NCBI GenBank assembly: GCA_947167995.1
Contig: CAMVKS010000011.1
Location: 1-63,454 of the forward strand
Direction of reading: 5' to 3'
DNA from: an uncultured Prevotellaceae bacterium
Lineage (GTDB): Bacteria > Bacteroidota > Bacteroidia > Bacteroidales > Muribaculaceae
Length of the DNA: 63,454 nucleotides
Positions 1 through 63,454 of this stretch are shown here, one piece after another. How positions within the stretch are numbered: position 1 is the stretch's first letter; every line of letters starts with the position of its first letter. The notes below the pieces were generated by a model. It saw only the letters and a list, made by a program, of their open reading frames with translations, made no database searches and was not told the DNA's origin. The translations under genes were made by a program, and so were the position numbers.

Positions 1-95
1 AAAGCCTGCTCACGCAGGAAAAAAATAAATTCCGAGCTTGCGAGGCTTTTTGACATCGAAGGTGCAGCTTTTTGAGATTATTGTAGCCTCATGGT
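1..95 (-). repeat. Inverted copy of the 149-bp hairpin-rich repeat
   Basis: Read on the minus strand this matches the tandem units at 63162-63454: the hairpin CCTGCGTGAGCAGG, the A/T tract, the GCCTCGCAAGCTCGG segment and a degenerate CACC-GGTG hairpin are all present. About 28 bases found in the window-end units are missing near position 80. It begins at base 1, so the window starts inside the element. Confidence 0.8.
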
Positions 96-104
96 GCCCA
101 TGTC

Positions 105-121
105 GCGGGATGGGCGCTTCG
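105..121 (+). repeat. Short dispersed repeat GCGGGATGGGCGCTTCG
   Basis: The same 17 bases recur at 24704-24720. Both copies are followed by a similar TTAAAAT-rich stretch and both lie in intergenic repeat clusters. Function unknown. Confidence 0.6.
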
Positions 122-204
122 CTTAAAATTTGATTTAAAGTTCCATATTTGCTCGGGTCGATTTTTCATTCAATTCTCATTCAATTTTAAGCGCGCAGCG
201 ATAA

Positions 205-238
205 AAAAACGCCAAATCAATGATGATTTGACGTTTTT
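205..238 (-). terminator. Rho-independent terminator of rpsA
   Basis: An inverted repeat with a core of about 11 bp and a short loop lies just past the rpsA stop. On the minus strand it is followed by a T tract. Confidence 0.75.
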
Positions 239-266
239 AGAGTTTTAAGGGTTAACTCGTGTGTGA

Positions 267-2060
267 TTACTCACCCTTCTCGAGTTTCTGCTTGAGCTCG
301 GCGAGAGCGTCGATGTCGCCCAGAGTAGTCTTCTCGATGTTGCTCGATTGAGCTACAGTTTGGTCCTCACCTTGCTGCTTGCTTGCAGCCTTGCGTGCCT
401 TGCGAGCCTCTGCCTTCTGCTCATCCTCGAAGATGCGGCTGTGGCTCAAGATGATGCGCTTAGCATCCTTGTTGAACTCGATAACCTTGAATTGGAGTTT
501 CTCGTCCTGCTTGGCAGGAGTTCCGTCTTCCTTAACAAGGTGCTTGGGAGTGGCAAAGCCTTCAACTCCGTAAGGCAGGCTGATAACAGCGCCCTTGTCG
601 AGGAGCTCGGTGATAGTGCCCTCGTGGATGCTACCCACGGTGTAGATAGTCTCAAAGTTGTCCCAAGGATTGTCCTCGAGCTGCTTGTGGCCAAGGCTCA
701 GACGACGGTTGTCCTTGTCAATCTCAAGAACAACAACCTCGATGTCGGCACCAATCTGAGTGAACTCGCTTGGGTGCTTGATTTTCTTGGTCCAAGAGAG
801 GTCGCTGATGTGGATAAGACCGTCAACGCCTTCCTCAAGCTCTACAAATACACCAAAGTTGGTGAAGTTGCGAACCTTTGCATTGTGCTTTGAACCAACG
901 GGATACTTCTCCTCGATCTTGTCCCAAGGATTCTCCTTGAGCTGCTTGATGCCGAGAGACATCTTGCGCTCGTCGCGGTCGAGAGTGAGGATAACAGCCT
1001 CTACCTCGTCGCCCACCTTGAGGAAGTCTTGAGCGCTGCGCAGGTGCTGCGACCAGCTCATCTCGCTCACGTGGATAAGACCCTCTACGCCTGGTGCTAT
1101 CTCAACAAATGCACCATAGTCGGTCATCACAACAACTTTACCCTTAACCTTGTCGCCCACCTTCAGGTTCTCGTCGAGCTTGTCCCATGGATGTGGTTGA
1201 AGCTGCTTGAGACCAAGGGCGATGCGCTTCTTCTCCTCGTCGAAGTCGAGGATAACAACGTTGAGCTTCTGATCGGGCTCTACGATGTCGGCAGGGTTGT
1301 TTACGCGGCCCCAAGAGAGGTCGGTGATGTGGATGAGACCGTCAACGCCGCCCAGGTCGATGAATACACCGTAGCTGGTGATGTTCTTAACAGTACCCTC
1401 GAGTACCTGACCCTTCTCGAGCTTAGCGATGATTTCCTTGCGCTGCTGCTCAAGCTCGGCCTCGATGAGTGCCTTGTGCGAAACAACAACGTTCTTGTAC
1501 TCCTGGTTGATTTTAACAACCTTGAACTCCATGGTCTTGTCGACAAACATGTCGTAGTCGCGGATGGGCTTCACGTCGATTTGGCTACCTGGCAAGAATG
1601 CCTCGATGCCGAATACGTCAACAATCATACCACCCTTAGTGCGACACTTGATGTAACCCTTAATGATTTCATCGTTTTCAAGCGCCTGGTTAACGCGTTC
1701 CCAACTCTTGGCGGTGCGAGCTTTCTTGTGCGAAAGCACCAGCTGGCCCTTGCTGTCCTCCTGATTCTCGACAAATACCTCAACGGTGTCGCCTACTTTC
1801 AGGTCGGGGTTGTAACGGAACTCGTTAAATGGAATGATACCGTCAGACTTATAGCCAATGTTAACTACTACCTCGCGCTTGTTGATTGAGATAACAGTAC
1901 CTTCGGTTACTTCTTTGTCCTTGATAGCGCCCAGGGACTTGTCGTAGGCGGCTTCCAGAGTCTCATAAGACTCATTTTTTTTGGTTTCACCTTTCTCGAA
2001 TGCTTCCCAATCGAAGTCTTCAATGGGTGAAATTGGAGAATTTTTTAATTCTTCGCTCAT
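267..2060 (-). CDS. rpsA: 30S ribosomal protein S1
   Basis: Ribosomal protein S1 binds mRNA at the 30S subunit and helps load it, which matters in a phylum that makes little use of Shine-Dalgarno pairing. The 597-residue product shows six S1 (OB-fold) repeats at about 52-118, 128-198, 217-285, 302-372, 389-459 and 476-545. Repeats 3-5 carry the clearest signature, such as GVDGLIHITDLSW and close variants. A charged N-terminal extension of about 50 residues and a Lys/Gln-rich C-terminal tail flank them; the length is usual for Bacteroidetes S1. The ATG at 2060 follows a Bacteroidetes-type promoter at 2127-2156 and a terminator lies at 205-238, so it looks monocistronic. It is the only core translation gene in the window. 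Confidence 0.97.
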   Translation of the reverse strand: MSEELKNSPISPIEDFDWEAFEKGETKKNESYETLEAAYDKSLGAIKDKEVTEGTVISINKREVVVNIGYKSDGIIPFNEFRYNPDLKVGDTVEVFVENQEDSKGQLVLSHKKARTAKSWERVNQALENDEIIKGYIKCRTKGGMIVDVFGIEAFLPGSQIDVKPIRDYDMFVDKTMEFKVVKINQEYKNVVVSHKALIEAELEQQRKEIIAKLEKGQVLEGTVKNITSYGVFIDLGGVDGLIHITDLSWGRVNNPADIVEPDQKLNVVILDFDEEKKRIALGLKQLQPHPWDKLDENLKVGDKVKGKVVVMTDYGAFVEIAPGVEGLIHVSEMSWSQHLRSAQDFLKVGDEVEAVILTLDRDERKMSLGIKQLKENPWDKIEEKYPVGSKHNAKVRNFTNFGVFVELEEGVDGLIHISDLSWTKKIKHPSEFTQIGADIEVVVLEIDKDNRRLSLGHKQLEDNPWDNFETIYTVGSIHEGTITELLDKGAVISLPYGVEGFATPKHLVKEDGTPAKQDEKLQFKVIEFNKDAKRIILSHSRIFEDEQKAEARKARKAASKQQGEDQTVAQSSNIEKTTLGDIDALAELKQKLEKGE

Positions 2061-2126
2061 TTAAATAGTTAATAAAAAAGTTAATAAACACAGGTCTTCC
2101 AGATTCGTTCCCGGAAAACGCGACTG

Positions 2127-2156
2127 CAAAGGTAGGCATAATTTTCTAATCTACAA
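2127..2156 (-). promoter_or_regulatory. Bacteroidetes-type promoter of rpsA
   Basis: On the minus strand the -7 box TACCTTTG is at 2127-2134 and a TTG -33 element at 2154-2156, with a 19-bp spacer. Confidence 0.6.
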
Positions 2157-2361
2157 GCGATAGAGTCGTTTTTTTTTGAGCTGCCACCTCAAAATAATGT
2201 GTTGAAAAAAGTGTTGATGCCGTAGCTAAAACCTGTTTTTTCTTGTTGAAGCCCATTTTCTTCTCTTATTGAGCTTTGCTGTGAAAGAGTGTGTATTGTG
2301 TTGAAAGCCTGTTAAAACTGTGTTAAAAAACGACTAATTATAAAAAAAACTGGTAATTTTA

Positions 2362-2391
2362 TTGAAAAAACAAACTTTTTGCTTAACTTTG
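2362..2391 (+). promoter_or_regulatory. Promoter of the first C10 peptidase gene
   Basis: TTG at 2362-2364 and the -7 box TAACTTTG at 2384-2391 are separated by 19 bp. The leader contains AAAACAACTACAT at 2419-2431. Confidence 0.6.
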
Positions 2392-2454
2392 TAGGTTTCT
2401 ATTTTGGAAATATTCTTTAAAACAACTACATAAATTAACTAAACTTTAAAGAAA

Positions 2455-5400
2455 ATGAAATTTTTTACCCAACTAAAAAAGTGGTCGTCATTAGCACTCA
2501 TGCTGTGCGTGGCGACTCAATTGCAGGCAGCCGATGTTGACTTGGCTACCGCAAAGAATGCAGCAAAGTCATTTATGGCTAAGCAAGTTGCCAACGGTCG
2601 GCTGAGAGCTGCTGCTACCAGCAATCTCATGCTCGTCAAGGCCGAGGCATCGGTAGCGAAACCTGAAGCAGTGGATTACTACATCTTCAACGCCGACAAA
2701 GCCTATGTCGTTGTTGCTGGCGACGATCAGGCACCCGAAATCCTGATGTATGGCGAGGAAGGAACTATCGATTTAGGAAACATCCCTCCCGCAATGCAGT
2801 GGTTGCTCAACAAGTACAAATATCAGATTGACGGCCTCAAAGCTGGCACTCTCAAGCCCAACGGCTACACCCCCAAGGCTACCACAGCGGTTGCTCCGCT
2901 GACAAATGCCAACTGGGACCAGAGTTCTCCCTACAACAACCAGTGCCCCACCAGTGGCAGCAGCCGCACCCTCACCGGATGCCCCGCCACCTCGCTGAGT
3001 ATGTGCTACTATGTGTGGAAATGGCCCAAGACCTTCCCTGCTGTAGCAGCCATCAATGGCTCGTCGAGCGGTGGCGTGTCGGCAGCTGCACTGCCTGAGC
3101 GCGCAGCCGACTGGGACAACATCATTGATGAGTATACTGGTCCCTCTAACTATAGCTCTACCTCGGCACAAAAAACTGCCGTGGCATGGCTGATGCGCTA
3201 TGTAGGCCAGTCGATTCCCGACTACATGTACGGCACCGACGCCAGTGGCGCCAACGACCCCGAGATTTATCAGGGCGTTCTTAACATGGGTTACACCGAT
3301 GCACAGCTGCTCACACTCACCGAGCTGCAATCATCGGGCTGGAGCTACACCAATGGCCCTCAGCAATACACCGATGCACAGTGGAACGAATGGATGCTCG
3401 CCGAGTTGCATGCTGGCAACCCAATCGAGTATCTTGCCTATGACTGCAGCAGCTATCAGCCTGCAGGCCATGCCTTCAACGTGTTTGGCTGCAACACCAG
3501 CGGTCAGTACTACGTGAACTGGGGCTGGAGCGGCGACAGCAATGGCTACTGCACACTGCACAACTTCACCACCAACACTGGTGCAACAGGTCAGTCGGGT
3601 TCTTATGTGTTCAACTATGGTGAGGCAATGATTATTGGCATCCGTCCTCCAGCAAGCGCTCTTGGTCCCAACATCGCTGTTGACCCCGCCAGCCTTGCAT
3701 TTGAGGGCTATGTGGGCGATACCTACACCAAGACCTTCACCGTGACTGGTAACAACCTTGAGGGCAACATCACCATCTCTAAACAAGGAGCCAGCAACAT
3801 CACCGTGAGCCCCACCAGCATCACTGCTGCCAATGCAGCTGGTGGCGTGCAGGTTACAGTAACCTACAAGCCCACCAACGCAGGCAACAGCAATGCAACA
3901 ATCACACTTGCCAGCACTGGTGCTGAGAGCGTGACAGTGAACGTTACCGGTACTGCCCAGGCCAAGGTTCCAACCATCAACGTTGACCCAACATCGGTGA
4001 GCATGAGTGCCAGCTTGTCGTCAACAGTGACTAAGACCATCAACGTTACTGGTCTGTTCTTGACAAATAACATTACTGTTACTCTGAACGACAACAATGG
4101 TGTGTTCAGCGTTACTCCAACCACCATCACCGCTGCCAACGCAGCTAATGGCGTTCCTGTAACCGTTTCGTTCAACTCGGCCAACGAGGGCAATTTCACT
4201 GGCTCACTCGTACTGGCCAGCAATGGTGCCGAGAGCAAGACCGTTCAACTCACCGCTCAGGCCAACGACGGCGGCACTGCAAGCGACGCCTATCTGAACA
4301 TCGCTAAATATGAGACCATAGGCGAGGCTGGTGCTACCGTGAGCGGCATGTCGAAGATCTACAGCTACACCGAGTATCCAGCAAATCAGTGCGCATGGCT
4401 CACACTCTCTTACTATGGTTCACAAAAGGTCGATGCCAACCAGAACTGGTTTGACTATGAAGGCACAGCCAAGTCGGGCAACGAGACTTGGAATGCAAAC
4501 GGCATCTTCCTGGGCAGCAGCAATTACTTTACTGGTACTGCTTATTACTGCAACTGGAACGAGGCCTACCAGAACTTCTATGTGACCAACTGTAGCGAGG
4601 TAAGTCAGCTCTCTTACAACATTGGTTCAAGCTACTCTTCGGGCAATACTTATCCATTGAAGATGCAAATCTATGAGTGCACCCTCAATGCCGATGGTAC
4701 ACTCAGTGTGGGCACTACTGCCGTTGTCAACAAGCAGAGCCAGCTTACCAATCAGGTAGAGGTGACATCTTCGGGCGCTTTGGATCCAAGCAAGATCTAC
4801 AAGGTGAGAATCTACAATGACTACTCTCACCTCTATGAGATTGCCTTCAAGACCGACCTCAATGTGACTCTTCCAGCTACACCAACCAACCTTCAGGCCG
4901 ATCCTTCAACTACTGCAGCCAACATAACTTGGACTCCAGGCGAGAACAATGACGGCTGGAACTTGCGTTGGAGAGAGTATGATGAAGATGCAGGCGAAGC
5001 TGGAGTGTCGTTCACCGAGGATTTCGAGAACGGACTTGACAATTGGACTCTCATCAACACCGATGGCGACTCTTACAACTGGCAGACAGTGGACCTGACC
5101 AGCAGTTTCAGCGGACAATTTACCGCCAAAGACGGTTCTTATGTCGCCATGTCAAGAAGCTGGATTAACAACACAGTGGGTGCTGTCACACCCGACCAGT
5201 GGTTGATTAGTCCTCAAATTGCAGATTTGGGTGGAACTCTCAAATATTACATAATGGACGATGGCAACAATTATCAGGAGAATTATCGCATCTATGTTTC
5301 TACCAGTGGTAAAAACATCAGCGACTTTGTGCCAGTTACCGATGACATGCTTTCACCAAATTCAAAAGAATGGAACGAAGTATCTATCGATTTGAGCAGT

Positions 5401-5835
5401 TATAAGGGTAAAACTGGTTATATTGCCTTCCGTCACTATAACTGCACCGACAAGGACTTCATGTTCATCGATGCCATCACTCTCACCACCAAGCAGGCAG
5501 CCGAGTGGAACTATGTTAATGGCGTCACCAGTCCTTACACCCTCGCTGGACTGACACCTAACACCACCTACGAGGTACAGGTTCAAGGCAAGTTTGAGTC
5601 GCTGCTGAGCAACTGGACTGCGTCGACCATCTTCACTACACTTGCTGGCGGTGTCGCTGGCGACGTGAATGCCGACGGTGAGGTTAACACAGTAGACATC
5701 ACTATCCTCTACAACTACCTCCTCAATGGTGAGACCGAGGGCATGGTTAACGGCGACCAAGACGGCGACGGTGCCATAACCTCAGTCGATGTGACTGTTG
5801 TCTATAACGTAATACTTGGAGCTAAGAAGAAATAA
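2455..5835 (+). CDS. Secreted C10 (streptopain-like) cysteine peptidase with dockerin tail
   Basis: Secreted papain-fold protease of the C10 family, 1126 residues. After a signal peptide (about 1-26) comes a streptopain-type propeptide (to about 130), then the catalytic domain with Cys176 in TGCPATS and His339 in AGHAFNVFG, followed by the NWGWSGDSNG motif typical of the family. Two beta-sandwich repeats of HYDIN/ASH type (about 405-605) lead to one copy of a shared module of unknown function (about 609-803). An FN3 domain split by a choice-of-anchor-J-like insert follows (about 810-1060), and a two-loop dockerin ends the protein (1069-1126; DVNADGEVNTVD and DQDGDGAITSVD). It has its own promoter and terminator. 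Protein degradation outside the cell or at its surface is the family role; substrates are unknown. Confidence 0.92.
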   Translation: MKFFTQLKKWSSLALMLCVATQLQAADVDLATAKNAAKSFMAKQVANGRLRAAATSNLMLVKAEASVAKPEAVDYYIFNADKAYVVVAGDDQAPEILMYGEEGTIDLGNIPPAMQWLLNKYKYQIDGLKAGTLKPNGYTPKATTAVAPLTNANWDQSSPYNNQCPTSGSSRTLTGCPATSLSMCYYVWKWPKTFPAVAAINGSSSGGVSAAALPERAADWDNIIDEYTGPSNYSSTSAQKTAVAWLMRYVGQSIPDYMYGTDASGANDPEIYQGVLNMGYTDAQLLTLTELQSSGWSYTNGPQQYTDAQWNEWMLAELHAGNPIEYLAYDCSSYQPAGHAFNVFGCNTSGQYYVNWGWSGDSNGYCTLHNFTTNTGATGQSGSYVFNYGEAMIIGIRPPASALGPNIAVDPASLAFEGYVGDTYTKTFTVTGNNLEGNITISKQGASNITVSPTSITAANAAGGVQVTVTYKPTNAGNSNATITLASTGAESVTVNVTGTAQAKVPTINVDPTSVSMSASLSSTVTKTINVTGLFLTNNITVTLNDNNGVFSVTPTTITAANAANGVPVTVSFNSANEGNFTGSLVLASNGAESKTVQLTAQANDGGTASDAYLNIAKYETIGEAGATVSGMSKIYSYTEYPANQCAWLTLSYYGSQKVDANQNWFDYEGTAKSGNETWNANGIFLGSSNYFTGTAYYCNWNEAYQNFYVTNCSEVSQLSYNIGSSYSSGNTYPLKMQIYECTLNADGTLSVGTTAVVNKQSQLTNQVEVTSSGALDPSKIYKVRIYNDYSHLYEIAFKTDLNVTLPATPTNLQADPSTTAANITWTPGENNDGWNLRWREYDEDAGEAGVSFTEDFENGLDNWTLINTDGDSYNWQTVDLTSSFSGQFTAKDGSYVAMSRSWINNTVGAVTPDQWLISPQIADLGGTLKYYIMDDGNNYQENYRIYVSTSGKNISDFVPVTDDMLSPNSKEWNEVSIDLSSYKGKTGYIAFRHYNCTDKDFMFIDAITLTTKQAAEWNYVNGVTSPYTLAGLTPNTTYEVQVQGKFESLLSNWTASTIFTTLAGGVAGDVNADGEVNTVDITILYNYLLNGETEGMVNGDQDGDGAITSVDVTVVYNVILGAKKK

Positions 5836-5855
5836 AAAAATCTTAGCGATATAAT

Positions 5856-5895
5856 AAAGAGCCGCTCCATAATTCTGGGGCGGCTCTTTGCTTAT
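5856..5895 (+). terminator. Terminator after the first C10 gene
   Basis: Arms AAAGAGCCGCTCC (5856-5868) and GGGGCGGCTCTTT (5877-5889) form a strong hairpin with one G.T pair. Confidence 0.75.
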
Positions 5896-5941
5896 CATAA
5901 CTATGTTTTTTAAAGAGATTCTTGTAAAAAAATCCATCTTT

Positions 5942-5973
5942 TTTGCATATTATCATATTTTTTGGTAACTTTG
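5942..5973 (+). promoter_or_regulatory. Promoter of the 6077 gene
   Basis: TTTG at 5942-5945 and TAACTTTG at 5966-5973 are 20 bp apart. The segment upstream of the -7 box is nearly the same as the promoter of the next gene, so the duplication included the promoter. Confidence 0.7.
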
Positions 5974-5986
5974 ACGGCTTTAATTA

Positions 5987-6007
5987 ATGCAGAATGCAGA
6001 ATGCAGA
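5987..6007 (+). repeat. ATGCAGA x3 microrepeat in a leader
   Basis: Three perfect 7-bp units lie in the 5' leader between the promoter and the ATG at 6077. The neighbouring paralogue lacks them, which accounts for part of its shorter leader. Confidence 0.8.
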
Positions 6008-6076
6008 ATTGGGCTGCGCTGTTTGTAAAATACCGAATAATAAAAAAACTAATTAATAATTCAAATTCTCTCTATT

Positions 6077-7843
6077 ATGAAGAAATTATTATCACTATTA
6101 ACCGTCGTGGCATTTGCGTTGCCAGTAATGGCGGTGGGCACAGCCAGTGATCCTTATCTAAACGTCACCAACTATACCTCCATCGATCAGGCAGGCGCTA
6201 CTGTAGATGGCATGCAGAGCATTTACAAGTACACCCAGCAAGGAGGTGGCTATTGGCTCACATTGTCAAACTATGGCGTGATGAAGACCGATGCGACACA
6301 AAACTGGTTTGAGAACACCACCACCGATGCCGACACAGGCTCCCAGTACACCAACGCCTGGACCGCTACCGACATCTTCCCCGGCCCAAGCGCCTACTTT
6401 GGCGACAACGCTGCTTATTCGGTAAAATACAAGCAGCCCACAAAGACACAGACTTTCTATGTGACTTTCTGTACACAAGTCAAGCAATATGCCTATCATC
6501 GCAGTAACGCTTCTTACTACATCTTCAAGATGGAGATCTATGAGTGCGAGCAGAACCCCGACGGCTCAATCACCGAGGGAACCACTCCTGTCGAAACCTT
6601 GACTAACCAAAATATTGGTGCCGAGGTGATGACCTCGAGTGAGCTCGACCCCGAGAAGATTTATAAGGTGGTAATCTCTAACTCTTATTCTTATCTCTAT
6701 GAGATAGGTTTCAAGACCCCAGGCGTGTTTGACGGCGAGATTGTTGCTCCTGTGGCTTATGACGTCACCGATTTAACCTATCATCAAGTTTATGACACTA
6801 GCAATATTCTTTGCGAAAGCTTCACTTGCCACTGGAGCGCTTGCCCAGGCGTCAAGAATTACAATTTGCGAGTTTACCCCATTCAGCCCGAGGGTCTTAT
6901 TTTCCGTGATAAATTCTCTAATATTACCGCTAATGATGTATTTGAACCTATCGACACCGATGGCAATCAAGATTTAGACGGCTATTCCGACCACAATGGT
7001 TGGTCTGGTTACGGCCTGCAAGGAGCCGATGGTGGAATCGTAATCAACAATGGAGGCCAACTTACTTTCTCGGGTTCGGAAGCTGATTTGAGTATTTATC
7101 GCTTCGTGAAGAAATTCACAATTAAATTCAAGGCAAAAGCCTACGATGGTGACACCAACTGCAAGCTCCTTTTCGCTATTGGCAGCAAGAATCTCACTGT
7201 AGATTTAACTCCTGAGGAGAAGTGGTACACTGTTGTAATAGACAGGGAATATCCCGACTATTTTTCACGTTTGTTTATAGGCGGTTTGTTCCATAACACT
7301 ACCTATGAGCCAGGCAACAACCGCGTTGTTATCACCGATTTCAAGGTTTACTACGGCGATTACAGCGAGCCACGGAATGTGAATTCTCCCAAGTACATCG
7401 TTCCTGCCTGGAGTGGTGACAGCACTTTTGTCAACAACATTCCAAGCGATAGCACCAGCTTCAGGTTTGGCAAGTATATAAATGAGGAAGGTAATGAACA
7501 AATCGATATGTCTATCGGAATCATGGATTATGCCTACTATTATTATGATGTGCAGGCAGTATATTATGGTGGCATAAAGAGCGAATGGTCTAACCAGATT
7601 CCTATATGGTTAACGCCATGGCCCGATTTCCTTGAGGATGTCGACGACGACGATCCTGTGGGCATTGCTGGCGACGTGAACGGCGACGGCGAGGTCAATA
7701 CAGTGGATATCACTATCCTCTACAACTACCTCCTAAATGGAGAAACCGAGGGCATGGTTAACGGTGACCAGAACAAAGACGGTTCAATTACTACTGTCGA
7801 TATCACTGTGGTATATAACGTCCTGCTCGGAGTAGAACAATAA
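6077..7843 (+). CDS. Secreted dockerin protein, paralogue A
   Basis: 588-residue secreted protein of unknown function. Signal peptide at about 1-20, then directly one copy of the shared roughly 190-residue module (about 21-217; WLTLSNYG, DIFPGPSAYF, FYVTFCTQVK, IYECEQN, IYKVVISNSYSYLYEIGFKTP). Next is an FN3-like half (FTCHWSACPGVKNYNLRV), an inserted lectin-like beta-sandwich (about 275-440) and the FN3 remainder (YDVQAVYYGGIKSEWSNQ). An Asp-rich linker leads to a dockerin (532-588). No catalytic motif is visible. It is a tandem paralogue of the next gene, with gap-free similarity from the ATG through the first module. Binding of a glycan or protein is a guess from the architecture. Confidence 0.85.
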   Translation: MKKLLSLLTVVAFALPVMAVGTASDPYLNVTNYTSIDQAGATVDGMQSIYKYTQQGGGYWLTLSNYGVMKTDATQNWFENTTTDADTGSQYTNAWTATDIFPGPSAYFGDNAAYSVKYKQPTKTQTFYVTFCTQVKQYAYHRSNASYYIFKMEIYECEQNPDGSITEGTTPVETLTNQNIGAEVMTSSELDPEKIYKVVISNSYSYLYEIGFKTPGVFDGEIVAPVAYDVTDLTYHQVYDTSNILCESFTCHWSACPGVKNYNLRVYPIQPEGLIFRDKFSNITANDVFEPIDTDGNQDLDGYSDHNGWSGYGLQGADGGIVINNGGQLTFSGSEADLSIYRFVKKFTIKFKAKAYDGDTNCKLLFAIGSKNLTVDLTPEEKWYTVVIDREYPDYFSRLFIGGLFHNTTYEPGNNRVVITDFKVYYGDYSEPRNVNSPKYIVPAWSGDSTFVNNIPSDSTSFRFGKYINEEGNEQIDMSIGIMDYAYYYYDVQAVYYGGIKSEWSNQIPIWLTPWPDFLEDVDDDDPVGIAGDVNGDGEVNTVDITILYNYLLNGETEGMVNGDQNKDGSITTVDITVVYNVLLGVEQ

Positions 7844-7869
7844 CTAAAAAACAGAGTAACACATAACGT

Positions 7870-7905
7870 GGGTGCGCCGGAATTCTGGCGCACCCATTTT
7901 TACAT
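7870..7905 (+). terminator. Terminator after paralogue A
   Basis: Arms GGGTGCGCC (7870-7878) and GGCGCACCC (7887-7895) are followed by a T-rich stretch. Confidence 0.75.
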
Positions 7906-7946
7906 TTACTTTTTTTTAAGCTAATTACGTGAAAAAATCCATCTTT

Positions 7947-7978
7947 TTTGCATATTACCATAATTATTGTTATCTTTG
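7947..7978 (+). promoter_or_regulatory. Promoter of the 8039 gene
   Basis: TTTG at 7947-7950 and TATCTTTG at 7971-7978 are 20 bp apart. The leader holds AGAACAACTATAT at 8003-8015. Confidence 0.7.
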
Positions 7979-8038
7979 ACAGATTTTTTAGATGAAAAAC
8001 ATAGAACAACTATATTAACAATTCAAAATTCCACTTTT

Positions 8039-9739
8039 ATGAAGAAATTATTATCCCTATTGACCGTCATGACGATAGCGCTGCCATTGATGGCTGCGGG
8101 CACTGCCAGTGACCCCTATCTGAATGTCTCTAAATATGCCACCATCGACGAGGCTGGTGCCGCAGTCGATGGCATGGAGACCATCTACAAGTACACCGAA
8201 GCCCCCGGTGGCTATTGGCTCACTCTCTCAAACTATGGCGTGATGAAGACCGACGCCACTCAAAACTGGTTTGAGAACACCAACACCGATGCCGACACAG
8301 GCTCCCAGTACACCAACGAATGGACCGCTACCGACATCTTCCCCGGCCCAAGCGCCTACTTTGGCGACAACGCTGCTTATTCGGTAAAATACAAGCAGCC
8401 CACAAAGACACAGACTTTCTATGTGACTTACTGTACACAAGTTAAGCAATATGCTTACCATCGCAGCAACGCTTCTTACTACATCTTCAAGATGGAGATT
8501 TATGAGTGTGAACAGAATGCCGACGGCACACTCACCGGAGGCACTACTCTAATCGAAACCTTGACTAACCAAAATATTGGTGCCGAGGTGATGACCTCTA
8601 ATGAGCTCGACCCCGAGAAGATTTACAAGGTTGTGATTTATAACTCTTACTCTTATCTCTATGAGATAGGTTTCAAGACTCCAGGTGCGTTTGATGGAGA
8701 GATTACAGCACCAGTAGCCTACGAGGCCACCGGTATTGACCAGGAAGCTGTCACTCTGCACTGGAGCCCATGCCCCGGTGTGAAGAGCTATTCGGCGCGC
8801 ATCTATCCAACTACTCCCACAGGCTTGATTTTCCGCGAGAATTTCTCTCATTTCACAGCCAGTGATGAGGTGGCCGACTGGCAAAATATTGACCAGTATA
8901 CCGACAATCCTGGATGGCTGGGCTGGAAACTGCATGGTGCCGATGGTGGGGTAGTGGTTGACCAAGGTGGCTACATCAGCACTCCCGATGGTTACGTGGC
9001 CTATCCTTACCTGACCAACTTCACCATTAAATTTAAGGCGAAATCCTATGGCGACGACACTGGCTGCAAACTTGGCGTGCAAGGTGGCGGCCAGAACTTG
9101 ACATTCGATCTCACCCCCGAAGAGAAAGAATATACCATTCTGTGCGACAAGCCTTATGACACCAATGCATCGGTTTGGTTCTCGTTTTTCAACAATAGCG
9201 ACGCCGACGAGAATCCACACCGCATTGTCTTGACCAGTTATAAGGCCTATCTGGGCGACTTTAGCCAGCCACGCTCTGCCGACGCACACTCTCCCAAGTG
9301 GGTAAAGCCAGAGTGGGTGGGCGACACCACCTTCTTTTACAACATTCCTGCCGACAGCACAATGATTCACCTGGGCTATTATTATGATGGCATGGGCAAC
9401 CAGCACATCGACTTTGCCTTCTTCAACTACACGAACGCGTGCTATGCCTATCAGGTAAAGTCTGTTTATTACGACGGACAGGAGAGCGAGTGGTCTAACA
9501 TTATCAACTATGTCTACGGAACATGGCCCACATTTATCAGTGACGACGACGAGCCAGGCACTCCAGTTGCTGGCGACGTGAATGGCGACGGCGAGGTTAA
9601 CACAGTGGATATCACAATCCTCTACAACTACCTCCTCAACAACGACACCGAGGGCATGGTCAACGGCGACCAAGACGGCGACGGTTCCATAACTGCAGTC
9701 GACATCACAGTTGTCTATAACGTATTGCTCAACGAATAG
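8039..9739 (+). CDS. Secreted dockerin protein, paralogue B
   Basis: 566-residue secreted paralogue of the preceding protein. I chose the ATG at 8039 because it opens a signal peptide like that of paralogue A and follows the promoter; the frame stays open upstream, but that would place 24 unlikely residues before the signal. The shared module occupies about 20-216 and is nearly identical to its neighbour over much of its length. The inserted beta-sandwich (about 270-420) has diverged strongly. The C terminus is a dockerin (512-566; DVNGDGEVNTVD and DQDGDGSITAVD). Conserved first module plus diverged middle suggests the two proteins share an assembly partner but bind different targets (inference). 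Confidence 0.85.
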   Translation: MKKLLSLLTVMTIALPLMAAGTASDPYLNVSKYATIDEAGAAVDGMETIYKYTEAPGGYWLTLSNYGVMKTDATQNWFENTNTDADTGSQYTNEWTATDIFPGPSAYFGDNAAYSVKYKQPTKTQTFYVTYCTQVKQYAYHRSNASYYIFKMEIYECEQNADGTLTGGTTLIETLTNQNIGAEVMTSNELDPEKIYKVVIYNSYSYLYEIGFKTPGAFDGEITAPVAYEATGIDQEAVTLHWSPCPGVKSYSARIYPTTPTGLIFRENFSHFTASDEVADWQNIDQYTDNPGWLGWKLHGADGGVVVDQGGYISTPDGYVAYPYLTNFTIKFKAKSYGDDTGCKLGVQGGGQNLTFDLTPEEKEYTILCDKPYDTNASVWFSFFNNSDADENPHRIVLTSYKAYLGDFSQPRSADAHSPKWVKPEWVGDTTFFYNIPADSTMIHLGYYYDGMGNQHIDFAFFNYTNACYAYQVKSVYYDGQESEWSNIINYVYGTWPTFISDDDEPGTPVAGDVNGDGEVNTVDITILYNYLLNNDTEGMVNGDQDGDGSITAVDITVVYNVLLNE

Positions 9740-9769
9740 AACATATAGTTTATATATAATTCTTTCAAT

Positions 9770-9805
9770 AAGCACTCTCATAATTGGGAGTGCTTTCTTT
9801 GTTGA
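9770..9805 (+). terminator. Terminator after paralogue B
   Basis: Arms AGCACTCTC (9771-9779) and GGGAGTGCT (9786-9794) are followed by TTCTTTG. Confidence 0.7.
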
Positions 9806-9843
9806 AGAAATCTCGCCAATCATTGAAAGTTTAAAATAAATTA

Positions 9844-9874
9844 TTGTCTAAAATGAGAATTATTCCTAATTTTG
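9844..9874 (+). promoter_or_regulatory. Promoter of the second C10 peptidase gene
   Basis: TTG at 9844-9846 and TAATTTTG at 9867-9874 are 20 bp apart. Confidence 0.6.
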
Positions 9875-9941
9875 GTGGCTTTTGCAATTAACCAAAAGAT
9901 ATTATTAAATCCAAATATATTATTAACCAAACTTTCATTAA

Positions 9942-12900
9942 ATGAAATTTTTCAATCGACTAAAAAAGTGGTCGTCAGTTGCACTATTGCTGTGCATGGC
10001 GACCCAAGTGCAGGCAGCCGATGTTAACTTGGCCACCGCACAGAACGTTGCAAAGTCATTCATGACTCAACAAGTAGCCAAAGGTCGTCTGAAAGCTGCC
10101 GATGTTAGCAATCTGCAGCTCGTCAAGGCCGAGGCTTCGGTATTTAATCCCAAAGCAGTGGATTACTATGTGTTCAACGCCGACAAGTCCTACGTTGTTG
10201 TTGCCGGCGATGACCAGGCTCCCGAGGTGCTGATGTATGGTGTGAGCGGCAAACTCGACATGGACAAGATTCCACCCGCAATGAAGTGGTTGCTCAACAA
10301 GTATAAGTATCAAATTGATGGCCTCAAGGCTGGCACTCTGGTACCTAACAACTATTCACCAAAGGCTACAACAGCTGTTGCTCCACTCGTAACTTGCACC
10401 TGGGACCAAACAGCTCCTTACTACAACCACACTCCAACCAGTGGTAGCACACACGCCTATACTGGCTGTCCAGCAACATCGCTGAGCATGTGCTTCTACT
10501 TGTATAAGTGGCCTAAGACTTATCCAGCACTGGAAGCTATTCCAGCGAACAGCTATTATGGCTATCTGGCCGCTCCCGCACTGGAGGAGAAGGCTGCCGA
10601 CTGGGACAACATCCTGGAGCACTATGGCACTTGGTATGACGACAACGGCAGTGCTCATTCAGCGTCTTACAACAGCACCCAGGCCGAGGCCATCTCGTGG
10701 CTGATGCGCTATGTGGGCCAAGCCTGCAACATGGGCTACAGCACCAGCGGTAGCGGTGCCACCGACCCCGAGATTCTTGAGGCTTGCCACACCTTTGGTT
10801 ACACCGATGCCCAGCTCTATACCCTCAACGAGCTGGTTCAGAGCAGCTATGGAGGATACACTAATGGTCCAGCTCAATACACCGATGACCAGTGGAACGA
10901 GTGGATGCTTGCTGAGTTGCATGCAGGTCGACCCATTGAATATCTTGCCTATGATTGCAGTGATAGTTCCCAACCTGCCGGCCACGCATTCAACGTGTTT
11001 GGTTGTGACGCCGATGGCAAGTACTACGTGAACTGGGGCTGGAGTGGCGACAGCAATGGCTACTGCACACTGCACAACTTCACCACCGCAACTGGTGCCA
11101 CCGGCCAAGCAGGCTCTTACGTGTTCAACTATGGCGAGGCCATGATTATCGGTATTGCTCCTCCCGCAGGTGCTATGGGCCCACAAATCACTGTTAATCC
11201 AACAAGCCTCGAGTTTGAGGGCTATGTAGGTGAGACCTATACCAAGACCTTCACTGTGACTGGTGCTAACCTCGAGGGCGACGTCACCATCTCGAAGCAA
11301 GGCTCTAACAACATCACAGTATCTACTACCACCATCACCGCTGCCAATGCAGCCAATGGCGTGGAGGTAACAGTAACCTATAAGCCAACCAACGTGGGCA
11401 ATGCAAGCGCAGTCCTCACACTCTCAAGTGATGGCGCCGACGATGTTACATTGAACGTTACCGGTACTGCCCAAGCCAAGGTTCCAACTATCAACGTTGA
11501 CCCCACATCGCTCAGCTTCAATGCCAACCTGACATCAACAGTTACAAAGACCTTCACCGTTACTGGCCTGTTCCTGACTAACAACGTGACAGTGACTTTG
11601 AACGACAACAACGGCGTGTTCAGCGTTACTCCAACCACCATTACTGCTGCCAACGCAGCTAATGGCGTTCCTGTTACAGTTTCGTTCAGCTCTGAGAACG
11701 AGGGCACCTTCACAGGCTCACTCACCATCGCCAGCACTGGTGCCGAGAGCAAGACAGTGGCTCTCACCGCTACTGCAAGAGACGGTGGCACTGCAAGCGA
11801 CGCTTACCTCAACATCGCTAAGTATGCCACCATCGACGAGGCCGGCGCTACCGTTAGCAGCATGCTCTCAATCTACAAATACACCGAGTATAATAACGAC
11901 AACTGCGCATGGCTCACCGTTTCTACCTATGGAGCTAAACAAGTTGATGCCAACCAAAACTGGCTTGAAACAGGCTCGCTGAACCAGTATAACAACACCT
12001 GGAGTGCAACCGACATCTTCCTTGGTCAAAATGCATATTTCGGCACCAGCACAGCCTATTCTATTTATGGAAGTGGCAGCCAGACCTTCTACGTTACCAA
12101 TTGTACACAAGCAAAGGCTCTTGTTAAGGATGGTAGCAGCAGCAAGGCAACATTGGCAATCTATGAGTGCACAGTCAATGCCGATGGCTCACTCACAGCA
12201 GCAACAACTGCAACCGACTCACAGCAAGGCGGTGCAAGTGGCACAGCAGTGATAACTTCGGCTACACTTGATGCTTCTAAGGTTTATAAGGTTCAATTGA
12301 CTGGTGGCGGTTCTTATCCCGACCTTTTGGAAGTTGGCTTCAAGACTCCTATTGAGGGAATCGAGACTCCAGTGGCTACTGCAGCTACCGAGGTTGGCAC
12401 CAACGAGTTCACCGCCAACTGGAACGCTTGCGAGGGTGCCACAAGCTACACTCTGCGCGTGACACCTAAACCTGAGACTACTGGCCCCGAATTGCTCATC
12501 AGTGAGAACTTCTCGGCATTCACCAACGCCAATGGCAACACCGACTTGGGCAGCTCTCTTGACAACTACATGCAGAATGCCGGCTGGACTGGCTCCTACG
12601 TTTATGAAAGAGCCGGTGGTTTGCAGCTCGGCTCTAACAGCTATGCCGGCACCCTGACAAGTCCACAACTCGACCTCACCGGCAGCAACGGCAAGGTTAC
12701 TGTGAAGTTTAATGCTTACTCTTACAGCAGCAGCTATTCTCCATCTACTCTCTACGTGAGCATGAATGGCGAGAGCGCTAATCAGCAGAGTGTTTCGGTT
12801 AACTATGGCACCACAGGCGCAGAATATACCGTAGTTCTCGACTGCAATGCAGTAACTGGACAAACTGTTTCATTCCGCACCAGTACACGTCGTTACCGCG

Positions 12901-13883
12901 TGGTTCTCACCAATGTTGAGATTTACGCTGGCGACCTCACAAGCACAGCTAAGGCCGACGGCGAGATGCTCTTCCCAGGCATCACCGACACTCACTACAC
13001 CGTTACCGGTCTTGAGCCTGCAACAACCTACATCTACGACGTGAAGGCTGTTTATGGTGACAAGGAGAGCAACTGGTCTAACCAGATTGAGGTTACCACT
13101 CTTGAGGCACAAGAGGAGGGTACTACTCTCGCCGAGATTCTCGAGAGCGGTGTTAACGGCACCGAGTATCTCGTTAGCAACGACCTCGCTATTGTTGACG
13201 TTGCCGAGTACAGAGACTATGCATTCCTCACCGACGGAGAGGGCAACTGGATTCGCATTGAGTGTGCCGACTCAGAGCTCTTCTCTACCTTCGTCAACAA
13301 CCAGGCCATCAAGGGCAACACCCTGCGCGGAACTCTGAGCAACATCGAGCTCAACCCAGTGCTCACCGTAACCGAGGCCCAGAGTGGTGACGATGTTCCT
13401 GAATACTCTATTCAGTTTTATTATCTGGACTCAAGTTTCACACCTAAGGTTAACGAGGTTATCGATGTAGTGGGATGGTTTAATGCCAGCGAGGGCACCC
13501 TGCGTGCTTACGCACCTGGTGCAGTACAGGGAACAAGTATGACTCTCGACACATCTTGGGGCGCTGCCAGCAACACCTTGCAGAATGGCAAGAAATATGA
13601 GATTCGCTGCGCCATGAACATCAAGGAGGCTTGGCACACTCCAGCAGGCATCATGCCCAAGGATTATGCCTATGACTTCCAGAACTACATTGGCTACGCT
13701 CTGCGCTTGCCCGATGCTCCAACTGCCATTGGAACTATCGACATGGATGCCTACAACACTCTCGTGAACGTCTACAACGTTCAGGGACAGCTCATCCGCG
13801 AGAATGTCAAGGCTGGTGAGGCAACTCTCAACCTGCCACGCGGCATCTACATCGTGGGCGACAAGAAAGTTGTGGTTAAGTAA
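9942..13883 (+). CDS. Secreted C10 cysteine peptidase with T9SS sorting tail
   Basis: 1313-residue paralogue of the 2455 peptidase with a different tail. Signal peptide, streptopain-like propeptide, catalytic Cys176 (TGCPATS) and His348 (AGHAFNVFG), two HYDIN/ASH-type repeats (about 415-610), the shared module (about 615-805) and an FN3 domain split by a beta-sandwich (about 806-1045). An OB-like domain follows (about 1055-1230), then a C-terminal T9SS type-A-like sorting signal (about 1275-1313; VYNVQGQLIRENV and LPRGIYIVGDKKVVVK). T9SS tails direct export through the outer membrane and surface attachment. The last 933 bp match the neighbouring M6 gene at about 95% identity. A terminator at 13921 ends the unit. 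Confidence 0.92.
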   Translation: MKFFNRLKKWSSVALLLCMATQVQAADVNLATAQNVAKSFMTQQVAKGRLKAADVSNLQLVKAEASVFNPKAVDYYVFNADKSYVVVAGDDQAPEVLMYGVSGKLDMDKIPPAMKWLLNKYKYQIDGLKAGTLVPNNYSPKATTAVAPLVTCTWDQTAPYYNHTPTSGSTHAYTGCPATSLSMCFYLYKWPKTYPALEAIPANSYYGYLAAPALEEKAADWDNILEHYGTWYDDNGSAHSASYNSTQAEAISWLMRYVGQACNMGYSTSGSGATDPEILEACHTFGYTDAQLYTLNELVQSSYGGYTNGPAQYTDDQWNEWMLAELHAGRPIEYLAYDCSDSSQPAGHAFNVFGCDADGKYYVNWGWSGDSNGYCTLHNFTTATGATGQAGSYVFNYGEAMIIGIAPPAGAMGPQITVNPTSLEFEGYVGETYTKTFTVTGANLEGDVTISKQGSNNITVSTTTITAANAANGVEVTVTYKPTNVGNASAVLTLSSDGADDVTLNVTGTAQAKVPTINVDPTSLSFNANLTSTVTKTFTVTGLFLTNNVTVTLNDNNGVFSVTPTTITAANAANGVPVTVSFSSENEGTFTGSLTIASTGAESKTVALTATARDGGTASDAYLNIAKYATIDEAGATVSSMLSIYKYTEYNNDNCAWLTVSTYGAKQVDANQNWLETGSLNQYNNTWSATDIFLGQNAYFGTSTAYSIYGSGSQTFYVTNCTQAKALVKDGSSSKATLAIYECTVNADGSLTAATTATDSQQGGASGTAVITSATLDASKVYKVQLTGGGSYPDLLEVGFKTPIEGIETPVATAATEVGTNEFTANWNACEGATSYTLRVTPKPETTGPELLISENFSAFTNANGNTDLGSSLDNYMQNAGWTGSYVYERAGGLQLGSNSYAGTLTSPQLDLTGSNGKVTVKFNAYSYSSSYSPSTLYVSMNGESANQQSVSVNYGTTGAEYTVVLDCNAVTGQTVSFRTSTRRYRVVLTNVEIYAGDLTSTAKADGEMLFPGITDTHYTVTGLEPATTYIYDVKAVYGDKESNWSNQIEVTTLEAQEEGTTLAEILESGVNGTEYLVSNDLAIVDVAEYRDYAFLTDGEGNWIRIECADSELFSTFVNNQAIKGNTLRGTLSNIELNPVLTVTEAQSGDDVPEYSIQFYYLDSSFTPKVNEVIDVVGWFNASEGTLRAYAPGAVQGTSMTLDTSWGAASNTLQNGKKYEIRCAMNIKEAWHTPAGIMPKDYAYDFQNYIGYALRLPDAPTAIGTIDMDAYNTLVNVYNVQGQLIRENVKAGEATLNLPRGIYIVGDKKVVVK
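12951..13883 (+). repeat. 933-bp coding duplication, copy 1
   Basis: This aligns without gaps to 17511-18443, offset 4560. By hand I count about 45 differences. Bases 13611-13873 are identical to 18171-18433. It encodes the end of the FN3 domain, the OB-like domain and the T9SS tail. Confidence 0.9.
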
Positions 13884-13889
13884 TTAAAT

Positions 13890-13911
13890 CTAGATTATCT
13901 AGTCTTTCTAG
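13890..13911 (+). repeat. CTAG 9-bp periodic array, 3 units
   Basis: CTAG occurs at 13890, 13899 and 13908, exactly 9 bp apart, a few bases after the stop codon. Longer arrays of the same kind lie at 43037 and 44809. Confidence 0.75.
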
Positions 13912-13920
13912 AGCTTCAAT

Positions 13921-13964
13921 AAAAAAGGGCCGTTCCCCAGTTGCGGGGGACGGCCCCTTTTTTA
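13921..13964 (+). terminator. Terminator after the second C10 gene
   Basis: A GC-rich hairpin (AAGGGCCGTTCCCC with GGGGGACGGCCCCTT) is followed by a T tract. Confidence 0.8.
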
Positions 13965-14030
13965 CCCCTAATGAAATTGATAGTTAAAACGATAAAATAG
14001 CAATGTTGTGGGTTATATATATTCATTTAT

Positions 14031-14062
14031 TTTGTATAAATCACAAATTATTCATAAATTTG
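14031..14062 (+). promoter_or_regulatory. Promoter of the M6 peptidase gene
   Basis: TTTG at 14031-14034 and TAAATTTG at 14055-14062 are 20 bp apart. Confidence 0.65.
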
Positions 14063-14147
14063 GCGGCTTTTATATGTTTTGCGAGAAACAAGCAGAATAT
14101 CATGATTATCATATAAACAATTATTTAATAACTAATTTCCCTTATCA

Positions 14148-17100
14148 ATGAAAAAATTCTTTTTATTGACTTTAGCTATTGTTGTAGCTTGGACTGCGGC
14201 AATAGCAGTCCCCGCAAAGCCCGGATTGAATACTGTCACTATGAGTGATGGTACATCGCTGCAGGTACAAGTGCTTGGTGACGAATGGAACCACAGCCTT
14301 GCCACTGCCGACGGGCTAACTATTGCTTTTGGCGACGACGGATTGTTCTATTATGTAGTCTCAGGTAATATCACTAATGTGCGAGCTCATGATGTCGCCA
14401 ATCGAAATGCATCGGAGCTCTTGTTCGTGAATGCCAACAAGGATCAAATGACCATGGCTGCCATTCAAGAAGCTAAGTTTCAATCAGGCAAGTTGCGTTC
14501 GGCTCAACGGGCAACTTCATTAAAAGCCACTCAGGTTCCCAATAATGGCTCTCCTCGAGTACCCATTATCTTGGTGCAGTACACCGACAAGAGCATGAGC
14601 CACACCAAGAATCAGTTTGAGGCTCAGTACAACACCAATGCCAAGAGTGTGTTCAACTACTTCAAAGACCAAAGTAACGGCTTGTACACTCCACAATTCG
14701 ACATTTATGGCATCTACACCCTGCCCAGCAATCGTGCCACCTATGGCGCCAACAACAGCAGTGGAGACGATGTGGGTGTAGCAAAGATGGTGGGTGATGC
14801 TATTACCAAGGCAGGAAATGACATCAATTGGAGCCAGTATGACAACAATGGAGACGGATATGCCGATGTGTGCATCGTGGTTTATGCCGGTGTTGGTGAG
14901 GCACAAGCTTCCTACACTGTGCCCAATGCCATCTGGCCATGTCAGTGGAGCCTTTCGTCAGGAGCCTATTACGGTGATGGTCCTGGTGCCATAACTCGCA
15001 ATGGCGTGACAATCGACAAGTTTGCTGTATTCAACGAGATTTCAGGCAGCAGCGACAATGGTACAACCATGGATGGTATTGGCACTTTCTGCCATGAGTT
15101 CTCGCACTGCTTGGGATTGCCCGACTTCTACGAGACCACCTACAACCATGGCTACTTTGGCATGAGCTATTGGAGCTTGATGGACACTGGCTGCTACAAT
15201 GGCGGCTCAATCGATGGCGACACACCAATTGGTTATAGCGCCTACGAAAAGAACTTTATGGGTTGGCTCGACTACATCGAGGCAACCGAGAACACATTCT
15301 ACACTCTGCCTATCTTCAACAGCAAGAATGCCGATAATGACAAAGCTGTAAGAATCACAGCGTTGAACAACAACGAATACTGGATTCTTGAGAACCGCAA
15401 GAAGCAGAATTGGGACTATTACATTCAAGATGAAGGTATATTAATCACCCACTTCACCTATGTGGCCGACCGCTGGGATGCTAACACAGTCAACAACCAG
15501 AGTGTTCAGTTGGCTACTATCATACCTGCCGACAATTCACTGAGCACTAACAACCTGAACAAAGACCTCTATGGCGAGACAAACCATGCGTTTGGACCAA
15601 ACACTTCTCCTGCCATGAAGGCCAATATGAGTGCTAGCGGTTCATTGTCAAACTCTACTGGTGGAGCAGGTACAGTTAACAAACCCGTGACTGAGATTAA
15701 CCTCAACAGCGATGGTACTGCATCGTTCTGGTACATCAAGGGCGAAGTTCAGAATCCCACAATCAACGTTAGCACCAACAGCCTCGCTTTTGAGGGATAT
15801 GTGGGTGACACTTACACCAAGACCTTCACCGTTACTGGTATTAACCTGACTGGAAACATCACAATTACCAATCAGGGTTCTAACTTCTACACTGTGTCGC
15901 CAACCACCATCACCGCTGCCAATGCAGCCAATGGCGTTCAGGTGACAGTGACTTACAAGCCCACATCGGCTGGCAACACCAATGCAACCCTTACTCTTGC
16001 CAGCACCGGAGCTCAGAACGTGACAATCAACCTCACTGGTACAGCTCAAGCCAAGATTCCAACAATCAATGTTGACCCAACATCGTTGAGCATGGCTGCA
16101 ACTATTGGAAACACCGTTACCAAGACCGTGAACGTTACAGGCCAATTCTTGACTAACAACGTGACAGTGACTTTGAGCGATAACAACGGTGTGTTCAGCG
16201 TTACTCCAACCGCCATCACCGCTGCCAATGCAGCCAATGGCTTTCCTGTTACAGTTTCGTTCAGCTCTGAGAACGAGGGCAACTTTACCGGTTCGCTCAC
16301 CTTCGTCAGCGCTGGTGCCGAGAGCAAGACCGTTCAACTCACAGCTCAGGCAAGAGAAGGCGGTACAGCAAGCGATGCTTACCTCAACATCGCCAAGTAT
16401 GCCACCATCGACGAAGCCGGCGTTACCGTGAGCGGCATGAGTTCCATCTACAAGTACACCGAATACCCCGAGAATGCTTGCGCTTGGCTCACCATGTCCA
16501 ACTATGGAGCATTGCAAGTCGATGCTAGCCAGAATTGGTATGCCACCACATCACTCTCACAATATAACAACACTTGGAGCGCTACTGATATCTTCCCAGG
16601 CAATGCTGCCTACTTTACCAATGCCAACTCTGGCTACTCTATCTATGGCAGTGGAAACCAGTCCTTCTACGTCACCAATTGTACCCAGGCCAAGGCCTAC
16701 GTGAAGGGTGGAGGTAATGGCAGTGCAACATTGGCAATCTATGAGTGCACACTCAATTCCGATGGCACGGTTAGTGCTTCTAATACAGCATTTGACACAC
16801 ACCAAAGCACATCAAACACCACAGGCGTTATAACTTCGGCCGACCTTGATGCTTCTAAGATTTATTTAGTACGTCTAACAGGTGGCGGCAGCTATCCCGA
16901 CCTCGTGGAGATTGGCTTCAAGACTCCTATCCAGGGCCTTGAGACTCCAGTAGCCACCGATGCTACCGAAGTAAGCTACAACGAGTTCACCGCCAATTGG
17001 AATGCTTGCGAGGGCGCCGACAGCTACACCCTGCGCGTGATGCCTAAACCCGAAATCACCACCGAGTTGCTCCTCACCGAGGGATTCTCGAAGTTCACAG

Positions 17101-18443
17101 CCGAAGGCACTGCCGACATCGGCAGCTCGCTCAACACCTATATGGACAATGCCGGATGGACTGGCTCAAAACTCTACACTGCAGCTCGCGGCATCCGCTT
17201 GGGCACTGGTAGTGCAAAAGGCACTCTCACTAGTCCTGCACTCGACCTCACTGGCAGCAACGGCAAGGTGAGCATCGTTTTCAAGGCTAAGACCTACGGA
17301 ACCGACGCTAACTGCAACATGAGCATCACTTGCGGCAGCTCAAGCACAACAGTGACCGTTCCTAGCAGCACCGAGGCCCAGTATACTCAGGTTCTCGACT
17401 GCACCGCTGCAACCAACCAACAAGTATCATTTGCCACTACCGCCAACCGCAAGCGCGTGATCATCACAGGCATCGAGATTTACTCGGGCGACATCACCGC
17501 CGGAGGTGCCAAGGCCGATGGCGAGATGCTATTCCCCGGCATAACCGACACTCACTACACCGTTACTGGTCTTGAGCCTGCAACAACCTACATCTATGAC
17601 GTGAAGGCTGTTTATGGTGACAAGGAGAGCAACTGGTCTAACCAGATTGAGGTTACCACTCTTGAGGCACAAGAGGAGGGTACTACTCTCGCCGAGATTC
17701 TCGAGAGCGGTGTTAACGGCACCGAGTATCTCGTTAGCAACGACCTCGCTATTGTTGACGTTGCCGAGTACCGAGACTATGCATTCCTCACCGACGGAGA
17801 GGGCAACTGGATTCGCATTGAGTGCGCTGATTCTGAGCTCTTCTCTACATTCCTCAACAGCCAGGCCATCAAAGGCAAGACTCTGCGCGGAACTCTGAGC
17901 AACATCGAGCTCAACCCAGTGCTCACCGTAACCGAGGCTCAGAGTGGTGACGTTGTTCCTGATTACTCTATTAAGTTTTATTATCTGGACTCAAGTTTCA
18001 CACCTAAGGTTAACGAGGTTATTGATGTAGTGGGATGGTGGAACGCCGGCGAGGGCACTCTTCGTGCTTACGCACCTGGAGCAGTGCAGGGAACAAGTAT
18101 GACTCTTGACTACTCTTGGGGTGCTGCTTCCAACACCTTGCAAGATGGCAAGAAATATGTGGTTCGCTGTGCCATGAACATCAAGGAGGCTTGGCACACT
18201 CCAGCAGGCATCATGCCCAAGGATTATGCCTATGACTTCCAGAACTACATTGGCTACGCTCTGCGCTTGCCCGATGCTCCAACTGCCATTGGAACTATCG
18301 ACATGGATGCCTACAACACTCTCGTGAACGTCTACAACGTTCAGGGACAGCTCATCCGCGAGAATGTCAAGGCTGGTGAGGCAACTCTCAACCTGCCACG
18401 CGGCATCTACATCGTGGGCGACAAGAAAGTTGTTGTTAAATAA
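14148..18443 (+). CDS. Secreted M6-family metallopeptidase with T9SS sorting tail
   Basis: Immune-inhibitor-A-like zinc protease, 1431 residues. Signal peptide (about 1-20), an M6 N-terminal region, and the zinc site HEFSHCLGLPD with His316, Glu317, His320 and Asp326, followed by FGMSYWSLMD, which fits the Met-turn. After the catalytic domain come two HYDIN/ASH-type repeats (about 535-735), one shared module (about 737-928), an FN3 domain split by a beta-sandwich (about 930-1180), an OB-like domain and a T9SS type-A-like tail. Everything after the catalytic part follows the layout of the adjacent C10 peptidase, and the last 311 codons are almost the same. M6 enzymes cleave host or matrix proteins outside the cell; the substrate here is unknown. 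Confidence 0.93.
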   Translation: MKKFFLLTLAIVVAWTAAIAVPAKPGLNTVTMSDGTSLQVQVLGDEWNHSLATADGLTIAFGDDGLFYYVVSGNITNVRAHDVANRNASELLFVNANKDQMTMAAIQEAKFQSGKLRSAQRATSLKATQVPNNGSPRVPIILVQYTDKSMSHTKNQFEAQYNTNAKSVFNYFKDQSNGLYTPQFDIYGIYTLPSNRATYGANNSSGDDVGVAKMVGDAITKAGNDINWSQYDNNGDGYADVCIVVYAGVGEAQASYTVPNAIWPCQWSLSSGAYYGDGPGAITRNGVTIDKFAVFNEISGSSDNGTTMDGIGTFCHEFSHCLGLPDFYETTYNHGYFGMSYWSLMDTGCYNGGSIDGDTPIGYSAYEKNFMGWLDYIEATENTFYTLPIFNSKNADNDKAVRITALNNNEYWILENRKKQNWDYYIQDEGILITHFTYVADRWDANTVNNQSVQLATIIPADNSLSTNNLNKDLYGETNHAFGPNTSPAMKANMSASGSLSNSTGGAGTVNKPVTEINLNSDGTASFWYIKGEVQNPTINVSTNSLAFEGYVGDTYTKTFTVTGINLTGNITITNQGSNFYTVSPTTITAANAANGVQVTVTYKPTSAGNTNATLTLASTGAQNVTINLTGTAQAKIPTINVDPTSLSMAATIGNTVTKTVNVTGQFLTNNVTVTLSDNNGVFSVTPTAITAANAANGFPVTVSFSSENEGNFTGSLTFVSAGAESKTVQLTAQAREGGTASDAYLNIAKYATIDEAGVTVSGMSSIYKYTEYPENACAWLTMSNYGALQVDASQNWYATTSLSQYNNTWSATDIFPGNAAYFTNANSGYSIYGSGNQSFYVTNCTQAKAYVKGGGNGSATLAIYECTLNSDGTVSASNTAFDTHQSTSNTTGVITSADLDASKIYLVRLTGGGSYPDLVEIGFKTPIQGLETPVATDATEVSYNEFTANWNACEGADSYTLRVMPKPEITTELLLTEGFSKFTAEGTADIGSSLNTYMDNAGWTGSKLYTAARGIRLGTGSAKGTLTSPALDLTGSNGKVSIVFKAKTYGTDANCNMSITCGSSSTTVTVPSSTEAQYTQVLDCTAATNQQVSFATTANRKRVIITGIEIYSGDITAGGAKADGEMLFPGITDTHYTVTGLEPATTYIYDVKAVYGDKESNWSNQIEVTTLEAQEEGTTLAEILESGVNGTEYLVSNDLAIVDVAEYRDYAFLTDGEGNWIRIECADSELFSTFLNSQAIKGKTLRGTLSNIELNPVLTVTEAQSGDVVPDYSIKFYYLDSSFTPKVNEVIDVVGWWNAGEGTLRAYAPGAVQGTSMTLDYSWGAASNTLQDGKKYVVRCAMNIKEAWHTPAGIMPKDYAYDFQNYIGYALRLPDAPTAIGTIDMDAYNTLVNVYNVQGQLIRENVKAGEATLNLPRGIYIVGDKKVVVK
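17511..18443 (+). repeat. 933-bp coding duplication, copy 2
   Basis: Partner of 12951-13883. The differences cluster between 17821 and 18170, while both flanks are almost identical, which suggests patchy recombination. Confidence 0.9.
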
Positions 18444-18484
18444 GCTTCTTAGAAAATAGACATTATAGAAGTTCTATAAATTAT

Positions 18485-18524
18485 AAAGAGCCGTTCCCTG
18501 ATCAGGGCGACGGCTCTTTTTTTG
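18485..18524 (+). terminator. Terminator after the M6 gene, possibly bidirectional
   Basis: AAAGAGCCGT and ACGGCTCTTT arms enclose an inner CCCTGATCAGGG palindrome, followed by a T tract. It could also serve the minus-strand unit ending at 18558. Confidence 0.75.
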
Positions 18525-18557
18525 AGTGAGTGAAATTTAGCGAAAGATGATTGTGAA

Positions 18558-19040
18558 TTAACGTCCCACAGGGATGTCATATCCCACGAGACGGAAAGCC
18601 ACCTTGAAGGGAGTAGCGTTCTTGCGAGGTTTTGGACCAGCGTAGTAGTAAAACATTCGTTGCAGGTCAAAGGTCTTTATCGACACTAATCTGGTTTCTT
18701 TGGGCTTGAGGTCTACTTCCACAGTGGCGATGCGCTCGTGCAGCATTTCTCCGTTCATCTGCATGTATCGCATGAGAAGCCTCACGTGTGAGATTCGGTG
18801 GTTGGTATTGTTAGTGACAAAGAACGATTCACGGGAATCGCTGGCCCTCTTGCTGTACCCCTTGAGTGTGACGGCATTAGGCTCTATGTCTTGAATCAGA
18901 GAGTCGGGGATTGTTCCCTCGGGTATTTCCTCTATCACTTGTGAGTTGTTCTTCAGTTGTGATTGAGTGGTGCGAGTGCGAGCTGTTGCAACAGCAACCA
19001 CCGCTATCATAGCTATCAATATTGCGATTTTCGTTTTCAT
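18558..19040 (-). CDS. Secreted hypothetical protein
   Basis: 160 residues from the ATG at 19040, chosen because it opens a clear signal peptide (about 1-20). I do not recognise the family. The central part (about 72-125) reads like a single beta-sandwich of the FxLYD/CARDB sort (FFVTNNTNHRISHVRLLMRY, then VDLKPKETRLVSI), and a basic stretch GPKPRKN precedes the C terminus. It is the second gene of a minus-strand unit, 53 bp after the upstream lipoprotein-like gene, so the two are probably co-transcribed. It has no dockerin or T9SS tail, unlike most secreted proteins here. Confidence 0.7.
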   Translation of the reverse strand: MKTKIAILIAMIAVVAVATARTRTTQSQLKNNSQVIEEIPEGTIPDSLIQDIEPNAVTLKGYSKRASDSRESFFVTNNTNHRISHVRLLMRYMQMNGEMLHERIATVEVDLKPKETRLVSIKTFDLQRMFYYYAGPKPRKNATPFKVAFRLVGYDIPVGR

Positions 19041-19093
19041 CGTTAGTTGAGGGGTTGTGATGGTTAAAAGAATTAAAGCACTTAACACTTGAG

Positions 19094-19690
19094 TTACAAG
19101 TATCTAACTTTGTTGAATTTGTTACCGTTGCCGTCGGCAGGGAATATTTTTCTGAATCCAATGGGCAATTTTTCCTGTTCAATGCTCGGAACCACCGAGA
19201 TTGCCCTGAAAATGCTGGGCAGGAAGCGTGTGAAATTGGCACGCACTTTCACCTCCCAGTGTGGAGGGTCGAAGGTCAATGATGTCGCTTCCTTGTTTAG
19301 TGTTGCAACGCAATCCAGTGGCCCTGTGAGCGTGATTTTGCTCCTCTCGCTGTAGAGCCACATGTGGAACTTGTTGTCGACGGCGCTTTCCTCGATATAT
19401 CCTATCACAGTTCCGGGGATGAGTTCTAAATCGTCACTTGCAATGAGGATGAGCCGGTACCCGATTTTGTGTGATGCCTGCTGTTGCCATCGCTCTATGG
19501 TGAATGTCATGTTTTCCTCGGGATAGTACCAGATGCCTTCCAGCGGCTGCATGTCGCTCTCTGACAGACGCTCTTTTGCCATCTGTTCGCTGTATCCTGG
19601 CAGTATTACCGATTGTTCGGGCAGGTCGCTCTTGGCGCAGGCTGCCATCACTGCAAGAGAAATAAATATGGAGAGTATGGTTCGTTCCAT
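19094..19690 (-). CDS. Probable lipoprotein, function unknown
   Basis: 198 residues from the ATG at 19690. The hydrophobic start ends in VMAAC, a weak lipobox, so a lipoprotein anchor is likely but not certain. The middle contains GIWYYPEENMTFTIER, VIGYIEESAV and KFHMWLYSERSKITLTG, which suggests a lipocalin-like or C2-like beta barrel, and the end is Gly/Asn-rich. The -7 promoter box ends only 6 bp before the ATG, so the transcript may be leaderless. It heads a two-gene minus unit with the 160-residue protein. I do not recognise the family. Confidence 0.65.
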   Translation of the reverse strand: MERTILSIFISLAVMAACAKSDLPEQSVILPGYSEQMAKERLSESDMQPLEGIWYYPEENMTFTIERWQQQASHKIGYRLILIASDDLELIPGTVIGYIEESAVDNKFHMWLYSERSKITLTGPLDCVATLNKEATSLTFDPPHWEVKVRANFTRFLPSIFRAISVVPSIEQEKLPIGFRKIFPADGNGNKFNKVRYL

Positions 19691-19696
19691 GGAGAG

Positions 19697-19727
19697 CAAA
19701 GATAAATATTTTTAATCACTCGAGCAA
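19697..19727 (-). promoter_or_regulatory. Promoter of the 19690 gene, possibly leaderless
   Basis: On the minus strand TATCTTTG is at 19697-19704 and TTG at 19725-19727, with a 20-bp spacer. The start codon at 19690 sits where transcription would be expected to begin. Confidence 0.6.
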
Positions 19728-19767
19728 GATTTTGAGATAATAACATGTTTTTTTGTTCAAATAAAGT

Positions 19768-19797
19768 TTTGTGTTACACAAAAAAAATATAACTTTG
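19768..19797 (+). promoter_or_regulatory. Promoter of the first CotH-like gene
   Basis: TTTG at 19768-19771 and TAACTTTG at 19790-19797 have an 18-bp spacer. The leader is about 100 bases and contains a short imperfect inverted repeat (TTATGCGTTGATAA). Confidence 0.55.
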
Positions 19798-19904
19798 CAA
19801 AATAATACCGCCTCGTGTTATGCGTTGATAACGAGTTTGATAGCCCATTTACCCTTGGGGGCGGTGTTGTGGGAAATAAAAAACTTTTTACTGCAGGAAA
19901 TTAA

Positions 19905-21398
19905 TTGAAGACAGCGATAAGATATATATTAATTATTTTGTTTTGCCCCATTCCATCAAGGCAATGGGCGCAGTCGTTTGATGAAATGGTATCGACGATG
20001 AGCTCCATGTCATTGCCTCAGATTAACGTGATGCTAAATCTCGACTCATTGAGTCACAAGTATTTCACTAATGGAACGATAGTCATTGCCGAGCATAATG
20101 GCGTGGAGATAGTAACGTCGCAGTATAATTGCCTGGTGCGGCATCGTGGAAAGACCGCGCGCCAATTGCCCAAAATATCGCTGAGCATAAAGTTTGTTGA
20201 CCAAGATGGTGAGAAGCTCGATGTCAACCTGCTTGGGCTGCGCAATGACAACACGTGGATTCTCGATGCCATGGGCATTGACAAGCTGAGAATGCGCAAC
20301 CGAGTGTGTTTCGACCTTTGGAACGAGTACAGCCACACTATGTGGGACACAAAGTTCGGTAACCGAAACGGTATAGTGGGAACGATGGTCGAGATGTATA
20401 TCAATGGTGAATATAGCGGCATCTACCACCTGAGCGACAAAGTCAACCGGCAGCTTCTCAACTTGCGCAAAGCCAAGGAGAACAATCTTGGCACTGTGAC
20501 TGTCAAAGGGGTGCTCTACAAGGGCGCTCACAAGGGGGTGTCGAACAATCTGCTTGATTATTTAGCCGCTCGCACCGACCTCACCTCGTGGAACACTTTT
20601 GAACTGCAATACCCCGACGACTACCCATGCCTTGCAAGCTGGCAACCGCTCATGGATCTTATTGACTTCAATGGAAAGAGCGACTACACTTATTTTAAGG
20701 CTCATTACAACGAGTGGTATTATGTCGACAATCTTGTTGACTATTACATCCTGCTTCTTGCTTTCAATCTTGACGACATGCCCTACAACAATTCGTTTCT
20801 CTCCACTGCCGACGTCAATTTTGACCACCGATACATGATAACTCCGTGGGACCTTGACGCCTGCTTGGGGCGAGGCTGCGACGGGACGCCGAGGCCTGCT
20901 TTCTCACGCTTGAACCAGCTGATGCCGTTTGCTCCCTTTGACCGCCTCGTGCGCTATAATGTCGATGGTTTCAAGCAGCGGGTCGCAGAGCGTTGGGAAG
21001 AGTTGTCAAATACAGTGCTGTCGCCCGAGAATGTGGAAAGTCACATCACTCAGATTGCCCGGCGCTACATCGAGAGCGGGGCTTGGCAACGAGAATACAA
21101 TCGCTGGAAAAACGCATCCGACTCCAGGGTGGTTATTGGAGAGAATCTGAACGAAGAGGTGGAATATGTCATGCAATGGTACCGAGGCAATCATTCCTCC
21201 TTGACCAACCAATTCATGCAGTGGCACGCCGGTCATGGCGATGACCCCGATGCTGTCACCACGGTAATAGTTTCACAAATATATGAATATTTGTTGGGAA
21301 CCGGCACCTGTGACATTGACAAACTCGATTTGAATGGTGATGGCAATATCACTGCCGGTGATATTACTGCTGCCTACGATATCATCCTGCAGAATTAA
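19905..21398 (+). CDS. Secreted CotH-like protein with half dockerin (TTG start)
   Basis: 497-residue member of the CotH kinase-like family, named after a Bacillus spore-coat protein kinase; extracellular members occur in gut Bacteroidetes. Motifs seen are VRHRGKTARQLPKISLSIKF, RMRNRVCFDLWNE, GIYHLSDKVNRQLLNLRKA and TPWDLDACLGRG. The start is TTG: a stop codon lies immediately upstream in frame and only this start gives a signal peptide (about 1-23) matching its paralogue. The C terminus (about 451-497) has the helices of a dockerin but only one intact Ca-binding loop (DLNGDGNITAGD); the first loop is replaced by VTTVIVSQ. The paralogous gene follows after an 87-bp gap. Kinase activity is not shown. 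Confidence 0.85.
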   Translation: MKTAIRYILIILFCPIPSRQWAQSFDEMVSTMSSMSLPQINVMLNLDSLSHKYFTNGTIVIAEHNGVEIVTSQYNCLVRHRGKTARQLPKISLSIKFVDQDGEKLDVNLLGLRNDNTWILDAMGIDKLRMRNRVCFDLWNEYSHTMWDTKFGNRNGIVGTMVEMYINGEYSGIYHLSDKVNRQLLNLRKAKENNLGTVTVKGVLYKGAHKGVSNNLLDYLAARTDLTSWNTFELQYPDDYPCLASWQPLMDLIDFNGKSDYTYFKAHYNEWYYVDNLVDYYILLLAFNLDDMPYNNSFLSTADVNFDHRYMITPWDLDACLGRGCDGTPRPAFSRLNQLMPFAPFDRLVRYNVDGFKQRVAERWEELSNTVLSPENVESHITQIARRYIESGAWQREYNRWKNASDSRVVIGENLNEEVEYVMQWYRGNHSSLTNQFMQWHAGHGDDPDAVTTVIVSQIYEYLLGTGTCDIDKLDLNGDGNITAGDITAAYDIILQN

Positions 21399-21456
21399 CT
21401 TTATCATGTATCGTTTAAAATGCAATTCCAAAAATAGGAGAAAATAAAAAAATAAT

Positions 21457-21464
21457 TATTTTTG
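21457..21464 (+). promoter_or_regulatory. -7 box upstream of the second CotH-like gene
   Basis: TATTTTTG lies 21 bp before the ATG at 21486. I see no clear -33 element. No terminator separates the two CotH genes, so read-through is also possible. Confidence 0.4.
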
Positions 21465-21485
21465 CACTATAAAATCATTTCTATA

Positions 21486-22952
21486 ATGAAAAGCCGATTT
21501 CTACATACTGTCTTTTTGTGTCTGTTGCCATTGATGGCATGGGGGCAGAGCTTCGATGAAATGGCAGCTGCCATGAACGAGCTCTCGTTACCGCTTGTCA
21601 ACTTGGAAGTAGAAATAGACTCGGTGAATAAATATAATTATACACTGGGGTCAATGACCCTCATTGAGTACAAAGACGGCATGGTGAAGCTTGACACCTT
21701 CAACTGCCAAGTGAAATATAGAGGAGGTTCTGCGCTATTGTTTTCCAAAAAACCTTTCAACATCAAGCTTGTTGATGAAGAAGGTGAAAAGCTCGATGCC
21801 AACCTGCTTGGACTGCGCACCGACAACACATGGATTCTTGACGCCATGGGCATCGACAAACTCAGGATGCGCAACCGAGTGTGCTTCGACATCTGGAACG
21901 AATTCAGTCACACGATGTGGAACACCAACTACGGCAACCGCAACGGCACAGTGGGGACAATGGTCGAGGTGTTCATCAATGGTGACTACCACGGCATCTA
22001 TTGCTTGAGCGACAAAATCAACCGCCAGCTGCTCAACCTGCGCAAGGCCAAGGTGGAGGACGACGGCTCGGTGACGGTGAAAGGCTTGCTCTACAAGGGT
22101 GTGGCTTGGTCGGCTCTTACCGGATACTATGGAGGCAACACCAACTCGGTGACGTGGGACGCTTTTGAGTTACAATACCCCGAAGACTATCCATCGCTCC
22201 AAACGTGGCAGCCTCTCATAACTCTCATGGACTTCAACTGCGAGACCGAAATGGAGTACTTCATTGAACACTATAACGAGTGGTACTATGTAGACAATTT
22301 AGTCGACTACTGGGTGTTCCTGATAGCTTTGGGCCTTACCGACCAGCCCTATAAAAACACCTTCCTGTCAACGCCCGACATCAACTTCGAGCACCGTTTC
22401 ATGATTACACCATGGGACCTTGATGCGTGCTTGGGAAGGGCATGGAATGGCAATTTGCTTGGTGAATATCCCTCGGTGACTCGACTCGACAACATGGGTC
22501 CTTATAGAAGGCTCAAGGTGAATAACATTGATGGCTTCAAGCAAAAGTTGGCACAGCGATGGCAGCAACTCATTGAAAATGAGCTGTCGCCTGCCAATTT
22601 AGAGAGCCACATCAACGCGATAGCCCAGCGTTTTGTAGAGAGTGGCGCATGGCAACGTGAGTATAATAAATGGAAAAACACTAACGTCAGGATAGCGGAA
22701 AATATCGAAGAGGAGGTGCAATTTGTCATCAATTGGTATATTGGCAACCTTGCCTACGCCAACGAAAACATTGAGGTTTGGAGCGAAGGCTACGATCCCC
22801 TTAGTCATGTTGATATAAGCACTGTGACAAGTATCTACAATTACCTCTTGGGCATTGATGCCACATTTTATGAGAGACTGGATCTCAACCAAGATGGCAT
22901 CATCAACACCACCGATGTCACTATAGCTTACAACGTCCTTCTGGAGCAATAA
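21486..22952 (+). CDS. Secreted CotH-like protein with half dockerin, paralogue 2
   Basis: 488 residues from the ATG at 21486; upstream in-frame codons would add residues before the signal peptide (about 1-20). It is clearly homologous to the preceding protein over its full length (VKYRGGSALLFSKKPFNIKL, RMRNRVCFDIWNE, GIYCLSDKINRQLLNLRKA, TPWDLDACLGRA). The C terminus (about 442-488) again keeps only the second dockerin Ca loop (DLNQDGIINTTD) while the first half has lost its Asp/Asn ligands. It ends 22 bp from the convergent DUF3078-type gene, with no visible hairpin between them. Confidence 0.85.
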   Translation: MKSRFLHTVFLCLLPLMAWGQSFDEMAAAMNELSLPLVNLEVEIDSVNKYNYTLGSMTLIEYKDGMVKLDTFNCQVKYRGGSALLFSKKPFNIKLVDEEGEKLDANLLGLRTDNTWILDAMGIDKLRMRNRVCFDIWNEFSHTMWNTNYGNRNGTVGTMVEVFINGDYHGIYCLSDKINRQLLNLRKAKVEDDGSVTVKGLLYKGVAWSALTGYYGGNTNSVTWDAFELQYPEDYPSLQTWQPLITLMDFNCETEMEYFIEHYNEWYYVDNLVDYWVFLIALGLTDQPYKNTFLSTPDINFEHRFMITPWDLDACLGRAWNGNLLGEYPSVTRLDNMGPYRRLKVNNIDGFKQKLAQRWQQLIENELSPANLESHINAIAQRFVESGAWQREYNKWKNTNVRIAENIEEEVQFVINWYIGNLAYANENIEVWSEGYDPLSHVDISTVTSIYNYLLGIDATFYERLDLNQDGIINTTDVTIAYNVLLEQ

Positions 22953-22974
22953 ACAAAAAAATGTAGGGGGGAGT

Positions 22975-24204
22975 TTACTTTGTGGCAAACTTGTAGGTGA
23001 GTCCGAAGCTCAAGATTTCCTTGAACTGCCAGTATTTCCAGTCTTCACTGCGTGGCCTCGACTTGTCATATCTCAGGTGGGTGAAAATCTGTGTGCTCAA
23101 GTGGCTGCTTACAAGGAAGAGGAAGGTGTTTTCCCAGTCGCCTTGCACCGTCTTGTAGTCGGTGAAGGCATAGAAACGTGTTTTCCAGTTGATGCTCGGT
23201 GTGATTTTCCATTCAAATTTCATTTCTACTGTCGAACCGAAGCTGTGCTTGAGGTGGTGTCCCTCCTCGATGCCAAACTTGGTGGGGTCGATATTGACGA
23301 TGTCCCGGCAGATTTTCATGTCGTAGGACAGGGGTGCTATCGAGAGGTTGAACACCTTGTAGCCTTCTTTGTCCTTGTAGTTGTAGGTCATACCGAGACC
23401 CACGTTCAGCTCTCCCGACGACAGGAATGCCGCGGCAAGGTCGTGAGTGTTGGTGATATAGTTCTTGAACAACTGGGTCTTGAAGAGCAGTGTGGCCGAG
23501 TAGTACCAGTTTTTCACCGCCTTGAAACCAAGTTGGCTGTTGAACTGGAAATTGTCCTCGTTGATGCTGTACTTGCGCAGGCTGTCTCCCTTGGCGGTGG
23601 CGATACCAAACCTGTAGTGAAGTGTGTTGTTGAAGAGCCAGTTGGGGTGGAACTTCTGGTTGAGATTGCAGTCCCACTGCAGGTCGGCCAGCAGGTTGAG
23701 GTTGTTCTCTCCGCCTTGATACCAGTTGCTGCTGATGTAGGCTTGCGTGCCTTGCAGGCTGCCGGTGAAGGTGTGGAGCCAGTTGTGTATTTTCATCTCT
23801 CGTCGGTCCACAGGCTTGAATTGCTCTCCATTGACAATGCCAGTAGGCACTGTCAGCTCGGTGGCCGATGGGTCGGGCTCTACCACCACCTGCTCGGGTG
23901 GCTTGGGGAGCATGTCCTCGTTGAGGCGCACCAAGTGTGGATTCTCTATCATCATGTTGTGTCGCACCTCATTGACCCTGCGCCACTGTCGGTGTGCTTT
24001 TGTGAGCCAGCTGTCGTCGACTCTGAGACCCAGGCCGTTGTCGACCCCTTCGGGGGGGGCTGTCGTGGTCTGTTGCTGCCTGTCAAAGACTAAAGGCATG
24101 AACATGTAGTTGCTGGTGGAGGAACTTGGCTGCGCAAGCGACTTCACGCAAGCAACTGCTGCTATGGCAAGTAAGAATAATACAATATGTCTACGAGTTA
24201 TCAT
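22975..24204 (-). CDS. DUF3078-type outer-membrane beta-barrel protein
   Basis: 409 residues with a signal peptide (about 1-25). The region from about 130 onward looks like a Bacteroidetes DUF3078 barrel: YISSNWYQGGENNLNLLAD, then alternating strands such as WLFNNTLHYRFGIATAKGDS and YYSATLLFKTQLFKNYI, ending in FGLTYKFATK. Residues about 26-120 form a variable Pro/Gln-rich linker. A run of eight C residues in the coding strand (24052-24059) lies in that linker at about codon 49. The gene has its own promoter. The biological role of the family is not established. Confidence 0.75.
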   Translation of the reverse strand: MITRRHIVLFLLAIAAVACVKSLAQPSSSTSNYMFMPLVFDRQQQTTTAPPEGVDNGLGLRVDDSWLTKAHRQWRRVNEVRHNMMIENPHLVRLNEDMLPKPPEQVVVEPDPSATELTVPTGIVNGEQFKPVDRREMKIHNWLHTFTGSLQGTQAYISSNWYQGGENNLNLLADLQWDCNLNQKFHPNWLFNNTLHYRFGIATAKGDSLRKYSINEDNFQFNSQLGFKAVKNWYYSATLLFKTQLFKNYITNTHDLAAAFLSSGELNVGLGMTYNYKDKEGYKVFNLSIAPLSYDMKICRDIVNIDPTKFGIEEGHHLKHSFGSTVEMKFEWKITPSINWKTRFYAFTDYKTVQGDWENTFLFLVSSHLSTQIFTHLRYDKSRPRSEDWKYWQFKEILSFGLTYKFATK

Positions 24205-24259
24205 GTGGATGTGGTTATTGTCTCATTATCATTCCAATGTCTTGACATTTTTTTATAGG

Positions 24260-24290
24260 CAAATGTAGGCAATTTTTCTCAACTGCCAAA
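24260..24290 (-). promoter_or_regulatory. Promoter of the DUF3078-type gene
   Basis: On the minus strand TACATTTG is at 24260-24267 and TTTG at 24287-24290, with a 19-bp spacer. Confidence 0.55.
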
Positions 24291-24330
24291 ATAATGAGGC
24301 AGAGAAATTGTAGACATCAGACACAAGAAA

Positions 24331-24404
24331 CCGTTATATCAAACAACTAAAACAACTTGAAAACAACTCTGTCACCAGGCAATTTCTTGTCTTCTTGTCT
24401 CCTT
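24331..24404 (+). repeat. 74-bp dispersed intergenic repeat, copy 1
   Basis: Nearly identical to 50465-50538 (about three to four differences, same orientation). It begins CCGTTATATCAAACAACTAA and ends in a CTTCTTGT-rich stretch. Confidence 0.85.
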
Positions 24405-24460
24405 TAGAGTGATTTTAAGACAATAAAGGACAATATTTAGGTACTCTTTTTTATTAAGGA

Positions 24461-24592
24461 CAAAAATGCGATTAAGCGAGACAAAGCTGTGCTTGCACAA
24501 TGCCTTGCGAGCGTGAGCATTTTATTCAAAAATGCGATTAAGCGAGACAAAGCTGTGCTTGCACAATGCCTTGCGAGCGTGAGCATTTTATT
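24461..24592 (+). repeat. Perfect 66-bp tandem duplication
   Basis: 24461-24526 and 24527-24592 are identical. Each unit can fold back on itself (AATGC near the start with GCATT near the end, plus inner GCGAG/CTTGC segments). The sequence after it resembles part of the 149-bp repeat. Confidence 0.9.
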
Positions 24593-24703
24593 CAATTGCC
24601 GCACCTCTCAGGTTGTCAAACGATTAAGTACGATAAAAAACTATTGAATATCAACAAAATATAATCAGTGGAAACTGTCTTCTTGTTTTCTTGTCTTCTT
24701 GAT

Positions 24704-24720
24704 GCGGGATGGGCGCTTCG
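24704..24720 (+). repeat. Short dispersed repeat GCGGGATGGGCGCTTCG, copy 2
   Basis: Same 17 bases as 105-121, in the same orientation on the plus strand. Confidence 0.6.
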
Positions 24721-24760
24721 TTTAAAATCTAAATAAAAATCCATAATCGCAGTAAATGGG

Positions 24761-24794
24761 AAAAAGCTTGGCACGATGACGCGCCAAGCTTTTT
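24761..24794 (-). terminator. Terminator of the minus-strand C10 gene
   Basis: Perfect 12-bp arms AAAAAGCTTGGC (24761-24772) and GCCAAGCTTTTT (24783-24794) lie 37 bp beyond the stop codon. Confidence 0.8.
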
Positions 24795-24831
24795 TAAGAT
24801 AGTGCATTAAGCACATTATGCGTTGTGCATT

Positions 24832-27800
24832 TTATTTAAACACTTTCTTCACGGTAGTGGTAGTGCCGTCGCTGTAGCGGGTCACGATGATGTTCACGCC
24901 CTTGAACGGAGTCTTGCTCACGATACCAGCAGCGTTGACATACTCAACACCAACTACCTCGCCGTGACCGCCACTGTAAACGCCGTTGATGCCGGTAACG
25001 ATGTTGTCGTCACCAGTCAGGTTGGTGGGGTATACCACGTAGTTGTCGCTTGGAGTGTCGCCACCACCCATGCTGCTTAGCTTGGCTGGGTGACAAACGA
25101 CAGCCACGAAGCGATAGGTCTGCCCCTCTTGCAGTGTGGGCATACCTCCTGTTGAGTTGCGGCTCCAGTCAACGTGGAAGGCACCTTGAATTGAGGTGTT
25201 GTCGGGAGTGACAAACATCTCACCGTTCCACATTGCAAAGGTGATTTCGCACACCTCCTGAATCTTAGGATTCATGAAGAAGTAGTGGTCGCCATGAGGC
25301 CCCACGGCACCAGTGTTGCCACCCGTGTTGAGGTTGCTCTCGACGAAGTTGGCAGCGCAATACACGTTCTTCTCATAGTCGGCAGTGCCGTTGAAGGTGA
25401 GAGTGTAGGTGCCGTCCACGGGCAGAACCTCGATGGTGTAGTTGTTGGTGTCGGTGTATCGACCAGTAACAGTGCCTGCTTTGATTTTCTTGCCCTCGAT
25501 GCCGTTGAACAGAGAGCTGATGCTTGCGTCGGCAGGGAACTTGAGGGCAACCCAGTTGCTCTGATCCCAGTCGCGTCCGCACTGACCAGTAGTGCCAGTG
25601 AGGTTAGCGTCGTTCATAAAGTCGATTTGACCATCAAGAATCGTTGATGGGTCAATCGAGGCATTGCCCTGGTCTTTACAGTAGAGAATACCATTTGTGT
25701 AATCGGGATAGACTACCACCAGCTCGTCGCTGATAACATAAGACTTGCCCTTCACGCCTTCACTCTCAATTGTTGCCAGCGAAGCTGTTACAGGCGCAGC
25801 AAGAGTGGTGAACTGCAGTGCTGGGTTAGGCGTCCAAGCACTTGCTGCGAGACTGTTCACACCTTGAACTTGGGTCTCATAGGTAGTCTCAGGAGTCAAA
25901 CCAGTGATAGTGTAAGGACTGGTCACGTTGTTGCAGTAAGTCCACTCCACTGCATCGGGAACAAGCACCTCAAAGTCGTCGATGTTCAAGCGGAACATAT
26001 CGGTAACATTGTAGTGGCGGATAGCAATGTAACCGGTGCCACTGTAAGAGCTTAAGTTAGCGGTATATTCTTGCATATCGCCAGTAGCGGTGATATCGCC
26101 TGAAAGTGCGGTGAAGCTGCTTACATTGGCAGGTATCTCATCACCCTGATAAATATAAACTTTAAACACCTCGCTGGCATAACTTGGGTCTTGACCGGCA
26201 TACCAGAACGAAACAGAGCCGCCAAGTTTAATCTTTGGAGAAATCAGCCAGTTGTCGGGAGTAAGTGCTCCACTACTGATATAGCTTGCCGAGGTGAGCA
26301 CACCAGTGCCACTGTGCGAAGAACCGGTAGCATAACTCCAGTTGTAACCGTCGCCATCGGAATCTACAGTGGTAAATTCTTCGAATTGACTTTCGTCCTC
26401 GAAGTCCCAGATGCGGTCAGTATTGATAGGATCCACATATGGTCTCCAGCGCAGATTCCACGATTCGTTGTTCTTGCCGGGAGTCCAGGTAATGTCGGCA
26501 GTAGTGACACCCGGGTCGGCCTCTACATCGATAGGCTTGCCGGGCAGCTCGGGCAGTGGAGTGCAGAATGCCAACTCCTCAAATACCGCACGTGGACTGC
26601 CAAGAATAATATAATAAGCCTTTTCGGGATCAAGACCATCATACTCGAATGTAATTTCAGAGTTTTGAGTCACGTCGTATGTACCATAGAGGTAATCTTC
26701 GGCAATATCTTCGATGTTGCCGTTCTCGTCAAGGTACATCTCTTTAATCATGATATAGGTGTAGTTTACAGCTGTTGAAGTCGCCGTTGGAGCATAGTTG
26801 TAAATCCTTGCTTTAAACTTCGAGCAGTTAGTGACGCAGTAATAAGTGTAAGCAAAGTTGGTGTTGCTTGAGCTGCTGGCACTCGAATGACCTATACCGG
26901 CATAAGTCTGACTGCTGAAATAATTGCTGCGACCCTTGAACACATCGGCGGCACTCCATGTTCTGCTCAAGAAATTGATATTATCATCATCGGCGGCAAA
27001 TCCTGCCCAATACTGATTATCGTACATATAGCCCAAAGCGACCATTGAAGGCGGAATGGTCAGCCATGCCTCAAGATTATCATTATCACGGGTGAATTCA
27101 TACACCTTAGTAATACCAATACTTGACAAATCATCGCTGTTCTGCCAGCCACTAGCGTCAAGAGATGCATATTGCTGGATGTCAAGATACTCCCATTGAG
27201 CCGAGCCCTTATCGGCAACTTGACCGTAGAGCGACAAAGTCTTGGTCAAATCACCACTGGTAAGAGTAAGTGTTGCCTCATATTCACCAGTTTCCTGAGG
27301 TGCATTGAATGTCACATTAACGTCCACGCCATCTATCATCACATCGTTGTAGTCAAATGTGGTTTCCTCCAATGAGAAGTACTCGGCATCATCACCAGTG
27401 ATAGTTGCTGTAACGTCATCGGTAAGTTGACTTCCAGTAAGGTTGAACGATTTTGTCATACTCGAACTTGGTGGAGCAAGATATCCAAGACCGGTCTTGT
27501 CAGTAACAATAGCCGGCAGCGGAGTCGAGAAGGCTATCGTGTAAAAATAAGCCATGTAACATGTTGCTTCCACTCTGTAAACAGCACTTTCACTAAGATC
27601 AGAAACCTCATAATTAAACACGGTATTTCGTGTTGTAACTGGAGTAGCTTCTCCTACCAATTCTCCAGTAGCATTATTATAAACTTTCAGTGTAGCAGGT
27701 TTACTTGCATGATTGGTGTTTGTAGCTGTGTTGGTTTTACCATACAACTTAACGGCGTTACAATTGGTGACATAGAACGTTATGGTTTTTGCCGTAGTAG

Positions 27801-29718
27801 TCGCTGTACGTAAAGAACCGAAACATTTTGTATTAGCTTGAGTAGAGAAATATGAACTGTATGCTAAATGAATATCATTAGCTGCCCAAGCATAGTTTCT
27901 TCCTCCTATGAATACTCCATCAGCAGTAGTATTACCTGTACCTGTACTTTGTGTGTAAGATGTGTTTGGTGTCTTTATCCACTTTTGGCCATGAGCACCA
28001 GTATTGAAAGAAGCATCAGTACTTGCAGTCCAAGCTCCAAATACCGACATTTTGAGCCAACCAGCTCCATTCTCATTGTCTTCTTCATATACATATAAAT
28101 GATCTAAATAACTAGAATTCCAACCAGCCTGATCGATGGTTGAATACTTAGCGATGTTGAGATAGTTGTCGCTTGCTGAGCCGCTGTTGTCGGCAGTAGC
28201 GTTGAGTTGCACGGTCTTAGACTCAGTGCCGTTGCATGTGAACGTTACTGAGCCGGTATAAGTTCCTTCGGATGTACTGCTGAATTTCACTTTCACTGTA
28301 ACTTTGCCGCCTGAGCTGAGGCTAGACGATGCTATAGTGCGTGAAGTCACCTCATTGTTGTTGTCATCAAGCAACTTGAAATTATTGCCGCTCACGGTGA
28401 CAGTGACATTGTTGCTGATGTTGTGAGCTGTCAAGGTGATGGGCAGAACTTGATTACCACCAGGGCTGGTCATGAACGACAGTGTACCTGGACTAACAAA
28501 CAACTCTGGCTCGAAAGCACTTTCAGGAGGTGTGATGCCAATAACCATCATCTGACTCTGGTTGAAAGTGTAAGAACCGCCACTTTGGCCTGTTGAACTA
28601 GTACCTGTTCCAAATGCATTCATTGCGCAGTAGCCGTTGCCTTCACCGCTCCATCCCCAGTTGATGTGGTAGGTGTTGTCGCCAGCATTATATCCATCAA
28701 CATTGAATGCGTGTCCTCCATTACTGGCATCAACGCCAAGATAGACCACTGGGCGTCCAGCCAAAAGTTCAGCTTGTAGCATGTTTGCCCAGTTTGTCTC
28801 GTTATAGCTTGACTTATATACAACTTGGCAACTATTGTCATATCCAAAGCCTTTGAACATTGTCACGAAGTTTTGAACTGCGGCAGTTGATATGCCACTG
28901 GCATTGCGACCATATCCCATCTTTTCGGCCTGGCCCACATAACGCATAAGAGTGGCGACGGCATTTCCTTGAGCTGTAGTGTAGCTGCTCTTGTAGCTGT
29001 CGCGCATGTTTGCCCAATCAAAAGTTGTAGCTGGCAAAGAAGGGTAAGTGAATGTCACTTCATTAGATGAATAATACGAAGACGAGATATCTAATTTCCC
29101 AGTGTAGGAAGCTAAAGCGCTAACTTGAGCTTTCGGCCATTTCCAGTAGTACATCACCTGTGCTGCCGAGGTTGCCGGGCAGCCGGTTACACACTGGTAG
29201 GTTGTGCCGTTGTAGGTGAACCGACATTGGTTGTAATAAGGCGCACTCTGATCCCAGTTGCAAGTAAGCATTGGTGACACAGAAGATGCCTTAAGATGAG
29301 GGTTCTGTTTCATTAAATCCGAAAGCCTCTCCACTTTAGCGTCGGGGTTGCATAGCAGCCAGTCGAGTTGCTCTTTGTAGCCGTTGAGCCATGCCTGCAT
29401 GTTAGTAGGGATGTTGTTGATGTCGAGTGGTGCGTCGCCCACTGCGAGGATTTCCTCGGCTCGGTCGTCTCCCGAGACGATGACATAGCACGTGGCTGTG
29501 TTGAAGATGTAGTAGACAGGCATCATGGTCTTGTCACCAAGTTCGGTTTTAATCAGTGTCGCGCCACTGGTGCCTGTCGACATCAACCTGCCGTCGCTCA
29601 CCATGCGAGACACGCATCTCTCTGCTTTCTGCCTTGCCGTGGAGACATCCACAGTGGCAGCCATTGCTGCGGAGGATGCCGCAACAAGGGCAATGATAAG
29701 TAATAAGACTTTTTTCAT
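24832..29718 (-). CDS. Giant secreted C10 cysteine peptidase with T9SS-like tail
   Basis: 1628 residues, the largest protein in the window. Signal peptide (about 1-21), streptopain-type propeptide, catalytic Cys180 in TGCPATSAAQ and His336 in GGHAFNVDGYN, then NWGWSGEGNGYC. Downstream modules are an ASH-like repeat (about 410-510), a first shared module (about 512-735), another ASH-like repeat, a second shared module (about 837-1058), an FN3 domain split by a choice-of-anchor-J-like insert (about 1065-1305), an OB-like region and a C-terminal T9SS-like tail (VVGVEYVNAAGIV and FKGVNIIVTRYSDGTTTT). This sorting tail is of a different subtype from those at 13883 and 18443. Promoter at 29782-29813, terminator at 24761. 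Confidence 0.92.
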   Translation of the reverse strand: MKKVLLLIIALVAASSAAMAATVDVSTARQKAERCVSRMVSDGRLMSTGTSGATLIKTELGDKTMMPVYYIFNTATCYVIVSGDDRAEEILAVGDAPLDINNIPTNMQAWLNGYKEQLDWLLCNPDAKVERLSDLMKQNPHLKASSVSPMLTCNWDQSAPYYNQCRFTYNGTTYQCVTGCPATSAAQVMYYWKWPKAQVSALASYTGKLDISSSYYSSNEVTFTYPSLPATTFDWANMRDSYKSSYTTAQGNAVATLMRYVGQAEKMGYGRNASGISTAAVQNFVTMFKGFGYDNSCQVVYKSSYNETNWANMLQAELLAGRPVVYLGVDASNGGHAFNVDGYNAGDNTYHINWGWSGEGNGYCAMNAFGTGTSSTGQSGGSYTFNQSQMMVIGITPPESAFEPELFVSPGTLSFMTSPGGNQVLPITLTAHNISNNVTVTVSGNNFKLLDDNNNEVTSRTIASSSLSSGGKVTVKVKFSSTSEGTYTGSVTFTCNGTESKTVQLNATADNSGSASDNYLNIAKYSTIDQAGWNSSYLDHLYVYEEDNENGAGWLKMSVFGAWTASTDASFNTGAHGQKWIKTPNTSYTQSTGTGNTTADGVFIGGRNYAWAANDIHLAYSSYFSTQANTKCFGSLRTATTTAKTITFYVTNCNAVKLYGKTNTATNTNHASKPATLKVYNNATGELVGEATPVTTRNTVFNYEVSDLSESAVYRVEATCYMAYFYTIAFSTPLPAIVTDKTGLGYLAPPSSSMTKSFNLTGSQLTDDVTATITGDDAEYFSLEETTFDYNDVMIDGVDVNVTFNAPQETGEYEATLTLTSGDLTKTLSLYGQVADKGSAQWEYLDIQQYASLDASGWQNSDDLSSIGITKVYEFTRDNDNLEAWLTIPPSMVALGYMYDNQYWAGFAADDDNINFLSRTWSAADVFKGRSNYFSSQTYAGIGHSSASSSSNTNFAYTYYCVTNCSKFKARIYNYAPTATSTAVNYTYIMIKEMYLDENGNIEDIAEDYLYGTYDVTQNSEITFEYDGLDPEKAYYIILGSPRAVFEELAFCTPLPELPGKPIDVEADPGVTTADITWTPGKNNESWNLRWRPYVDPINTDRIWDFEDESQFEEFTTVDSDGDGYNWSYATGSSHSGTGVLTSASYISSGALTPDNWLISPKIKLGGSVSFWYAGQDPSYASEVFKVYIYQGDEIPANVSSFTALSGDITATGDMQEYTANLSSYSGTGYIAIRHYNVTDMFRLNIDDFEVLVPDAVEWTYCNNVTSPYTITGLTPETTYETQVQGVNSLAASAWTPNPALQFTTLAAPVTASLATIESEGVKGKSYVISDELVVVYPDYTNGILYCKDQGNASIDPSTILDGQIDFMNDANLTGTTGQCGRDWDQSNWVALKFPADASISSLFNGIEGKKIKAGTVTGRYTDTNNYTIEVLPVDGTYTLTFNGTADYEKNVYCAANFVESNLNTGGNTGAVGPHGDHYFFMNPKIQEVCEITFAMWNGEMFVTPDNTSIQGAFHVDWSRNSTGGMPTLQEGQTYRFVAVVCHPAKLSSMGGGDTPSDNYVVYPTNLTGDDNIVTGINGVYSGGHGEVVGVEYVNAAGIVSKTPFKGVNIIVTRYSDGTTTTVKKVFK

Positions 29719-29781
29719 TTTTGATTTAGTTAATTTATGGTGTTTAGTTAATTATTTACCGATAAATTGGTTATTAATATG

Positions 29782-29813
29782 CAAAAATAATAACCTTTTT
29801 CATAAAAACCAAA
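29782..29813 (-). promoter_or_regulatory. Promoter of the giant C10 gene
   Basis: On the minus strand TATTTTTG is at 29782-29789 and TTTG at 29810-29813, with a 20-bp spacer. Confidence 0.6.
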
Positions 29814-29903
29814 TAAACATTGAAAAATTATTAATTCTGGCAGTGTGTAAAATGCATAAAATGTTATTAGTGTCCGGATAAATGTTTGACCTATAGGTCG
29901 GGA

Positions 29904-29965
29904 TTATAGGAATTATTAGGAATTATAGGAATTATTAGGAATTATAGGAATTATTAGGAATTATA
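29904..29965 (+). repeat. 19-bp tandem repeat, 3 copies plus a partial
   Basis: The unit TTATAGGAATTATTAGGAA is repeated perfectly at 29904, 29923 and 29942, followed by TTATA. Each unit contains two GGAATTAT-like halves. Confidence 0.9.
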
Positions 29966-29974
29966 ATTATTTTT

Positions 29975-30010
29975 GACATAAGAACATGATTTTTTTGGAC
30001 ATAAGAACAT
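29975..30010 (+). repeat. Direct repeat GACATAAGAACAT x2
   Basis: The 13 bases occur at 29975-29987 and 29998-30010, 23 bp apart start to start, which is about two helical turns. Confidence 0.75.
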
Positions 30011-30073
30011 ATTCCTATCACATGTTGCCCGGGCACTGATGAATTTTTATGCCCTGCGTCAGCAGGTTTTGGC

Positions 30074-30109
30074 AAAAAAAGCTGACACGCGATGTGCGTG
30101 CCAGCTTTT
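30074..30109 (-). terminator. Terminator of the receptor-lipoprotein operon
   Basis: The arms (30077-30090 and 30096-30109) form an AAAAGCTG-C-CACGC hairpin with one mismatch. On the minus strand it is followed by a T tract. Confidence 0.75.
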
Positions 30110-30148
30110 GCTGTTTATTTGGGTTTAACCAAAGTTGTCTGTCTTGGC

Positions 30149-31678
30149 TTATTCACTCTTAGAGTGCGAGAAGTAGATACCGTTGTAAAGCTCAATCTTA
30201 CCATTGAAGGTAGTCTTGTAACCTATAACTGTAAGTTGGTCTTCAACCTCAATGCCAGCAGTAGTGAGCCAGTTCTTACGGTTGTCGCCAGTAGCGCCCC
30301 AGCCTGGGTAGCAGCCATATACATATACGTCAGCATCGTCGTCGCTCAAAGTAAGGTTGCCATAGGTTGGGTTGTCGATATTAGTAATCTGGCCGGTAAG
30401 GCGATAGTATACATTAGGGTCATCGGGCTTGGTGAGGAACTCAGCGATGCTGATATCGGTCACTGGGATGTGGCTCTCATACTGCGCTTCCTTCATCTGT
30501 GGGTTGCCGTTGTGTGAGCTGCGCTTTCCTACCAATGTCACGATGTCGCCTTCCTTCAGCCCCAGAGCCTCGAAATCGCCCTTGGCACCGATGCCATAGA
30601 CATAAACCTGCTCGTCGGTCCAGTCACGCAGATACACGTTGCCATATTGAGAGTTGGCCACCTTCTGAATCACGGCTGTGATGCGATAGAGTGTGGCGTC
30701 CTCATCGGCCTCGAGGAACTCGGTGCAGTTAACCTCTACAATAGAGCCAGTTTGCTTGATAGTTGCAGTTACAGCGCTCTCTTGCGAGCCGTTGCTGGTC
30801 TTGAAGGTGACCTCAGCGCTGCGGTCGCCACCAGCGTTAGCGCCAGCATGGAAGGTTACGGTGGGGTTGCTGCCACCAGTGATGTTGTTGATAGAGAGCC
30901 AGCTCTTGGCTGCCTCGGGAATCTCAACGCTCACACCGTTGCCCTTGCTGGTGAGGTTAACAGTCACGTTACCACCCTCGAGAGGAATAGTTGCGTCCTC
31001 GGGGTCGATGCTCTCAACCTTGAGCAGTGATTTCACCAGCTTAATAACAGAAACATCCACGAGCTCGGCAGCACCATTATAGAACTTCAATGGACCCTCA
31101 ACGGTGATGATGTCGCCTTCCTCGATGCCCCAGTCGGCAATGGGGAAGCCCTTGGTCTTGCCACTCTTGTTGAGAGTGCCGTAAATCTGAAGGTTGCCGG
31201 TGCCATCGTTGATGTAGAAGTTGCCATACTCCAAGTTGTAGATGTTGTTAACGGCACCTGTGACGCGGTAGGTCATGCCCTCGTTGCCAGCGGCAACCTC
31301 GGCGCAAGTGGCAGTCTTAATTTCCGACAGACCCTGAAGCACCTTGATGTGTTGCTTGCGTCCTGCACAAGAGATGGTCAGGTCGACCGAGCGTCCGTTA
31401 AGAGCTGCATCGGCCGAGAAAGTCACCTCGGTCTCACCGGCACTACCCTGCTGTGGAGTGATAGTGAGCCACGAAGGAATATTCTCAATATCATCAAAGC
31501 TCCACGAGTCCTTGGCAGTGACAATAATCGATGTTGAGCCACCTTCCTTGTCAATGGCTACATAAGATCGCGACACTTGAATCTCGTCGAGCAAGGTGAT
31601 CTTGTCGTCGTCGGAGCAGCTTACCAGCATTGCACCGATGAGTGCAATAAATGCGGGAATAAAATATCTTAGTTTCAT
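30149..31678 (-). CDS. BACON / OB-fold surface lipoprotein
   Basis: 509 residues with a lipoprotein signal ending at Cys21 (MLVSC) followed by SDDD, an acidic stretch of the sort seen in surface-exposed Bacteroidetes lipoproteins. Domain order as I read it: BACON (about 33-118), OB-like (about 120-212), BACON (about 214-310), OB-like (about 312-405), OB-like (about 406-503). The OB units share phrases such as YGNFYINDGTG, YGNVYLRDW and YGNLTLSDD, each followed by a GIEEGD or GLKEGD turn. It starts 23 bp after the Oar-like receptor gene ends, so it is the second gene of that operon. It takes the place of a SusD-like partner but is not SusD. Confidence 0.85.
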   Translation of the reverse strand: MKLRYFIPAFIALIGAMLVSCSDDDKITLLDEIQVSRSYVAIDKEGGSTSIIVTAKDSWSFDDIENIPSWLTITPQQGSAGETEVTFSADAALNGRSVDLTISCAGRKQHIKVLQGLSEIKTATCAEVAAGNEGMTYRVTGAVNNIYNLEYGNFYINDGTGNLQIYGTLNKSGKTKGFPIADWGIEEGDIITVEGPLKFYNGAAELVDVSVIKLVKSLLKVESIDPEDATIPLEGGNVTVNLTSKGNGVSVEIPEAAKSWLSINNITGGSNPTVTFHAGANAGGDRSAEVTFKTSNGSQESAVTATIKQTGSIVEVNCTEFLEADEDATLYRITAVIQKVANSQYGNVYLRDWTDEQVYVYGIGAKGDFEALGLKEGDIVTLVGKRSSHNGNPQMKEAQYESHIPVTDISIAEFLTKPDDPNVYYRLTGQITNIDNPTYGNLTLSDDDADVYVYGCYPGWGATGDNRKNWLTTAGIEVEDQLTVIGYKTTFNGKIELYNGIYFSHSKSE

Positions 31679-31701
31679 AGTTAGGATATTGCTTTAATTA
31701 A

Positions 31702-34700
31702 TTAATTGAAAATATACTTAATACCGATAGCCACGTTCCAGCACTGACCGATGCTGTGGTTTGGAACCCAAGTCTTGGTGTCGCCGTTGATGGCCTTAAT
31801 AGTAGAGAATGTAGCATATCCGTCGGCGTCAACACCCTCATACTTGAGGATGCGAGCATCGCTACCAATAGCTGGATTCAAGTACTTGCTCACGCCCCAG
31901 CTTGAGTTGAAGAAGTTGAGAACGTTCTTCATGTCGAAGCTCAGCTGGATGGTGTGCTTGGTGTTACCGGCACGGAAAGTGAAGTCGTGCTTGTAACCCA
32001 GGTCGATGCGGTGTACCCATGGGCTGTAAACGCTGTAGCCCTCGGCATAGTCACCCTGATGGTTCTTCAGGTAGCTGTCTTTGTGCAGATAGGCCATGAA
32101 TCGCTCTTGGTCGTCTTGTGAAACGAAGCGGAACTCACGGTTAGCAACCTGCTCGTCGGTTGGGATGTAGATTGCGTCGTAGTTGTAGCCGTCGCCGTTC
32201 ATGTCGTTGCTGGTCATGTAAGAGTAGTTGTAACCTCCACGCCAGGTCTCATAGATGAGGCTGTAGTGGTTGCCGCTGCGGTCGTGCAGAGTAGCGCTTG
32301 CGATGAAACGGTCGGGGGTGACATACTGCGAGTTGTGCAGGCGGATGTTGTTAGGACCTTCCCAAGTGGGAACATAGGTGAAGGCACTCTCGGCAGCCGA
32401 ACCTGGCATGCCTGTAACCTCCTTGGCCACGGTGTGGGTGTAAGAAGCCATGAGGCTTACCCACTCGGCGGGACGTGCAGTTGCCATGATGTTGGCACTC
32501 CAGCCGTAACCCTTGCTGGTGTTTTCAAGAACGAAAGCCTTGGTACCAGTGCGGAATCCAGCAGGATAGATGGGACGGTTGTCGGCACCGTTGAATCGAG
32601 CGAAGCCTCCCACGCTTGGAATTGACCAGTCGCTGATAGAAACAGCGTTGACAGTCTTGTTGAAGATGAACTCAGCAGTCATTTCCAATGGGAATGATAC
32701 TGGGAATGCATAGTCGATAGCGATTGATGATTTCCACACTTGTGGCATCTTGAAGTGGGGATCAACGCCATTAACAGCCGATGGAACTGTTCCGTCCTCG
32801 GGCTTAACAGTGGTGGGATAGCCCATCTCGAAGAGCTTGTTCTGCAGGGCAGCGATAGTGGCATGTCCGTTGGCGTCGGTCACGAGACCTCCCTCAAAGA
32901 GGCTCATGTCGGTGTTCTTAGCATTGAGTTGAGCTTGGTATTGTACCATACCGCCGTTGGTGGGCATGTTGGTGAAGAATACCAGTGGCAGACGTCCCGA
33001 GAAGAGACCTGTACCACCACGCACCTTGAGAGTCTTGTTTCCAAAAACATCCCAGATGAAACCTGCGCGAGGCGAGAAAGTGATGCTGGTCTTTGGCCAC
33101 TTGCCAGTGTCGATGTGACGAACGTTGCCATCGTTGTCATAGTAGTCAAGATCCAAGATGGCTTTGTTGGTCATGAGATCTCCGTTGTTGAAGAACAGCC
33201 CGTCGATGCGCAATCCGTAGGTGAGTTTGAAACGGTCGGTAACATTCCATTCATCCTGGCCGTAGATGCCAAGCTTGTTGAACTGAACGCGGGCTGCAGG
33301 AGCAGTCTCGCCGTCGTAGCCGTAGGTCAAGCACACTACCTCGGGGGCAGCGCCGTTGATGAAGTCGTCAACGCTCTGATAACGGTAGTAACCGGTACCG
33401 TTGCGCATGTACTGGTTGTCGGCCATCTGGTGCTCGAAGTTGATACCGGCAGTGATTTTGTGGTTGCCAAGATAGTAGGTGATATCATCCTTGATGTTCC
33501 AAATGGTGTTGTGCACTGCGTTGTTCCAAGTGAAGAGCTCATAACCCAGAGCCATGTAGTTGCCTGTGCTGCCTGTGCCATCGAGGATGTCGATGAATGG
33601 GAACTCGCTTGAGTTGCTGCCACGCACGTCGTCAAGTTTTGACCAAGTGGCGAGGAACTGGTTAGACAGGTTGTCGGTCAAGCGGCTGTTCAAGTCGAAT
33701 GAGAGCGAGTGCACGAGGTTCTGCATCGAGTACATCGAGTTGGCAAAAATCATTGAATACTGTGATGCACGTGCAAAGGCTGAACGTGTGCCACCGTCCA
33801 TTGAAGAAGCGTTGGCTGCATTCCAGATGTTGTTCTTGGTGTAGTTATAGCGTAATGCCAAGTGGTGGTCGCTGTTGATGTTCCAGTCGATGCGGGCAAG
33901 CAGCTTGTAGTTGCTCTCGTCGGCAGGGAAGTCGGTAAACGAGCCAGTGTCATATCCATAACGGTCCATTACGTGTCTTTGTACTCTTGCCATGTCGGCG
34001 ATAGTTGTGCGAGACAGGTAGTTGTCGGGGTCGGCAACACCGTTCTCCGAAGCACGCCAGCGGTTGGCAACAGTAGGAATCTTCGACATCTCACCATTCA
34101 CAAAGAAGAACAATTTGTTCTTGATGATGGGACCACCGATGGTGAAGCCGTAGGTTGTGGTGCGGTCTTTGTCGCGTGCACCGGCAATCTGCTGTCCTTC
34201 AACAGCGTCGCCACGCATGTGCTCGTTGCGGTGGTAGACGTAGGCACTACCACGGAAGGTGTTGTTACCACTCTTGGTGATGGCGTTCACACCACCGCCA
34301 ATGAAGTTGGTCTGACGCACGTCATAAGGCGAAATCACTACTTGCATCTCCTCGATAGCGTCGAGAGAGATGGGGTTGCCACCACCAGGAAGCTTGTCGC
34401 TGAGGCCGAAGTTGTTGTTGAAGTTTGCACCGTCAACGGTGAAGTTGGCAGTACGTCCATCGGTACCTGCGAAGCTCATTCCGTTACCTCCATAAGGCGA
34501 GAGTCGTGTAACGTCGGTGATGCTGCGGGTCACAGTGGGCAGGTTGGTGATTTGAGCATTGGTGATGTTGGTTGATGCACCAGTCTTGTCGATGGCGAAT
34601 TTAGATCCCGAGGCAACAACCACCACCTCGTCGAGCTGGTTGGCGTCGGTAGTCATCGCAACTTGCTGGAGATTGTAGTTCTCACCAAGTTCAAGAACAA

Positions 34701-34983
34701 TACCCGTGATTGTGGTGTTCTGGTAGCCTATGTAAGACATAGTAGCAGTGTAAGGTCCACCGGGACGCATACCTTGGATGTTGAAACGTCCATCCAAATT
34801 GCTCACTGCATTGTACTCGGTTCCTGATGGGCCGTGTACAAGCTTTACTACCGCGCCAATGAGTGGCTCATTGGCTTCATCGACGATTACACCCGAGATA
34901 GAGGAGGTGGTAATCTGCGCATTCAACGATATTGCTCCTGCGAGCAACATCATCAGCGTTGAGAAGTAAAATCTTTTAAGCAT
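31702..34983 (-). CDS. Oar-like TonB-dependent outer-membrane receptor
   Basis: 1093 residues: signal peptide (about 1-22), a carboxypeptidase-regulatory-like beta-sandwich (about 26-112; ISGVIVDEANEPLIGAVV), a TonB plug (about 120-235; LPTVTRSITDVTRLSP, NFTVDGANFNNNFG, IEEMQVVISPYDVRQ) and a long 22-strand-type barrel ending in NVAIGIKYIFN. The NFIGGGVNAITKSGNNTFRG motif is typical of the Oar branch rather than SusC. TonB-dependent proteins of this kind import substrates or export proteins in an energy-dependent way; the substrate here is unknown. First gene of an operon with the BACON/OB lipoprotein. A long leader with a perfect 16-bp hairpin precedes it. Confidence 0.9.
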   Translation of the reverse strand: MLKRFYFSTLMMLLAGAISLNAQITTSSISGVIVDEANEPLIGAVVKLVHGPSGTEYNAVSNLDGRFNIQGMRPGGPYTATMSYIGYQNTTITGIVLELGENYNLQQVAMTTDANQLDEVVVVASGSKFAIDKTGASTNITNAQITNLPTVTRSITDVTRLSPYGGNGMSFAGTDGRTANFTVDGANFNNNFGLSDKLPGGGNPISLDAIEEMQVVISPYDVRQTNFIGGGVNAITKSGNNTFRGSAYVYHRNEHMRGDAVEGQQIAGARDKDRTTTYGFTIGGPIIKNKLFFFVNGEMSKIPTVANRWRASENGVADPDNYLSRTTIADMARVQRHVMDRYGYDTGSFTDFPADESNYKLLARIDWNINSDHHLALRYNYTKNNIWNAANASSMDGGTRSAFARASQYSMIFANSMYSMQNLVHSLSFDLNSRLTDNLSNQFLATWSKLDDVRGSNSSEFPFIDILDGTGSTGNYMALGYELFTWNNAVHNTIWNIKDDITYYLGNHKITAGINFEHQMADNQYMRNGTGYYRYQSVDDFINGAAPEVVCLTYGYDGETAPAARVQFNKLGIYGQDEWNVTDRFKLTYGLRIDGLFFNNGDLMTNKAILDLDYYDNDGNVRHIDTGKWPKTSITFSPRAGFIWDVFGNKTLKVRGGTGLFSGRLPLVFFTNMPTNGGMVQYQAQLNAKNTDMSLFEGGLVTDANGHATIAALQNKLFEMGYPTTVKPEDGTVPSAVNGVDPHFKMPQVWKSSIAIDYAFPVSFPLEMTAEFIFNKTVNAVSISDWSIPSVGGFARFNGADNRPIYPAGFRTGTKAFVLENTSKGYGWSANIMATARPAEWVSLMASYTHTVAKEVTGMPGSAAESAFTYVPTWEGPNNIRLHNSQYVTPDRFIASATLHDRSGNHYSLIYETWRGGYNYSYMTSNDMNGDGYNYDAIYIPTDEQVANREFRFVSQDDQERFMAYLHKDSYLKNHQGDYAEGYSVYSPWVHRIDLGYKHDFTFRAGNTKHTIQLSFDMKNVLNFFNSSWGVSKYLNPAIGSDARILKYEGVDADGYATFSTIKAINGDTKTWVPNHSIGQCWNVAIGIKYIFN

Positions 34984-35090
34984 AGATTGATTAATAAAAA
35001 AGGATTAAATTAATAATTGTAATTATTGTATTGTTTTTTTGATGTCAATAAAAGTGAATATTTTTTACATAATGATAAGTGTAAATTAAA

Positions 35091-35140
35091 AGACAACACA
35101 CCGCTACTGGTGGGTCGACCTTGATAGCGGTGTGTTGTCT
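35091..35140 (-). promoter_or_regulatory. Perfect 16-bp hairpin: attenuator or small-RNA end
   Basis: AGACAACACACCGCTA (35091-35106) pairs with 35125-35140 around an 18-nt loop that contains the palindrome GGTCGACC. On the minus strand it is followed by TTTAATTT, as in a weak intrinsic terminator. It sits about 110 bp before the receptor ATG and about 140 bp after the presumed promoter. Confidence 0.6.
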
Positions 35141-35277
35141 ATACTTTTTGCCTTGTCATACAGTTTGTGCGATATCAATTCTCCAGCAGTATGTGTCTCA
35201 CTGCCAGGCGCAAAAGCTTCGAATATAAAAAACTGTAACAAAGCCATTTCTAATGGAGCAAAGCTCTAATTGTGGTG

Positions 35278-35305
35278 CAAAGGTATTGATTATTTCTATA
35301 ACAAA
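35278..35305 (-). promoter_or_regulatory. Candidate promoter of the receptor operon
   Basis: On the minus strand TACCTTTG is at 35278-35285 with TTTG at 35302-35305; the spacer is a short 16 bp. It is the only TAnnTTTG I find in the upstream region, implying a leader of nearly 290 nt. Confidence 0.45.
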
Positions 35306-35510
35306 AAAATCATTTTGAGAGGATTTTTTCACATTAACGATTTTAACTAAAAAGTCATTAAAAGCAGGTGCAAAAATGGTGGCATAAATCCACCTGGATT
35401 TAAAATGTGACGTTGCTGCCTCTACCCCGACAGTGCTCTCAAATGACTCAAATGGAATCCTTTTTTATAAAAAGAACTGATATGGGCTTCATAAAAAGCA
35501 AAAAAATACA

Positions 35511-35518
35511 TATATTTG
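35511..35518 (+). promoter_or_regulatory. -7 box upstream of the 35558 gene
   Basis: TATATTTG lies 39 bp before the ATG. No clear -33 element is visible. Confidence 0.4.
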
Positions 35519-35557
35519 CAAATTAGTTAGCAATTGCATACTTTAAACACTATAGCT

Positions 35558-38044
35558 ATGAGAAAGATTTTTGCGCTTTTATTGGTTTGTCTTGCGGCAA
35601 TGGCTTCTTTAACAGCCATGGCTATAAACACCAGCGACTATGTAATTGAAGAGGGTATACCCGTTGGCGATGTCAACGGTGACGGCACAGTAACAGCTGC
35701 CGACATCACCGCGCTATATGATGTCTTGCTCAACAACAACTACTCTAACGTAGTCTATGGCGACCAGACCGGTGACAACATCATCACAGCCGCCGACATC
35801 ACAAAGGTTTATGATGTCCTGCTTGGTGGCAGTGGTGGCTCCATAGGCGGCTCGGTGATTAAGATGAGCGAGTTTTCGCCCAACTCAGGTTCTTCCACTG
35901 GCGAGACGCTGCACCAGTGGGCCGAGGGCGACGTGATTTTTATTGCCGTTGACCCTGACTACAATAGTTCTGAAGCATGCCAGAATGTGTATGCCATTGA
36001 GCGCACTGGCGGCAAGTGGGTGTTCCGTGATGTGAACGGCAGCAACAAGGTGGGATTCAAGACCTCGGGAGGCACACTGTGCGCAGCATACGTGCAGCAT
36101 GCCGACCTTGCAAACTCTTACTACGACTATATCCCCCTCACTGGCGATGTGGCATGTGTGAACCGTGCCGCCAACTACACGGTAATTCCCAAGAACGGCA
36201 AGTTTTATATCAAAATAAACGACATCATCCTTTACCACTTTGTGTCGAGAATAGACATCAATGCAGCCTATGAGGGTGACTACTTCTACGAGAGTGTGAC
36301 ACACCTCGATGCTCTCACCAAGATTACGTGGCTGCCATTCTATTCCTATGGAGTTTTTGAGACAAGCCACCGTGCACCAGTTATTGACATCGATAGCCAG
36401 CACCGCGGTCATGCATACGGTGTGTGGAAGAAAGGAACTCGCACTGATGGCTGGCTAACGCTCAACTATGCCAAGAACAACGGCTATTCTTATTACTGGA
36501 CATATAATCAAACTGGACTGGAACAAGGCCGCAGCCTTTCGATCAACTCTCCTTGGACCAGCGTTTGGGGAGGGCGTGACCTCTCGATGCGGTACTACAA
36601 CTATGACGATAGAACATCTTACCGCCTTAATGCTGGCTCAACCTACCAAAATGTCAACATCAATGTGGGCACCAACATCATTTTCAGACCCTACGATGGC
36701 AACAACTCCGACTCCCGAGGCACGATGACCAGCGTCACCTCTTCGACCAGCGGCATTCTCGACATCAACTCGAGCAACGACCAGGTGAGTGTCGTAGCCC
36801 ACAAGGTGGGTACCACCACGCTCACCATCAAGTATAAAACCAGGGACAATCTCAACTGCACCTATGTCTACGAGGTGAAGGTGAACCCCACCGTGTGGGC
36901 TGTTGGAGCCACCAGCAACAAGAAACCCATCTTGTGGCGCAACTGGGAGGACAAGAGCATGTACCTGAGTGGTCGAGACAATTATACTAGCGCTAACGAG
37001 GTGATTGTGCGTGGCAGCACAGCCTATGTGATGATGCGCAAAGATGTATCAAATTCTAATACTAACTATTACTCTGGTACAGCTGCGATTCTGAAGGCCA
37101 CAGGAGCTCATGGAGGCGGATACTTCAATGTGTATAAAGATGGCCTCACCGGTGCCTCAAAAATTTATTGTAGATTTCCAAAACCTAATGTCACCCGTTG
37201 TATAGCCGGTATTCCTCACATGTGGGTCGACAAAAACAACAATGTGTACTACACTTCGGCCTATAAGGATGATAATAGCGATGACTGTGACAGATGGGTG
37301 AGCACCAATGTCTATAAGAACAAGACTCTGTTGAAAACCAATGCTGCTCTTATCATCAATGACCTCGCCACCGACGACAGCGGCAACCTCTATTATGTGG
37401 GAACTAATTCCAACTTTGGAGTAAATGATGATATACTTGGAGTTCCTTATATTTATCTCGGCGATGCCACTGGCTATCTTGCCAAACTAACAACCGGCAA
37501 CAACCTATCGGTTTATCCCTGGTCTCACTATTTGTTCAACCGATTGTTTGTCAAGGACGGCACTGTCTATGTTGATGCCTTTGGATTCTATGAACGAGAC
37601 AGTGAGTATGATACTTATTACTGGTCGTTTGGAAAGAATGTATTCCTGAGATATACAGCTTCGGGAGGATTGCAACTCTACACGGGCCAAGTGAGTGAAA
37701 ATGGCCTATCGATGGGAGGCTCAAACTACAATTCCAGTGGAACCTTGATTAATCCAGGAAACTTCCTTCTTGAAGGCAACAAGTTCTATTACAGCGGTGG
37801 CATCCGTACCTATCAGCTTGGTTCTAGTACTACTGCATCCTATACCGCCTATCCAAGCGGGACATCACCTATGAAGTTCGACGTGAAAAACGGAATCATT
37901 GGCATGGTACTCGACACTGGATCTGGCTCGGCACGCAAGGTGATGGCAAGCACTCTCAACAACTACAATGCAGGCACCATAATGGAGAACTCGGCAGGTG
38001 CCACCATCTATGATGTGTGGATGCAGACCAGCCTCGACGATTAA
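35558..38044 (+). CDS. Secreted protein with N-terminal dockerin
   Basis: 828 residues from the ATG at 35558, chosen because it opens a signal peptide (about 1-22). A complete two-loop dockerin follows at once (about 37-92; DVNGDGTVTAAD and DQTGDNIITAAD), an unusual position. A Gly/Ser linker precedes a region of unknown fold (about 100-330), an Ig-like stretch (about 365-445) and a C-terminal half (about 446-828) with repeated short beta segments (DLATDDSGNLYYVGTN, FVKDGTVYVDAFGF), resembling a beta-propeller. No catalytic motif is seen. Its dockerin is most like that of the 62955 protein. The next gene starts 93 bp downstream with no promoter or terminator visible between, so both may be one transcript. 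Confidence 0.8.
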   Translation: MRKIFALLLVCLAAMASLTAMAINTSDYVIEEGIPVGDVNGDGTVTAADITALYDVLLNNNYSNVVYGDQTGDNIITAADITKVYDVLLGGSGGSIGGSVIKMSEFSPNSGSSTGETLHQWAEGDVIFIAVDPDYNSSEACQNVYAIERTGGKWVFRDVNGSNKVGFKTSGGTLCAAYVQHADLANSYYDYIPLTGDVACVNRAANYTVIPKNGKFYIKINDIILYHFVSRIDINAAYEGDYFYESVTHLDALTKITWLPFYSYGVFETSHRAPVIDIDSQHRGHAYGVWKKGTRTDGWLTLNYAKNNGYSYYWTYNQTGLEQGRSLSINSPWTSVWGGRDLSMRYYNYDDRTSYRLNAGSTYQNVNINVGTNIIFRPYDGNNSDSRGTMTSVTSSTSGILDINSSNDQVSVVAHKVGTTTLTIKYKTRDNLNCTYVYEVKVNPTVWAVGATSNKKPILWRNWEDKSMYLSGRDNYTSANEVIVRGSTAYVMMRKDVSNSNTNYYSGTAAILKATGAHGGGYFNVYKDGLTGASKIYCRFPKPNVTRCIAGIPHMWVDKNNNVYYTSAYKDDNSDDCDRWVSTNVYKNKTLLKTNAALIINDLATDDSGNLYYVGTNSNFGVNDDILGVPYIYLGDATGYLAKLTTGNNLSVYPWSHYLFNRLFVKDGTVYVDAFGFYERDSEYDTYYWSFGKNVFLRYTASGGLQLYTGQVSENGLSMGGSNYNSSGTLINPGNFLLEGNKFYYSGGIRTYQLGSSTTASYTAYPSGTSPMKFDVKNGIIGMVLDTGSGSARKVMASTLNNYNAGTIMENSAGATIYDVWMQTSLDD

Positions 38045-38137
38045 TTGTAGAGTATTGAGTTATGAGTTATGAGTATTGAGAAAAGAGGGCAGTACTATAG
38101 AACGAGAACGAATATTAATCATTAAAATAGTTACAAC

Positions 38138-41100
38138 ATGAAAAAGAAGTTTAGCATCAAGCAACCATTACGGCAGTGGCTGGCGCTGCTGCTGGTAATG
38201 CTCGTGAGCACTACGGCGGCACATGCCTATGAGTATGTGACACTCAACGGCTCGAGCAGCTACACCGGCGATTACCTGCAATCCACATGCTCGGGCAAGC
38301 ATGTGAAAATCACCGCTGGCGCCACCACCCTCAACGTGTCGAGCAACTTGAGCATGAAGGAGATTTATGCGCCCGATAACGACCTGACCATTGTGTTGAG
38401 CAATCACGCCAAATTCTACATCGACCAGGAAACAGGCGTAACCATGAGCGCCATGAATGTGAAGAGCCTCACCATCAGGGGTGAAGGCTACATCTACATT
38501 TATGGCAACGACAACACCCTGGGGCTGCATGGCGGCAAGCTCGAAGTGAGCAACTCAACCGCGAGTATAACTTCGCGCAGTGGTAATGCCATTGTGGCGA
38601 ATGGAGGCTCTGAAGTGCTGATCAATAACAGTATGGTATCCATTTCGGCGCCCCAGGGAGCTGTGACAGGTTGGCCCAACACTTCCAATGAGAATCTTGA
38701 TTACTTTGAAGTAGCCGGCAGCCAGAGTCATGTAACAGTGAACGGATACTTAGGTGATTCCCAAACCAGAATCAAGCAATTCAACATCTTAAATGGCTAC
38801 TTCAGCCTGTCAAAGCTCACTAATGACGGAGCCGACGGCATCCGCGCCGGGGAGGCAAATCTCACCGGTGGTGAAATCTATATAAACCACAAGGGCTATA
38901 ATTCAACCACAGTAACGGCGGGATTATATTGCAACTCACTCAATGCCCAAAACTGCAAGCTTGAAGTAAATACCACTGCCAATGCAGCCATTTATGCAAT
39001 GGGCAGCATGAGTTTTAATCACTGTAAGGTGAGAGCCTTAGCCAACAATAACGGAAACGGCTTGTGGGCCCGCAACATCATTGACATCAAGGGCAACCAG
39101 ACGAGTCAAAGTATGCTCGCCACGGGCAGGAACGGCATCGTGTCGCCAGGAACCATCAACATCAGTTGCCGCAACCTCATTGCGCGCGGATATTCACAGA
39201 ACGGCATTCATGGACACATTATAAACTTAAATCCACAAAGCGACTTCTCTTGGGAAATCTACTCTGAAGGTGGGGTCAATCCCCTTGAAGCCACAAGCTG
39301 GTCGGTGTATGGCGCAAACACACCCCAAATCAATCTGGTGCGACCTGTGGGAGCGCAAGGCTCGGTATCGGGCCGCACCGGAACTTATCCCGGCGTGCTC
39401 ATCAACAATGGCACCAGCTTTGGCGCCAGTGCAACCACACCATTCATTGACTATGTGAAACTGCACCGTCCGTACATGTCACATATCACCGGAGTGAACA
39501 ACCCCTTCCTGCTGAGGGATGGAGGTGTGAACACCAAGATTGTGCTGCCGGGCGACACCATGAAGGTGAACATGGCTCCGCTCAATCCTTATCGCAACTA
39601 CGAGAACTGCGTGATGACGCTCAGGCTCTACCGCCGACCCTACGAAGAAGAGAGCAGCGACCTGATTCATGAGGAAGTGATTACCGGCGACACCTGGAGC
39701 TACACCTTCACACAACAGGATGTGGATGCCTTCATCACCGCCGAGGTATCGCTCGACGGCTACGAGGGCACACTCGCAACAAAGCAATACTATGTTCACA
39801 AGCTTGAGAACTGGGACTACCCCGTCAAACCCACGCTCACCTATGTCACCGGCAACGTGAGGGTGACCAACGCACGCAGCAATCAGGAATACATCTTGCT
39901 CACACCTGCGCAGTTCACCCAGTTCCTCTACAATCCTGAGAATGACAGCTGGTGGGCCAACTCCATCAAGCCCACAAGCAACGGCACCATCTCGATGAGT
40001 GGCGGCACTCTGGGTGCGGTAAATTATGTGGTGACCCGTTTCAAGGAAACCACTACACATCTGCCGGGTGAGCGTTATGAAGACGAATCAATCTTACTCG
40101 ACAATGTGACCGTGACTAAAGGATTGTCGCTGACCGTGACCCCACAGAGCAGTGGCAACTTCGCCGAGATGGAGTACCTGAATGGCTATGTGACCTACAC
40201 CACCAAGAAGAACGGTGTGCTCAAGCTGGTCATCAATCCATTGCCCGGCAATGCCACCGACTTTGCCGGAATTCGCGGCCAGGACTTCTATATCACCTAC
40301 AACAACACGGCAGGCTCCAACGTTTGCCAGCTTTATGCCAACGCAGCCTGCACCACGCCGCTGAGCGACAACACGCGCTACAAGACGGTCTATGTCAAGC
40401 CCATCCTGAGCGGTTGCAACCAGCTCGCGCTCGGCATGGAGCTTGTTCCCGACAATGGCGGTCCCGACGACGTGGTGGCTTCTGCCCAACTCTACCTCAA
40501 TGTGAGTGAGGACAACGGCAGTTTCATGCCCTACAAGTTAGTTGTCAACAATGGCGACACCCTTGTCAACTACAACAACATGGTTGAGGGCATTCCGTTC
40601 ACCGTGTTCCCGGCACGTGCCACCCTGCCTGGCAATGTGACGGTAACCTACCACGCGGTGCAAGGCCCGTTCCCCAGCGTAGCCTCACAGACCTCGCGTC
40701 TTCCGAGCTTCACCGTCGACAAGGAAAACCGCACCATCACCCTCATTCCCAACACAAGCGATATGCTCACAAACCACACCTATTCCTTCAGTGTGTCACA
40801 CAAGGTGAACAATGTGAGCTATGGCTACGACTATCTGAAAGTGAGAGTAGTGGAACGACCCATCTACAGCCTCAGCATCAGTCCTGAGGAGGCCGAAGTG
40901 CCCCTGGGTGGCAAGCTGCAGCTGGACATCACCAGTGACCTGCCCGACGCTTGGCGTCAGTATAGCAACAAAACCATAACCAGTAGCAATCCAGATGTGG
41001 CAACTGCGGCCTATGTCACCACCACCGGCATTGAGACCTATGTGGTGACCATGACCGACAACCCCGAAATGATAGGCGAATCGGCTACTATCACCCTCAG

Positions 41101-41935
41101 CGCCGGCGGCAAGGAAGCAAGCTGCGTGGTAACCGTCAGCGGCGATAAATACCCGCTGTGGATTGCCGGAACGCAAGTAAACAGCGTGAACAAGGACGAT
41201 GTGCTGGGCAACGGCACCGTGACCTTCGAAGGTGGCTCCACCGGTGGCATGCTCACGCTTAACGGAGCAACTATCACCAGCAGCGATGCCTCGACTGCCG
41301 CCCTCCGAAGCGAAATCCCGAGTCTGGCCATCAACACTGTGGGTACCAATAAGCTGTCGGCTTCGAAAGAAGTTGTATCGCTTGTTGAGTCGGCACAGAT
41401 AGGCGGTGATGGAGAATTGGTGGTTACATCGACAGGAAGTTCGGGCTTAATCGTTGCGCTTGCAGGATACAAGGACATTACCGTCAGTGAATCGGTTAAG
41501 GTGCGAGCCGCCAATAATTCTTCTGAAGGCATTGGTGTGATTTCGTTGGGGAACTTGAGCGTTAACAGTCCGGATGCCCAACTCAGAGGCTTTGGCAAAT
41601 TTGCATCGTTGGGGTACAGCGAGTTGCTTGCCGGCACTATCACCGAGCCACAAGGCGGCCAGCCGGTTTACTATTCCAGTTTGGATAACTACTTCGTTGG
41701 TGATGCCAACGGCAACATCGTCAGGAATGCGTGGGTGACCATCAACGGCACCGCAACCTTCATGCCAGGCGACGTGAACGGCGATGGTAGCGTGACCAGT
41801 GCCGACATTACAGCTCTTTACAACTATCTGCTCAACGGAGACTCAAGCTACATTGTTAATGGTGACCAAAATGGCGACGGGGAAATCACCAGTGCCGACG
41901 TCACCGCTGTCTACAACATCTTGCTCGGTAATTAA
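38138..41935 (+). CDS. Large secreted dockerin protein, beta-rich
   Basis: 1265 residues: a long signal peptide (about 1-30), a Ser/Asn-rich region with short repeating strands that suggests a beta-helix (about 30-330), several beta-sandwich-like stretches, a bacterial Ig-like domain (about 908-1005; SISPEEAEVPLGGKLQLDI), and a domain starting LWIAGTQVNSV (about 1007-1200) that resembles the LWINGVQVTNA domain of the 62955 protein. The C terminus is a dockerin (1211-1265; DVNGDGSVTSAD and DQNGDGEITSAD). I see no enzymatic motif; an adhesin or glycan-binding role is plausible. A terminator follows at 41963. Confidence 0.8.
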   Translation: MKKKFSIKQPLRQWLALLLVMLVSTTAAHAYEYVTLNGSSSYTGDYLQSTCSGKHVKITAGATTLNVSSNLSMKEIYAPDNDLTIVLSNHAKFYIDQETGVTMSAMNVKSLTIRGEGYIYIYGNDNTLGLHGGKLEVSNSTASITSRSGNAIVANGGSEVLINNSMVSISAPQGAVTGWPNTSNENLDYFEVAGSQSHVTVNGYLGDSQTRIKQFNILNGYFSLSKLTNDGADGIRAGEANLTGGEIYINHKGYNSTTVTAGLYCNSLNAQNCKLEVNTTANAAIYAMGSMSFNHCKVRALANNNGNGLWARNIIDIKGNQTSQSMLATGRNGIVSPGTINISCRNLIARGYSQNGIHGHIINLNPQSDFSWEIYSEGGVNPLEATSWSVYGANTPQINLVRPVGAQGSVSGRTGTYPGVLINNGTSFGASATTPFIDYVKLHRPYMSHITGVNNPFLLRDGGVNTKIVLPGDTMKVNMAPLNPYRNYENCVMTLRLYRRPYEEESSDLIHEEVITGDTWSYTFTQQDVDAFITAEVSLDGYEGTLATKQYYVHKLENWDYPVKPTLTYVTGNVRVTNARSNQEYILLTPAQFTQFLYNPENDSWWANSIKPTSNGTISMSGGTLGAVNYVVTRFKETTTHLPGERYEDESILLDNVTVTKGLSLTVTPQSSGNFAEMEYLNGYVTYTTKKNGVLKLVINPLPGNATDFAGIRGQDFYITYNNTAGSNVCQLYANAACTTPLSDNTRYKTVYVKPILSGCNQLALGMELVPDNGGPDDVVASAQLYLNVSEDNGSFMPYKLVVNNGDTLVNYNNMVEGIPFTVFPARATLPGNVTVTYHAVQGPFPSVASQTSRLPSFTVDKENRTITLIPNTSDMLTNHTYSFSVSHKVNNVSYGYDYLKVRVVERPIYSLSISPEEAEVPLGGKLQLDITSDLPDAWRQYSNKTITSSNPDVATAAYVTTTGIETYVVTMTDNPEMIGESATITLSAGGKEASCVVTVSGDKYPLWIAGTQVNSVNKDDVLGNGTVTFEGGSTGGMLTLNGATITSSDASTAALRSEIPSLAINTVGTNKLSASKEVVSLVESAQIGGDGELVVTSTGSSGLIVALAGYKDITVSESVKVRAANNSSEGIGVISLGNLSVNSPDAQLRGFGKFASLGYSELLAGTITEPQGGQPVYYSSLDNYFVGDANGNIVRNAWVTINGTATFMPGDVNGDGSVTSADITALYNYLLNGDSSYIVNGDQNGDGEITSADVTAVYNILLGN

Positions 41936-41962
41936 AACTATTCATAATGAGCAATTAATAAT

Positions 41963-42006
41963 CGCCAGGATGCAGTCTTTCTCGTCATCCTGGCGGTTGT
42001 TTTTTG
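41963..42006 (+). terminator. Terminator after the 38138 gene
   Basis: Perfect arms CGCCAGGATG (41963-41972) and CATCCTGGCG (41986-41995) are followed by GTTGTTTTTT. Confidence 0.85.
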
Positions 42007-42096
42007 CCAAAACTAATGTGAAACCCAATTTTTTTTCAAGGTTGGCTAATTGAGTGTTAACCTTAAAAATGCGTTAAAAGTGGGTGTGATGTGTGG

Positions 42097-42123
42097 TTGG
42101 TATATGAATTTTGACTAATTTTG
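42097..42123 (+). promoter_or_regulatory. Promoter of folD-ftcD-hutU
   Basis: TAATTTTG at 42116-42123 with TTG at 42097-42099 (16-bp spacer). AAAACAACTATAT (42136-42148) overlaps the folD start codon. Confidence 0.5.
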
Positions 42124-42146
42124 CACATTAATTATAAAACAACTAT

Positions 42147-43025
42147 ATGCAAATAATTGACGGAAAGAAGATATCGGCACAAATCAAGGAGGAAATTGCC
42201 GAGCAAGTTAAAGAGATAGTAGCAGCGGGAGGCCGCCGGCCAAACCTGGTGGGACTGCTTGTGGGACATGATGGCGGCAGCGAGAGTTACATGGCGTCAA
42301 AGACCAAGGCATGTGAGCAATGCGGCTTCGACTCATCGCTCATTCGCATGGACGAGACTGTTACTCAAGAAGAACTCATTGCCAAGATACAAGAACTCAA
42401 CAACGATCCTGCCGTGGATGGCTTTATCGTGCAACTGCCGTTGCCCAAGCACATCAATGAACAAGATGTGATCGAGGCCATCGACTACCGCAAGGACGTG
42501 GACGGTTTCCACCCCATCAACGTGGGACGCATGACAATTGGACTGCCGTGCTTCAAGCCTGCCACTCCCTCGGGCATAGTGATGCTGCTCGACCGCTATG
42601 GCATCGACACTCGCGGCAAGCACTGCGTGGTGCTGGGACGAAGCAACATCGTGGGCAAGCCCATAGCCAACATGCTCATGCAGAAGGCAACTCCAGGCAA
42701 CTGCACAGTGACAGTGTGCCACAGCGCAACCCCCAACATCAAGGAGATGTGCCTCCAGGCCGACATCCTGATTGCTGCCCTTGGAAGCCCTGAGTTTGTC
42801 AAGGAAGACATGGTGAAAGAGGGTGCCGTGGTTATCGATGTGGGCACTACACGCGTTGAGGACAAGACACGCGAGCGCGGCTGGCGCTTGTGCGGCGACG
42901 TCGACTTTGAGCACGTAGCACCCAAGTGCAGCTACATCACCCCGGTGCCTGGCGGCGTGGGCCCCATGACCATTGTCTCGCTCATGCACAACACGCTGCT
43001 GGCAGCAACTGGAAGAGCCTATTAA
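42147..43025 (+). CDS. folD: Bifunctional methylene-THF dehydrogenase / methenyl-THF cyclohydrolase
   Basis: Cytoplasmic enzyme that interconverts 5,10-methylene-, 5,10-methenyl- and 10-formyl-tetrahydrofolate. The 292 residues are of normal length. Family motifs present: Tyr48 and catalytic Lys52 in [30 protein letters not shown], the NAD(P)-binding [14 protein letters not shown], and [11 protein letters not shown] near the end. It is the first gene of a unit with ftcD and hutU, which makes biochemical sense: the formimino group from histidine enters the folate pool as methenyl-THF, the substrate of FolD. The gap to ftcD is 86 bp and holds a CTAG 9-bp array. Confidence 0.97.
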
Positions 43026-43036
43026 CAAGGCACAAT

Positions 43037-43067
43037 CTAGATTATCTAGAGCCTCTAGTCCATCTAG
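43037..43067 (+). repeat. CTAG 9-bp periodic array, 4 units
   Basis: CTAG occurs at 43037, 43046, 43055 and 43064, exactly 9 bp apart, in the folD-ftcD spacer. Confidence 0.85.
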
Positions 43068-43111
43068 AAAAAAACAAAAACAATTAACAATAAAACAACC
43101 TAAAAAACAAC

Positions 43112-44803
43112 ATGAACCGACTTATTGAATGTGTGCCCAACTTCAGCGAGGGCCGCAACATGGACGTGATTAACCAAATTACCGACGTTATTCGCCAGGC
43201 TAAAGGTGTGAAACTGCTCGACGTGGATCCAGGTGAGGCTACCAACCGCACTGTGGTTACCTTCGTGGGAAGCCCCGAAGACGTGGTGGAAACAGCTTTC
43301 CAAGCAGTGAAACGCGCAGGCGAGCTCATCGACATGCGTCAGCATCATGGCGCGCATCCACGCATGGGTGCTACCGATGTGTGCCCTCTCATCCCTATCG
43401 CTGGAATCACTCTTGAGGAGTGCGCCGAGCTGGCACGCAAACTTGCCGAGCGCATCGCTGCCGAGGCTGGAATTCCCTGCTACTGCTACGAGGCAGCTGC
43501 GTTCACTCCCGAGCGCCGCAACCTGGCAGTGTGCCGCAAGGGTGAGTATGAGGCGCTTGCCGAGAAACTCGTGAGCAAGGACGGAGCACCCGACTTTGGC
43601 GCACGCCCCATCGACGAGCAAGTGGCTCGCACTGGCTGCACAGCAGTGGGCGCACGCGATTTCCTCATCGCTACCAACTTCAACCTCAACACCACCAGCA
43701 CTCGCCGTGCCAACGCTATCGCTTTTGACGTTCGTGAGAAGGGACGCCCCGTGCGTGAGGGCAACCCCATCACTGGCACTCCCAAGAAAGACGAGAACGG
43801 AAACACCATCATGAAGCCTGGCACGCTCAAGGGCACCAAGGCCATTGGCTGGTATATCGACGAGTATAAGATTGCTCAAGTGTCGATGAACATTACTGAC
43901 ATCAACACCACTCCACTGCACGTGGCATTTGACGAGGTGAGCCGCTGCGCTCAAAACCGCGGCATCCGCGTCACTGGCACCGAGATTGTGGGATTGCTGC
44001 CCAAGCGTTGCCTCATCGAGGCTGGTAAATACTTCCTCGAGAAGCAGCACCGCTCTACTGGTATCCCCGAGGGCGACATCATCGAGATTGCAATCCACTC
44101 GCTGGGTCTCGACGACCTCAAGCCATTCGACCCCAAGGAGAAGGTTATTGAATATATGATTCAAGACGACAGCGCCAGCAAGCTCGTCGACCTCACCGTA
44201 ACTGGATTTGCCGAGGAGACTTCGCGCGAGTCACCAGCCCCTGGCGGTGGCACCATCTCGGCCTACATGGGCGCGCTGGGTGCATCGCTGGGAACTATGG
44301 TTGCCAACCTCTCGAGCCACAAGCCCGGTTGGGACGATCGCTGGAAAGAGTTCAGCGAGTGGGCCGACAAGGGTCAGGCTATCGCACGCGAGCTGCTTCA
44401 CCTCGTCGACGAGGACACCGAGGCCTTCAACCGTATCATGGCAGCATTTGGCATGCCCAAGAAGACCGATGAGGACAAAGCCGCACGCAGTGCCGCTATC
44501 CAAGATGCAACCCTCTATGCCGCTCAAGTGCCTCTGCGCACCATGAAGGAGTCGATGAAGGTGTTTGAGATTTGCCGTGCCATGGTCATGGAAGGCAATC
44601 CCAACAGCGTGAGCGACGCTGGCGTGGGCGTTCTCGCCGCACGTGCCGCTGTGCTCGGCGCTGGTATGAATGTGAAGATTAACGCCGGCTCTCTCAAGGA
44701 CCGCTCTGTTGCCGATGCTCTTATCGCCGAGGCCAACGAGCTCATCAAGAAGGCTAACGCCGAGGAAGCCGACATCACCGCAATAGTAGAAACTAAATTG
44801 TAA
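43112..44803 (+). CDS. ftcD: Glutamate formimidoyltransferase / formimino-THF cyclodeaminase
   Basis: 563-residue fusion. The N-terminal formiminotransferase (about 1-325; IECVPNFSEGRN, HHGAHPRMGATDVCPLIPI) moves the formimino group of N-formiminoglutamate to tetrahydrofolate, giving glutamate. The C-terminal cyclodeaminase (about 350-563; SRESPAPGGGTISAYMGALG) releases ammonia to form 5,10-methenyl-THF. The layout is like vertebrate FTCD and common in Bacteroidetes, replacing hutG or hutF-type endings of the pathway. It lies between folD and hutU, 62 bp before hutU, in a spacer with a CTAG array. Confidence 0.97.
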   Translation: MNRLIECVPNFSEGRNMDVINQITDVIRQAKGVKLLDVDPGEATNRTVVTFVGSPEDVVETAFQAVKRAGELIDMRQHHGAHPRMGATDVCPLIPIAGITLEECAELARKLAERIAAEAGIPCYCYEAAAFTPERRNLAVCRKGEYEALAEKLVSKDGAPDFGARPIDEQVARTGCTAVGARDFLIATNFNLNTTSTRRANAIAFDVREKGRPVREGNPITGTPKKDENGNTIMKPGTLKGTKAIGWYIDEYKIAQVSMNITDINTTPLHVAFDEVSRCAQNRGIRVTGTEIVGLLPKRCLIEAGKYFLEKQHRSTGIPEGDIIEIAIHSLGLDDLKPFDPKEKVIEYMIQDDSASKLVDLTVTGFAEETSRESPAPGGGTISAYMGALGASLGTMVANLSSHKPGWDDRWKEFSEWADKGQAIARELLHLVDEDTEAFNRIMAAFGMPKKTDEDKAARSAAIQDATLYAAQVPLRTMKESMKVFEICRAMVMEGNPNSVSDAGVGVLAARAAVLGAGMNVKINAGSLKDRSVADALIAEANELIKKANAEEADITAIVETKL

Positions 44804-44808
44804 ATAAT

Positions 44809-44849
44809 CTAGAACATCTAGTTCCATCTAGAATTTCTAGAACTTCTAG
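44809..44849 (+). repeat. CTAG 9-bp periodic array, 5 units
   Basis: CTAG occurs at 44809, 44818, 44828, 44837 and 44846 (steps 9, 10, 9, 9), starting 6 bp after the ftcD stop and ending 17 bp before hutU. Confidence 0.85.
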
Positions 44850-44865
44850 TAAATTATAAAGAACA

Positions 44866-46866
44866 ATGACAAGAGAAGAATTTATTGCCGACATCAGGGC
44901 TGGAATCCCCGACGTTCTACCCGAACCAATGCCTTACGACACCGAGATTAACCATGCACCCAAGCGCAAGGACATTCTCAACCCCGAGGAGAAGAAGCTC
45001 GCTCTGCGCAACGCACTGCGCTACTTCCCTGCCAAGCACCACGCCACATTGCTGCCCGAGTTCCGCGAGGAGCTTGAGAAATATGGTCGCATATATATGT
45101 ATCGCCTGCGTCCACGCTATGAGATGAAGGCTCGTCCCATCGACGACTATCCACACAAGAGCCGTCAGGCTGCAGCCATCATGATGATGATTCAGAACAA
45201 CCTCGACAAAGCCGTTGCTCAGCATCCTCATGAGCTCATCACCTACGGCGGCAATGGTGCCGTGTTCCAGAACTGGGCACAATACCGCCTCGTGATGAAA
45301 TACCTGAGCGAGATGACCGACGAGCAAACCCTCGTCATGTACAGCGGTCACCCACTGGGACTGTTCCCATCGCACAAAGACGCACCTCGCGTGGTTGTGA
45401 CCAATGGTATGGTAATCCCCAACTACAGCAAACCCGACGACTGGGAGCGCATGAACGCTCTGGGCGTGAGCCAGTATGGCCAGATGACTGCCGGCTCCTA
45501 CATGTACATTGGCCCGCAAGGCATCGTGCATGGCACCACTATCACAGTGCTCAACGCGGCACGCAAGGTGATGGGCGACGAGCGCGAGAAGCGCATACCT
45601 CTCTTTGTCACCGCAGGTCTGGGTGGCATGAGCGGCGCTCAGCCCAAGGCTGGTAACATTGCCGGTGTGGTTAGTGTTACTGCCGAGATCAACCCTCTCG
45701 CAGCACGCAAGCGCTACGACCAGGGGTGGGTCGACGAGCTGCACGAGAACCTCGACGAGCTCATTCCAGCAATCCGCAAGGCTGTTGAGGAGAAGAAAGT
45801 GGTTTCTATGGCCTATGTGGGCAACGTGGTCGACCTGTGGGAGCGTCTCGCCGACGAAGGCATACATGTTGACCTGGGTAGCGACCAAACTTCGCTGCAC
45901 AACCCCTACGCTGGTGGCTACTATCCCGTGGACTACAGCCTCGAGGAGTCGAAGCGCATGATGGCCGAGGAGCCCGAGCGCTTCAAGGAGTGTGTCTTTG
46001 AGTCGCTGCGCCGTCAAGTGGCCGCCATCAACCGCTTGACAGCCGATGGCATGTACTTCTTTGACTATGGCAATGCCTTCATGCTCATGGCAAGCCGTGC
46101 TGGCGCCGACATCATGAAGGACGAGACTCACTTCCGCTATCCAAGCTACGTTCAGGATATCATGGGCCCAATGTTCTTCGACTATGGCTTCGGTCCTTTC
46201 CGCTGGGTTTGCACTTCGTGCGATCCTCACGACCTGGAAGTGACCGACCGACTCGCAGCACAGGTGCTCGACGACATGATGGGCACCGTGACTCCCGATA
46301 TCAAGGGACAGCTTGCCGACAACCTGCACTGGATTCGCGAGGCTGGCAAGAACCACCTCGTTGTGGGTTCGCAGGCACGCATCCTCTATGCCGACTGCGA
46401 AGGCCGCACCAAGATTGCTCTGGCATTCAACGATGCCATCCGCCGCGGCGAGATCAGCAAGCCAGTTGTTCTGGGCCGTGACCACCACGACGTGAGTGGT
46501 ACCGACTCGCCATTCCGCGAGACCAGCAACATCTACGACGGTTCGCAGTTCTGCGCCGACATGGCTGTTCACAACGTGATTGGCGACGCTTTCCGCGGCG
46601 CTACATGGGTGAGCCTCCACAACGGTGGTGGAGTAGGCTGGGGCGAGGTCATCAACGGTGGCTTCGGCATGGTCATCGACGGTAGCGAGGAAGCCGACCG
46701 CCGCATCCGCCAGATGCTCCTGTGGGATGTGAACAACGGCATCGCACGCCGCTCGTGGGCTCGCAATAATGGCTCAATGGACGCCATCCGCCGCGAGATG
46801 GAGCGCACTCCAGGCCTCCAGGTAACCATGCCCAACCTCGTTGACGACGCTTTGCTCGAAGAGTAA
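44866..46866 (+). CDS. hutU: Urocanate hydratase
   Basis: Converts urocanate to imidazolonepropionate with NAD+ as an electrophilic cofactor; second step of histidine degradation. The 666 residues are longer than the roughly 557 of proteobacterial HutU and match the long form found in Bacteroidetes and animals. Motifs include YSGHPLGLFPSHKDAPRVV, YIGPQGIVHGTT, the nucleotide-binding TAGLGGMSGAQ, and WVCTSCDPHD, which carries the conserved Cys. LHNGGGVGWGEVINGGFG lies near the end. A strong terminator follows at 46887, closing the folD-ftcD-hutU unit. Confidence 0.97.
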   Translation: MTREEFIADIRAGIPDVLPEPMPYDTEINHAPKRKDILNPEEKKLALRNALRYFPAKHHATLLPEFREELEKYGRIYMYRLRPRYEMKARPIDDYPHKSRQAAAIMMMIQNNLDKAVAQHPHELITYGGNGAVFQNWAQYRLVMKYLSEMTDEQTLVMYSGHPLGLFPSHKDAPRVVVTNGMVIPNYSKPDDWERMNALGVSQYGQMTAGSYMYIGPQGIVHGTTITVLNAARKVMGDEREKRIPLFVTAGLGGMSGAQPKAGNIAGVVSVTAEINPLAARKRYDQGWVDELHENLDELIPAIRKAVEEKKVVSMAYVGNVVDLWERLADEGIHVDLGSDQTSLHNPYAGGYYPVDYSLEESKRMMAEEPERFKECVFESLRRQVAAINRLTADGMYFFDYGNAFMLMASRAGADIMKDETHFRYPSYVQDIMGPMFFDYGFGPFRWVCTSCDPHDLEVTDRLAAQVLDDMMGTVTPDIKGQLADNLHWIREAGKNHLVVGSQARILYADCEGRTKIALAFNDAIRRGEISKPVVLGRDHHDVSGTDSPFRETSNIYDGSQFCADMAVHNVIGDAFRGATWVSLHNGGGVGWGEVINGGFGMVIDGSEEADRRIRQMLLWDVNNGIARRSWARNNGSMDAIRREMERTPGLQVTMPNLVDDALLEE

Positions 46867-46886
46867 TCTACTTGATTCTGTTACAT

Positions 46887-46922
46887 AAACGTCACCAATT
46901 TTTTCTGGTGACGTTTTTTTTT
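46887..46922 (+). terminator. Terminator after hutU
   Basis: Perfect arms AAACGTCACCA (46887-46897) and TGGTGACGTTT (46906-46916) continue into a T tract. Confidence 0.9.
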
Positions 46923-47006
46923 AGTTATAATTCATGTTTCAGAACTCTTCTTTTTCAAATGAGATTATATTTTTATATAAATACATTAATTTTTTTTCTT
47001 TAATAA

Positions 47007-47041
47007 TTTGGTATTATAAACAAGAAAAATGCTTACCTTTG
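47007..47041 (+). promoter_or_regulatory. Promoter of the lipoprotein-pldA-DUF4421 unit
   Basis: TACCTTTG at 47034-47041 with TTTG at 47007-47010; the spacer is 23 bp, longer than usual. Confidence 0.45.
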
Positions 47042-47128
47042 CGACTAATTAACACTTTGTTTTTAGTAAAACTACATTTTTGCTTTAAAAACCAAATCTA
47101 ATTTTTTAGAATAATTATTTTAACAAAA

Positions 47129-48178
47129 ATGAAAAATATTCTTTACAGCTGCATTTTGTTGCTTGTAGCCTTATTAATTCTCTCTTCTTGTGAAAAAGAT
47201 GAGGTCAAAGTCAAGCGTCGTGGCGAGCGACAGGTCTATGTGCTCACCTCCGAAGGTCACATCTATGACCTGATGGGCGACAGAATCATGGAGCTCCCCG
47301 ACTGCGAGTATGCCAGTGAGATAATTAGCGATGGTGATGACTATTTTGTCTCGGGAAAGAACTCCAAGGATAAGGTGGGATATTGGAAAAACGGAAAGTG
47401 GAGCACACTGCACATCGATTTCATCGATAACGTGAGCCACGAGACGCAAGGTATCGCCAAGTGGGACTATTACATCTACCTCTTCGACTATCCCTACATC
47501 TTGAAAAACAGTGGTATATTCCCTATCGAGGATTGTGAAGATTTCAACACTTCGGGACAATGCATTGCAGTGAGCAATGGCAAGTGCTATCTCGCAGGCA
47601 TGGAATACCACCATGGCGAGCCTAACGATGCCGTGCTCTACTATGAGTCAAAGGGTCGCTATGTCAAGGCTATTCTTCCCAAGCCCAGTCCAGATGTGAG
47701 TGGTCATGCAACCAATATCTATGCTTACGACACCGACCACACCATCGTGGGTGGCCATGTGGGAACCGAACCCTGCATCTGGGTTGACAAGGAGCTGCAA
47801 GTTCTCCCTCGCACTCTTAACCCGCCTCCTTATGAATACGACCTTCCTCTTGGTCACGTGAGCTCGACCACTTATCTCAATGGCCACATCTATGCTTGCG
47901 GCTATGAGGATGATGAGGATCACAACATGCGAGCTGTGCTGTGGGTTGACGGTGTTCCACAACACATTCATTCAGGACGTCAAGAAAAAGTTCTTTTCTC
48001 CTCTGCCGAGGAGCTGATGGCCTATGGCGATGATTTGTATATGCTCAGTCTTGAGTGCTACGAGTATAAATTGCCAAATGGCGAGACTGATACAAGTATA
48101 GACTTTTTTATTTGGATGAACGACAGGATAATCGCCAAGTACGATCACATTGATATTGTGAATTTCACTGTAGTTTAA
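47129..48178 (+). CDS. Lipoprotein of unknown function
   Basis: 349 residues with a lipoprotein signal ending at Cys21 (ILSSC), followed by EKDE. The rest has short repeats of the type VYVLTSEGHIYDLMGD, DYFVSGKNSKDKVGYWKNGKW, NGHIYACGYEDDEDHNMRAVLWVDG, which suggests a beta-propeller of about six blades. I do not recognise a named family. It heads a probable three-gene unit with an outer-membrane phospholipase (55 bp downstream) and a DUF4421-type protein, inserted between the two halves of the histidine pathway. Confidence 0.75.
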   Translation: MKNILYSCILLLVALLILSSCEKDEVKVKRRGERQVYVLTSEGHIYDLMGDRIMELPDCEYASEIISDGDDYFVSGKNSKDKVGYWKNGKWSTLHIDFIDNVSHETQGIAKWDYYIYLFDYPYILKNSGIFPIEDCEDFNTSGQCIAVSNGKCYLAGMEYHHGEPNDAVLYYESKGRYVKAILPKPSPDVSGHATNIYAYDTDHTIVGGHVGTEPCIWVDKELQVLPRTLNPPPYEYDLPLGHVSSTTYLNGHIYACGYEDDEDHNMRAVLWVDGVPQHIHSGRQEKVLFSSAEELMAYGDDLYMLSLECYEYKLPNGETDTSIDFFIWMNDRIIAKYDHIDIVNFTVV

Positions 48179-48233
48179 TTGAACGGTGAAATAGTAAAGT
48201 ATAAAAATAGAATAAACAAAAACGATAATAGAA

Positions 48234-49085
48234 ATGAAACTTTTTAGAATTATAATAGTATTGGTCCTTGCAGGTGTTGCTTGCCCTTCTCAGGCACAAA
48301 TTGCCACAAAGATCTTAGGCAAAGAGCAACAACAATTCAATGTCGATAGCCTCATTCACGATTTTGATAACCGCCCCTTCTTTGGAATTTACAAGGACAA
48401 CTATTTCGCTCTTGGTACAGCGCTGAACCATAAGCCTAACGAGTTTAACAGCGATGTGAAGTTCCAGATAAGTTTCCGCCAGCGTCTCACGAAGTCGGTG
48501 CTTCCACTCCACAGCCACATTTTCTTGAGCTATTCGCAGAAGGCTATGTGGAACATCTTTGAGGAGTCGCTGCCATTCCACGACCTGAACTTCAACCCTG
48601 GAATTGGTGTGCAGACGCCTATTTTCGTTAAAGGCCGCCTTGTGGGTAGCACCCTTATCATGATTGAGCATGAGTCCAACGGCCGTGACGGTGAGGCATC
48701 GCGCAGCTGGAACAAAATCTCGTTTGCTGGTTCGGCATTTATCAACCGCAACTTGATGTATCATGGCAAGGTGTGGATTCCTATTATCGACGGCCAGCAA
48801 AACAAGGATATCCTTAAGTACAGTGGTATCTTCCAGTTTGGCGCACAGTTTGTTTCTAATAACAGGCGCTGGGTGGCCGACGTGACCTTCGTTAAGCGCC
48901 AGGGTTGGAACTTCAGTTTCAACACCATCATCAACGTGGGCTTCCGCATCCGCGAGAAGGACAACCAGTTCCTGATGCTGCACTTCTACGACGGCTACGG
49001 CGAGAACATGCTCGACTATAACAAGTACCACTGCCGTGTGCGACTGGGATTGCTCATTCGCCCATCGTTCTTCAGCGACTTCTAA
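48234..49085 (+). CDS. pldA: Outer-membrane phospholipase A
   Basis: Integral outer-membrane phospholipase (OMPLA family), which hydrolyses phospholipids that reach the outer leaflet. 283 residues with a signal peptide (about 1-22). The catalytic motif HESNGRDGEASRSWN places His146, Ser148 and Asn160 at the same spacing as the His-Ser-Asn triad of E. coli OMPLA. Supporting strands include YFALGTALNHKPNEFNSDV and FGAQFVSNNRRWVADVTF. It lies 13 bp before the next start codon, within a probable operon. Confidence 0.93.
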   Translation: MKLFRIIIVLVLAGVACPSQAQIATKILGKEQQQFNVDSLIHDFDNRPFFGIYKDNYFALGTALNHKPNEFNSDVKFQISFRQRLTKSVLPLHSHIFLSYSQKAMWNIFEESLPFHDLNFNPGIGVQTPIFVKGRLVGSTLIMIEHESNGRDGEASRSWNKISFAGSAFINRNLMYHGKVWIPIIDGQQNKDILKYSGIFQFGAQFVSNNRRWVADVTFVKRQGWNFSFNTIINVGFRIREKDNQFLMLHFYDGYGENMLDYNKYHCRVRLGLLIRPSFFSDF

Positions 49086-49098
49086 AGATTTCAGTTGG

Positions 49099-50295
49099 AT
49101 GAAACGCTTTTACCTGATTTTGATTCTTGTGCTTTGCGTGCCGGCTCTGTCGTGGAGTCAGGACGTTGCGCCTGATACAGTGCCCGAGGCAATAGACTCG
49201 GTGCAGCAACTGAGCAAGTTCCAGCAGTTAAAGCAGAATATCACCCAGCGCATCAACGACAAGCTCAACGAGCCCTACGACACCACGCGCGACAATCGCT
49301 ACTGGTGGCGTGCAATGAAGCACGGCAAGGTCAACTTCAAGGACAGCACAATGGGCTATCCCAAATTCCTGATGTTCTGCTACAAGACCTATGTGTGGGG
49401 CGACAAGGCGTTCAACAGCTATGACAGCGCCTATGTCAAGCCCACTGGCAAGAACTGGAAACTCATCCTCAAGAGCAACAATTGGATTGATTCCTATGTT
49501 GGCATTCCATTTAAGGATGTCAGGGTCTTGATGAACAGCAACTTGGTGTCAAACATTGGTGTGTCTCTGTCATTCATGGCAGTGAGCTTGGGATATTCTA
49601 TCTGCATCAGTAACTTGATTCATGGCGGCGATATATCAAACAAAGTGGACTTTTCCTTCACCTGTGCCCGGTTCACTGCCGACGCCTACTACTGGGAGAA
49701 CCAGAACGATATCAACGTTTATTATACCGACAAAAACCTGGATGACGAGCGACATAAGTTCAGGCAATCGGGCATCAGCCGCAAGGCGATGGGACTCACT
49801 GCCTACTATTTCTTCAACAACCGACGCTACGCGCAGGCGGCAGCCTATTGCTTCTCGAAGTACCAGAAACGCAGTGCCGGGTCGTTCTTGGCTGGCTTCA
49901 GCCTCCAGCACTATGACGTGAAAATCGACGGAGACCAACTCGTTGATGATGCGCGATACTACATTCCCGAAGGCGTTGAGCCACCACGCATCCTCTATAA
50001 TGACTACTGCCTGCTCGTGGGCTATGGCCACAACTTCGTGCTCGGTCCCAAATGGTTGCTAAATCTCACCGTCACACCCTACCTGGGCTACCGCTACAAC
50101 ATCTTTGCCCAGCCTGGCGAGAAGCATGGTGCACTGTCGCTCAACGTGCGAGCTCGCGTGGGCGCTGTCTACAACCACAAGAACTTCTTCATGGGCCTGC
50201 AAGCCTATGCCGACCATCATCGCTACAAGAAAAATGATAGTCACCTCTATAACTCCATGCTGGAATTTAGTGCTCTTGCAGGAATCAGATTCTAA
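49099..50295 (+). CDS. DUF4421-type outer-membrane protein
   Basis: 398 residues from the ATG at 49099, chosen because it begins a signal peptide (about 1-20); the open frame extends 63 bases upstream but that overlaps pldA. The sequence matches what I know of Bacteroidetes DUF4421: NNWIDSYVGIPFKDVRVLMN, then alternating beta strands (VSNIGVSLSFMAVSLGYSI, LTAYYFFNNRRYAQAAAYCF) and a final strand MLEFSALAGIRF, consistent with an outer-membrane barrel. It is 13 bp downstream of pldA and presumably co-transcribed. Function unknown; a link to outer-membrane lipid upkeep is inferred only from that neighbour. Confidence 0.75.
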   Translation: MKRFYLILILVLCVPALSWSQDVAPDTVPEAIDSVQQLSKFQQLKQNITQRINDKLNEPYDTTRDNRYWWRAMKHGKVNFKDSTMGYPKFLMFCYKTYVWGDKAFNSYDSAYVKPTGKNWKLILKSNNWIDSYVGIPFKDVRVLMNSNLVSNIGVSLSFMAVSLGYSICISNLIHGGDISNKVDFSFTCARFTADAYYWENQNDINVYYTDKNLDDERHKFRQSGISRKAMGLTAYYFFNNRRYAQAAAYCFSKYQKRSAGSFLAGFSLQHYDVKIDGDQLVDDARYYIPEGVEPPRILYNDYCLLVGYGHNFVLGPKWLLNLTVTPYLGYRYNIFAQPGEKHGALSLNVRARVGAVYNHKNFFMGLQAYADHHRYKKNDSHLYNSMLEFSALAGIRF

Positions 50296-50464
50296 ATTCA
50301 CAAGAAATAATGTGTAAATTTTCTAAATTATTCAAGAATCAATCATCAACCTGGGCGGCGGGGCGTCAACCCATTGCTTGCCAAGAATGAATTAGATTAT
50401 TATAATCATGTTTCTCATGTCTTTTTTTTTGACAGGAGTGACAGGAGTTCTCCTCCCACTTCGA

Positions 50465-50538
50465 CCGTTATATCAAACAACTAAAACAACTTAAAAACAA
50501 CCCTGTCACCAGGCAATTTCTTGTCTTCTTGTTTCCTT
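50465..50538 (+). repeat. 74-bp dispersed intergenic repeat, copy 2
   Basis: Partner of 24331-24404, same orientation. Both copies lie in gene-free spacers that follow outer-membrane protein genes. Confidence 0.85.
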
Positions 50539-50611
50539 GTCATGTAGTTGCATAATTTGTTGCTGAAAAATTATTATTGGCTCTTTATTTTATTATATGG
50601 TGATTTATTTC

Positions 50612-50619
50612 TACCTTTG
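50612..50619 (+). promoter_or_regulatory. -7 box of hutHI
   Basis: TACCTTTG lies 51 bp before the hutH ATG. The leader contains AAACAACTATT at 50639-50649. I see no convincing -33 element. Confidence 0.5.
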
Positions 50620-50670
50620 CACACACATAATTAAAAACAAACAACTATTAGCATAAACAAAACCAATCAA

Positions 50671-52146
50671 ATGACACATTTAATTAGCGCCGAGCACCTC
50701 TCGATTGAGCGTGTGGGCGAAATAATTGAGAAAAACATCAAGTTGGCACTCAGCGACGATGCCAAGGAACGCATCATCCGTTGCCGCAAGTATCTCGACG
50801 AACAGATTGCTGCCAGCGATGTGCCTGTCTATGGCGTGACCACTGGCTTTGGCTCGCTGTGCAACGTGAAAGTGAGCAAGGACCAACTATCACAACTTCA
50901 AATCAACCTGATGATGTCGCACGCCTGTGGCGTGGGCGAACGTGTGCCCAACGAAATCGTGCGCATCATGCTGCTGTTGAAGATTCAGTCGTTGAGCTAC
51001 GGCTACTCGGGCAGCAAGCTCGACACGGTGGAGCGCCTTATCGACTTCTTCAACGAGGGCGTGATTCCCGTGGTTTACCGCCAGGGCTCACTTGGAGCAT
51101 CGGGCGATCTCGTGCCACTGGCCCACATGAGTCTGCCATTGGTGGGACTTGGCGAGGTAGAGTATGAGGGCAAAGTGATGCCAGCTGCCGAGCTGCTCAA
51201 GCTCAAAGGCTGGAAGCCCATTGAGTTGGCAAGCAAGGAAGGCTTGGCACTGTTGAACGGCACTCAGAACATGAGCTCGTTTGCAGTGTGGTCACTGCTC
51301 CAGGCCGAGCGCTTGAGTGACTGGGCCGACAAGATTGCAGCCATGTCGCTCGACGCCTACGATGGCCGCATCGAGCCATTCACCGAGGCAGTACACCTGG
51401 TGCGCCCCCACAAGGGTCAGCTCGAGACCGCAGCCCACATGAAGGAGTTGCTCACTGGCAGCGAACTCATCAAGCAAGCCAAAGTGCATGTTCAAGATCC
51501 TTATTCCTTCCGCTGCGTGCCACAGGTTCACGGCACCGTTAAGGACACTATACGTTATGTGAAATCGGTTATTGACACCGAAATCAACAGCGCGACCGAT
51601 AACCCAACCGTTTGCCCCGATGAAAACCTTATCATCAGCGCCGGCAACTTCCATGGCGAGCCCATCGCTATGCCCATGGACTTCCTCGCTATAGCACTGA
51701 GCGAACTTGCCAACATCAGCGAGCGACGCATCTACCGTCTTGTATCGGGAACTCGTGGCCTGCCCAGCTTCCTCGTTGCCAATCCAGGCCTCAACAGCGG
51801 TTTCATGATTACTCAGTACACCGCCGCCAGCGTGGTTAGCTTGAACAAGTCGCTTGCAGCACCTTCCAGTCTCGACAGCATTCCATCATGTCAGGATCAG
51901 GAGGACCACGTGAGCATGGGTGCCAATGCAGCCATCAAGCTCTACAAGGTGGTGCTCAACACCGAGCGCGTGCTTGCCATCGAGCTTTTCAACGCAGCTC
52001 AGGCACTTGAGTTCCGCTTCCCCAAGAAATCTTCTCCAGTCATCATGAAGATGCACGAGGAGTTCCGCAAGGAGGTTCCATTCATTGGCGACGACGTGAT
52101 TATGTATCCTCTCATTGAGAAAGCAATACAATTCCTGCGCCGATGA
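50671..52146 (+). CDS. hutH: Histidine ammonia-lyase
   Basis: First step of histidine degradation: L-histidine to urocanate plus ammonia. The 491 residues carry Tyr54 in YGVTTGFGSL and the Ala143-Ser144-Gly145 triad in GSLGASGDLVPLAHMSL, which cyclises to the MIO electrophile. Other family motifs: GLALLNGTQ, NPTVCPDE and SMGANAAIK. The stop overlaps the hutI start in ATGA, so the two are translationally coupled. The rest of the pathway (hutU, ftcD, folD) lies 3.8 kb upstream beyond three unrelated genes. Confidence 0.97.
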   Translation: MTHLISAEHLSIERVGEIIEKNIKLALSDDAKERIIRCRKYLDEQIAASDVPVYGVTTGFGSLCNVKVSKDQLSQLQINLMMSHACGVGERVPNEIVRIMLLLKIQSLSYGYSGSKLDTVERLIDFFNEGVIPVVYRQGSLGASGDLVPLAHMSLPLVGLGEVEYEGKVMPAAELLKLKGWKPIELASKEGLALLNGTQNMSSFAVWSLLQAERLSDWADKIAAMSLDAYDGRIEPFTEAVHLVRPHKGQLETAAHMKELLTGSELIKQAKVHVQDPYSFRCVPQVHGTVKDTIRYVKSVIDTEINSATDNPTVCPDENLIISAGNFHGEPIAMPMDFLAIALSELANISERRIYRLVSGTRGLPSFLVANPGLNSGFMITQYTAASVVSLNKSLAAPSSLDSIPSCQDQEDHVSMGANAAIKLYKVVLNTERVLAIELFNAAQALEFRFPKKSSPVIMKMHEEFRKEVPFIGDDVIMYPLIEKAIQFLRR

Positions 52147-53381
52147 AATTTTTAGTCAATAATATCGCCACCCTCGCCGGTATCGACGGCGGGGGTGTGC
52201 TGAAAAGATGCGGTGCCGAAATGGCACAGTTTGATAGCATCCACAATGCCTGGATGCTCGTGGAAGACGGCATTATTACTGAATTTGACACAGTAGACAA
52301 CCGTCCAGCTCCCACCGACGTTGACGAGATTGTCGATGCCGCTGGTGGCACCGTGATGCCCAGCTGGTGCGACTCTCACACCCACATTGTCTATGCCGGC
52401 AGCCGTGAGCAGGAGTTCGTGGACAAAATCAACGGCCTTTCCTATGCCGAAATCGCCCGTCGTGGCGGTGGCATCCTCAACAGTGCCGACCGCTTGCACG
52501 AGATGACCGAGCAGCAGCTTTATGATGCTGCCATGGAACGCGTGCGCGAAGTAATCGCCAAGGGAACAGGAGCCATCGAGATTAAGAGTGGCTACGGTCT
52601 CAACACACAGGACGAACTCAAGATGTTGCGCGTGATAGCCCGCATCCAAGAGAGCACACGCCTGCGCGTGGTCTCGACATTCCTGGGAGCCCATGCCGTG
52701 GGACGCGCCTATGCCGGCCGTCAAGCCGACTATGTTGACCTTGTTGTCAACGAGATGATTCCCGCAGTGGCTGCCGAGGGACTGGCAAACTTTGTGGATG
52801 TGTTCTGCGACGAGGGTTTCTTCACTCCCGAGGAAACTTCACGCATTCTTGAGGCTGGTCTCAAATATGGTATGCGTGGCAAAATTCACGGACAGGAGCT
52901 TGCACCGTCGGGTGGGGTAGAGGTGGCTCTGAAGCACAATGCCCTCTCGGTAGACCATCTTGAGAGCATGACCGACGACGACATTGCCATGATGCGCGGC
53001 CGCGACACCATGCCCACAGCATTGCCGGGCACTTCGTTCTTCCTGAACATGCCGTTTGCCCCGGCACGCAAGATGATTAGCGCCGGCCTGCCTGTGGCCA
53101 TCGCCAGCGACTACAACCCAGGCTCCACACCCAGCGGCGACATGAAGTTTGTGGTTTCGCTTGCTTGCATCAAGATGCGCCTGCAGCCCGCCGAGGCATT
53201 CAACGCGGCTACCATCAACGGTGCTGCGGCGATGGCTCTGAGTGCCGACTACGGCAGCATTGCTCCTGGCAAGGTGGCCAACTTCTTTATCACCCGTCCC
53301 ATCTCGAGCATTGATTTCATCCCCTACGCCTACACCACACCCATCATCGACCGCACCTTCCTTGCAGGCGTAGAGCAATAA
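52143..53381 (+). CDS. hutI: Imidazolonepropionase
   Basis: Hydrolyses 4-imidazolone-5-propionate to N-formiminoglutamate, the substrate of FtcD. Amidohydrolase-fold metalloenzyme of 412 residues, the usual length. Metal-binding His79 and His81 in SWCDSHTHIVYAG, the substrate-site IKSGYGLN, KIHGQELAPSGGVE with a further His, and the catalytic-Asp region ASDYNPGSTP are all visible. The ATG overlaps the hutH stop by 4 bp. A terminator follows at 53414. Confidence 0.97.
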   Translation: MKFLVNNIATLAGIDGGGVLKRCGAEMAQFDSIHNAWMLVEDGIITEFDTVDNRPAPTDVDEIVDAAGGTVMPSWCDSHTHIVYAGSREQEFVDKINGLSYAEIARRGGGILNSADRLHEMTEQQLYDAAMERVREVIAKGTGAIEIKSGYGLNTQDELKMLRVIARIQESTRLRVVSTFLGAHAVGRAYAGRQADYVDLVVNEMIPAVAAEGLANFVDVFCDEGFFTPEETSRILEAGLKYGMRGKIHGQELAPSGGVEVALKHNALSVDHLESMTDDDIAMMRGRDTMPTALPGTSFFLNMPFAPARKMISAGLPVAIASDYNPGSTPSGDMKFVVSLACIKMRLQPAEAFNAATINGAAAMALSADYGSIAPGKVANFFITRPISSIDFIPYAYTTPIIDRTFLAGVEQ

Positions 53382-53413
53382 AAACCGACTCCGCAATCTA
53401 ACCGATAACAATC

Positions 53414-53447
53414 GCCACAGAGTCCAAGTGCCCTGTGGCATTTTTTT
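53414..53447 (+). terminator. Terminator after hutI
   Basis: GCCACAG (53414-53420) pairs with CTGTGGC (53433-53439), followed by ATTTTTTT. Confidence 0.7.
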
Positions 53448-53501
53448 AACGAATTGAAGGAATAAAATTACTCACATTACCAATAATGATAGTTTTTAAT
53501 A

Positions 53502-53532
53502 TTGGTTATTTAAGGAAAAATATTTAATTTTG
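53502..53532 (+). promoter_or_regulatory. Promoter of the S8 peptidase gene
   Basis: TTG at 53502-53504 and TAATTTTG at 53525-53532 are 20 bp apart. Confidence 0.6.
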
Positions 53533-53604
53533 CAGCCATAATACACAAATATCGGTATAATTATAAATTATTCATAATAAAATCATCTTTTTAAACAATC
53601 TTTT

Positions 53605-56600
53605 ATGAGAAAGTATTTCCTTTTTTTGATGGCAGCATGTGTGTCGCTTGCAATTATTGCAGGCGACAAGCTAAGTGCGCCAACACGAGTGTTCTTACAG
53701 CAACGTGCCAATGCCGTTGCCCAGGCACCTAACGGCAAGAGTGTTCTTGCCTCGCCCAAGACATTGAATGGCATGGAGTATGTGGAATGCTTCATCACCC
53801 TGAATGGTTCTTCGATAGCCGAACTCGAGGCTAACGGAGTACAAGTTACTGGTCTGTTCAGCGACTTTGTCACTGCCAGTATTCCTGTCGACAAGCTTGA
53901 GACTGTAGCTCGCCTTGGTGGTGTCAAGCAAGTGGGTATCGCACGCAACGCACGACTGCTCACCGATGTAGCCAAAGGCATTGTTAACGCCGACAAGGCA
54001 TGGGACGGCACCAACTATGGCCTTCCACAGGGCTATACTGGTCAAGGTGTAGTTGTTGGTCTCATTGACGATGGTATCCAGTTCAACCACCGTGCTTTCC
54101 TTGATGCGAATGGCAACACTCGCGTGAAAGCGGTTTATATGCCTAACGCCAGCAGCGCCAACGGCGGTACCAAAGCCACTATCGACGGCGTGCAACTCAT
54201 GGGCTATCAGTACACCACTCCAAGCCAAATCGCCGCCCTCACCTGCGACGACACTGGTGAGAGTCATGGCACGCACACCAGTGGTTGCGCCGCAGGCTCG
54301 CAAGTAGGCAACTACTCTGGTATGGCCCCCGAGGCCGACCTCATCCTGTGTGGCTGCGGTTCTTCACTTACCGATAACGCCATCATGAGTTCGGCCAAGT
54401 ACATTGGCTGGTATGCTCAGCAACTTGGCAAGCCATGCGTTATCAGCATCAGTCTGGGTAGCGACATCGGTCCTCACGATGGCACCAGCATCATCAGCCG
54501 CGCCTATACCGAGGTTGCCAACACCTATGGCGCAGTGATTCTGCTTGCAGCAGGTAACGAGGCCGACATCATCGGTCACGCCCACAAAACACTCTCAAGC
54601 AGCAGCGACTACATGGCAGTCACCAACAATGTTTCTGGCGGCTGGTGGGGTGGTAGTGCCACCGGTGCTTGCGACATCTGGAATAGCACCAGCGATGAGC
54701 TGCAAATCAAGGTTATCGTAGGCAGCTCACAGAGCGACTGGATGACAAGCGGCACCTTTAGTGGTGTTACCGTTTCGGGTGGCGTGGATGCCTTCAACAA
54801 TCGCTATAACCTCTATATCGAAAGCAGCGAATCCTCGGCAACCTATGTAATTAAAGGACAAGCCGGCAACACCATCAACGTCTATACCGACTGCTATTAC
54901 AGCACTCTTAGCTCATCGTCGGGCAGCGTGAGTGGCTACACCATCACTCCTGGTACCTACGAGGGCTCTATGTGCGACGACATGACATCGCCCAAGGTAA
55001 TTAGTGTGGGTGCTATGTGCACGCGCTCTACCGACAATGGCTCTTACGGCATTAACGACATCGCCTACTTCTCGAGCTACGGCGTGGACTTCAACGGCGT
55101 TAACCAGCCATTCATCACTGCTCCTGGCCACTATGTGATTTCGTCAATCAATGGCTATGACTCTTATCAGTCGTCTTCTTGGTCGATGACCTACAATGGC
55201 ACAACCTATAAGTGGGGCCAGATGAGTGGAACCTCGATGGCTACTCCTTGCGCCGCTGGTGTGGTAGCACTCTATCTGCAGGCCGACCCAACTCTCGACG
55301 TTGACCGCGTGAAGGAGATTATTGCCGAGACAGCCACTGCCTATACCAATCCCTCCAGCCCTGCTCTTCAGCGTGGTCATGGAATCATCAACGCAGTCGA
55401 TGGTATCGAGTACATTCTCCAGCATCAGGGACCAACTATCGTTGCCAAGCCCGACAATGTAAACTTCCAGGGTTATGCCGGCGAGACTTATACCGAAGTC
55501 ATCACTGTTAAGGGTTATAACCTCACTCAACCCATCAATATTGCTAAGAGTGGCTCAAATCTTATCAGTGTGAACACCACTACCATCAGTGCCGAGGATG
55601 CTTACAGTGGCGTTGAGGTCACAGTAACCTATGCTCCCACAGCAGCCGGCGAGGCCGAGGCCACCCTCACCCTCACCAGCGCAGGTGCCGAGACCGTTAC
55701 CATCCCCATCACTTGTGCGGCCGACCCCAGGGTTCCAACAGTCATTGTTAATCCTGAGTCGCTTGAGTTCGTAACACCTTTGTCGACAACGGTGACCAAG
55801 ACCATCGACGTTACAGGTCTCTTCCTCGAGGGCGATGTCACTGTCACTCTCACCGACCCAAGCAATGTGTTCAGCGTTTCGCACACTACTATCCCCGCAA
55901 GCAGCTTCAGCGCAGGCACTCCAGTGCAAGTGACTGTGACCTTCAACTCGGGCGATACTGAGGCCGAATATACCGGCTCGATAGCATTCACTCCCAAAAA
56001 CGGAGCATCGAAGACGGTTGCTCTCAGTGCACAATCCTACGAGGGCGGCAATGCCAGCGATTCTTACCTGAACATCGCAAAATATGCCACCATCGACGAG
56101 GCTGGCGCTACAGTGAGCGGCATGACCTCTATCTACAAGTACACCATGCTAAACGATGCTGCATGGCTCACCCTTTCGGCTTATGGTGCACTTCAGGCCG
56201 ATGAAAACCAAAAATGGGTTGAGACCAGTTCTCTGTCATCTTACAGCAACAACTGGACCGCAACCGATATATTTGTTGGTGACGACGCATACTTCGGTTC
56301 CAATAACTCTTATTCGATTTATGGAAGCGGCAGCCAGACCTACTATGTTACCAATTGCGCCCAGGTTAAGGCTTATGTGAAGGGCAGCGGCACGTCGAGC
56401 TCAAATGCTACATTGGCTATCTTTGAGTGCTCACTCAATGCCGACGGCACACTCACCCCTGCCACAGCAGCTACCGACACCAAGCAAGGTACTGATGGCG
56501 TGATCACTTCGGCAGGCATCGACCCCAACAAGATTTATAAGGTAGTTTTGAGTGGTGGTGGAAGCTACCCCGACATTCTGGAGATTGGTTTCAAGACCGA

Positions 56601-57669
56601 GCTCAACCAACCAATGATTGTTGCCGATCCTTCCGACCTGACAATCTCGGCAAAACCTGGCGATACCGGCACTGCCACTATCAACGTGCGCGGCAAGATG
56701 TTGCCAGGCGATATTACAGTGGCTTTGAACGATCCTAACAATGTATTTGCTGTTTCGCCCACTACTATCAGCAAGGAAGCTGCCGAGGCAGGCACAACGC
56801 TCACCGTTACTTTCAAGAGTGACGAGGAGATTAACTGCAATGGCACAATCACCCTTACCAGTGGAAACCTTACTGCAACAGTAAACCTTAAAGGAAATTG
56901 CAACGACGGCGGCACCGCCAGCGATAATTATCTCAATATAGCCAAGTATGCCACTATCGATGCTGCTGGAGCAAATGTTAGCTACATGACTTCGATTTAC
57001 AATTACACCGAGTATGAGGATGACGACTGCGCTTGGCTCACCGTTTCTACCTATGGCGCTAAGCAAGCCGATGCCACTCAGAAATGGCTTGAAACCGGCT
57101 CTCTGTCGCAATACAACAACTCGTGGGCAGCATTCGACATCTTCCCAATCGACGATGCGTTCTTTGGCACTGCCCAGGCTTATGGCATTTACGGTAGCGG
57201 CAACCAAGTCTTCTATGTCACCAACTGTACCCAAGCTAAGGCTCTGGTTAAGGATGGTAGCAGTAGCAAGGCAACACTCAAGATTTATGAGTGCACACTC
57301 AATGCCGACGGCTCAATCACTCCTTCGGCAACAGCTGTTGACTCACAGCAAGGCGGCGCAAGCGGCTTGGTAGTTATCACTTCGGCCCAGCTCGATGCTT
57401 CTAAGGTTTACAAGGTTGAATTGATTGGTGGCGGTTCTTATCCCGACCTCCTGGCTGTGGGCTTCCAGACTCCACTCGTCCATGGTATCGTTGGCGATGT
57501 GAACTGCGACGGTGAGGTTACTACTGTTGACATCACTTGCCTCTACAACTATCTGCTCAACGGCGACGAGACCTACCTTGCCACCAGCGATGTAGATGGC
57601 GACGGCCAAGTCACCACAGTTGACATCACAGTAATCTACAACATCCTGCTTGCTTCTAAGAAGAAGTAA
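53605..57669 (+). CDS. Secreted S8 (subtilisin-like) serine peptidase with dockerin tail
   Basis: 1354 residues. Signal peptide (about 1-20), an inhibitor-like propeptide (about 25-120), and a subtilase domain with Asp155 (GLIDDGI), His221 (SHGTHTSG), Asn318 (LAAGNE) and Ser544 (GTSMATP). The catalytic domain is interrupted by a beta insert (about 345-445), as in cell-envelope subtilases. Then come two ASH-like repeats (about 610-810), a shared module (about 814-1001), a further ASH-like repeat, a second shared module (about 1102-1290) and a dockerin (1297-1354; DVNCDGEVTTVD and DVDGDGQVTTVD). No FN3 domain is evident. Own promoter and terminator. Confidence 0.93.
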   Translation: MRKYFLFLMAACVSLAIIAGDKLSAPTRVFLQQRANAVAQAPNGKSVLASPKTLNGMEYVECFITLNGSSIAELEANGVQVTGLFSDFVTASIPVDKLETVARLGGVKQVGIARNARLLTDVAKGIVNADKAWDGTNYGLPQGYTGQGVVVGLIDDGIQFNHRAFLDANGNTRVKAVYMPNASSANGGTKATIDGVQLMGYQYTTPSQIAALTCDDTGESHGTHTSGCAAGSQVGNYSGMAPEADLILCGCGSSLTDNAIMSSAKYIGWYAQQLGKPCVISISLGSDIGPHDGTSIISRAYTEVANTYGAVILLAAGNEADIIGHAHKTLSSSSDYMAVTNNVSGGWWGGSATGACDIWNSTSDELQIKVIVGSSQSDWMTSGTFSGVTVSGGVDAFNNRYNLYIESSESSATYVIKGQAGNTINVYTDCYYSTLSSSSGSVSGYTITPGTYEGSMCDDMTSPKVISVGAMCTRSTDNGSYGINDIAYFSSYGVDFNGVNQPFITAPGHYVISSINGYDSYQSSSWSMTYNGTTYKWGQMSGTSMATPCAAGVVALYLQADPTLDVDRVKEIIAETATAYTNPSSPALQRGHGIINAVDGIEYILQHQGPTIVAKPDNVNFQGYAGETYTEVITVKGYNLTQPINIAKSGSNLISVNTTTISAEDAYSGVEVTVTYAPTAAGEAEATLTLTSAGAETVTIPITCAADPRVPTVIVNPESLEFVTPLSTTVTKTIDVTGLFLEGDVTVTLTDPSNVFSVSHTTIPASSFSAGTPVQVTVTFNSGDTEAEYTGSIAFTPKNGASKTVALSAQSYEGGNASDSYLNIAKYATIDEAGATVSGMTSIYKYTMLNDAAWLTLSAYGALQADENQKWVETSSLSSYSNNWTATDIFVGDDAYFGSNNSYSIYGSGSQTYYVTNCAQVKAYVKGSGTSSSNATLAIFECSLNADGTLTPATAATDTKQGTDGVITSAGIDPNKIYKVVLSGGGSYPDILEIGFKTELNQPMIVADPSDLTISAKPGDTGTATINVRGKMLPGDITVALNDPNNVFAVSPTTISKEAAEAGTTLTVTFKSDEEINCNGTITLTSGNLTATVNLKGNCNDGGTASDNYLNIAKYATIDAAGANVSYMTSIYNYTEYEDDDCAWLTVSTYGAKQADATQKWLETGSLSQYNNSWAAFDIFPIDDAFFGTAQAYGIYGSGNQVFYVTNCTQAKALVKDGSSSKATLKIYECTLNADGSITPSATAVDSQQGGASGLVVITSAQLDASKVYKVELIGGGSYPDLLAVGFQTPLVHGIVGDVNCDGEVTTVDITCLYNYLLNGDETYLATSDVDGDGQVTTVDITVIYNILLASKKK

Positions 57670-57684
57670 GACTATAACTTGACA

Positions 57685-57735
57685 TTCACACAAAAGAAGC
57701 GCTTCACACAAAAGAAGCGCTTCTTTGTATTTTTA
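57685..57735 (+). terminator. Terminator built from a duplicated 18-bp unit
   Basis: TTCACACAAAAGAAGCGC is repeated in tandem (57685-57702, 57703-57720). The AAGAAGCGC of the first unit pairs with GCGCTTCTT after the second, followed by a T-rich run. Confidence 0.7.
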
Positions 57736-57778
57736 TACCGTATAAATTACCCAAAATCATGAAAGAACGTGAAAAATG

Positions 57779-57809
57779 TTGCATAAATAAAAATATTTCT
57801 ATAATTTTG
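57779..57809 (+). promoter_or_regulatory. Promoter of the fourth C10 peptidase gene
   Basis: TTG at 57779-57781 and TAATTTTG at 57802-57809 are 20 bp apart. The leader holds AAAACAACTATAT at 57834-57846. Confidence 0.65.
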
Positions 57810-57867
57810 ACTGATTTTTAATAATACATAGATAAAACAACTATATTTTTTTAAAAAATTACAATTA

Positions 57868-60800
57868 ATGAAAAAGCTACTATCTTTACTGACTGTCATG
57901 GCAGTTGCTGTGCAACTGATGGCAGCACCCGTTGATGTGTCAACGGCGAAGACCAAGGCCGAGCAATACCTTGCCAACAAGGTGTATGCCGGCAAGTACA
58001 TGGCCCCTGCGGCCACTCAAGCCAAGCTCATCAAGACCGAGATGGGCGAGAAAGCACAAACTCCTGTGTATTACATTTTCAACACCGAGACCACCTTTGT
58101 CATCGTCAGCGGTGACGATCGTGCCGAGGAAGTGCTTGCCTACGGCGACAGACCTCTGAACCTGGACCGCATCCCCACCAACATGCAGGCATGGCTCAAT
58201 GGCTACAAGCGCCAAATCGACTGGCTGCTTACCCACCCCGACGTCAAGGTCGAGAAACCAACCACAGCTAAGGCTCCTGGCCTCAAAGCCACAACTTACG
58301 GCCCACTGCTCACCTGCTTGTGGGACCAAACTGAGCCCTACTGGGATCTGTGCAAATTCACCTACAGCGGCACTAACTACCAGTGCTACACTGGCTGCCC
58401 TGCCACATCGGCATCGATGGTGCTCTACTACTGGAAATACCCCACTGAACCCGTTGGACCACTTCCTGCCTACTCTTCGACTCTCGAACTGGGCTACTAT
58501 AACAGCGTGAACTATACCTACGCTGCTCTGCCACAAGTGACCTTCGACTGGGACAACATGAAGGACCATTATGGCACATGGAAAGATGAGAACGGCACAA
58601 CTCACAACGAGACTTACACCGAAGCCGAGGGTGCCGCAGTGGCCACCCTGATGCGCTATGTGGGCCAGGCCGAGCACATGATGTATGGCACCGCTGCTGC
58701 TGGCGGTAGTGGCATCTACACAACCGATGCCCAGATTGTTGCCGACATGTACATTGGCTTCGGCTACGATGAGGCCACCACTCGCCTGGTGCAGAAAGGC
58801 AGCTACACCGAGGCTCAATGGGCTCAATTGCTGCAAACCGAGATGATTGAGAGCCGTCCCGTGGTGTTCATGGCTGTGGACAACGGCGCTGGCGGCCATG
58901 CCTTCAATGTCGACGGTTACAATTCCAGCACCAACAAGTATCACATCAACTTTGGCTGGAGTGGCGACGGCAACAACTGGTGCGCGATGAACGCCTTCTC
59001 CGATGGCGAGGGCTACACATTCAATAGCGACCAGCAGATGATCATCGGCATTCAGCCTCCAATGGGTATGATTAAGACCAATCCTTCGGAGGTGAACTTC
59101 AACGGCTTTGCAGGCGAAACCTATACTCAGACCGTGAGAGTTCAGGCCCGTAACATCGAGAACAATGTTGAAATCGCCCTGAGCGGTGACAATGTTTACA
59201 GCATCAGCCACACAACCATCACTCCAACTGAGGCTGCCAATGGTGTTGACGTAGTAGTTACCTACGCTCCCACCCAGGCTGGCAACACCAGTGCAACTAT
59301 CACACTCTCGTGCGCCGACGAGGAAGTGGAGACTGTTACCGTGCCCATCACCGGTGTGGCTGCGCCACGCGTGCCAACTCTGCTTGTCGATACCGAGAGT
59401 CTCGACTTCTCTGCCACTCTTGACAAGACAGTGACAAAAAACATCTCTCTCACTGGAGCATTCCTGACCAATGACGTTACTGTAACCTTGAACGACACAA
59501 AGGGTGTATTCACAGTTTCACCAACTACAATTTCACAAAGCAGCACCGATGTCAACACTCCTGTAACTGTTGCTGTATCATTTAGTTCGGCAACAGAGGG
59601 TAGCTTCACTGGCTCAATCACATTTGCCAGCGATGGCGCCGAGAGCAAGACTGTAAACCTCACTGCTATAGCTCGTGATGGTGGCACCGCTGCCGACCCA
59701 TTCCTCAACATCGCCAATTATGAGACTATCGACGAGGCTGGAGCCGCTGTCGATGGCATGAACACTATCTACAAGTACACTGAGTATGAAGAACAAGAGT
59801 GCGCTTGGCTCACTGTCTCTAACTACGGCGCACAGAAGGCTGACGCAAACCAGAACTGGATTAGCTGCACTTCACTCACTCAATATAGCAACTCATGGAG
59901 CGCAAGCGACGTGTTCCCAGGACAAAACGCTTACTTTGGCAGCAGCCAGGCTTACTCGGTTTATGGAAGCGGCAACCAATCATTCTTTGTAACCAACTGT
60001 ACTCAAGTCAAGGCTCTTGTCAAGGGTAGCAGCTACAGCAGCTCATCGGCAAGCCTGGCAATCTATGAGTGCACGCTCAATGCCAATGGCACTGTCACTC
60101 CTTCAAGTAGTGCAGTTGACACTAAAACAGGTGGCGACGGAGTCATAACTTCGGCTGAGCTTGATGAGTCAAAGATTTATAATGTGCAATTGACTGGTGG
60201 TGGCTCTTATCCCGACCTCCTGGAGATTGGTTTCAAGACTCCACTCAATCAACTCGAGACTCCTGTGGCTACTGCTGCTACCGAGATTACTGCCAGCAGC
60301 TTCGTAGCAAACTGGACACCATGCGAGGGTGCTACCAGCTACATCCTGCGTGTCGTGCCCAAGAACTACGACATCCTCACCGAGGGCTTCTCGAAGTTCA
60401 CCAAGGCTGGCGCTCAAGACCTGGGCAGCAAGCTCGACGACTATATGGACAACGCCGGCTGGACTGGAACTAAGGTCTATGAGGCAGTGGGAGGCGCACG
60501 CCTGGGCACTGCCTCGGCTACTGGCTCAATCACTTCGCCAGTTCTCACTCTCACCGAGAACAAGGTGACCGTTACTTTCAAGGCCATGGCCTTCAACAAC
60601 GACACCAACTGCAACTTCAAGGTTTCTTGCGGCAGCGCAAGTGAGACTGTGACTTTGCCCGACAATAACGAGGCAACCTACACTGTGGTCCTTGACTGCA
60701 ACGCAGGCGCTGGCCAGAAGATCAAGTTTGAGACCGTTGCCAATAGCAAGCGCGTGATCATTACTGGCATTCACGTCATCGATGGCGAGCACGCAGGCAC

Positions 60801-61146
60801 TGCCAAGTCGATTGATATCGACGGAGTGACATTCACAGGCATCACTGGCAGCAGCTACAAGGTTACCGGCCTTGATCCTGCCACAACCTACCTCTATGAC
60901 GTGAAGGCTGTGTTTGGTGCTAAGCAGAGCAAGTGGTCTAATCTGATTACGGTTACCACTCTTGCTGGCGGTATCGTGGGTGACGTGAACTGCGATGGCG
61001 AAGTAACCACCATCGACATCACCTGCCTCTACAACTACCTGCTCAACGGCGACGAGACCTATCTCGCCACCAGCGACGTGAATGGTGACGGTGAGATTAC
61101 AACTGTCGACATCACCGTAATCTACAACATCTTGCTTGGCAATTAA
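57868..61146 (+). CDS. Secreted C10 cysteine peptidase with dockerin tail, second type
   Basis: 1092 residues. Signal peptide (about 1-19), streptopain-type propeptide, catalytic Cys177 (YTGCPATSAS) and His344 (GGHAFNVDGYN), then NFGWSGDGNN. In its propeptide and active site it is closer to the giant C10 peptidase at 29718 than to those at 2455 and 9942. Two ASH-like repeats (about 400-600) are followed by one shared module (about 605-793), an FN3 domain split by a beta-sandwich (about 797-1030; FVANWTPCEGATSYILRV, then YLYDVKAVFGAKQSKWSN) and a dockerin (1038-1092; DVNCDGEVTTID and DVNGDGEITTVD) that is almost the dockerin of the upstream S8 peptidase. Confidence 0.92.
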   Translation: MKKLLSLLTVMAVAVQLMAAPVDVSTAKTKAEQYLANKVYAGKYMAPAATQAKLIKTEMGEKAQTPVYYIFNTETTFVIVSGDDRAEEVLAYGDRPLNLDRIPTNMQAWLNGYKRQIDWLLTHPDVKVEKPTTAKAPGLKATTYGPLLTCLWDQTEPYWDLCKFTYSGTNYQCYTGCPATSASMVLYYWKYPTEPVGPLPAYSSTLELGYYNSVNYTYAALPQVTFDWDNMKDHYGTWKDENGTTHNETYTEAEGAAVATLMRYVGQAEHMMYGTAAAGGSGIYTTDAQIVADMYIGFGYDEATTRLVQKGSYTEAQWAQLLQTEMIESRPVVFMAVDNGAGGHAFNVDGYNSSTNKYHINFGWSGDGNNWCAMNAFSDGEGYTFNSDQQMIIGIQPPMGMIKTNPSEVNFNGFAGETYTQTVRVQARNIENNVEIALSGDNVYSISHTTITPTEAANGVDVVVTYAPTQAGNTSATITLSCADEEVETVTVPITGVAAPRVPTLLVDTESLDFSATLDKTVTKNISLTGAFLTNDVTVTLNDTKGVFTVSPTTISQSSTDVNTPVTVAVSFSSATEGSFTGSITFASDGAESKTVNLTAIARDGGTAADPFLNIANYETIDEAGAAVDGMNTIYKYTEYEEQECAWLTVSNYGAQKADANQNWISCTSLTQYSNSWSASDVFPGQNAYFGSSQAYSVYGSGNQSFFVTNCTQVKALVKGSSYSSSSASLAIYECTLNANGTVTPSSSAVDTKTGGDGVITSAELDESKIYNVQLTGGGSYPDLLEIGFKTPLNQLETPVATAATEITASSFVANWTPCEGATSYILRVVPKNYDILTEGFSKFTKAGAQDLGSKLDDYMDNAGWTGTKVYEAVGGARLGTASATGSITSPVLTLTENKVTVTFKAMAFNNDTNCNFKVSCGSASETVTLPDNNEATYTVVLDCNAGAGQKIKFETVANSKRVIITGIHVIDGEHAGTAKSIDIDGVTFTGITGSSYKVTGLDPATTYLYDVKAVFGAKQSKWSNLITVTTLAGGIVGDVNCDGEVTTIDITCLYNYLLNGDETYLATSDVNGDGEITTVDITVIYNILLGN

Positions 61147-61163
61147 CGCTCTTTAGGTAAATA

Positions 61164-61203
61164 CAATTAAGGACAAGGCAAAATATTGTCTTGTCCTTAA
61201 TTG
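61164..61203. terminator. Bidirectional terminator between convergent genes
   Basis: Perfect 14-bp arms CAATTAAGGACAAG (61164-61177) and CTTGTCCTTAATTG (61190-61203) lie between the C10 gene and the minus-strand repeat protein. Confidence 0.75.
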
Positions 61204-61239
61204 TTGTCTTAAAAAAGCAATTGTGCATTATGCATTGAA

Positions 61240-62955
61240 TCAGTTGCCCAGCAGCACACTATAGACGGCTGTGATGTCGGCGGCGGTGATGATATTGTCG
61301 CCAGTTTGGTCACCGTTGACAACATGGCTGTAGTCATTGTTGAGCAGGACATCAAAGAGTGCTGTCACGTCGGCAGCGGTCACAGTGCCGTCGCCGTTCA
61401 CGTCACCAAGCATGCCGCCGATGGTAGCTCGAGTTGCCACATTGCCGCTGGCATCATACAGGATTCCACCCGCAAAATACCCCCCAACGGGTTCGGTGAT
61501 TCTCAAGCCGTCCTCCAAAACCAATTCACCCATGTTGCGTATCGCACCTGAACCGCCAGTTGCAAGCACATTAGTTCCGCTCCCCTTAACCACAAGTCGA
61601 GTGTTGGAAGGACTCGATGCATAGATGCCGTAGGTGCCTCGGGCTATCAAGCTATGAAGATTGTTAATCGTGAGGGTTTTGCCGCTAACTATCGTGATGC
61701 CTGATTTCCTTCCTTGCACGCCAAGTGTATCGGTGCCTGTTATCGTGGTGTTTGACAGCACCATCCCATTCATATTGGTGCCAGATGGCATTACTAAGAT
61801 GCTACTTGTGCCCTTCACATTAATGGTCAGTCCATCGATACTACTTCTTATGCAGGCTCCATTGCTTGTCTCGCCACAGCTGAGCCTGGCATTCTCAAGT
61901 GTGAGAGTCTTGGACGATGGATTGTAGGTTACAGTGCCGCTCACGCCATAAATGTTGCTTAGATTGTAGCAATTGGCGTTGGTCACTTGCACACCGTTAA
62001 TCCACAGGTCAAATTCCTCGATTGCACCAATGAAATAGCCAGGATTGCTGGGGCCACCATCGATGTGGGCATAAGCCATGTTGACATGGTTAGGATTATA
62101 GGTGGTTCCTGCGCCGCCAACAAGCTTAGTGCAGCCCATGAACATTTCAGCCGAATTTCCTGCACTTGTAGCTTGCGTGCTCCAATTGTCGCCCACGCTG
62201 ATAGTTGTTAGATTAGAACAATCATAAAACATCCTGACCATAAAGTACACACCTGATGTGTTGAAACTGCTTAAATCAAGAAAGGTGAGATTCTCACAAT
62301 AACTGAACATGGAACGCATATTGACAACATTACTGGTATTGAAACTACTTATTTTTAAATTTGACAAACTCTTACAATTACGGAACATGCCATCCATACT
62401 TGTGGTTTTGCTAGTATTGAAACTGCTCAAGTCAAGACTGGTGAGATTTTCACAGTGTCCAAACATATCACTCATATCGATAACATTTGAAGTGTTAAAG
62501 CTGCTGAGGTTAAGAATCGCCAGGCTCTCGCACCCATAGAACATCTGCACCATCCTATTCACATTAGAAGTATTGAAGCCGCTAAGGTTAAGATTTGTCA
62601 GTTTTTTGCATCCACAGAACATATACATCATATCGGTCACCTGGCTGGTGTTGAGATAGTTCAATCCCAACATAGATTCCAGATTTTCCATATGGCTAAA
62701 CCAGTAAGAGGTAGCGGTGGGGCGAGCCTGTGCAAATGATGAGTCGAAGACTACTCGCGTCACACTTGCATAGGTGCCATCATGGTACCACTCTGGCCTG
62801 TAGTAGGCATTATTCAGGCTATAAGCCCCATCAGGTTTTGTGCCGTAGTAGAAGGTGAGCGTGGTGTTGCTTGGGGTATAAACCACATAAGGTTCGGCCG
62901 CCCATGCAGCGATGCACGCCGTCATTGTCACTAAGAGAAAAAGTAATCGTTTCAT
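61240..62955 (-). CDS. BspA/PARCEL-type repeat surface protein with dockerin tail
   Basis: 571 residues. Signal peptide (about 1-19), then about six copies of a 24-25 residue repeat (about 85-265) of the DUF285/PARCEL type: xMFxxCxxLTxLDLSSFNTSxV (for example MFGHCENLTSLDLSSFNTS). This family includes BspA-like leucine-rich adhesins and Mycoplasma surface lipoproteins. Next is a domain starting LWINGVQVTNA (about 296-500), shared with the 38138 protein, and a dockerin (517-571; DVNGDGTVTAAD and DQTGDNIITAAD). Its dockerin is very close to the N-terminal dockerin of the 35558 protein. Likely a surface or secreted adhesin. Confidence 0.87.
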   Translation of the reverse strand: MKRLLFLLVTMTACIAAWAAEPYVVYTPSNTTLTFYYGTKPDGAYSLNNAYYRPEWYHDGTYASVTRVVFDSSFAQARPTATSYWFSHMENLESMLGLNYLNTSQVTDMMYMFCGCKKLTNLNLSGFNTSNVNRMVQMFYGCESLAILNLSSFNTSNVIDMSDMFGHCENLTSLDLSSFNTSKTTSMDGMFRNCKSLSNLKISSFNTSNVVNMRSMFSYCENLTFLDLSSFNTSGVYFMVRMFYDCSNLTTISVGDNWSTQATSAGNSAEMFMGCTKLVGGAGTTYNPNHVNMAYAHIDGGPSNPGYFIGAIEEFDLWINGVQVTNANCYNLSNIYGVSGTVTYNPSSKTLTLENARLSCGETSNGACIRSSIDGLTINVKGTSSILVMPSGTNMNGMVLSNTTITGTDTLGVQGRKSGITIVSGKTLTINNLHSLIARGTYGIYASSPSNTRLVVKGSGTNVLATGGSGAIRNMGELVLEDGLRITEPVGGYFAGGILYDASGNVATRATIGGMLGDVNGDGTVTAADVTALFDVLLNNDYSHVVNGDQTGDNIITAADITAVYSVLLGN

Positions 62956-63002
62956 AAGTATGTCGTTTTTGAGTTAATGAGCTTGATTCTATTTTATCGC
63001 TT

Positions 63003-63010
63003 CAAAGTTA
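63003..63010 (-). promoter_or_regulatory. -7 box of the repeat-protein gene
   Basis: TAACTTTG on the minus strand, 47 bp before the ATG at 62955. No clear -33 element. Confidence 0.45.
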
Positions 63011-63161
63011 ATAAAAAAAATATGAATTTTAGAAAAACAGAGCAACAAAACAGCAAAATAGTAGCAAAAAGCATTATTTATCTAATAAAGTTGCGTTCTG
63101 GGTTTACGTCAGTTGTTTTCCTAAGCACAGCCTGATTTATCCAAGCCTGGATCTATTTATT

Positions 63162-63454
63162 TTCCTGCGTGAGCAGGCTTTTTGACGAACTCTGTTCGCA
63201 ACTTTTTGAAAGAACCATGAGGCCGGGACAGATTGCGTAGGCTCCGGAACAATCTCGAAAAGCTGCACCTCTCGGTGTCAAAAAGCCTCGCAAGCTCGGA
63301 ATTTATTTTTTTCCTGCGTGAGCAGGCTTTTTGACGAACTCTGTTCGCAACTTTTTGAATGAACCATGAGGCCGGGACAGATTGCGTAGGCTCCGGAACA
63401 ATCTCGAAAAGCTGCACCTCTCGGTGTCAAAAAGCCTCGCAAGCTCGGAATTTA
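63162..63454 (+). repeat. 149-bp hairpin-rich tandem repeat, about 2 copies
   Basis: 63162-63310 is repeated at 63311-63454 with very few differences, and the second copy runs off the window. Each unit can form several hairpins: CCTGCGTGAGCAGG, CGAACTCTGTTCG and CACCTCTCGGTG. An inverted copy is at 1-95. Confidence 0.9.

Follow-up and report, generated by a model that had tools for sequence, protein, structure and literature searches.

The window, i.e. the whole 63-kb stretch of DNA that was analysed, carries the following genes, with the basis of each assignment given in brackets.

2455..5835, + strand: C10 peptidase (I69 propeptide, cleaved-adhesin domain) with a C-terminal dockerin at residues 1069-1122 (Dockerin_1 E 5e-10)
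6077..7843, + strand: secreted protein with a C-terminal dockerin and no other Pfam family above cut-off (Dockerin_1 E 1e-11)
8039..9739, + strand: paralogue of 6077 with a C-terminal dockerin (Dockerin_1 E 4e-11, scanned as a longer frame from 7967)
9942..13883, + strand: C10 peptidase, close paralogue of 2455, with a T9SS type A-like tail in place of the dockerin (Pfam, pairwise comparison, TIGR04183)
14148..18443, + strand: M6 peptidase with a T9SS-like tail as in 9942 (Pfam, TIGR04183)
19905..21398, + strand: CotH protein with a half-degenerate C-terminal dockerin (17.5 bits, under the Pfam cut-off)
21486..22952, + strand: CotH protein with a half-degenerate C-terminal dockerin (16.4 bits in the protein scan, under the Pfam cut-off)
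24832..29718, - strand: C10 peptidase with a cleaved-adhesin domain and a C-terminal tail of a second type (Pfam, TIGR04183)
35558..38044, + strand: protein with an N-terminal dockerin immediately after the signal peptide (23.0 bits vs a cut-off of 22.9)
38138..41935, + strand: 1265-aa secreted protein with a C-terminal dockerin (Dockerin_1 E 1e-12)
53605..57669, + strand: S8 subtilase with a C-terminal dockerin (Dockerin_1 E 9e-11)
57868..61146, + strand: C10 peptidase with a C-terminal dockerin, interpain A being the best PDB sequence match (Dockerin_1 E 8e-13)
61240..62955, - strand: LRR/DUF285 adhesin-like protein with a C-terminal dockerin (Dockerin_1 E 4e-5, 24.3 bits vs a cut-off of 22.9)

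A previous sequence-only reading had counted ten dockerin-bearing proteins in the window. Eight of them scored at or above the Pfam Dockerin_1 cut-off, while the two CotH proteins have only half-degenerate dockerins, which have lost the first calcium loop but keep an intact second one; the dockerin of 21486 reached 27.8 bits, above the cut-off, when scanned with its neighbours in frame. A dockerin profile constructed for this analysis gave all ten domains 29–110 bits; as eight of them went into the profile, the values of those eight are not independent. As the 2.93-Mb genome contains 106 dockerin ORFs, about 2.3 dockerins would be expected in the 63-kb window instead of ten. No tRNAs were found in the window. 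The neighbouring proteins 6077 and 8039 showed 64.5% identity, and over 159 bp the dockerin DNA sequences of 8039 and 2455 were 88% identical.

Pairwise comparison of the C10 peptidases 2455 and 9942 returned 56% identity across 1,092 aligned positions; the similarity extends to residue ~1,060, after which the tails differ. The M6 peptidase 14148 was 78% identical to 9942 across the C-terminal 900 residues. The tails of 9942 and 14148 matched TIGR04183 below threshold (17 bits vs a cut-off of 23), and when the window proteins and the anchor proteins described below were scanned whole, their T9SS tails fell under the curated cut-offs, a result counted against the interpretation proposed here. 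TIGR04183 was matched at E<=1 by 19 of the 21 scanned tails of the 9942 type, the one with a reported score lying 0.3 bits under the cut-off. The tail of 24832 was also considered as a T9SS type A sorting domain, which was not upheld: none of 18 tails of that type matched TIGR04183 at E<=1, and the T9SS label is therefore unproven for this protein. Four C10 peptidases, two with dockerins and two with T9SS tails, had been described in the window; the four enzymes, the dockerins of 2455 and 57868 and the T9SS-like, sub-threshold tail of 9942 were retained, but the assignment of 24832 was not.

Comparing dockerin and T9SS tails on orthologous catalytic domains had been proposed as a check. Of the 68 C10 genes examined here, 54 bear a dockerin, 10 a T9SS-like tail, four neither and none both. 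On the C10 tree the exchange between dockerin and T9SS tail required a minimum of four changes, the figure adopted here, which was obtained with nine T9SS-like tails, 24832 and the four genes with neither tail being left out. The minimum varies with the rows included, rising to six changes, five of them forced by well-supported branches, with all 10 T9SS-like tails and falling to three with only the six clearest ones. Description of the tails as exchangeable modules was borne out by these counts.

About 90 of the dockerin ORFs in the genome are cargo ORFs. Calcium loops were assigned by motif in 91 cargo dockerin domains, with two loops in 65, one in 25 and none in 1; chance matches were rejected on the basis of the 106 ORFs and of the 65 domains with two loops. 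The N-terminus is complete in 82 cargo ORFs, and 71 of these passed a simple signal-peptide rule. According to our own tail profile, a T9SS-like tail occurs in only six of the 106 dockerin ORFs, four of which are cohesin-bearing. Of the 15 cargo ORFs whose dockerin is N-terminal and whose C-terminus is free, none has such a tail by this profile. Among the families listed, the cargo consisted mainly of proteases, adhesin-like LRR proteins (BspA-like), CotH and starch-binding (CBM26/amylase) proteins, and included GH53, GH113-like and alpha-amylase, with no cellulase family among the 25/35 families listed in each of two scans (89/90 cargo ORFs). The earlier description of the cargo as proteases and adhesins rather than cellulases thus holds among the families listed, with CotH and starch-binding proteins to be added.

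The same reading had found no cohesin. This stands for the window proteins scanned but not for the genome, where 28 cohesin modules were found in 16 ORFs, multi-cohesin scaffoldins included, and an absence of cohesins was rejected. The three largest scaffoldin-like proteins (916, 683 and 685 aa) contain six, three and three cohesins respectively, and each ends in a cargo-type dockerin. The gene for the scaffoldin with six tandem cohesins and a dockerin adjoins an anchor-like gene (dockerin–cohesin–T9SS-type tail), and the anchor–scaffoldin pair is kept in 9/9 related loci having the full scaffoldin. The anchor-like proteins join a dockerin to a T9SS type A-like tail and also contain a cohesin or a remnant resembling one; the dockerin belongs to a second type in five of the six. 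In the two S8 anchors a weak cohesin remnant (~7 bits) lies between dockerin and tail.

The Pfam cohesin model scored above cut-off in four of seven own-genome matches. It returned three stretches in the 683-aa scaffoldin (68.7 bits summed), no match in the 916-aa scaffoldin scanned whole and, at E<=1, 21 of the 52 modules in the scaffoldins of nine relatives. When the modules of both three-cohesin scaffoldins were combined into a profile, it detected all six modules in the 916-aa scaffoldin (best 9e-14) and recovered 15 of the 16 cohesin ORFs, whereas shuffled decoys gave no match at E<=1. Against the PDB, all four matches of cohesin profile A1 at E<=0.003 were cohesins or scaffoldins, the profile of the relatives' 52 modules matched weakly with a cohesin on top (E 0.046), and a whole three-cohesin scaffoldin returned, at E<=0.1, dockerin-type matches only and no cohesin. 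The lack of a Pfam match in the whole 916-aa scaffoldin, the 21/52 Pfam matches and the E of 0.046 were likewise counted against the interpretation proposed here. No CBM family was detected at E<=1 in the seven of 16 cohesin ORFs scanned, among them the 916-, 683- and 685-aa scaffoldins. A recognition code setting scaffoldin dockerins apart from cargo dockerins was sought and none was found; since the dockerins of the cargo and of the large scaffoldins are of a single type, the link from scaffoldin to anchor is a guess.

A search of the genome for T9SS components, also proposed earlier, retrieved a full-length SprA translocon (2716 bits, positions 2-2318 of 2319) and three PorU-like sortase matches above cut-off. 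The host is a Bacteroidales bacterium, probably of the Muribaculaceae and of the genus Sodaliphilus, and most of its close relatives were recovered from the guts of ruminants. Among the matches listed, 48 of 49 genomes of this genus have cohesin matches and 49/49 have at least 28 dockerin matches. Across the order, cohesins were present in 24/71 dockerin-positive vs 2/223 dockerin-negative genomes among the matches listed (Fisher p 1e-14, related genomes being non-independent samples); the background of profile A1 is given by the 268/294 order genomes with no match among those listed. Seven of the 17 order genomes with at least five dockerins had no cohesin by profile among the matches listed, which was counted against the interpretation that follows.

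We consider it likely that cargo of a multiprotein system of cohesins and dockerins is encoded in the window. The system is predicted to be cellulosome-like, loaded with proteases and adhesins and anchored through T9SS. Cargo dockerins would bind the cohesins of the scaffoldins, the scaffoldins would dock through their own dockerin onto the cohesins of T9SS anchors, and PorU would attach the anchors to the outer surface, so that proteases, BspA-like LRR adhesins, CotH and CBM26/amylase proteins would be displayed together. Dockerin and T9SS tail would then be alternative routes to a common surface, which would explain why close paralogues swap them. A protease-based complex, suggested before, survives as the best reading of the sequences, whereas the suggested dockerin route parallel to T9SS had to be recast: as several cohesin proteins bear T9SS-like tails, the dockerin and T9SS routes seem to merge. 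It had also been argued that a scaffoldin elsewhere in the genome, binding these dockerins classically, would make the system an ordinary cellulosome-like one. By sequence, scaffoldins are encoded elsewhere in the genome, with binding as a prediction; the predicted system is nonetheless not an ordinary cellulosome, because the host is a Gram-negative Bacteroidota, the cohesin ORFs scanned (7/16) have no CBM and the putative anchors are of T9SS type.

This system might be assembled in either of two ways. Cargo may be exported by an unrecognised signal and dock on cohesins outside the cell, a form to which we would give slightly less than an even chance. Known cellulosomes do assemble on cohesins outside the cell, and this was counted in its favour. 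A comparable predicted system in Ca. Stygibacter (PMC8542988) points the same way, but an unsystematic look noticed no common second export signal on the cargo. Rather unlikely, in our judgement, is piggy-back export, in which cargo would bind cohesins in the periplasm and T9SS would export the folded complex via the anchor tail. It would fit the signal-peptide-like N-termini of the cargo (71/82) beside the scarcity of T9SS-like tails (6/106, four with cohesins, and 0/15 for free C-termini), the tail swaps between close paralogues, the joining of cohesin and T9SS-like tail in the anchors and the movement of folded proteins by T9SS (PMC9251779). However, no case of T9SS piggy-back was found among the papers listed by a literature search or in the portion of that review drawn on here, and a six-cohesin complex may exceed the pore size. 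That the dockerin is a transferable export or display signal, a ticket used in trans and able to replace the T9SS tail in evolution, is likewise doubtful.

Two further explanations depart from a surface-anchored system. The dockerins might not bind these cohesins, being instead calcium-stabilised tails or binders of glycans or the envelope, with the cohesin-like modules as other Ig-like repeats. The low Pfam scores of many modules, the cargo dockerins with one intact loop or none (25 and 1 of 91) and the dockerin-rich genomes of the order with no cohesin among the matches listed are consistent with this, but we hold it quite improbable, given the cohesin profile results (PDB cohesin matches, 15/16 ORFs, no decoys), the co-occurrence of cohesins and dockerins across the order and the cargo-type dockerins at the ends of the large scaffoldins. 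A complex of cargo and scaffoldins remaining in the periplasm would agree with their signal-peptide-like N-termini and lack of T9SS tail; the C10 peptidases, LRR adhesins and amylases, the T9SS-tailed paralogues and the T9SS-like tails on the anchors point outside and make it very improbable.

In clostridial and ruminococcal cellulosomes (type I cohesin–dockerin), dockerins have duplicated calcium loops, multi-cohesin scaffoldins carry their own dockerin and anchoring proteins are present. The predicted T9SS-anchored system shares the duplicated calcium loops and the multi-cohesin scaffoldins with their own dockerin, and its anchor-like proteins are candidates for the third feature, its binding being a prediction. 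It differs in the Gram-negative host, in a T9SS-like tail replacing SLH or sortase anchors, in having no cellulase among the families listed and in the lack of a CBM from those cohesin ORFs that were scanned. For Ca. Stygibacter (Cloacimonadota), a cellulosome-like complex has been predicted, with a tandem-cohesin scaffoldin, a C-terminal surface-attachment domain (a T9SS review being cited) and dockerins on S8 and C25 peptidases, GH18 and GH57 (PMC8542988). It belongs to another phylum, its single scaffoldin, of 3,755 aa, has CBM2/CBM3 and also bears the CTD, and few cargo genes are named in the part of the paper used; here anchor and scaffoldin are on separate genes, CBMs are missing from the 7/16 cohesin ORFs scanned, and there are about 90 cargo ORFs with tail swaps. 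The Limousia mucinolysome, also from a gut bacterium, resembles a cellulosome and includes peptidases with dockerins; its scaffoldins have been proposed to attach through their dockerins to an anchoring scaffoldin, but it belongs to Firmicutes and has a sortase anchor (PMC12997984). Ca. Paraporphyromonas likewise encodes T9SS components and secreted enzymes that end in sorting tails (T9SS type A cargo), but its genome was reported without cohesins and dockerins (PMC5831590), whereas dockerins are present here on 54/68 C10 genes.

Hints of Bacteroidota cohesins are already published. Some Bacteroidetes bins from camel rumen have cohesin domains, two to four in tandem in some bins, and bin #136 has tandem cohesins and is among the dockerin-rich Bacteroidetes bins (PMC6071333). 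A 2023 survey stated a potential for cellulosomes in cattle Prevotella spp. and, for dockerins 'without cohesion' in rumen Muribaculaceae C941, inferred a non-amylosomal mode (PMC9863278). Unlike the present analysis, the parts of these two papers drawn on describe no anchor, T9SS link, tail exchange or protease cargo. According to PMC12997984 (2026), cellulosome systems have been described in Firmicutes only; its authors found it surprising that cohesins and dockerins occur together in Bacteroidetes and flagged 78 Bacteroidetes MAGs with both as needing study. In Sodaliphilus, 63–107 dockerins were reported and cellulose degradation was proposed (PMC10872696, 2024). If the host belongs to the C941/Sodaliphilus lineages, the non-amylosomal and cellulose-degradation inferences need revisiting, because there are cohesins, albeit with poor scores under the standard model, and the cargo families listed include no cellulase. 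With a concrete gene set of anchor, scaffoldin and cargo dockerin, assembly by cohesins and dockerins in a Gram-negative bacterium becomes testable, as does its connection with T9SS, and, if piggy-back export were true, one T9SS signal would serve dozens of proteins.

A search of the draft genome to which the window belongs (2.93 Mb in 121 contigs, the window being contig C11) overturned the sequence-only reading that the dockerins have no cohesin counterpart, as 16 predicted cohesin ORFs were found, including a six-cohesin scaffoldin. The Pfam cohesin model gave 7 matches on this genome, 4 of them over the cut-off, while the A1 profile, built from 13 of the genome's own modules, detected 28 cohesin modules. 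Annotation of selected genome stretches gave 16 ORFs with cohesins and 106 with dockerins; 90 ORFs carry a dockerin only (cargo ORFs), 14 a dockerin and a cohesin, and 2 a dockerin and a tail. The scaffoldins, or multi-cohesin proteins, are the following:

G000:C3 (own genome, contig C3): main scaffoldin, 916 aa, with six cohesins in tandem followed by a dockerin at the C-terminus
Two further scaffoldins: three cohesins each, Ig-like spacers and a dockerin

The two three-cohesin proteins scored 69 and 58 bits against the Pfam cohesin model. A profile derived solely from their modules recovered all six modules of the 916-aa scaffoldin (best 9e-14) and matched all but one of the 16 cohesin ORFs; the profile built on relatives' scaffoldin modules matched all 16, and shuffled sequences gave no match at E<=1 with either profile. 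When A1 was compared with the PDB, the best four matches (E 5e-4 to 3e-3) were to cohesins or scaffoldins; the relatives' 52-module profile reached cohesins only at E 0.046, and a whole three-cohesin protein retrieved, at E<=0.1, dockerin-bearing chains only. The 916-aa scaffoldin scanned as a whole protein gave no Pfam cohesin match, and the Pfam cohesin model matched, at E<=1, 21 of 52 scaffoldin modules from nine relatives.

The ten dockerin proteins previously named in the window are real ORFs with dockerins. Seven of them have a C-terminal dockerin over the Pfam cut-off, protein 35558 has an N-terminal dockerin scoring just at the cut-off, and in the two CotH proteins one calcium loop is degenerate and the other intact. 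The C10 peptidases 2455 and 9942 share 56% identity over 1,092 aligned positions, beyond which one continues into a dockerin and the other into a T9SS-like tail; the M6 peptidase 14148 has in common with 9942 the T9SS-like tail and most of the latter's C-terminal region. The window also contains the following genes:

42147-53381 (+): folate/histidine-degradation genes (FolD-like, FTCD, urocanase, aromatic amino acid lyase, amidohydrolase) amid protease cargo, interspersed with a PLA1-like phospholipase and DUF4421
31702-34983 (-): TonB-dependent-receptor-like outer membrane protein
30149-31678 (-): adjoining BACON and OB-fold gene

Two Pfam scans covered 89 cargo ORFs, all 90 except a fragment of 68 aa. 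They revealed peptidases (at least 6 C10, 4 M6 and 3 S8), CotH (at least 8), BspA-type LRR_5 (at least 11), CBM26 (at least 7), alpha-amylase (at least 3), FGE-sulfatase-like domains (at least 4), and at least one GH53 and one GH113-like match. Of the 35 families in each scan, the 25 listed include no cellulase family, in keeping with the earlier description of the cargo as proteases and adhesins. A simple signal-peptide rule was passed by 71 of the 82 cargo ORFs with a complete N-terminus, the remainder being lipoprotein-like by a rough motif (5) or weak or failing (6).

The genome encodes a full-length SprA and three PorU-like sortases in tandem (G000:C44:3191-15011, minus strand). Our tail profile marked 60 tail-like places at E<=0.01, their C-terminal position being checked for part only, and assigned a T9SS-like tail to 5 cohesin ORFs. 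Only 6 of the 106 dockerin ORFs combine the dockerin with such a tail; four of these contain cohesins, and the other two encode S8 proteases adjoining a three-cohesin scaffoldin. Against the cargo profile, the dockerin scores 0–24 bits in five of the six, where it is of a second type, and 73 bits in the remaining one, where it is of the cargo type. A C10 peptidase (L071:5673-8909, minus strand) bears a second-type dockerin and a cohesin, and its end looks tail-like by eye and was missed by the tail profile. The exclusion of dockerin and tail at the C-terminus is partly trivial because both modules are usually C-terminal. More tellingly, 15 cargo ORFs have their dockerin at the N-terminus and leave the C-terminus free, and the profile found a T9SS-like tail in none of them.

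Two C10 peptidases of the window had been credited with T9SS tails; that of 9942 is indeed T9SS-like, whereas 24832 ends in another type (24835-25074, minus strand), of which the curated T9SS model TIGR04183 recognises 0 of 18. This second tail type is also found at the end of proteins (about 270 and 640 aa) encoded upstream of the anchor and scaffoldin in loci L058-L066. C10 matches number 3 to 30 per genome in 25 genomes of the genus. We hand-picked, non-randomly, 60 C10 genes among the best matches listed (59 from 17 relatives, one own) and dropped one, L153, with a stop codon within the match; fetched genes and those from earlier steps made a set of 68 (10 own, 58 relatives'). A dockerin was present in 54, a T9SS-like tail in 10, neither in 4 and both in none. 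On the catalytic-domain tree the T9SS label needs at least six changes, five of them being forced by well-supported branches; the minimum is four without 24832, whose tail is unproven, and the four genes with neither module. With the six clear tails only it is three, in agreement with the earlier view of the tails as exchangeable. Shuffled labels gave a mean of 8.6 changes; the real labels are more clustered, and the tails are therefore inherited yet exchangeable. The replacement of a T9SS tail by a dockerin would be accounted for if cargo crossed the outer membrane piggy-back, by export on the anchors, an explanation that we consider rather unlikely.

Using six orthologous scaffoldins as genome-scan queries, we retrieved 11 loci, 9 with a full-length scaffoldin. 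In all nine, the gene directly upstream encodes an anchor (a dockerin–cohesin–T9SS-like-tail protein), 77–95% identical to the first anchor of the set; the scaffoldin has six cohesins in eight and four in one. These loci come from MAGs (RUG and RGIG isolates, RUG standing for rumen genomes; buffalo omasum, goat reticulum and red deer, with no host given for one) that are labelled Muribaculaceae, Prevotellaceae or Bacteroidales. From these labels and published dockerin counts, the genus is probably Sodaliphilus.

In a set of 81 relatives that counts the own genome, 48 of the 49 members of the genus had cohesin matches (E<=0.001), as did 3 of the 32 remaining genomes; all 49 genus genomes had at least 28 dockerin matches, per-genome counts being lower bounds. 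Genome G051, from another family of the order, had at least 24 cohesin and 38 dockerin matches, with a 2467-aa frame holding at least eight cohesin matches and a 1239-aa frame holding four (G051:C25:211542-221540). In 294 genomes drawn from the order (E<=1e-5), 26 had cohesins, 71 dockerins and 24 both (Fisher p 1e-14, kinship ignored). Our profile found cohesins in 10 of the 17 genomes with at least 5 dockerins, own genome included, and none in the other 7.

Published accounts describe the cellulosome as unreported outside Firmicutes, with 78 Bacteroidetes MAGs flagged (PMC12997984), and cohesins in certain Bacteroidetes, with bins having two to four in tandem, among them #136, a Bacteroidetes bin listed as rich in dockerins as well (PMC6071333). 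Prevotella is credited with cellulosome potential, and Muribaculaceae C941, which may or may not be the present lineage, is said to have dockerins and GH13 and to lack cohesin (PMC9863278); Sodaliphilus is reported to have 63–107 dockerins, the word 'cohesin' being absent from the main text (PMC10872696). Among the matches listed, titles and opening abstracts mentioned no T9SS-linked cohesin–dockerin complex in Bacteroidota. The closest precedent among these accounts is a predicted Cloacimonadota scaffoldin with a surface-attachment CTD (PMC8542988).

We observed the parts, their co-occurrence, the conserved anchor–scaffoldin pair and the exchange of tails; the best-supported model, as judged from sequence, is a cohesin–dockerin complex anchored to the surface by T9SS. 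In such a complex the cargo dockerins would bind the cohesins, its members would dock in a presumed order, and the whole would probably be located at the cell surface.
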